From contig WELB01000349.1 of the NCBI GenBank assembly GCA_009602725.1, positions 1-30,583 of the forward strand: 30,583 nucleotides of DNA, read 5' to 3'. How positions within the stretch are numbered: the stretch's first letter is position 1; each line of letters starts with the position of its first letter. The notes under the pieces were generated by a model. That model saw only the letters and a list, made by a program, of their open reading frames with translations. It made no database searches and was not told the origin of the DNA. Below are positions 1 through 30,583 of the stretch, in pieces. A program made the position numbers and the translations under genes. This stretch comes from Spirogloea muscicola (Eukaryota; Streptophyta; Zygnematophyceae; Spirogloeales; Spirogloeaceae).

Positions 1-209
1 GCCCCCGACCACCATTTGTGGTGCAGCCAGCACCCCTGGGCTCCCCCTCCCCTCCTCCTCCCCCCGCTGCTCTGCCGCTCCGGCCACTTCCGCCGCAGCC
101 CCCGACATCGGGCCTTTCGGGCGGCCGGCCTCCTCCACCCAGCCCGCCCGTAGTCGTGGTCGATGATAGCTGCCCACCACCGACTCCAAGCTCAGGTGCA
201 ATCACTTGA
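1..209 (+). CDS. Possible 3'-terminal exon of a Pro-rich protein (partial)
   Basis: An open frame reaches a stop at 207-209 and encodes a very proline-rich tail (runs of PPPPP, then VVVVDD, then PTPSSGAIT-stop). A possible splice acceptor (GTGGTGCAG) ends near position 26, so this could be the last exon of a gene lying to the left. No domain is recognisable. Low-complexity GC-rich DNA often stays open by chance, so this is a weak call. Confidence 0.2.
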   Translation, partial: PRPPFVVQPAPLGSPSPPPPPAALPLRPLPPQPPTSGLSGGRPPPPSPPVVVVDDSCPPPTPSSGAIT

Positions 210-344
210 AGTTGCGTAGATGCTGCATGCCTTGCACATGCAGCAGAATTGAGAGCTACCAACTTGCCTATCTGAATGTGAGAAATTCTCAGCACTTCGG
301 CACCTAATCTATTGCAACCTTACAGACATGCCGTCAAGTCATCA

Positions 345-689
345 ATGCTTGACTCATCACAGTCGATCATCAAGTACTTGATCATAATTTTGATTGCTGA
401 ACTTTCTCAAACACCTGGTGCAGAGTCCAAAGGTGGCCACCACCCGCAGGAGGGGCACCACCAGCGGCGGGGCCCCTGCCAGGCGGGGCGGGGACACCAC
501 CCCCCCGAGGCCGGTGGCTATGGGCCTGTAGGCCACCACCCACCGGGCATTGGACATCACCAAGCAGAGCGCGGCGAACACTCAAAAGGAGAGGGCCACC
601 ACCCACCTGGCGCCGGCCACCATTTTTCACAAGGGGCTGGCCACCATTCCCCTGGCTTTGGACACCACCCTCCGCGAGCTCCACCTTAG
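345..689 (+). CDS. Hypothetical small His-Gly-Pro repeat protein
   Basis: The first ATG in this frame is at 345; the 114-codon frame ends at 687-689. The N-terminus has a hydrophobic stretch (YLIIILIAEL) that could be a signal peptide or anchor. It is followed by about nine irregularly spaced Gly-His-His units (GHHPP, GHHQ, GHHSPG and similar). Such a composition would suit metal binding, but I recognise no family. The repeat is also a CCACC-rich minisatellite-like tract, and the opposite strand is open too, so the frame may be fortuitous. No intron, promoter or neighbour supports it. Confidence 0.3.
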   Translation: MLDSSQSIIKYLIIILIAELSQTPGAESKGGHHPQEGHHQRRGPCQAGRGHHPPEAGGYGPVGHHPPGIGHHQAERGEHSKGEGHHPPGAGHHFSQGAGHHSPGFGHHPPRAPP

Positions 690-1560
690 GCAGTGTGCTG
701 AAAGCTAGTGGCTGTTGTGGCATGTCTTTGCCACTGGTAGCTGTGACATGATGGACGCAGACAAGGTTCTGGACCGTAGCTATTCATTATTTGTGGCGCG
801 AAGGACGTGTGCGGCTGAGCTTTCTTAAGCAGTGGCTACCTTCAGGAAAGCCCTTCATCTCGATATCTATCTCTACTTAAATGTCACTTTCGTGTATTGA
901 TTGCCAAAATTGGTGTTGCACAATATACAATGGATGCCTACTTATGCAAGAACCTGCCTAGTATCCCGAGTCATTTAAAAAGTACTTCGATGAATGAATA
1001 CAAGTGAACCAATTGTCATGAAGACAATGTATATTGAGAAGCATCATAGACTTGCTGGTGGGCTGAGGAAAATGGGAAGTAGTTCTGCTGATGGCCAACC
1101 CGACCAGTGTGCAGGGCCATAGCCTCTCTTTCCTTCATTCCTCCAGTCAAGCATGAGCTGGCCTTGCCACGGTACCTACCTGTGCTGACTCTTTGCCAGA
1201 GCATGCTATCACGTGCCTGGAGCGCACCTCCTCTCCCTGTCATACTTGTACAGTCTCCTTGGGCTTGCTGCTCGCAGGGGTAGTTTGCAACTTGTGGAGA
1301 AGCTCCCGCTACTCATTTCTGTCTATGCTGCCTCCTCTTTGCTGGCGCCAGTATACACCCAATCGTCTCATAGGGATGCACACTACGTTTAATATCCCCT
1401 AGATTATTTTTTCTTTTCTGTCAGGCTGGCCTTCCAGAGCCACGGCCTCCTTTTGAAACAGCCCTTTCCAGCTGCTTGCCGCTGATGACTAGCAATTACT
1501 TAGTGGCGATTGGTAGCATCCACTGGTTTCACCGAGTGTTTGCGCATTTGTGTGGGGCTT
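690..1560. other. No gene recognised
   Basis: About 870 bases without a credible coding frame or recognised repeat. Short frames on both strands lack family motifs and splice context. The segment is less GC-rich than its flanks and contains no retroelement tail or hairpin core that I could identify. Confidence 0.4.
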
Positions 1561-1567
1561 CCCCCTG

Positions 1568-1820
1568 CACCTTGTCCATTCTTCTTGGCTGGCCTTTGAT
1601 TGCCACCGCCTCCTTTTGCAGGGCAACATTCTTTTTGGGCTGGCTTTGTCAGCCCCTCTTCTCTACGGGCGAGCACTTTCTTTTGCAGGGCGACGCTTTT
1701 CCGCCCTCTAGTTATCCTCATTTGCACTTGCTGACTCGAGGTTATTGAGCGCCTCTTGCTGCCGTCTTGGAGACTGATATCTTGTAGATTCCTTTGGGCT
1801 GGCCTTTCACAGGCACTGCC
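1568..1820 (+). mobile_element. Hairpin units joined to a truncated retroelement tail
   Basis: A degenerate hairpin-like unit (about 1579-1620) is followed by a good one, GGGCTGGC-TTT-GTCAGCCC at 1637-1655. The second runs through GGGCGAGCAC and a pyrimidine tract into TTGCAGGGCGAC. From about 1690 the sequence becomes the last 18 codons of the retroelement frame, ending HLHLLTRGY-stop at 1746-1748. A further hairpin core lies at 1796-1816. The order hairpin, truncated tail, hairpin recurs through the window. Confidence 0.6.
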
Positions 1821-2068
1821 TTAAATGCGAAAGATCCGACTATTTTGCGAGAGATTCTCTCCTCTCGAGCGAGTGATTGGTACTGCAAGACTTTGTAAGA
1901 TGACATCACACGCTAGACTGAGTATGCAGTGGCCAGCGCCGCTCGAGGCAAGGAGGCGGAGTATGCTGACCATCTGCAGCAGGACGAGTCCTTCCCCCTA
2001 CTATCGACATCCACGGGGCGTTCGGCGCAAGGTGGCTCGAGCTCCTGCACCGGTTAGCGCGCAGCTCG

Positions 2069-2308
2069 GTGTCCCAACAATACCAAGAAGAGCAGGCCGA
2101 ATCAAAAGCGGCACGCCTTTATCGCCCAGGTGTCTCGCTCGCGCCTGTCAGTTTGCTGCAGCGATCAATTGCACCTGCTTTGCTTTTACGTGCCGGTCGC
2201 GCTTTGGCTGCAGCCTCTGGCTCTAGAAAGGGGACCTGCTACCCAGAGACTACTTTCTCTGACCTGCTGCTGCTCACAAGGGATTCAGAGTACCCAGTGA
2301 CCATGTGA
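2069..2308 (+). pseudogene. Retroelement 3'-end fragment (degenerate)
   Basis: The frame from about 2120 carries the family signature LLLRAGRALAAASGSR followed by a degraded DLLLLTRD, where other copies read LLLLTRGY-stop. The upstream part, equivalent to SLAxVxRMRLAISLQRS elsewhere, is mutated. There is no reverse transcriptase core nearby, so this is a 5'-truncated dead copy. About 60-80 bases after the coding remnant a hairpin unit begins (2365). Confidence 0.6.
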
Positions 2309-2329
2309 ACTGCTGTGTGCTTTAGCGCT

Positions 2330-2430
2330 TTTCTGGCCCCTTCAGAAGTTGTTCTTCTTCATTTGGGCTGGCCAATCACAGCCATCGCCCTTCAGTGGAA
2401 GAGCTTTTCTTCTCGCTTGATTTTTGAACA
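2330..2430 (+). repeat. Hairpin unit, ATTGCC/TGGAAGAGC subtype
   Basis: The core GGGCTGGCCAATCACAGCC (2365-2383) forms a short imperfect stem and is preceded by a CCCCTTCAGAAG leader. It is followed by the subtype-specific ATCGCCC...GTGGAAGAGC. Very similar units occur at 4233, 4316, 4566, 4656, 10503, 11307 and 11482. Confidence 0.6.
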
Positions 2431-2559
2431 GAATGTGCAGTGGAGCTGCAGATGCAGTAATGGTGGATTCTGACGTAAAGAGCGAAAGAAGAGCTACACT
2501 CTGATGATAAGAGCTACTTCTTCTTCAGAGCGAAATGCGTGTGTATTAAGAGATGGAGG

Positions 2560-3711
2560 GCCATGTGTGGCCAAATACAAAGGCAAGCACATTGACAAAT
2601 GTACGTCACCTGCTGCTAAGCTGACCCGCTCAGTAACCACGAGTCAGCACATAGAGGTCGCTAACTGATGCCCGAATACCGGACGGCAATTGACAACCTT
2701 TAAGCTACCAGCTAAGGCTCGACCAGCTTCTGATGCAACGCATGAGCCTGAGCTCGCTGCAGACAAGCTGACACTCGACGACGCAAGAATGACAAGTAGG
2801 CTGCCGGCATGCTCATCTGAGCTGGAAGCATATCCTCAGGTCGAGCGGATCTCAAGCTTGCAATATTCTGCAGTAAGGTGCGGAAGCGAGGGCCCATGCA
2901 GCCGAAGTGCCGATTGCCGCCGGTAGGAGGTGATCTCTGCGGGGGTAGTCAGAGTAGTGTCGGAGCTTTCGCTGCTCAGCACCTCCCACTGCGTGTCCAG
3001 CAGTGTGCGTCGAAGCGGAACTCTCGTGTGCCTCCGTTACCACCACATCCACCAAGGCGCGTGGGCCACCGCAGGTTGTACACCGACAATGTCTAGGGTG
3101 CGACGGTGATGGCGTCCCTGGCAATCCGTGGTGATGGACATTACATTGCTTACTTCCACAATGGCGTGGTAGCCGGCGTCGCGCATCAGGCCCGCCAGGG
3201 CGTCCTGTAGGAGGTTATGGACGCCCACCACCTCAGGGCCTGTGGGATACCGCAGCATGTGGGTGGCAAGGTCTCCGCCCTCCACACGGAAGCCGCACTC
3301 ACACTGAGTTACTCCAATCAGGCAGGTCGGGGGTAGGCCGAGGAACAGCCGGAGAAGCGTCTGGAATGCCTCGGGGCTGATTCTGAAAGCGTTGTGGATG
3401 GCGTGCGTCGTGAGCCAGTCCGTTGCCCCAGTTGTTGCGAGCGATGTGAGACTTGCCAGACTCCTTGGATTGGTCCTGATATCTGGCATCGTCCTCAGCG
3501 ACTTGCGACGCTCGTCCTCAACTGCAGCAACGAGTCTGGCCTGTGCCGCTTTGTCCGGTGCTTGGGCCAGCGCTAAGAAGGGGGTGGGGAGGGTTTGCAG
3601 GGAGGGGAAGGAGCACTTTGCTGACTCCCGGATCCTCCTCAACTGCACTTGGAAGGCGAAGTAGCCTTCCTCCACCTCGGCTGCAGGGCCCGCCAGACAA
3701 GGGAAGCGCAA
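2560..3711 (-). pseudogene. Retroelement C-terminal region, tail type B (frameshifted)
   Basis: Read on the minus strand, 3711-3037 encodes the post-reverse-transcriptase region of a non-LTR-like element: DWLTTHAIHNAF, LRLFLGLPPTCLIG, then a zinc-knuckle-like CECG...H, then DAGYHAIVEVSNV and RRTLDIVGVQP. The reading continues in another frame as LVDVVVTEA, so a frameshift lies near 3060. The spacing of E, D and D resembles restriction-endonuclease-like domains that follow the RT in some LINE proteins; that is inference. The tail continues as SACLQRAQAHALH and ends SDLYVLTRGY-stop at 2630-2632. The 3' sequence 2629-2560 is the type B tail, with a GGCCA...TGGCC hairpin. Inactive. Confidence 0.65.
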
Positions 3712-3716
3712 GGGGA

Positions 3717-4157
3717 GAAAGCGGCTGCTGATATGAAAGAATCGGCTGTGAAATGCCAGCCAGATGCATACAGGTGTTCATGACGGAGCCAAAGGCTAGG
3801 CAGACAGGGCGCCCTCAATACCCCCGTGTCAGCAGTAGGAAGTCAGATGAGCTGAGGGGAGGAAGAGCAACCCCGCTGCGCAAGCCAGAGGCTGCTGCAA
3901 GGGCGCGACCAGCGCGGCGGTGCAAAGCAAGCGCTTGGGAGCGCTGCAGGGACATAGACAGTCGCATACGGTAGCAGGACACCAGACCCAAAGGCACCGA
4001 GCCACCGGGAAGGGCAGCACCCTGCTCCCGGCGCCGCTGGTCAGCTTGAGAGGCCAGCAGCGAAAGTAACGAGGACCACCGACCCCCGTAAAAGGGGAAA
4101 AGAAAGCGGCTGCTGATATGAAAGAATCGGCTGTGAAATGCCAGCCAGATGCATACA
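3717..4157. repeat. 56-bp perfect direct repeat bracketing a 329-bp insert
   Basis: The 56 bases at 3717-3772 are repeated exactly at 4102-4157. The 329 bases between (3773-4101) are a minus-strand retroelement tail. The repeated sequence itself contains, on the minus strand, a hairpin-unit core (GGCTGGCATTTCACAGCC). This is either a long target-site duplication made on insertion into an older hairpin unit, or a tandem duplication of hairpin units around the tail. Confidence 0.75.
3815..4101 (-). mobile_element. 5'-truncated retroelement tail inside direct repeats
   Basis: The minus-strand frame reads RMRLSMSLQRSQALALH, RRAGRALAAASG and SDFLLLTRGY-stop (stop at 3815-3817). It keeps an open frame of more than 90 codons back to the right-hand direct repeat, so it is a relatively young copy. 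About 42 bases of 3' sequence follow the stop before the left repeat. The copy lacks everything upstream of the last domain, as expected from abortive target-primed reverse transcription. Confidence 0.65.
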
Positions 4158-4204
4158 AAAGGGGAGGAGGGAAGCGACCTGGTGCCAGCAACCGAGCGGT
4201 TCTT

Positions 4205-4445
4205 CAGAGCGGAGGAAGCTTGTACACTACTTTGGGCTGGCCTCTCGCAGGATCGCCCTCTACTGGGAGAGTCTCTCACAGCCAGCTGCCTTACACTGAG
4301 TGGCTGTTTCCTTCGGGCTGGCCTCGCACAGCCATTGCCTTACACTGGAAGCGCTCTTCGCTCTTACAAGGTGAAGTGCTCGTCCATGGAGGGCAGGGGC
4401 TGGGAAAGGCCGGCCCACAAAGAATAGACAAGGTCTGAAGAGCCA
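4205..4445. repeat. Cluster of hairpin units in inverted arrangement
   Basis: Plus-oriented cores start at about 4233 and 4316 (GGGCTGGCCTCTCGCAGG; GGGCTGGCCTCGCACAGCC). A minus-oriented unit covers 4380-4445, with core CAGGGGCTGGGAAAGGCCGGCCC and outer arm AGACAAGGTCTGAAGAG. The outer arm is the reverse complement of the CTTCAGACCTTGTC leader found before plus units elsewhere. The facing orientation gives an inverted-repeat structure of about 240 bp with no coding content. Confidence 0.55.
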
Positions 4446-4499
4446 AAGGAAGCCGAAAAAAGGAATATCACACAGCTAGACACCACACGACCGCGAAGG

Positions 4500-4775
4500 A
4501 AGCTCAGTACCCTCGAGTGAGCAGCCATTGCCTTGCATTGAAGGAGCTGTGCTTTTTGAAATTTGGGCTGGCCTCTCACAAAGTTGGCCGTACATGGAGA
4601 ATGCTTTCGTACTTTCTGCAGCTTCGAGACTTTTCAGACTTTGTACAGTCCTTTGGGCTAGCCTCTAACAGACATTGCCTTACGTTGGAAGAGCTGTTTC
4701 TTCCATTGAAAGAGCTGTTTCTGTCTTTCTTCCAAAGGGCACCCACAAAACAATGACAAGGTCCAGAAGAGATAA
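4500..4775. repeat. Tail scrap and inverted hairpin pair
   Basis: A minus-strand scrap at 4500-4525 retains the LLTRGY-stop signature. Plus hairpin cores follow at 4566 and 4656. The second is preceded by TTTTCAGACTTTGTACAGTC (from 4634), and the matching inverted arm, CACAAAACAATGACAAGGTCCAGAAGAG, ends at about 4771. The two arms delimit a roughly 140-bp miniature inverted-repeat-like unit. Confidence 0.5.
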
Positions 4776-4829
4776 GTAGTGGATAGCACGAATTGAAAGC
4801 AATAATCAAGTATGTCTTTCCGGTAACCC

Positions 4830-5445
4830 CCAGGTTGCAGCCACAAGTTGGGGATTACTTAGCAGCTAGCAGCCGGAACGCACTCCCCCTGCCGGTGTCC
4901 AGAAGCGCCACGGCCAGAACGCAGATGCAAAGAAAGTGCACTCCCAAAGAAGATGAGCTCGCCCATACAGTGCACTCCCAAAGAAGGTAGTGGCTGGGAA
5001 AGGCCAGCTCAAAAAGAATGGACAGGGTCCGAAGAGTCGAAAGGCGCCTAAACTACACAGCTATGCACGAGGCTACCGCAGATGAAAGCTAAGTAACCAC
5101 GAGTGAGCAGCAGCAAGTCGGAGGAAGTCGCAGCTGGGAAGAAGAAGTGGCACTCCCAATGGGGGCAAGGGCTGCGAAAAGCCAGCCCAAAAAGAATTCA
5201 CAAAGGTTCAGAGGGGCCTAAGAGCGGTGAGCAGCTACAAAGGGGCCTGAGGATGCAATGGTAAAACAGGGGGAGGATGGCTGGGAAGGTGTGAGCCAAA
5301 GATCGCTGCCGTACGTAAGAAAAGATTGCGAAACACCAGGGAGCCCGCGGCGTTGAGTCAGCCTGCTCCCCTTGCCGCCAGCAGGTCGCGCAAGGAAGGT
5401 GGCTCTCCCCAAAGGGGCAAAAAGCTAGCCCCAAAAAGGGTTGAC
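4830..5445 (-). mobile_element. Several degraded minus-strand retroelement tails and hairpins
   Basis: Degraded minus-strand remnants of the tail are visible at about 4840-4920, 5088-5160 (SSDLLLLTRGY-like) and 5290-5400 (a NAAGSL then RSLAHT-like remnant). Minus hairpin units start near 4987, 5167 and 5414, each followed by the AAAAAGAAT...GACA arm. The block 5295-5390 closely resembles 7665-7775, so both derive from the same part of the element. No intact reading frame remains. Confidence 0.5.
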
Positions 5446-5473
5446 AAGAACATTGACAATAATTGACAAGCGC

Positions 5474-5608
5474 AAGCTGGTGCACATACGTCAAGCCACC
5501 GAGCCCAGAATCTCGGTGGATGTTGAGGGGCTCTTCTATGGACTCGCAGTAGTTGACATGAAATATCTCGTGCAAAGGTGGCCACAGCTGCAACGCTGTG
5601 ACGTCTGA
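5474..5608 (+). other. Unassigned coding-like fragment, repeated at 7778
   Basis: The plus frame reads KLVHIRQATEP, RISVDVEGLFYGLAVVDM and ends LQRCDV-stop at 5606-5608. It has no ATG at its left end and no recognised family. A related segment with KLVQHAK and VDVDGEGL lies at 7778-7872, and a short RGPELQNCDI-stop scrap lies near 10590. Because it recurs beside element tails it is probably part of an element or of a captured gene fragment rather than a host gene. Confidence 0.3.
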
Positions 5609-5786
5609 GGAGAAATCCGAACAGAAAAAGATAGTCGCGAAGTGTAGTAGCCACTGAACGTGCTGCCAAATGTGCCATCTCCCCAAGCAGCTCATTCATA
5701 GTCAAGCTTCATCACAGCCACCATCCTTTCGAAATTCGCTTTTCATAACCATTGGGCTTTCACGTCAACCTTCTCTCACGTTTTCA

Positions 5787-6021
5787 AGGGGCTGGCTCTT
5801 CACAGCTACGGCCATCCATGAGGAGCTGCCCGGCTTCAACGCTGCGGGAGCGCTTGCCCAGGTCTTCCGTATGCGGCTGTCAGTCTCTGTCTAGCGTTCC
5901 CTGGCTCACGCAGTCCACTTGCGAGCAGGGCGCTATGGCTGCTGCATCTGGGTCTAGGCGGGGTGCCTCTTTCCCAGCTGCGAGTTGCTCCGATTTGCTG
6001 CTGCTCACTCGTGGTTACTAA
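5787..6021 (+). mobile_element. Hairpin unit followed by retroelement tail
   Basis: A hairpin-like core (GGGGCTGGCTCTTCACAGCT, from about 5789) precedes the tail PGFNAAGALAQVFRMRLSVS. An in-frame TAG interrupts at about 5892. The frame resumes with AMAAASGSRRGASFPAASC and SDLLLLTRGY-stop (6019-6021). The stop codon shows this copy is dead. It lies tail to tail with the minus copy at 6177-6305. Confidence 0.65.
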
Positions 6022-6176
6022 GCTTTCTTCTGTGTCAGTCTCGTGCACAGCTGTGTGTTAGGCTACAAAAAACTTAGTAACCCCTACTAAGAAAAACGAT
6101 TGGATGTTATCCAAAGCCAGAGAAGATGCCGAAAGAAAAACTACACAATCAGACACAAGACGATGCAGATGGAAGC

Positions 6177-6305
6177 TCAGTACCCACGTGTGAGCAACAG
6201 CAGGTCCGAGTAACTCGAAGCTGGGAGTGAGGCACTCCGCCGAGACCCAGGCGCAGCAGCCATAGCGCGGCCTGCCCGCGTGTGGACGGCGTGAGCCAGG
6301 GAGCA
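6177..6305 (-). mobile_element. Retroelement tail, minus strand
   Basis: Reverse-complement reading gives SLAHAVHTRAGRAMAAAPG, then SASLPASSYSDLLLLTRGY and a stop at 6177-6179. Only about the last 43 codons of the element remain. With the plus copy ending at 6021 it forms an inverted pair spaced by about 155 bases. It ends roughly 300 bases upstream of the QCR8 start codon, so element DNA lies close to that gene's promoter region. Confidence 0.65.
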
Positions 6306-6529
6306 GCCGGAGGTCGGAGAAACTAGTCTCCTGGTAGCTCCCTCTCCTCCTCCTCTCTCCTCCTCTCTTCCTCTCTTACATTCCTTCTTTCTTCCGTCCG
6401 GGTGGCCTGCTAATCTGGAAGCGTATTCCTAATTTGGCCTCTTCGCCACGGGCGACATTCGCTGCTGCATGCCCCGACCCGCTGCATGCCCCGCCTGCAT
6501 GTCCCCTCTATTTGAAGCGGCCGTCGCTG

Positions 6530-6608
6530 CACGACCCGTCCGCCCAGCCGCCGCCGCCGCCGCCGCCCCCACCATCGCCGCCGCCGCAGTATAACGGCCG
6601 TCGCTGCG
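6530..6608 (+). promoter_or_regulatory. GCC-repeat 5' leader of QCR8
   Basis: A CCG/GCC trinucleotide-rich tract (about 6548-6590) directly precedes the QCR8 start codon. Similar GCC tracts lie at the 5' end of the gene at 11,715 and at 27,470. It is probably transcribed leader and core-promoter sequence. A role in expression is inference; no TATA-type element is evident. Confidence 0.35.
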
Positions 6609-7264
6609 ATGGGTAAGCTGCCGGTGCGCGTGAAGTGCGTGGTGTACACGCTATCGCCATTCGAGCAGAAGGTGCTGTCAGGGCTGTACAGAAACCTGAG
6701 CCACGACGTGGCCACGAAGGTCAAGAACAACTTCGTAAGCTGGTGCTTCTGCGCCATTCCCGTCGTTGGCACCGTGTGGTGAGCCTCGCCGCCCCGCCTG
6801 CTCCTTGCCTCGCCAGCTGGGCGCACTGGCGGAGGCGGGGACCCGCGGAGGCGGGTCTGACATGCTGGCGACCAGAAGTAGCTTGTAGACACTGGCAGCG
6901 CCAGGCAACGATCTTGGTACTTGCCAGGATGAAGGGTAGAGTATTTGGACGCAGCAACGCTTTTTTGTGTTGTGGTTTGCGATGTGGGCCACTCTGTTGC
7001 ATCATCTGAATTGTGAGGAGCCATTGTGATGTCCTTATTGGCAGTCCTGCGTCGCGGTGCCTGGCATACCTTGGCTCTCTGCCATGGTGCATACCATATT
7101 CTTGACTCAAAGCCAGTCCAGGCCAGGTCTTTGCTGTAGCAGTCGTATAAGAGAGAGAGCCAGTCTTTGAAAAAGAAGGGGCCAGGACAGCTGATGCTTG
7201 GCGCCTCCTTCGCAGGTTCGCTAAGTACTACCGGGAGCAGGAAAAGCTCCACGAGCGATATTGA
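6609..7264 (+). CDS. QCR8: Cytochrome b-c1 complex subunit 8 (ubiquinol-cytochrome c reductase)
   Basis: Two exons, 6609-6778 and 7216-7264, join across a GTGAGC...CGCAG intron of 437 bases and encode 72 residues, the usual plant length. The N-terminus reads MGKLPVRVKCVVYTLSPFEQ, closely matching plant subunit 8. One hydrophobic segment (about residues 43-58, SWCFCAIPVVGTVWF) is the single inner-membrane helix, and the charged C-terminus ends EQEKLHERY, typical of the family. The protein is a small structural subunit of mitochondrial complex III that packs against cytochrome b. The splice restores the Trp codon TG|G exactly. The start is the first ATG after a GCC-rich leader. A retroelement tail begins about 12 bases after the stop, so the 3' UTR probably lies in element DNA. 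Confidence is high because both ends and the helix fit. Confidence 0.93.
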
Positions 7265-7275
7265 ACATTGACGGA

Positions 7276-7425
7276 GTGCTTCTCCCTGCAGCGGTCTTTA
7301 GCATTTGCCATCCACTTACGTGCAGGCCGCTAATTGGCTGCTGTCTCTCGGTTCCGTCAGTGCGACGTTTTTCCGCCCTCTCAATATGTTGACTTGCACT
7401 TGCTGACTACAGCTGATTGAGCGCC
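7276..7425 (+). mobile_element. Retroelement tail immediately downstream of QCR8
   Basis: From about 7276 the sequence GAGTGCTTCTCCCTGCAGCGGTC matches the segment that encodes LAISLQRS in other copies; compare 7940-7963. It continues through degenerate versions of the AGRALAAAS and FPPASYSDL segments to a mutated terminus near 7420 (TTGCTGACTACAGCTGATTGAGC). The frame is broken. Its left end lies about a dozen bases after the QCR8 stop codon. Confidence 0.55.
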
Positions 7426-7439
7426 CACTTGCTGACGTC

Positions 7440-7710
7440 TTGTTGACTAGTATCCTACTTCTTCCAGAGGGCACCAAAAAAGAGTAGGTCCGCAAGAGAC
7501 GGATGGCAGATAGCTCGATATTAACAAGCAATCGTTAAGGATGGCTGCACAGTAAGGATGGCTGCTCAGTGACTTCATAGTCAGCAGACGCAACTCAGGA
7601 ATGCTAGCAGCCGAATCGCAGTCCCCTTGCCGGGACCCAGAAGCGGGACTGTCAGCACGCCGAGGCGTGAGCCAAAGAATGCTGCAGTGACATTTAAAAG
7701 CATGCAATAC
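7440..7710 (-). mobile_element. Degenerate hairpin arm and minus-strand retroelement tail
   Basis: At 7462-7500 the sequence GGGCACCAAAAAAGAGTAGGTCCGCAAGAG resembles a decayed minus hairpin arm. On the minus strand 7700-7560 reads as LWLTPRRAD-like, GSRQGDCDSAAS and ELRLLTMKS, a mutated version of the tail signature. It is truncated and frameshifted. Confidence 0.5.
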
Positions 7711-7777
7711 ACCAGGGCCACAGAGCGTCAGCCTTTAAGCAGCCTGCTCCCCTTGCCGCCAGCAGGATACAGCTCGT

Positions 7778-7872
7778 TGCAAAAGCTGGTGCAACACGCC
7801 AAGCCACCGTGCCCGAAAAGCCGTGTGGACGTTGATGGCGAGGGGCTCACTAATAGAATATGCGGAGGCTGA
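7778..7872 (+). other. Unassigned fragment related to 5474-5608
   Basis: The plus frame encodes KLVQHAKPPCPKS then VDVDGEGLTNR and stops at 7870-7872. It aligns with KLVHIRQATEP...VDVEGLFYG at 5474-5608, and the preceding CTCCCCTTGCCGCCAGCAGG block is also shared. The origin of this fragment is not recognised. Confidence 0.3.
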
Positions 7873-7902
7873 CAAAAATGGCAAGCCAAAGCTAAAGCAA
7901 AT

Positions 7903-7939
7903 TGGCGAGCCGCATCTCTTCTAGAGATGCGGCTTGCCA
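7903..7939. repeat. Near-perfect 37-base inverted repeat
   Basis: The arms 7903-7918 and 7924-7939 pair over 16 positions with one G-T wobble, around the loop TTCTA. The right arm is the beginning of a retroelement tail (the RMRLA codons), so the left arm is an inverted copy of the same sequence. This fits a 5' inversion made during element insertion. Confidence 0.7.
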
Positions 7940-8068
7940 TCTCCCTGCAGCGGTCTTTGACATTTGCCGTCCACTTGCGGGCTGGCCGCGCCTTGACTGC
8001 TGCCTCCCGCTTCCGACAGGGCTGCCCTTTCCGCCCTCCAGTCATTCTGAACTGCACTTGCCGTATTA
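7924..8068 (+). mobile_element. Retroelement tail, plus strand
   Basis: The sequence encodes MRLAISLQRSLTFAVHLRAG, then RALTAASRFRQG, after which the frame drifts through a degenerate FPPASY region to about 8065. It starts abruptly inside the inverted repeat at 7903-7939. Only the last domain is present. Confidence 0.6.
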
Positions 8069-8244
8069 TGTAGCCCTGTTTACTTTACCCTGGACTCTGC
8101 CTGAACAATGTATCGGCTTGAATTGGCCTCCATTCAATTTCATGCGCCCCGCGCGTCTCTCTCTCTTCTCCCGACTATCGAGCGCCCACTCGCAGATGTC
8201 ACCGGGAGCAATTCCGTACTTCCGGCCCTTCCAGGCCGCCTTGT

Positions 8245-8303
8245 CCATTTTTTTGGGCTGGCCTTTCCCAGCCACCAGTCAATCTGGCCGCGCTGGAGCG
8301 GGC
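8245..8303 (+). repeat. Hairpin unit with CAGTCAATCTGGCCGCGCT extension
   Basis: The leader CCTTGTCCATTTTTTTGGGC runs into a core GGGCTGGCCTTTCCCAGCC (from about 8255), followed by ACCAGTCAATCTGGCCGCGCT. The same core and extension recur at about 9281 and 9691. After each extension the sequence switches to a different part of the retroelement frame. Confidence 0.7.
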
Positions 8304-9208
8304 GGCAGCTGAAGTGGAGATCGGCCAGATGCCCTTTCAGGTTGCCCTCCGCTCTGCCCGCGACGAGCTCCTGGCGGTCCACCCCAACATGTCTGAGCAG
8401 ATCGTCCCTTTCACCCACTTCGCCCACACCCCTGACCTGCGTGCCCAGGCACGGCGCTGGTGGAAAAAGCGGCCTCTGACCAGGTGGTGGAGCTTCTCCC
8501 TCCGTCTGACCTTCGCGGCCGCGCCCGGCTCCTCTCAGCTTCTTCCCCTGGGGCGGCGTTGTGGGTATCGACGCTTTTACTGTACGCGGCGCTCACCGTG
8601 CCGGATGAAGTCTTCAGGACGGCGGTCCACCGACTCTTGGGCCTCGTCCCTCCCTGCCTCGTGGGCGTCTCTCAGTGCGAGTGTGGTGCCCGTCACGCTG
8701 ACCCTGCGGAGCTGGCTGCGCATATGCTCCGTTGCGCGCACGGGGGCGAGCGGACCGCTACCCATGATCTCCGGCGAGATGATATGCAGGGGTACTTCGT
8801 TCATTCTTTTTTTGGGCTGGCTTTTCCAGCCCCTATCCTCAATGGGCGCGCACTATCTTCTTGTATGGAGGCGGGCTTCAAGGTCGCTGTGGAGAACTCC
8901 TCAGTAATGCCCATCCAGCTGGGCACGGACGGCCAGCCCCATACACGGCGCGCCGACCTGGTCGCCATCCAGCCCGGCGGTGATCCCCGCATCATCGTCG
9001 ATGTGGTGACAACTGGCTGCTCAACGTCGCCGGGTCCCTCGCTCAAGTCTTCCGAATGCGTTTGGCCATCTCGATGCAGCGGTACCTTGCCTTCGCGATT
9101 CACTTGCGCGCAGGCCGAGCTTTGGCTGCGGCCTCCGGCTTCCGTCAAGGCGATGTCTTTCCGCCGGCTAGCTACTCAGACTTGCATCTCCTGCCTAGAG
9201 GTTACTGA
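8300..9208 (+). pseudogene. Longest plus-strand retroelement copy, rearranged
   Basis: It begins with AAAEVEIGQMPFQVALRSAR, matching the PAAEVEEGYFAFQVQLRR start of the minus copy at 3711. After a frame change it reads LLYAALTVPDEVFRTAVHRL, GLVPPCLVGVSQCECG, then HMLRCAHGG and THDLRRDD. A hairpin unit interrupts at 8795-8868. The frame resumes as EAGFKVAVENSSVMP, RRADLVAIQPGG and IIVDVVTTG. It then jumps to NVAGSLAQVFRMRLAISMQR and ends YSDLHLLPRGY-stop (9206-9208). The Cys/His cluster plus E...D...D spacing suggests a zinc-knuckle and endonuclease-like module downstream of a lost RT. The jump after DVVTTG removes the AFAALAIDVHGAFG segment seen at 9742. Frame changes make it inactive. Confidence 0.65.
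8795..8868 (+). repeat. Hairpin unit inserted within the retroelement frame
   Basis: The core GGGCTGG-CTTTT-CCAGCCC (8814-8832) lies between codons for DLRRDDM and EAGFKV. The related minus copy near 3200 is continuous at this point (LLQDALAGLMRDAGYH). About 75 bases are extra, and the reading frame stays open across them. The 3' side shows the usual CCTATCCTCAATGGGCGCGCACT continuation in slightly changed form. Confidence 0.65.
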
Positions 9209-9234
9209 GCATTCTCTGGCTGATATCTTAGTCC

Positions 9235-9485
9235 TAGTCCTTCGTACTCCGGCTCCTTCAGACCTTGTCCATTCCTTTGGGCTGGCCTTTCCCAGCCACC
9301 AGTCAATCTGGCCGCGCTTCCTTCGACTACGCCAATCCCACCAGATCGGCGTCGTTTGCGGGGCACGCGGTCGGGCAGGCGGCCCGGGAGGAGCTCGCCC
9401 ATAGAGAAGAAAGTGCTCGCCCATTGAGAATAGGGGCTGGAACAACCAGCCCGAAAAAGAATGAACAGAGTACGAGAAGGGGGCC
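9235..9485. repeat. Inverted hairpin pair enclosing a captured element fragment
   Basis: A plus unit (leader TTCAGACCTTGTCCATTC, core from about 9281, CAGTCAATCTGGCCGCGCTTCC extension) and a minus unit (GCTCGCCCATTGAGAATAGG, core 9425-9444, arm AAAGAATGAACAGAGTACGAG) face each other. Between them, 9319-9395 encodes a piece of the element reading DYANPTRSASFAGHAVGQAA. The layout resembles a miniature inverted-repeat element carrying a captured fragment. Confidence 0.55.
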
Positions 9486-9528
9486 AGGGGAAGCGCTAAG
9501 TAACAGAAACAAAGCTGCTACGAGACAC

Positions 9529-9665
9529 TCAGTAACCCCTGCTAAGCAGCCGCAGATCAGAGATGCTGGGCTCCTGGAAGTGGGTCCCCTGGCCAGAGCC
9601 AGAGGCAGCAGCGAGGGCTGGTAGAGAAGGATTCCCGGGGGAAGAAGCGCAAGTATGCTCAGGCT
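9529..9665 (-). mobile_element. Retroelement tail, minus strand
   Basis: The minus frame reads PALAAASGSGQGTHFQEPSI then SDLRLLSRGY-stop at 9529-9531. The nearest relative in this window is the plus tail at 15,208-15,389, which shares the GSGQGTRFQEP variant. Both may therefore belong to one subfamily. Confidence 0.6.
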
Positions 9666-9671
9666 CCCTCG

Positions 9672-9895
9672 GACTTAGTCCATTTTTATTGGGCTGGCCT
9701 TTCGCAGCCACCAGTCAATCTGGCCGCGCTTCCTGCAAAGTATGCCGACCACCCGGTTGGTGATGCATTCGCGGCCCTGGCGATTGATGTGCACGGGGCC
9801 TTCGGCAGCCGCTGGCTGGATCTCCTCCAGCGGCTTGCCCGTCGGGCCATTGATCGGATGCCGGGTCTGCCTGAAGAGCTCGCCCATAGGAAGAG
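9672..9895 (+). mobile_element. Hairpin unit joined to element fragment (AFAALAIDVHGAFG)
   Basis: The leader ACTTAGTCCATTTTTATTGG and core GGGCTGGCCTTTCGCAGCC (from about 9691) are followed by the CAGTCAATCTGGCCGCGCTTCC extension. The joined frame then reads KYADHPVGDAFAALAIDVHG, AFGSRWLDLLQRLARRAI and PEELAHR. This is the segment between the endonuclease-like module and the RMRLAISLQ tail, and it is missing from the copy at 8300-9208. It ends at a GCTCGCCCATAGG arm of hairpin-unit type. Confidence 0.55.
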
Positions 9896-9917
9896 ATCGT
9901 GTATTAGAAAGAAATGT

Positions 9918-10125
9918 AGGCCAAATGGCCAGGTACAAAGGCAAGCACATCTGAAAATCTACATAACCTACAGCAGATTGACCCGCTCAATAACCACGGG
10001 TCAAAACATAAAGGTCACTACTCGATGCATGAATACTAGATGCCAGGAACGGAGCCCTTCTGCCACCTACTAGAGCTCGCCCAGCTTTCTGGTGCAAGGC
10101 ACTCCATAGGGAGCGCTGCCCGGCT
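9918..10125 (-). mobile_element. Retroelement tail with type B 3' sequence, minus strand
   Basis: The minus frame carries ALHQKAGRALVGG and SSSDLYVLTRGY-stop (9987-9989). Below the stop, 9986-9918 is the type B tail, including GAGCGGGTCAA and the palindrome GGCCATTTGGCC (9921-9932). The same type B tail occurs at 2560-2632 and twice in 27,630-27,862. The copy abuts a plus-strand tail at 10,110. Confidence 0.65.
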
Positions 10126-10475
10126 TCAACGCCGCCGGTTCGCTTGCACGAGTCGTCCGCATGCGCCTGGCGATATCGCTTCAACGCTCCCTTGCCCACG
10201 CCGTCCACACGCGAGCAGGCCGTGCTATGGCCGCGGCCTCCGGGTCTCGGCGGAGTGCCTCATTCCCTACAGCTAGCTATTCCGACCTGATGTTGCTCAC
10301 TCGCGGACACTGAGCTTTCCTTCGCATCGTCGTGTGTTTTTTGCCTTGGTTTGCAATGTAGTCCCTTTTTCGGCACCTTTGGCTATGGACTGTCTATTCT
10401 TTCTTTGGCTTTGGACATTGTCCATTCTTTTTGGGCTGGCTTTGCCAGCCCCTCTTCTCCATGGGCGAGCACTTT
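10110..10475 (+). mobile_element. Retroelement tail with type A 3' sequence and perfect hairpin
   Basis: The frame GFNAAGSLARVVRMRLAISL, QRSLAHAVHTRAGRAMAAAS and SDLMLLTRGH-stop (10,311-10,313) is uninterrupted. About 120 bases of 3' sequence follow, ending in the perfect hairpin GGGCTGGC-TTT-GCCAGCCC (10,433-10,451) and CCTCTTCTCCATGGGCGAGC. The copy at 27,905-28,100 has the same stop-to-hairpin sequence, so hairpin and tail travelled as one unit. Confidence 0.7.
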
Positions 10476-10489
10476 CCTTTCAGGCCGCC

Positions 10490-10870
10490 TACATTTCTTT
10501 GAGCTGGCCTCCCACAGCCGTCGCCCTCTACTGGAAGAGTCCTTCTTCTGACGGCCATTGCCTTACATTGGGAGAGCTGTTCCTTTGAAGGGGGCCAGAG
10601 CTGCAAAACTGCGACATCTGAGGGTAGCCTCCAACAAAAGACTGAGGAGCTATCTGTAGCAGACGGTGACTTTGCTGCAAATGTGCCTCTTTTCTCTAAG
10701 GGCGAGCACTAGCAATCGGTAGATGTGGTTTGGCTGTTCGACGTTGCCACCACCGCCTCCAAATGAGCTTTCTACCCTTTCGGGCTTGCACGTCAACCTC
10801 CTCTTATTCCTTTGGGGGGCTGGCTCTTCACAGCTAACGCCCTTCACAAGAAGCAGCGTCTTTTAGTGGC
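10490..10870 (+). repeat. Further hairpin units and decayed element sequence
   Basis: Cores of the ATTGCC/TGGAAGAG subtype lie at about 10,503 (GAGCTGGCCTCCCACAGCC) and 10,819 (GGGCTGGCTCTTCACAGCT). Between them are scraps including a GGGCGAGCACTAGC arm near 10,700. No continuous frame is recognisable. Confidence 0.45.
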
Positions 10871-11290
10871 CGCATCATTCACAAACTCATCGACGATCGA
10901 CTTGAGAGGCTTGCTTAGCTGCTGTGTCAGGCGTGCACTACACAGGCTGTCGGCCAAGGGCTGCACATATGTGGAGCAAGGCGCCCCCCAGCTGCTCCAC
11001 GCTCTTCCTGCCGCGCCATCTTGCCCAAGCTCGTAGGTCGACCTGCTCTTCTGCGCCAGCCATTGCCAGTGTTCCACAGCTCTCTCCCACCTTGTCCTTG
11101 GCATCAAAGCCCACGAAGCATCAGCGCACATTATTCCATGAGTGATATCAGATCGTCATGCACCTCTGTATTGCTCAAGGAAACCTTCTTGCATACCTGA
11201 GTATGAGCTGTTGCACGAAATTCCAGGGCTTTTCAGGCCCCTCCGTCATTTTGGCTTTAGGCCCCTCCGTCATTTGGCCCCTTTGAACCT
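10870..11290. other. No gene recognised
   Basis: A minus-strand frame of about 95 codons (10,844-11,131, containing LTQQLSKPLKSIVDEFVND) shows no recognised family and no splice or start context. It could be a decayed exon. Around 11,220-11,280 there is a short tandem duplication of a GGCCCCTCCGTCATTT-like sequence. Confidence 0.3.
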
Positions 11291-11294
11291 TTGT

Positions 11295-11535
11295 CAATTC
11301 ATTTCGGGCTGGCTTCTCACAGCACCTTGCCCACAATAGGAGAGCCACTTCTTCTTTTTCTTTCTGCCAGTGGCATACGGGATGCTCTTGAAGCATGCAG
11401 GACAATGATCGCAGGAGTCATGACGTACAGTTCCATGCTTTTTGCTCCTTTTGGCCCTTTCAGACCCTGTGAATCTTCTTTGGGCTGGCCTCTCTCAACA
11501 ATGGCCATTGCCGTGAATAAACAGAAAAGCTATTC
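11295..11535 (+). repeat. Two hairpin units in tandem orientation
   Basis: Cores lie at about 11,307 (GGGCTGGCTTCTCACAGCA) and 11,482 (GGGCTGGCCTCTCTCAACA). Each has a CCTTT...GACC/GAACC-type leader and an ATTGCC-like continuation. The stems carry several substitutions, so these copies are older. Confidence 0.5.
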
Positions 11536-11593
11536 CCTTCCTGCCTGAAGGAGCCGTTGCAAGATTCGAACCCCCAACCACTTACAGCTTGTC

Positions 11594-11714
11594 GCCGCCG
11601 CCGCCGCCGCCGCCGCCACGGACGCCGCCGCCATGGACGACGCTGCCGCCGCTGGCCCCGCCGCCGCGGCGGCTCCCGGAGCCGGACGCCGCCGCGCCGC
11701 GGGCACCGCCGGCC
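11594..11714 (+). repeat. GCC trinucleotide tract upstream of the gene at 11,715
   Basis: A run of GCC/CGC repeats (about 11,594-11,616) and further GC-rich sequence precede the start codon of the next gene. All three frames stay open because of composition. An ATG at 11,632 lies in a frame that does not fit the downstream splice phase, so I treat this stretch as leader. Confidence 0.4.
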
Positions 11715-13908
11715 ATGGCCGCCTGCTCAGCGCCACCATCCAGGCCGGGCGGCTCGTCGGGCCTGCGCCAGCCGAAGCCCAAGGTCGACACGTCCAAGTT
11801 CAAGGTCAGCCGGCCGCTCCTCAGCATCCATTCACGTTGCACAAGCGACTCGGCTCTCAGAACAGTAGTATACCTTTTGTGAGCGAATGAGGCTGCTGAC
11901 ATCCAAGGAGCGGTTATGAGAGCCAGCCACGTGCTCACGGAGGGTGTTCATGACTATATTAGCGGACTACATACCATCATCGAAGGCAAACTAGAGTGCG
12001 AGTCCAGAGCTTCAATCCTAGTGTCAGAGTAGTACTGCAAACTCTTAGTAGCAAGTAGGTAGTGTGTAGATGCATCAAGGTCTGAACAATATTTAGCAAC
12101 AGCAACTACGTCACGGTATTGTGCCAACTCAAGCCTCAAATTACCACAGACTTGTCTCATAGCTTTCAGTTGAGCAGCAAAACCCACACGATTTACCGAT
12201 GTGACTGACCCCAAACACTTTATTACGTGTATTAATGCAGTCGTCGTGACCTGCCGCCGCTTCTGGTAATCTCAGGTCACAGGCAACGGCGTTCTGGCGG
12301 CTTCGGCAGCGGCGGCGGCAGCGGCGGCTGCGCCCAAGCAGCACAGCCCCATCGACATCTTCAAGCTCGTATCGCCGTCGGCCAGCCGACGGCGGCAGCG
12401 GTCGCCCGGGCCCAATGCTCTGAGCAGCCCCTCAACACCAGCTGTTGCTGTGACTGCCATGAGCCGGCTGCCGCAGGAGGCAGCGGCTTCACCTCTACAG
12501 GCGAGCCGGACAGCAGCTCGGAGCGCAGCAGAATCTAGAAACCCCACTGACCATTCAGCCGCACCGCGCCATCATCAGCAAGGGCCTGGGACAGGCGTCA
12601 CGACTGCGGAGGCGATGCGACTTCAGCAGTCGCCGGCAACAGCAGCCAGGGCAGAAAAGCCAGCATCGGCTGCTGGACGAGCGACCAGCAAGAGGAGCGC
12701 TGGCAGTGCGTCTGCGGGGGAGCCAGCAGAGGCGGACGACTTTGCTGTGGCAGGCCGACGGCGCAGCGCCAGCAGCATGGGCGTTTCCGGGCGGGAGCTC
12801 GCTCCTTTCAGCGCAGCTCCACAAGACGCAGTCGAGTCCCCGGGGTCATGTCCACAGCACGGCGCGAAGTCCAGCGCCGTCTTTGACACGAGCAGCGGTT
12901 TGCCCACGAGGACCAGCCGACTGAAGTCGTCAGCTGGGGGACACCTGCAAGGCTTTCTCAGTGAGGAGGACCTGCGCGACATCCTGAGCAGCGGCCATGC
13001 CACCGTGCCATCGGCGGCCTCGCCAGGCGCATCTCCGATTGTGGTGCCAGAGATGTCAGCCGAGGACCTGCAGGCGGTGCTCGAGGAGCTGGGACGAGGG
13101 CTCAGGCCCCGGAATGCCAGCCACCGGCAGAACCCTGAGTACGACACTGCCGAGGAGGCACATATAGTCGAGGCAGAGGCAGCGGCTTGCACCACTCGGA
13201 GAGGCAAGCCTTCGCCTGCCGACCACGCCCCGTCCACTTTATCCGCAGTGCCTTCAGACGACCATGGCACGCAAAGTCGTGCGAACACTGGAGTGGCCAC
13301 AGAACCCGCATCTCTGCGCCAGCCCGACAGCATGCCGTGCTCGTCGAACGACGTCCAGAGTGCCAGTTCACCCTCGCGGGTCCTGATGAGCAGCCCGGCC
13401 TTGTCTTCCACCTCGGATGCCCAGTGCCACGCTCCAAGCTACTGTGGAAAGCAGCGATCTTGTGGATCCAGATTGCTGTGTGCCAGCTTGGCCGTCATAT
13501 TCTTGTGCTGCAGTAGAGACGACTGCAGGCGCTGCTTCTAGCATGGCTGGTAGAGCAGACCAGGGTGGAAGGCAGCTGCCAGTCGAGCTGGCGAGCCAGC
13601 TTCTGCAGACCACTGCTCGCACTCGTGGGCAGGACGAGAGGTACCTGTCTTTGGCGGCGGCGTCACCAGATCTTGAGCAGGCGCAGTCACAATGTCCTAT
13701 CCTGGAGAAGTCGGAGACGCCGACAGGGTCGCCGTCCAACTGCAAGAGGGCGGTGAGGAGGCGGGGCCCTGCCGTCCAACTTGAGAGTAACGCTGGAGTG
13801 CTGGACATCGAGGAGGTCGCGGGCATGCAAGAGCTGGACCCGCTTTGGGAAGAGAAGATCTGTGCCGCTGAAGCTGCTGGCCTCGTAGGAAGACCCTCAT
13901 CCTCATAG
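11715..13908 (+). CDS. Ala/Ser/Arg-rich protein of unknown function, apparent frameshift
   Basis: Exon 1 (11,715-11,804, [13 protein letters not shown] to KVDTSKFK) has a good start context (GCCGGCCATGGCC). It joins in phase to a long exon from 12,276 ([10 protein letters not shown], poly-Ala, then [19 protein letters not shown]). The frame continues for about 380 codons of low-complexity Ser/Ala/Arg sequence. It includes two similar acidic motifs, [13 protein letters not shown] and [14 protein letters not shown]. Near 13,420 good coding character moves to the +1 frame ([14 protein letters not shown] onward), which ends [20 protein letters not shown]...RPSSS-stop at 13,906-13,908. Either a base is missing or extra, or the gene is broken. 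A GTAGGA donor at 13,885 could instead splice to 14,119. I recognise no family; predicted disorder suggests a regulatory or scaffold protein, which is inference. Confidence 0.5.
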
Positions 13909-14118
13909 ACTACTATCAATTTGGATTGGAATATGAATTGCTTGCCTTATGTGGTTTTCTGACAGTACATGACCAGAAAGCAAAGTCCGTCGCCCAGTAA
14001 TGAGGTGCAGAGCCTCAAGTCTTTGTGTATGAACCCCTCAAAAAGGGATAGTCATATTTGAAAGGCTTCTCATCTCAGCAATGCTGCATAACGTGCACTT
14101 CGTCCTCGGGATGTGCAG

Positions 14119-15059
14119 GCGGGACTGCTTGCAAAGAAGGGAGCAGTGCAGAATTCTCCACCCGACGCCACAAAAGAGCCTGAGACGCCTAACCCCTGGT
14201 CGCCTGTGAGCTCGTACTCCCTGAAGTCCTGCTGCATTTGCTTCGTCCTGAGGGTGGAGCTTTCGAACTGCGTCTGCAGTTTTGTGGAGTTTAGGGTCTG
14301 GATTTAGATTTTAGGGTTCAGGGTTTAGGTTCTATTTGGGTCGCAGTGCTCGACATACTTATCTTTTTTGGGCCATTTACGGGACTTAACAACTTGTCTG
14401 GTTTTTGACAAACGCCTGAGAGCTTCCTAACGGTGCCTGCAGTCAAGTTGCACATGCACTGACTTCCAGAAGGGGGCACATTCTGCTCTTCTTCTGGTTA
14501 TCCAGCCCATGCTTGGAGGAGCGCGCTCGTTCTGCTTGTTTTTTGCCAGTGTCATGACTGGAGTGTCCTACAATGTTCCTGCAGGTGCGTAAGAGTGGTG
14601 GACTAGGTCCTTTTGACTGCACCAAGCGCGTCAGCGTGGAGATTAGCACTTCAGTGGAGGCTGCATGAGGTCATCAGCAGACCAAACAGTGCATGCACGT
14701 TGAGAAGAGTGACTCGTTCAAACTTGCTGATCATAAATATCAACATATTGACTTGCTAGCATTACCAGTGCTTGGACGCAAGCAATATTTACAACTCAGT
14801 GTAGCTTGGCAGGCTCTTGCACTTGCCACTCCGTGTTGCACGATCCCAGCATTTGACAAAAGCTTGAATGATGAACCAAAACATGGCACTGTGTGTGAAA
14901 AGTGTGATATGCATTCGACTCTGCGGCATTGTCTAGGCAGGACTACAGGAGAGCAGTGTTTTGCTGCAATAACTATTGTCCCACAGTATTGATGTCTTGT
15001 CCAACCTCATCCGCTCGGTCGACTTCTCTATGCATCTGGCTGCTAAGGCGTCTTATTGA
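14119..15059 (+). other. Candidate downstream exons of the unknown gene
   Basis: Three acceptor-preceded segments look coding. 14,119 onward reads AGLLAKKGAVQNSPPDA and KEPETPNPWSP, with a GTGAGC donor after WSP. 14,585 onward reads VRKSGGLGPFDCTKRVSVEI and keeps phase with that donor. 14,987 onward reads IDVLSNLIRSVDFSMHLAAK. The first joins in phase to 13,884. The link between the second and third is not resolved, and no family is recognised. They may belong to the gene at 11,715, to a separate small gene, or to decayed sequence. Confidence 0.3.
14288..14333 (+). repeat. Degenerate TTTAGGG telomere-type motif cluster
   Basis: Several TTTAGGG/TTAGGG-like units (TTTAGGGTCTGGATTTAG, TTTTAGGGTTCAGGG) occur within 46 bases. 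They are too degenerate and short for a telomere. They could be an interstitial relic or a telo-box-type site. Confidence 0.55.
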
Positions 15060-15127
15060 GCTGCATCAGCAACTTTTATGTGCAGACCTTATAAAATACT
15101 CCCAAGTCTGGACTAATGCTTTTCCAG

Positions 15128-15389
15128 GAAAGAGCTCGAGCTGCTCAACCAGCTCTCACGTCATGCCATCGTCCGCCGCTTCCATGGAAAGCCGATGGAC
15201 TTTCATGCAGCCGTGTCGCTAGCGCAGGTGTATCGCATGCGCTTGGCCGTCTCGCTGCAGTGGTCTATGGCCCACGTGCTGCACCTGCGTGCCGGAAGAG
15301 CCCTCGCTGCTGCCTCTGGCTCTGGCCAGGGGACCCGCTTCCAGGAGCCACGTTTCTCTGATCTAAGGCTGCTTAGCATGGATCACTGA
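15128..15389 (+). mobile_element. Coding-like exon fused to a retroelement tail
   Basis: After an acceptor (TGCTTTTCCAG) the frame reads KELELLNQLSRHAIVRRFHG then KPMDFHA. It runs without a break into the element tail AVSLAQVYRMRLAVSLQ, WSMAHVLHLRAGRALAAAS and SDLRLLSMDH-stop (15,387-15,389). The tail is open throughout. Other copies have different sequence before the NAAGSLA position, so the first 27 or so codons are either host exon or an element segment not otherwise seen here. Confidence 0.45.
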
Positions 15390-16227
15390 GTGCTTTGTAG
15401 CTGCTTCAGTTTCTCTTTGTGCTTGTTCTTCTAAGGAAAGAGGACTTATGTAATGACATGCATACACTTGGCTTGACAAGGTCACAAAATGACCAAGGGA
15501 CCTGTCTGCAAAGCAATGACGAACTGGAGGTCATCAACACAATGCTGGATAACAGTGCTGCTAGTCGCTGAACGTCAACCGATGCAAACGAGCGCAAGTA
15601 TTGCCTGCTTCTGTCTGTCATGTACAACGGTGAGCTTCCAAGGTAGAGCTTGTTTAGAAGGGGGCGGTGACAGTGAGAGGCCAGCCAAAAAGCAATGTAC
15701 AAAGAGTTGGCAAGTCATGGGGATCAGGTGCTTCGACCCCGTCTTCAAACCCTTGGAGGGGGGAACTTGGCAAAGAGCCATCGGATAAGAAGAGCTTGTG
15801 GCATCGCATGTTGCCAGTCTGCAGCCAAATCATATAGTCAAGTCACAGTAGGGTCAATTCCTTTCTGAAGAAGCTCCCCCCATTTTCCGGGAGCTGGCTA
15901 CTGACAGCCATTATTGCCCTTGGTGGAGCTTGCAATTTCTTCGAGGGCTGCGTCCCAATAGCAGTTAGAAACAAATTTGGACTGCTTCACATGGTGTAAT
16001 ACTGCTACAAGGTGTTGAAATTGCATGTCCATCTCCGCCTTCAGGGTCACTGATGGCTTACTCCAGCGCCATAGATGAGCGGTAGTTTGCTGCTAGGCTG
16101 TGGCACTTGCCTAGTACATTCCCAACCTGGGTTCTGTCTCTGAAGCTAAGTGAAAAGTATGATGGTAGGCACGAGTTCTTCTTATTACTGGTACTGCATG
16201 TAAGTACGCTTGATCGAGTAACATACA
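15390..16227. repeat. Intergenic segment with two hairpin units; 3' flank of the HERC gene
   Basis: A minus-type hairpin arm (GTGAGAGGCCAGCCAAAAAGCA) lies at about 15,675-15,700. A plus unit (GGGAGCTGGCTACTGACAGCC, then ATTATTGCCC) starts near 15,888. The rest has no credible frame. The part next to 16,228 should hold the 3' UTR and polyadenylation signal of the minus-strand ligase gene. Confidence 0.45.
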
Positions 16228-19200
16228 TCATTGCAGGCCAAAGCCAGTCGAGTTCTGGATTGCAACCTTCAGCCTATTCCGCATGCGCTCCTTGGAGCTG
16301 TACTCTGGCAGCATGAGCACGTTGAAACATGTGTGTGCAGTAGGAAGCCTGCCACCATTGACACACAACACACTGTGATCACAACATACTAGCCAGAAGG
16401 CACTTAATGTCCTTACTGTCAGGACAGTGTCACAGAGTAGGCACGGTGAATGTGTCCACAGTCTGCAACAATTACTGAGCAGATGTAGCAGAATACAGGA
16501 AAATACTTACAGATCAAAGTGAGGATGCTGAGAAGTGAGGCTGATCTATGCATGGTGCACCTGGTTACTGGTCATACTCACCTTGTACTGTCCTCTCCAT
16601 GGCGTATGATGACAAATCTTAGTGTCCCGAGACCACCAATTGGGGCTCGGTCGTTGCCGGTCACAAAAGACAGCAGATTCTTCCTCTCCTCCAGTGATAA
16701 TTCTTGGACCTTGACAATACCCCAGGCAAGGTTTTACGGCTAAGCTTTATATTTTCCCAAGTATGGTCGTACAAGAAGCTGGGTGTGAGTAACATGCTCT
16801 CCTTGGGTTTCTCATAGCATCCGTGAAGGACTGCTGAACTTGCTAGCTATGTGAACGGGCTAGGTCTTCAGAAGATGTAAATAGTGCCAGTATTCAGGAG
16901 TCCATGTACTTACAATCTCCCAGAACCAATGAACCTGGGGGCTATCTTTAGTAAATCCTCCCTGGTATTCTGCTTTCTTTTGCAATGCCTGCATTTTCAC
17001 GACAAAAGTCAGGGGACTGACCAAATCCAATGGTATCACACTGGCATATACCTGCAAAGACTAATTGACCACATCGTCGTGAAGAAGTATGTCAGTAACC
17101 TAGATCAAGTAATTGGTGGCTAGTTGAGATAAACGTTTATACCTCAAAATCAAAATGTGGGAGGCCACAAACAAGTAGCTCAAGCTCCTCATAGCGAAAG
17201 AGCTGAAAAGCAGGTCCCCCACAAACCTGCATCAACATAAATAGGGGTTGAAGGGTGCTTGCTTGACATGTTAATTTGGGTATCACAATGTATATAAGGA
17301 TTGCCAGAGCGATCGAGGCAGTCTGATCTTATGCATCTCATGAGAAGCTGTAATTGACACAGAAGAGAGAATTTCCTACTTTCAGAAAACCCCGGGAGAA
17401 AGCGTCAAATTGGGTGGCAATAGAATCCGTGAGGACATATTGCACGTACAGCTTCACGTACCTAGAGAGTCACCATCCAGCATGTCAGGTACTGCACAGA
17501 GATTGAACAACAACAGTAACAAAGGAGCACAAAATGCACATGAATGGGCTCCTGCTGCACGAGCTTGCATCACTTACTGTTCCCGATTGCTGTTGTTCAC
17601 CATTACTTCGCCTCCATTAGGCACCAGATCCTGTGTGCGGACCTCCCCATAGTACTCATAAGACACCTGCCCAATATGGTGCATCCATAGGTTGGACCAA
17701 AAATCTATGCATTATAGGTTGCAGTCATCTGAGCTACCGAATGCAAGATTTAAATGAGATTCTCTTATCCTCCTAAAGACATTCATTGGTGTAGATGGTG
17801 AAATGGTTGCAGCAAGCAAGTCATTGATTTATGCAATATATGAATATTAAGAAGGTGAAGTACCTGAAAAGTCTGTGCAAAGGTCTGCTCCACATCACCA
17901 GTGAACCCCAGTAACTGCCTCAGGCTCCGGCCAACAGTGGGCTGGCTGTCCTCTAAGTCCTCGAGAGTTGGTGCATGGTCTACCAGCTTCTTATACACAA
18001 CCTGTTCACCAGTAGCTGCATCTCAGGCTCAGCTCTGAAGATGCGACCATCCTGCTCAGTGAATGACCCTTACTCTTGATCAAACACGATGAATGCTGGT
18101 GTTAGATGCCACAATCAGCCAACAGCTAGCCAATGAAAAGGCCTTATGAATTAGCTGTTGGGCAACCCAACACATTAATATGCCACAGTTCGCAGCATCA
18201 GCATGGAAAAGTCCAAATAACCTGTGGAAAGTGTACATCCAGGATGATGCCATTGTAAATGGCAAGCCCCAAGGTTATCCCTACCTGTTTCAGCAATTCA
18301 AGCATTGACAGCTAGATCCTCAGTGACGACACCAAAGCGGCAACTGCCACTATAACCCTTTCTTTCATATTCTCATCACATCGGCATAAACTCATCTCAG
18401 CTGGCAATCTCCTAACCAGCACATGACCAAAAGGCAAGTGTATGTAAGCTGCTCATAGCTTAAGAACGGAGCTTGTGCCACCCAGAAGGACAAAGTACGT
18501 AATTGCAATGTACAAGGACTGCCCTTACCAGATTGTATTCTAATTCTGATTCCATGGAAGTCTGGCTAAACCAGAAGGTCCGTGTTGCATCATTGTACGT
18601 GAACATACCTGCACGTCAGCATTCCCAAGCATTTACAATGGGTTCGTCTCATTGATGTAATCAGGTATAGGTCCATCAATCTGCAGCAATAGAAATGAAG
18701 CATGCTAATAACCAGTGGAAGGACATGACCTGTATATCCTAACTGCCAGAGCTGCACACTGCACCTACAGCAGCACTACATAAACCTTAAGGTATAACAG
18801 AGAAAGGACCCCTGCTCCCCAAGCTAAGTCCAGTCTGCAGTGAAGTTTGCAACAGTAAGCAAAATGCTGCTGCATGAGCACGAGGCGCGTGACATTTTAC
18901 CATAGCCAACATTGAAGAGGTCTCTGACAAGAAGCTGGAAGAACTCCTTGGCTACCCCACCCTCGTCAACAGCTTCCTCCCCATCAAACACAACCTGAAC
19001 GATGACGTGGTCAGACCAGTGTGACATCCATGGCTAACAAGCGGGCATCAGGATGTGGGTCACAGCACATGAGGTCACTGACTGATATCGTAGTTTAATA
19101 TACGTAATGACAGGTCACTGAGGGTAAGCTTGCATCATCTTCGATAACTGCATACAATTACTTTGACTCCAGAAATTAGGATCTGAGAAAAGTGCAAATA

Positions 19201-19283
19201 CCCACCTTCAATGGCTTCTTGAGATCAGCCTGATTAGCTGCCAATTGTCTAAGTGCATCCTGGATGAGTTCAGCTCGCCTGAC
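16228..19283 (-). other. HECT catalytic domain of the HERC gene
   Basis: Eleven exons give a complete HECT domain of about 343 residues. The entry motif is [14 protein letters not shown]...DLKKPLK, followed by [55 protein letters not shown] and [16 protein letters not shown]. The active-site motif [16 protein letters not shown] places the catalytic Cys codon at 16,327-16,329, residue 1,214 of 1,246. All hallmark residues are present, so the enzyme should be active. Confidence 0.93.
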
Positions 19284-22200
19284 CTGCCATACAAGCACCA
19301 TGAATGTTATCAAAAGGAAACCGCAACGAACAAGAGACAAAAAATATCAGAAATGCACTGTGCTGGACTGATCAAGGAACTAAAGCAGACAACCTCGCAC
19401 TTCACCTTCCAACAACACTAATATGACACGGAATTCTCAGTCTTGAAAGCTTACAGCAATTAGCAGGACGGGAATGGTCTGGACACCAAGCGCATTCTGC
19501 ACCAGTGACGCCTGCACGCGCTGTGACTTCTCCAGAAAGGCCTCCCCCTGTAACACAGACTCACGCTTAAGGTGGAGAAAATGACTGACGTCTCTGGGAA
19601 GGAAACTGACACGCTCATGACAGATAAAGTAGATGGAGAAATGCAGTCAAATCAAGAAATTGAAGTCATGCCCATGAGATGAAAGATGCTGCAATATACC
19701 TTCTTATGTATTCTTATAAAATATGAAACTACATTTGGGCTCAGCTTAAGGTGACTACAAGATGAAGACGGCAGAGAGGAGACAATACACAGAGGAGACA
19801 ACACACAGTGAGCTCCATTCATATGCATAAGTTTGTTCGAGGCAACCAGTACTGACATGAAGGATCAAGCTCTTGGCCACAGGTGTGAGTAGCAAGGGCA
19901 CCTGGGCAGCAACTTGTGGATTCATGAGTAGCTTGCTGCAATTATACAAGAACCATCAGGCATACATGTGTTAAATGTCATCTGCTATATCTGATATAGA
20001 TGTCTACTGAAAGTCCTGGCCATCAAATATTAGCACATGGGTACCTAACAGAAGGAGACAAAGGCCACATGAGCGCGTCCCTGCGACTGGTACTGTCTCC
20101 ATTTTATGTACTCCTCCTGTAGCAGCCATAATGCAGGCTGCATTAACAACCTACAATGACTGCTGCCAGCCATTGACCTGTGCAAGTCACTGAGAGACAC
20201 ACACTTACATGTAAGTTTGCGTTCTCGCTAACAGCAGAGCTGTAGAACATTGTGTACGGCACCAAATGCTTCGCCTCATTTGTGAGGTATAGCAGAGATA
20301 GGACCTGCCATGAGCCAAGAAGCTTGTTGGAAGATAGAAGCAGCACACTGAGAGGCCTTTTATCATGCTGCCTAAGCACTGCTAATCTGTCGATATGACA
20401 GATAAAAGCTGTCCTCCTTGGCAGCAGAAGATGGGTGACAGACCTTGACGGCCACCTTGATGCTCGAGTGCATCTCGCGACCCCCTATTACCAATCTTCT
20501 GAACAGACCTTGCCAAAACCGCGGTAAGCATTTTGCTCATTAGACTTAGCTGGTTGGCTCCGCTCCTTGTAGCTTCTTATATATATTAAAAGCTAAGTAA
20601 GCTTGATATTGCCAGATCAATCCAGAGAGATAATCCCAGGAGGTGATGCAGGGGCACATCGATTCTCAAACCTGTTGGCCATGAAACGAAGGGCACCTCT
20701 GATGAAACGCCCACCAAAAATTTCTGGTGGATATTCTCCAAGCCATTGTTTCAATGTCTAAACAAGTAGAGCATAGCTTGGGTGAGTTGCTTGACGGTGG
20801 CCTGGCTTTAAGGACCATCAGCAGATCATTGATGTAAAGCTTGCAACATGTCATGCATAGCTTACATGTTCTGCACTTGTAGTGAGCTTCGTGAAGGTCG
20901 TGAAAAGCCTCTGTGTTGTGGGGTCGCCAACTCTGATAAGATATACGCACAAGGTTGTTGTCATGACCACCTTGAATACTCCTGATGCCAATCTATCAAC
21001 CAACATCAACATGGTGATGGATAGCCAGCAAGACACAGTACTGATCTGGCACAATACGTCATTATGCTCAGGCATGCATCACCAACAATGACCTGTTTGC
21101 CTTCTCACCCCTTCTCACCAATAAGGGGACTTTGGAGCAGCACCAGCAAAGCCTGTCACACAGCCGCTCTCGAATCGAAGTGAATTACACTTTTGTGGCA
21201 CGGCCCCACTTTGCTTACGGACATTGGCGACTCTTGGGTGGTAAGTGTATCATCATCAGTCTATTTTTGGCATCAATCTGTATTGGGTCAGAAAGGACGC
21301 CCATCAGAAAGCTGAAAAGTCTTGATGCACACCCTCATCGTGCGAGGCTCAGATACTCGGGAGATGCGTGCTTCGATGCCGCTGAGCAGCCTTGCAGAGG
21401 CCGCAGAGAGGGTTGTGATAACCTGGGAAAACCATCAAATTGAGCTTATTTCAAGCCACATAAACTCCACTGAAGCCCAACTCTTGCTGGACTCCTCCTT
21501 GCATACTTATGCACCTTATTGCGCAAGTCATAGATACAAATGTGATGCAAGCCTGCCATAAGCCCATGACTTGTGCAGCTGATCTGTCATATGCCGCTGA
21601 CTCTACAATAATTTGTAAAAGTATTTGGCCTTTGCATCACATGTAACCTCCTCATGTGTTGTCAGTAACGTGTAAGAAACGGTTTGGAAATGTTTGTTCA
21701 ACCCGCCAACAAGTGAAACAATGTTCAATTAAGAGATAGCCCCTCGCTGTCTTAATTGGACTGACCTCGGGGTTGTAGAGCTCCAGCAGCGAACGATAGG
21801 TGCTCTGTATCCGCTCTACGTCCAGTCTCAGACCTACTTCTGAGGCCAGCGCTTCTCCTTCTACTTCAAGCACAACAACTTAGCCACGGTCCACAAGATG
21901 CAAAGCCACTCCACAGCCTCAGAATGCCACAGTGATCAACGTTGACGACCTTTCAATAGACGCGAGTGGAATGAGACATACTCAGTAGATTTGGGGATTG
22001 AGTTGCCCTTCCGGATCTGAAAAATGCTGTTGCAAATGGCCATGGAATGTAAAGGTAACCAAGAAAAAGTCTAGCGTAGCGGATGCGCTTGAAGACACAC
22101 CTGCCCTTGCAGACTGCGCTTGGAAGTGGTGGACTAGATACCCAAGAGATGCGAAGATGTCATCGAGTGCATGCGTCAGCGCTGCTACATGAGCACCTCC

Positions 22201-25200
22201 AAGCTGCACTTCCTGCACACACGACATTACATTTGCTCATAAGCTGTGTAGCAAGAGCTAACTCCACGAAGTGAAGCTGCAGAGCATGTCACTTGGGAAG
22301 CTTTGTCCACCAAGCGGCAGCGCTCCATGCTATGCAGCTCCATAAGAGCAGTAACCTCCATGCTGATTTGATGCAAGTGAACAATGATAACAGCACTTGG
22401 TATAAGTTTCAACCATGGTCAGCATCGACACTCCTGACCTGAATGAGATGAGCAAGATCTGGAAGCCTCATCGGCAGCAGCCCAGCGCCATGCTCGTCAA
22501 GCTCCCCGCGCCCATCGCCAACTACGGTGTCCTGGCGGGCGTCCTCCTCAGTCCGCCGCTTGGACATGGTGCGCTGCAGCATGTGGCCCTCGTGGTCTGG
22601 CTCGAGGTCCATCGTGCGTTCCAGTGAAGCCTCCACAGAGCCTGCCAGTGGCACCATTGGTGCACTCCCCGGCTCGTCGTCCACTATAACGCCATTGGCG
22701 TCCTCGGTCTCGCCTCCGGAGACCACCAGCAGGGCAGGAGCCGTTCTTGCAACATTTTCAAGAGGCCCCACATCTACGTAGTCTGGAGACAGATCTTGTT
22801 GTGTACTGGGATTCGAACGCCCAGCTTCAACCACGTCCAGATTGCCAATCTGTACACCTACACTGTTGAGTCCCTTTGGGCTTTGTCGTTGATAATCTGC
22901 ACTACGTGGTTTCTCATTGAGCGCCATGGGCTCTGACATGCTTTCTTTATTTCTGGTAATCTGCAAGTTGCAATGTTGTACATTGTTGAGCTTGCCTAGA
23001 CCCCAAAGAAGCTAGGCTAGAAATTGGTCTTCCAAGGAGCTCACTCCCTCACCCTCAGATCTATCCTATCAAGTCTGCGACCCGAATTTCTAATGCCTTG
23101 AGACAAAACTGAAATCTTTCTTTTGCTTTCCAGCTGATGATACTCATACGAACAGAAGTGAAGACACAAATAAGGAGGCAAGAAGACCAGAATTGACAAA
23201 GCCAGGCTTTAAAAAGTGAGGCTTGTGCACCAACTCACTATAACCGCCAACACTTGTATACCTGTACAAGAATTACACGATCCTGGGCTCCATCTGCCAA
23301 AGGAGCCCCCTCTGTAAGAGAACCCGTAACTTACTCAGAGTTATCAGAGCTTGAGCACCAACCTTAGCATCTTCTGCAGCACAGCAATATTGTTCTTGCC
23401 CCCAGCAACTGCAAAGAGAATCTTCATGCCGTGCACAGAGAGGCTGGCTACCTTCACTGGAAGTAAATCAATTTGCTCCATTCTAGGATCAGCAAGGCTG
23501 CACAATCATGACAAGAAAAAAAATGGTAGGAGACTCAATGGGGGTGCTTAAATGTCCCTTTGCAAAAGATTATTATGCGTGAATTGTAATACAAGCACGG
23601 CAGCAAGTGCCTGCAATGACAATCCAGGAATGTATTAAGTCAAACAATGCTTGCTCCTAATTTACTAGAAGATGTTCAAAGGGCATACTCTAATACCTTC
23701 TTGACTGCCCGAGCTGGCCTTGCTCGTTGTCGCCCCATCCCAGGACTGAGCCGTCCTCGAGAAGGGCCAGGGAGTGACGGCTCCCCGCAGTGATCTGCTT
23801 GACCCTCCCAGGCCCAAGGCCTTCCAGTCGCCTTGGTATGGACCAGTCCTCCTGCGTGCCGTGGCCAGTCTGGCCCCATCTGCCTCGTCCCCACTGCAAG
23901 ACACACGTCCAGATGAAAGCCCTTAACATCGTCATATCAGACCATGTAGTCATCCAAGCTGAAGCTGACACATGACACAGTATACAGTAAAAGAGTACGT
24001 CCAACTGCAATCAATTGCGAGAACTGCACGAGACCTTGATCCCGTCGCCCTTGACCTTGCTTCAGACCCTTGACAACCTCATGACATGACAACGGGATAA
24101 ATGTATTGGTCGACGCACGTGACTCATGAGATGCCCAACAAGAGCTGTGGTGGACGGCAATGACACGGAGAAAGGGGCATGCCCACTGTGTATAGCTTGC
24201 TCTGGTCGGTCAGAGCCATAGTTTGGTCCCCCCCACAAGCTATTTGCACCACACGTCGTCCTGCAAGGGCGTCAACACGCATGGGCTTCGTTTCGTTGGT
24301 AAGGACGCCGTGCCCGAGTTGGCCATATTTACCCCTTCCCCAAGTGTACACCTGTTATGTGTGAATCAAGCAATGCATAATCATCAGCAGCAAGCGGTCA
24401 GACCAAAGCCCGGATAGGTGCATGAGAAGCACCATATGCAGACGCCCAGTGATTCTCGATGTCACGACAAGTGCAGAAATCTGCAACTTTTATAGGTGGA
24501 CACCACTGGGCGTGCATGCTTGACTCTCAAGTAATGGAAAACTTTTAGGGAGGGAGGGATAAGAACACTTACCAGGCCATCAGCAGTAAGTGCCGCGCTG
24601 TGGCTCTCACCAGCTGCAACCTGGCAGTGGAAGATTAGCACATGAGCTGTCCTTTCTCAGTACGTGGCTTTGTCTTGACTACGTCAACCTTCTTGGGCAA
24701 GTCTGGGGAGCACTTTGCCTTACTAACAGGTTGAGCTCACCTGTACAATACCAAGGCCCCAAAGGCCTTCAACATGCACAGGACTCAGAGCATTGTTAGT
24801 ATTGCCATGTCCTAGTTGTCCAAACATGCCTTGGCCAAAGGAGAATACGTCACCACCACCTACACATGGATGGACATGGCTCTTAGGTACTGAATGACTC
24901 CACATTTGCAAGAACAGGCAGTCATTGTCATGTGTAAAGCACGTTGAAGAAGTAGGACTCCACGTATAGGAACTTTAGGATCTAGGGTGGATACTAACAC
25001 TTAAGTGGTAGCAAAAGGTCAAGTTAGGGGCTTTGCTCCGTGCAATTACAAGGAACGCTTGATGCAAAACGGCAGCAAGCAGTACCGGTTAGAGCAAGAG
25101 TGTAATTTGCGCCGCAGCTGACGCGGGCAAAGTTGTGGCTTGCGGTGCCCTTGATGATTCTTGGCAGTATTTTGTTCGTCGCCGACATGTGGCCGTCAAT

Positions 25201-26317
25201 GCCCAGTTGGCCGTATTCCCCCAGGCCCCACGACGCCAATGAGCCATTTGCTGGCACCCCAACATGCCAACGATTTTGTGTGATGCATGGGCTTTTGACA
25301 GGGCGAACACAAGTCATTCAAGGGTTGAGTAGAGCTACAGAAAGGCTTGGGAAGGCGACAGAAATCACACTGACTAAAGCAGACATTCCTGGTCCTCCGG
25401 CTAGTGCATGAGCAATGACATGCAAGATATTTGGCGTGACTCATTACAAACAAATGCTTTATATCAGTGTTCAGAATTGTGATGGTGTTGTCAAGCATCC
25501 AGCTACTGTGGAAGGCAAGGAAAGGCTAAGCAAGGCAAGATAAGGCACTGCAATGGAAGCACCTGTGACGGCAACCGAGTGGGCTTGGTCGCAGCTAAGG
25601 TGGACGACCTTGTGCACATCCAGGGCCTCGATGCGCACAGGACCTGCCTGCACGTCCGCATCGGAAGCGGCCGAGTCCCTTAGCAGCACGGAGACATCCA
25701 CAGGGTCCGCCCTATTGGTGGGGGGCGCCTGCAGGCCGCCACGACTCCTCACACCGAGCTGGCCGGCATCATTGCTCCCGGTTGAGTAGACCTCCCCGTC
25801 ACCTGCACACAGAGACTCTAACATAGTCAACTACTGGTAACCTCATCATTTAGCCAATTTTCATTCAACAACGAAGATCAGTGGACATTGCACCGGCACA
25901 AGCTTGTGAGGTTGTGCACGATCTGCTCCAATGGCAGCACATTTGATGACAACCACTTGAGGCCAATGTATGCAACAACCAGCAGGAATGAGATTTTTTG
26001 GCTGTACCTGGGGAACAGGTGCTGGTCTTAGACCCTAAGCCTGATTATTACCTGAATCCATCAAGTTGCTACATTACATGGTGAAAGAAAGATCCAAACC
26101 CTTTATCGCAGTTTGGCTGAGGGTCAGGTCCAGCAATTGGCGTGGCACCTGTGAGGAAGAGGGTGTGATAGTCGCCGGCGGCTGCATGGACGATGTCCTT
26201 GGCATCGAGCAGGTGCAGAGCTGCAGGGACGCACTCATAAGCTCTCACATCACCCAGGCCCAGTTGTCCGAGGTCCCCACGGCCCCACGCATACACTGCA
26301 TGGCACAAAAGGAACAT
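16228..26317 (-). CDS. HERC-type E3 ubiquitin ligase (RCC1 propeller plus HECT), 32 exons
   Basis: Exons: 26317-26149, 25802-25563, 25250-25086, 24859-24741, 24620-24573, 24351-24187, 23893-23697, 23497-23359, 23309-23262, 22960-22439, 22355-22293, 22212-22101, 21839-21766, 21422-21333, 20970-20866, 20757-20672, 20498-20444, 20304-20209, 20116-20050, 19912-19857, 19547-19455, 19283-19206, 18994-18901, 18608-18529, 18284-18222, 18001-17864, 17666-17578, 17461-17380, 17226-17143, 16988-16914, 16709-16582, 16348-16228. They sum to 3,741 bases (1,246 residues plus stop) in one frame. Residues 1-430 are a seven-bladed RCC1 propeller, 431-604 a Ser/Glu-rich linker, 605-903 a helical middle region, and 904-1246 the HECT domain that transfers ubiquitin from E2 via a cysteine thioester to substrate lysines. 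Weak points: the start (ATG 26315-26317, with a possible upstream exon), the exon 8-9 junction and the donor after 20050. Two-domain order matches small HERC proteins. Confidence 0.9.
23262..26317 (-). other. RCC1 beta-propeller region of the HERC gene
   Basis: Seven blade signatures occur in order on the minus strand: [85 protein letters not shown] and [14 protein letters not shown]. Each is followed by the family's hydrophobic/H-x-L/A-L-T ending (for example [28 protein letters not shown]). Introns fall repeatedly at the same place in the blade, just after the ALTG turn, as expected from a domain built by exon duplication. In RCC1-family proteins the propeller usually binds partners or small GTPases; the target here is unknown. 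Confidence 0.9.
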
Positions 26318-26366
26318 ACATAGCGTATACTTCAGCTGCAAAGGCCAGAGTTGAAGGAAAGCTGGA

Positions 26367-26408
26367 CTTAGGGTTAGGGTTCGTGATTATACGGGGTTTA
26401 GGGTCTAG
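26367..26408. promoter_or_regulatory. Telo-box-like motif cluster at the 5' end of the HERC gene
   Basis: TTAGGGTTAGGGTT and GGTTTAGGG lie about 50-90 bases upstream of the proposed HERC start; on the coding strand they read CCCTAACCCTAA and CCCTAAACC. In plants such telo-boxes occur in promoters of housekeeping genes. A promoter role here is inference, but the position supports a transcript starting near this point. Confidence 0.4.
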
Positions 26409-27198
26409 TGAATCTGTAAGCCACAGCAGCTTCTCTACCGGGGACACAATGCAGCTCAGAACTGCAGACCCGACTCGGTACCAGGCGGAGATACCGAAAT
26501 GCAGTGAATCTGATGAACCCTGGATTAACTTTGTTATTATTGACCCCTGGCCCTTCCTGGTCATCAATTGACAAAACCCCTGTTGTCTCAATCCTCGTTC
26601 ATTCTCCAGCCTATTCCCTACATGAAGCCAAGCTATGCACCAGCATTGCTCATCCTCAATCTGCACCCGCCTAGGGTGCCGCAGCCTATACATCCTTCGA
26701 CTGGCCAACTTGCTTACGAGTCCCTACACTCCCTCGCTAGCAGCCAGTCAGGATATCCTGAGCTCCTTGCCCTGCTTCTCCAAGACTAGAGAGCCCTCAA
26801 ACTTACCTCAGGTAACATAACTCTCATTCTAAAAAGTACATATCAAGTAGGATAAGCTTCAGTCACTATACTAGCTCATCTACAAGAAAGGCTTATCAGA
26901 AGGGCTCAGCACACCTTCCACAGCCGGCCGCTCGATGCGAGCCTGGGGCGTGTAGCTCCGCCTCAGACGCCCTTCTCCTGCACAACCGGCGACGGAGATG
27001 GACGGGGGCGAGGCTCAGTGACCACAGAGAGAGCTGCGACGACCTTGGGGCCGCACTCGGCCTATTCGAGTATGAAAATCATTTCTAGGTTTCTGAGCTG
27101 GTATACAAGATTTCTGATAGTTATTATGACTCAGTAGGCCGCGGCCAGAGCAGGGCCGGCGGCGTCGCAAGGCCAGCCGCCGCTCGGCCCGTCCTTCT
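26409..27198. other. No gene recognised upstream of the HERC gene
   Basis: Nearly 800 bases without a convincing frame. A minus-strand stretch near 27,050-26,960 (VVAALSVVTEPRPRPSPSP) could be an upstream exon or leader but does not connect in phase with the first RCC1 exon in any way I can show. This interval is the likely promoter region of the ligase. Confidence 0.35.
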
Positions 27199-27476
27199 CT
27201 AAACCCTAAATGCTAAACCCTAAGCCCTCCGATCTCTCAGCGGGTCCCGGCGCGGCGGCAGGCCCCGTCGCCGCAGCGACGCCGGAGGCCCAGCGCCGCC
27301 GCCGCAGTGGCTGCCGTAGCGCCGTTAAGGGAAGGCGAGAGCCCGAGCTCCGCCACGAGCCTCGTCGCCAGCGGCGGCAGCGGCGGCAAGATTGAGGCCG
27401 GACCGGCGCGGGCAGGCTGTTGCGCGGCGTACCGCTCATGGCGACGGCGGCGGCGGTGGCGACATCGGCGGCGGCT

Positions 27477-27511
<35 letters not shown>

Positions 27512-27572
27512 TGCGGCGGGGGATGTCAGCTCGCCATGCATGCAGCCAACCCCTAACTCGATTGTCAATTAG
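27199..27572 (+). other. Orphan GCG-rich 5'-end-like segment with telo-box
   Basis: Two CCCTAAA-type units (27,199-27,227) precede GC-rich sequence with Ala/Gly/Ser-rich frames and a long GCG run (about 27,477-27,513). An ATG at 27,438 opens a 44-codon frame (MATAAAVATSAA, poly-Ala, GDVSSPCMQPTPNSIVN-stop at 27,570-27,572). The composition is that of the 5' ends of the other two plus-strand genes here. It stops where a retroelement tail begins (27,563), so it may be the leftover 5' end of a disrupted gene. It could equally be simple-sequence DNA. Confidence 0.3.
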
Positions 27573-27900
27573 CGGCCTTTACGTGTTAACCCATGTTTAC
27601 TGAGCAATTTTGTGTATCTGAATAAACGAGGGCCAAATGGCCAAGTACAAAGGCAAGCACATCTGAAGACCTACATAACCTTACAGCAAGTTGACCCGCT
27701 CAGTAACCAGGGTCAAAACATAAAGGTCACTAATAGATGCCTGAATACTAGATGTCAGATATGAAGCCCTTCTGCCACCAACATGTTTACTGAGCGGGTC
27801 AATTTGCAGTAGGTGATGTACGTCATCAGATGCGCTTGCCTTTATGCTTGGCCACTTTGGCCTTCGATTGTTTCATATTCGAAAGCTCTCCTAAAACTTT
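27563..27900. mobile_element. Retroelement tail scraps forming a type B foldback
   Basis: A plus scrap (SGLYVLTHVY-stop, about 27,570-27,602) is followed by a minus-oriented type B tail (27,630-27,740, beginning with the palindrome GGCCAAATGGCC). A plus-oriented type B tail (27,784-27,862) ends GGCCACTTTGGCC. The two type B tails pair as arms of an imperfect foldback of about 230 bases. No open frame of length is present. Confidence 0.6.
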
Positions 27901-27901
27901 G

Positions 27902-28110
27902 GCCGCCGCCTCTGGGTCTTGGCGGAGTGCCTCGTTCCTTGCAGCCAGCTATTCCGACCTGATGTTGCTCACTCGCGGGTACTGAGCTTCCCTTTGCATC
28001 CTCGTGTGTTTGTTGCCATGGTTTGTAGTCCCATTTCGGCACCTCTTTCTTTGGCTTTGGACATTGTCCATTCTTTTGGGCTGGCTTTGCCAGCCCCTCT
28101 TCTTATGGCG
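27902..28110 (+). mobile_element. Retroelement tail with type A 3' sequence and perfect hairpin
   Basis: The tail reads AAASGSWRSASFLAASYSDL then MLLTRGY-stop (27,983-27,985). The 3' sequence (GTGTGTTTGTTGCCATGGTT and onward) and the perfect hairpin GGGCTGGC-TTT-GCCAGCCC (28,078-28,096) match the copy at 10,110-10,475 closely. The two copies lie more than 17 kb apart. Confidence 0.65.
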
Positions 28111-28129
28111 AGCACTTTGTTTTTTGGCT

Positions 28130-28350
28130 GTGGGTCCACCAGGAAAGGTGGACTCTTTCAGTAGAGAGAAAGGCGCTTCATGTAGAGGGCGATGGCTGTG
28201 AGTATCCAGCCCAGAAAGAGAGAGAAAGACGCTTCCAGGAGAAAAGGATTATCAAATCCTAAACCCTAATCTAGAAAAGAGAAGGAACGAATGTCGGAGG
28301 AGAAATGAGACATTTCCAGTAGGGGGCGATGGCTATGATTGGCCAGCCCA
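28130..28350 (-). repeat. Minus-oriented hairpin units
   Basis: Units at about 28,185-28,220 (GGGCGATGGCTGTGAGTATCC, then AGCCCAGAAAGAG) and 28,325-28,355 (GGGCGATGGCTATGATTGGCC, then AGCCCAGGAATAAG) are reverse complements of the 2365-type unit. They face the plus unit at 28,078. A CCTAAACCCTAA motif sits between them (28,258-28,270). Confidence 0.5.
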
Positions 28351-28355
28351 GGAAT

Positions 28356-28985
28356 AAGACCGAGAAACGTCTGAAAAAATCCAGAAAAGTGCGAAAGCAC
28401 ATAGCGGCTCAAACGGCCACTGGGTGCACTCAAGTGGCCACCAGAACCCCAGCCCTGCCTGGCTCTGGACCATCTAGACGTCTAAGGGTGCTGGCTGGTC
28501 AAGTGTGGGTGGGTACACCCAATGATCTTGATATTCATTAGGCTTATAGCAAGGACGAACCCATCCTCAAATAGCGCAGCTGTCACGTCTGCATGACTGC
28601 GAGCTCGACCCGAAGACGCCTAAGCTCGACTGCCGTGGTCCTCGGACAATGTCCTTGCCAAAGACATCCGGTGGCGGGGCTAGCCCCACCTCCGCCATGC
28701 TCTGCAAGCACCGCAGCCTGCACTGGCAGCGTCGCAGGCTTATGCTGCTTGAATAGGTGCTGCTCCTTCCACCCTCAGCTTCCGCTATGTTCTTTGAGCT
28801 GCAACAGTGGGGCAGAGAGGCATGTGCTTTGCCAAAAGTAAAGGTGGGCAACACAATGTCCCTCTTAACTTAAGTATTTGTGACCCTCAGCAAGTTAGCA
28901 AGTCCTTAGCCTACTCTCTCACTCTGATCAATGAGCTACCAAAAATCATCCAGAGGCTGAATGGCCATGAATGGGCCTGCAATCG
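28356..28985. other. No gene recognised; 3' flank of DEG1
   Basis: Short frames on both strands lack family motifs. A perfect 12-base palindrome, GGGGCTAGCCCC, lies at 28,676-28,687, near GGACAATGTCC, and may be a decayed hairpin unit. The right part should contain the DEG1 3' UTR on the minus strand. Confidence 0.35.
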
Positions 28986-28989
28986 TGCT

Positions 28990-30474
28990 TTACTTTGCCT
29001 CCAATGTGACTACAATTTTTTCAGACGAGTCACCCCGGAGCACCTCAACGGTGACCTGCCGCACAGATGCAGACATACATTAGTAGCAGACAGAGCTCAA
29101 TCTTATATGAGCAATACTCAACCTTGATATTCTGTGCACTTGAAATATTTCATCATGGTCTACTATGATGGTTTTCTGTTTAACCTTGTCCTAGGTCAGA
29201 AGTTGGTCTTCAGATTATTGGTGTACCTTCTGGCCGACCTTGCACTTGTCAAGGATCTTGTAGAGGTCACTGCCATTCTTGATCTTCTGTCCGTCAATAG
29301 ACGTGATCACATCCCCGAGCACTAGCCGGCCATAGTTGTCCCGGGACGTTGGCCTCAAGCCCTGTAACAACCAAGTGATCTCAGCATGTGCTTAATTGAG
29401 ATCCATAGAACCTCAATTCAAGCTCATTTTCTGCTTCAAACTTCCAATGAAGCCTTTCTTATGTACTTGAAATCAGACGCTTTCGTATTGGCTTGTTGAG
29501 TGGGTAAGGATGTCCAAGTCTTAAGTGCAATAGTTGCAAGAAATGCGAAAGGGGCAGTGCCATTACCGCCTTGCCGGCGGGCCCGTCGGGTGGTGCGTCG
29601 AGCACGAGGACACCTGACACGCCAAGCTGCTCCACCGACTGCTCCGGCGCAAACGAGATGCCCAGCACCGGCCGCGTCACCTTGCCAAATCGCACTATCT
29701 GGTCCACGATGCCCGACACTGTGTCCACGGGGATGGAGAAGCCGACGCCGGAGGACGCACCACTTGGTGAGTAGATGGCGGTGTTGATGCCAATGAGATT
29801 GCCACTGGAGTCGAGAAGCGGGCCGCCCGAGTTGCCCGGGTTAATCGCAGCGTCGGTTTGTATGACGTCCTGGATGGGGCGTCCCGTCGCAGCTGAGCTG
29901 ATCTCCCGCCGCAGGCCGCTGGCAAAGGAGCGGCGCAGCAGCTGCGTCAGATTTGTCAACCTTGGCTGCCAGGAGCCACCTACAAAAGCGGCTTTGCAGC
30001 AGCTCTTCTCAGGCCCTTTGATCAGCTGAGTAAGCTTATCAGTTAAGGAGTAAAAATGATCAACTCTTCAAATATTGATGCTAAATTGCTCTATCAAGGA
30101 AAGACCATGCAGATGGCGCTTATGCGGGTACCTGATCACTCCGGTGGTCAGCGTATGGTCCAGGCCAAACTGACATTTACGCACACACAGAAAAACCACA
30201 AATCGGCGCCTGGTTGCAGTAACAGGGCCTAATTGCACTAACAGCGCCTGCTGGCAAATCGTGTCAGCTGCAACGGTGTCAGAGGCGGCGCAGCGCTCAT
30301 ACCGGGTTGCCGATGGCGTAGACCTTCTGGCCGACGAGGAGGTCCGAGGAGCTGCCGACGGGCAGCGGCCGCAGCTTCTCGGGGGGCGCGTCGATGCGCA
30401 GCACCGCCACGTCCTTGTCCTCGTCGAAGCCGACGACGTTGGCGGCGTACACCGATTGATCACCCAGCGTTACC
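28990..30474 (-). CDS. DEG1: DEG1/HtrA-type plastid serine protease, 3' part (5' end outside window)
   Basis: Five exons are resolved: 30474-30303, 30169-30132, 29918-29567, 29361-29227 and 29055-28990, giving 253 residues and a stop. Exon phases match throughout (for example AT C AG|C restores Ser in GVISGLRREISS). The first visible exon holds VVGFDEDKDVAVLRIDAP, with the catalytic Asp in DKDVAVL. The third holds the Ser motif INPGNSGGPL (Ser codon 29,828-29,830). A PDZ domain follows (GRLVLGDVITSIDGQKI...DLYKILDKCKVGQK) and the protein ends VTLEAK. The sequence is strongly like chloroplast DEG1, an ATP-independent thylakoid-lumen protease acting in protein quality control and photosystem II repair. 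The catalytic His and any transit peptide would be in exons beyond 30,583. Plastid targeting is inferred from similarity. Confidence 0.92.
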
Positions 30475-30583
30475 CTGAGGAAGGGGTTGGTGGAGCACCA
30501 ACACCATGAGTGGCAAACTCACTTGGTGGTAATGGGGGCCAAATAACACATATGAGGTGGCTTCAGTTGGGGGTGGGGGGAGG

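Follow-up and report, generated by a model that had tools for sequence, protein, structure and literature searches.

Short hairpin-bearing units recur on both strands of a 30,583-nucleotide stretch of DNA from the alga Spirogloea muscicola (contig WELB01000349.1; the whole stretch is referred to here as the window), raising the question, left open by a first-pass annotation, of whether they are 3′ ends of a retroelement or independent miniature elements. We consider it probable that each unit represents the 3′ terminus of a member of a LINE-like non-LTR retrotransposon family, with the leader and hairpin most likely acting as a cis-acting signal for the element's own reverse transcriptase. The locus is best read as a nested cluster of LINE copies, in which stringent-type 3′ tails occur together with truncated insertions that consist of the tail only, and such nesting explains the many copies, their two orientations and the head-to-tail junctions.

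Detection and distribution of the hairpin units

All 27 cores of the first-pass annotation were recovered, each within about 10 bases of the place named, and an extra core at 1586 brings the candidate units to 28. The core GGGCTGGC, with at most one mismatch allowed, has 83 occurrences in the window against 50.9 expected, a count reached in 0 of 100 shuffles, with one-base departures in several cores (GGGCTAGC at 4655; GAGCTGGC at 10501 and 15891). In a leave-one-out profile analysis, 27 of the 28 units (26 of the 27 annotated earlier) outscored the top match in 20 whole-window dinucleotide shuffles, both with 120-nt extracts, which overlap at close neighbours such as 1586/1637, and with trimmed extracts; after trimming, passing units scored 14.9–48.4 and the best shuffle matches 9.0–12.1. 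The exception is the doubtful minus-strand unit m5431 (5377–5449; earlier placed at 5414), which scored 14.4 bits when the model included it and 7.1, below the shuffles, in trimmed leave-one-out. Weaker additional profile matches lie at 1423–1466 (14.9 bits) and 10545–10594 (14.8 bits); two minus-strand matches, 3735–3761 and 4086–4146, fall below shuffle level. The repeated hairpin is confirmed, as is the leader common to the units, and the claim of at least two subtypes differing after the hairpin stands with two confirmed; a third post-hairpin type, with ACCAGTCAATCTGGCCGCGCT, is present at 8255, 9279 and 9691.

Cores are concentrated at 1.2–11.5 kb (23 of 28), with two at 15.7–15.9 kb, three at 28.1–28.3 kb and none in 16–27.5 kb. 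Units catalogued from their profile matches or leave-one-out scores comprise, on the plus strand, 4234 (4201–4272; with part of a second unit behind it, by eye), 4315 (4308–4358), the diverged 4565 (4543–4625; the weakest to pass, leave-one-out 14.9), 4655 (4603–4701), 10501 (10477–10546; followed by a partial unit), 10817 (10771–10872; leave-one-out 18.9), 11306 (11253–11352), 11482 (11410–11518; tail diverged) and 15891 (15858–15960; leave-one-out 16.1), and, on the minus strand, m15687 (15620–15721; profile and leave-one-out) and m28349 (28287–28427).

Continuity with a retroelement 3′ end

At the 3′ ends, a C-terminal ORF fragment is followed by a stop, some 50–120 nt, and then leader, hairpin and tail. 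LINE ends of this kind carry unit 1796 (1686–1842, plus strand; UTR short, profile 95.3 bits), unit 2365 (2003–2409, plus; ORF C-terminus at 2003–2284, from profile and ORF pieces), unit m4416 (4373–4535, minus; 101.7 bits), whose tail lies against that of unit 4315, unit m5010 (4966–5143, minus; 130 bits, tail duplicated), unit 8255 (7873–8295, plus; subtype B, from profile and ORF pieces, with an extra stretch of ~100 nt at the ORF C-terminus) and unit 28078 (27896–28120, plus; subtype A, 139.9 bits). The longest copy (8296–10478, plus) comprises ORF pieces, which include the QCECG...H...C motif and the C-terminal domain, then a stop, a UTR and unit 10433; LINE-derived insertions interrupt it.

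Copies share a common 3′ end and differ in their 5′ start, as seen in an ORF-end-to-unit profile, where 21 of 32 matches finish within the final 11 columns out of 314 (the 3′ end of the profile being set by construction of the model) and starts range from column 1 to 261, and in core-anchored pairwise alignments, 1 of 87 of which extends past +59 of the query. The ORF pieces and a codon-position bias (differences at positions 1/2/3 of 93/61/183 in six pairs of four copies) show a coding ORF terminating before the 3′ UTR. The 28 tails contain no A-run of six or more, and so no poly(A); a short TTC-type repeat of 2–3 units is present in eight and a longer one in none.

The LINE label rests on this architecture, since no reverse transcriptase domain was matched in Pfam among the ORF pieces tried; these are C-terminal fragments, from which that domain would be absent anyway. 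The translation contains QCECG...HMLRC and RRADLV...IVDVV, noticed by eye, which may resemble the CCHC motif and following PD-(D/E)xK domain of R2-like LINEs. A predicted structure of 8460–9001 was too poor for structural search (mean pLDDT 42.1), and a PDB search with 3037–3711 gave a single weak, unconvincing match (E 0.072). Between the two origins originally offered, the ORF-to-unit profile, codon bias, end pattern and inserts within the ORF favour retroelement ends, and independent elements are not needed. The lack of consistent boundaries that would have spoken against a family was not encountered, the 3′ boundary being consistent among copies in the window.

Nested insertions and the origin of the short copies

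Several units lie within other copies. Unit 8814 (8794–8859, plus; subtype A, from the profile) sits in the ORF of the longest LINE copy and adds 22 residues relative to the minus-strand copy at 3037–3711. Unit 9691 (9659–9737, plus; subtype B, from profile, flanking repeats and empty site) belongs to a 79-nt insert between two copies of AAGTATGC (8 bp), with the uninterrupted site preserved at 1944–1972. Two 5′-truncated LINEs, one with unit 9279 (9021–9319, plus; subtype B, 241 bits) and one antisense with unit m9452 (9407–9620, minus; 131.7 bits), probably also separate ORF pieces of the longest copy. Unit 1637 (1627–1682, plus; subtype A, leave-one-out 30.3) occupies a 52-nt insert (1628–1679) between two copies of CTTTTGCAGGGC[A/G]AC, a direct repeat of 12–15 bp; its score of 12 was matched by 6 of 1979 random pairs and, with 21 tests, is not beyond chance alone. 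Target-site duplications are likely at the 1637 and 9691 inserts; flanking direct repeats were at chance level (scores 4–6) in 16 of the 21 tail-ended elements tested. The nesting forms one cluster and is deduced partly from how the pieces follow one another. A site-specific mode of insertion behind subtype B tails was set aside once 9279 and 9691 could both be read as insertions into a single LINE copy.

Of the mapped inserts, the three smallest (1637, 8814 and 9691) start upstream of the core by ~10, 22 and 32 nt, a scatter that matches 5′ truncation, so that independent miniature elements are not needed. These inserts, of ~52–80 nt, hold little beyond leader, hairpin and tail, and some solo copies share 70–80 nt upstream not recognised as LINE ORF (5717/10746, 2284/28433), as might be expected of a non-autonomous SINE-like or miniature family with a borrowed LINE tail, mobilised in trans; green-algal SINEs with LINE tails are on record (PMC3747384). 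We regard such a family as decidedly unlikely, since the variable 5′ starts are those expected under truncation, the stretch 2284–2365 directly follows a LINE ORF end and is therefore the UTR of that LINE, and neither Rfam at gathering score nor ARAGORN found a tRNA, 5S or 7SL head, which could escape if decayed. The small size and hairpin would also suit a MITE-type DNA transposon, a reading with next to no probability given a 5′ end that varies (columns 1 to 261) and is continuous with the LINE 3′ UTR where fixed ends would be expected, and no inverted repeats seen by eye at either end of inserts 1637 and 9691.

A different question concerns the head-to-tail joins. Template jumping, described for R2, could in one insertion event produce what is otherwise read as serial nesting, and by eye same-strand joins of tail to ORF occur at 1586 (1566–1625, plus; leader, hairpin and tail with a truncated LINE ORF piece; 30.4 bits, leave-one-out 22.2), 5789 (5752–5847, plus; continuing into the ORF piece 5817–6018, from profile, ORF pieces and leave-one-out), 8255, m5010 and m5188 (5143–5221, minus; tail adjoining an ORF piece at 5140, from profile and ORF pieces), the other half of the ORF being unrecognised upstream. 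The ORF resumes beyond 8814, 9691 and probably 9279, which marks these as insertions, and antisense inserts (m9452 and the X element described below) seem to be present too; template jumping is on this account an unlikely source of the joins.

Under the preferred reading of the units as LINE 3′ termini, the reverse transcriptase would take up the element RNA via leader and hairpin, the latter presumably formed in the RNA, and then start target-primed reverse transcription; conservation of leader and hairpin would reflect this recognition, and tail-only copies would arise by 5′ truncation, not as a separate mobile family.

Conservation and structure of the hairpin

Mean pairwise identity across nine copies is 0.76 in the leader, 0.82 and 0.90 in the hairpin arms and 0.72 in the loop, and lower in the same copies at ORF third positions (0.44), in the UTR (0.46) and in the tail (0.48). 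A conserved element thus stands out in the 3′ UTR adjoining the 3′ end, and the comparison supports sequence-level selection acting on leader and hairpin, as judged from copies in the window.

The further proposal that the stem is kept while bases differ, hinting at selection on structure, did not hold up: RNAalifold predicted 0 pairs on 27 copies (m5431 omitted), and pairing in the outer stem, as in both versions of the inner one, is at the level of shuffled controls. Absence of stem covariation, which the first-pass annotation had named as grounds for rejecting its reading, is what the copies in the window give (inner stem 80.9% paired versus 80.5% shuffled), at low power as the arms hardly vary. 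Folding z-scores average −1.07 in 27 units versus 0.09 in 60 control windows, with values below −2 in 6 of 27 and 3 of 60, respectively; the excess does not favour either strand (mean z −1.07 for sense and −0.94 for antisense). What looked like a compensated stem in m28212 (28141–28247, minus; profile and direct-repeat test) proved to be a direct repeat, probably marking a unit joined onto the tail of an older one.

Leader and post-hairpin segment might pair as an outer stem, the subtypes covarying, to form a two-tier conserved RNA. This outer stem appears in the folds of 2365, 8814, 10433, 15891, m4416, m9452 and m28349, and in a test that left out copies 1586 and 1637 its native score with slips 2–4 was reached by 169 of 5000 swaps, this being one of nine slip sets and its choice uncorrected. 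The other eight sets gave 395–4107 of 5000, free duplex swapping left the native energy level with the swapped (−9.0 versus −8.99 kcal/mol; 9741 of 20000 as good), and in fixed register 60.3% paired versus 58.9% shuffled, leaving the two-tier RNA doubtful. A broader proposal, in which related LINE subfamilies keep one ~65-nt RNA handle (leader–tail helix plus GGCUGG hairpin) as tails and 3′ UTRs diverge, and tail-only copies of ~50–80 nt mobilised in trans rank among the smallest retrotransposing units, is very unlikely in our estimation.

Two minus-strand LINE ends keep leader and tail, with exactly the hairpin gone: 4725–4939 (17.9 bits) and 7450–7723 (53.5 bits for the ORF part), each with an 18-nt gap at the same place relative to m4416. 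They may reflect later loss, a hairpin that is not essential, or one subfamily with an inherited deletion; exact loss in two copies could stem from reverse transcriptase skipping a folded stem. Another tail type, family X, carries a different GGCC hairpin. Hairpin-less ends, family X, the lack of stem covariation and the equal folding of both strands count against the preferred reading.

Comparison with known systems

Experiments have established LINE 3′ stem-loops that are required (PMC4176376), and the stringent-type tails described there (UnaL2, ZfL2-1 and ZfL2-2, and the R2 and SART1 3′ UTRs) likewise combine a conserved stem-loop near the 3′ end with no poly(A) and 5′-truncated copies. 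The window units differ from these in sequence and in a constraint on sequence that comes without covariation, their role being predicted; support of the stem by compensatory change, a mark of the stringent type, was not found in the window, where the arms hardly vary and power is low. Nested LINE clusters as in the window are described for Zepp and Zepp-like LINEs in green-algal genomes in PMC3446292 and PMC8226300 (see also PMC11005252); Zepp, compared by description, ends in poly(A) according to PMC3747384, whereas the window tails do not. The same paper describes RandI/Dualen LINEs and their SINEX partners of Chlamydomonas, also without poly(A) and with tails common to short elements, but ending in (ATT)n or (CTATTT)n where the window tails have at most a TTC-type repeat of 2–3 units. 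Also comparable among green-lineage LINEs is the ~50 nt conserved 3′ end with hairpin of plant L1 (LINE1-1_ZM group with ZmSINE2/3; PMC3747384), whose stem is backed by compensatory changes, whereas the window stem is not. Relatives by protein or pattern were absent from the viral-contig, genome-contig and phage collections searched. Interstitial telomere repeats were rejected as a subtelomere sign: TTTAGGG occurs five times, a count reached in 13 of 100 shuffles.

Implications

The nested copies at this locus supply both filled and empty sites. If the reading is correct, the window would hold a LINE of the green lineage whose 3′ signal is short, strongly conserved and free of poly(A), and would show that a striking hairpin family can amount to ordinary truncated LINE tails. 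Such an element would bear on a model, proposed for L1-clade LINEs (PMC3747384), in which the LINEs of ancestral green plants picked out their RNA through a specific 3′ sequence.

Hairpin units as probable 3′ ends of LINE-like elements

The hairpin-unit family, whose members consist of a leader, a hairpin and a tail, is real. All 27 cores listed in the first-pass annotation were found, some 10 bases or less from where it had placed them, and a 28th was added at 1586. Circularity was addressed by leave-one-out, each of the 28 units being omitted, the profile rebuilt and the omitted copy scored. The threshold was the top match obtained when the whole window was dinucleotide-shuffled 20 times; 27 units exceeded it, the failing one being the minus-strand unit near 5431. 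Some extracts had overlapped neighbouring units, and a rerun with trimmed extracts again gave 27/28.

A profile built from 13 segments, most of which run from the ORF end through stop and UTR into the unit, together with self-comparison of the window, supports the proposal that the units are 3′ ends of a retroelement, here a LINE-like non-LTR retrotransposon family (LINE). Units named by core position, for example 1796, 2365, 9279, 10433, 28078 and, on the minus strand, m4416 (LINE 3′ end 4373–4535), m5010 and m9452, lie downstream of a repeated ORF end (RAGRA.AAASG...YSDL.LLTRGY), some 50–120 nt beyond the stop codon as read from the sequence. The ORF is real coding sequence: differences at codon positions 1, 2 and 3 number 93, 61 and 183 (four copies, summed over six pairs). 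Twenty ORF pieces were detected by tblastn on both strands in LINE-dense parts of the window; a further match at 27330–27551 was discounted as sitting in GGC-repeat sequence. Self-comparison recovered an upstream part of the ORF (QCECG...HMLRC and RRADLV...IVDVV), which in our reading looks like the zinc knuckle and endonuclease-like part at the C terminus of certain LINE proteins; the ORF pieces searched matched no Pfam family.

Unit boundaries show a common 3′ end and varying starts: 21/32 profile matches end within the last 11 of 314 columns (the other 11 ending earlier), with starts from column 1 to 261. The profile ends at the tail by construction, so pairwise alignments were used as well, and 1/87 core-anchored alignments reaches beyond +59 of the query. 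Between subfamilies, homology also declines 5′ of about −15 (the median 5′ extent being −15). The pairwise test alone thus does not show 5′ truncation, which is evident from the profile and the mapped inserts.

The window is taken to be nuclear DNA of the green-plant lineage, probably from an alga. The LINEs share it with nuclear-type genes, including RCC1 repeats (~23.7–26.3 kb), a trypsin-like protease (near 29.5–30 kb) and the start of cytochrome b-c1 subunit 8 at 6609–6779 (Pfam Cyt_b-c1_8, E 2.6e-18), with a best PDB match to 8bel_G (E 3.5e-14), presumably a plant protein. This last gene (6609–7264), apparently of two exons, the second identified by eye, lies amid a LINE-dense stretch.

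Nested insertions

The longest LINE copy, 8296–10478, is broken up by LINE-derived pieces. Compared with the uninterrupted minus-strand copy 3037–3711, it has 22 extra in-frame residues contributed by unit 8814. Unit 9691 carries AAGTATGC on either side, and its flanks align to continuous sequence at 1944–1972 of another copy, overlapping by AAGTATGC; a flanking match of 8 bp is not rare alone (66/1979 random pairs score at least 8), and the insertion is convincing because of this empty site rather than the repeat. A 5′-truncated LINE (9021–9319), an antisense LINE (9407–9620) and an antisense copy of a second LINE 3′-end family, X (~9899–10101), are read by us as inserts in the same LINE copy because the surrounding ORF pieces follow in order; no uninterrupted copy spans the region.

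Unit 1637 (52 nt) is flanked by CTTTTGCAGGGC[A/G]AC, a direct-repeat score of 12 that 6/1979 random pairs reach, with 21 elements tested; the best score was 4–6, chance level, in 16/21. Repeats at m28212 (score 14) and m5010 (score 10) were rejected as parts of the unit tails themselves.

Copies 3037–3711(−) and 8296(+) can first be recognised from one common ORF position (AAEVE), closely following a same-strand unit or unit-like remnant (3735–3761 and 8255); either chance or a common 5′ start could explain this. A ~100-nt stretch (8062–8170) breaks a LINE near its ORF end in the profile alignment, and a 66-bp direct repeat (3710–3772/4092–4157, 95% identical) holds a degenerate minus-strand unit hairpin. 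Stretches of ~20–40 nt appear by eye to be duplicated in unit tails at 4966–4938(−), 9407–9390(−), 4655–4724 and 10501–10594, a pattern that might arise if priming at the LINE 3′ end slips or is repeated.

Sequence constraint and RNA structure

Nine copies in which ORF or UTR accompanies the unit were compared. Their mean pairwise identity reaches 0.76 for the leader, 0.82 and 0.90 for the hairpin arms and 0.72 for the loop, compared with 0.46 for the UTR and 0.48 for the tail; ORF values are 0.44 at third positions and 0.69 at first and second positions. The leader belongs to the conserved signal as much as the hairpin, and, the copies being broken, this conservation reflects constraint on source elements.

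The earlier impression that the stem is kept while bases differ was not confirmed. The hairpin stem hardly varies among copies and shows no covariation, arm variants mostly break pairs, and paired cells match shuffled expectation in the short (80.9% vs 80.5%) and alternative (80.1% vs 80.1%) forms; RNAalifold predicted zero pairs on 27 aligned copies. Single-copy folds suggested an outer stem, in which the leader is paired to the segment following the hairpin; this would link the subtypes, which differ in that segment, to the leader. This outer stem failed a free swap test (9741/20000 swaps equally good) and a fixed-register count (60.3% vs 58.9% shuffled); an exploratory slip-limited test gave 169/5000 in one of nine slip sets. 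Average folding is stronger in the units (mean z −1.07, n = 27) than in controls (0.09, n = 60), but the same holds for the reverse complements of the units (−0.94), and some units, e.g. 4565, 4655, 11306 and m15687, do not fold better than controls.

LINE ends without the hairpin

When aligned to m4416, LINE ends 4725–4785(−) and 7450–7515(−) both have an 18-nt gap in one common position, exactly the hairpin being absent. Their sequences suggest that this may be one inherited deletion, since the two ends share further sequence (4865–4928 with 7603–7666, 78% identity by self-comparison); reverse transcriptase skipping the folded stem could also account for it. Family X has a different 3′ UTR and tail, with a GGCC-loop-GGCC hairpin near its end, and forms LINE 3′ ends at 2541–2742(−) and 9899–10101(−), each beside a LINE ORF end recognised by tblastn, and at 27612–27782(−) and 27784–27872(+), an inverted pair. 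The unit hairpin is therefore not universal among LINEs in the window.

Proposed mechanism and relation to known LINEs

In stringent-type LINEs, as described in PMC4176376, the protein binds a 3′ stem-loop whose loss abolishes retrotransposition. By analogy, leader and hairpin would serve as the uptake site for LINE RNA, with binding there and reverse transcription being primed some 25–35 nt downstream, at the tail end. A-runs of at least 6 occur in 0/28 unit tails, which argues against poly(A) recognition. Nested LINEs are known in green algae from Zepp (PMC3446292, PMC8226300); the nesting is alike, whereas the poly(A) end (PMC3747384) is Zepp's only, which argues against simple Zepp membership of the window LINEs. 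Mobilisation of tail-only units in trans, with a two-tier RNA handle, is an unlikely and weakly supported reading; the units are well explained as LINE 3′ tails within a nested cluster.
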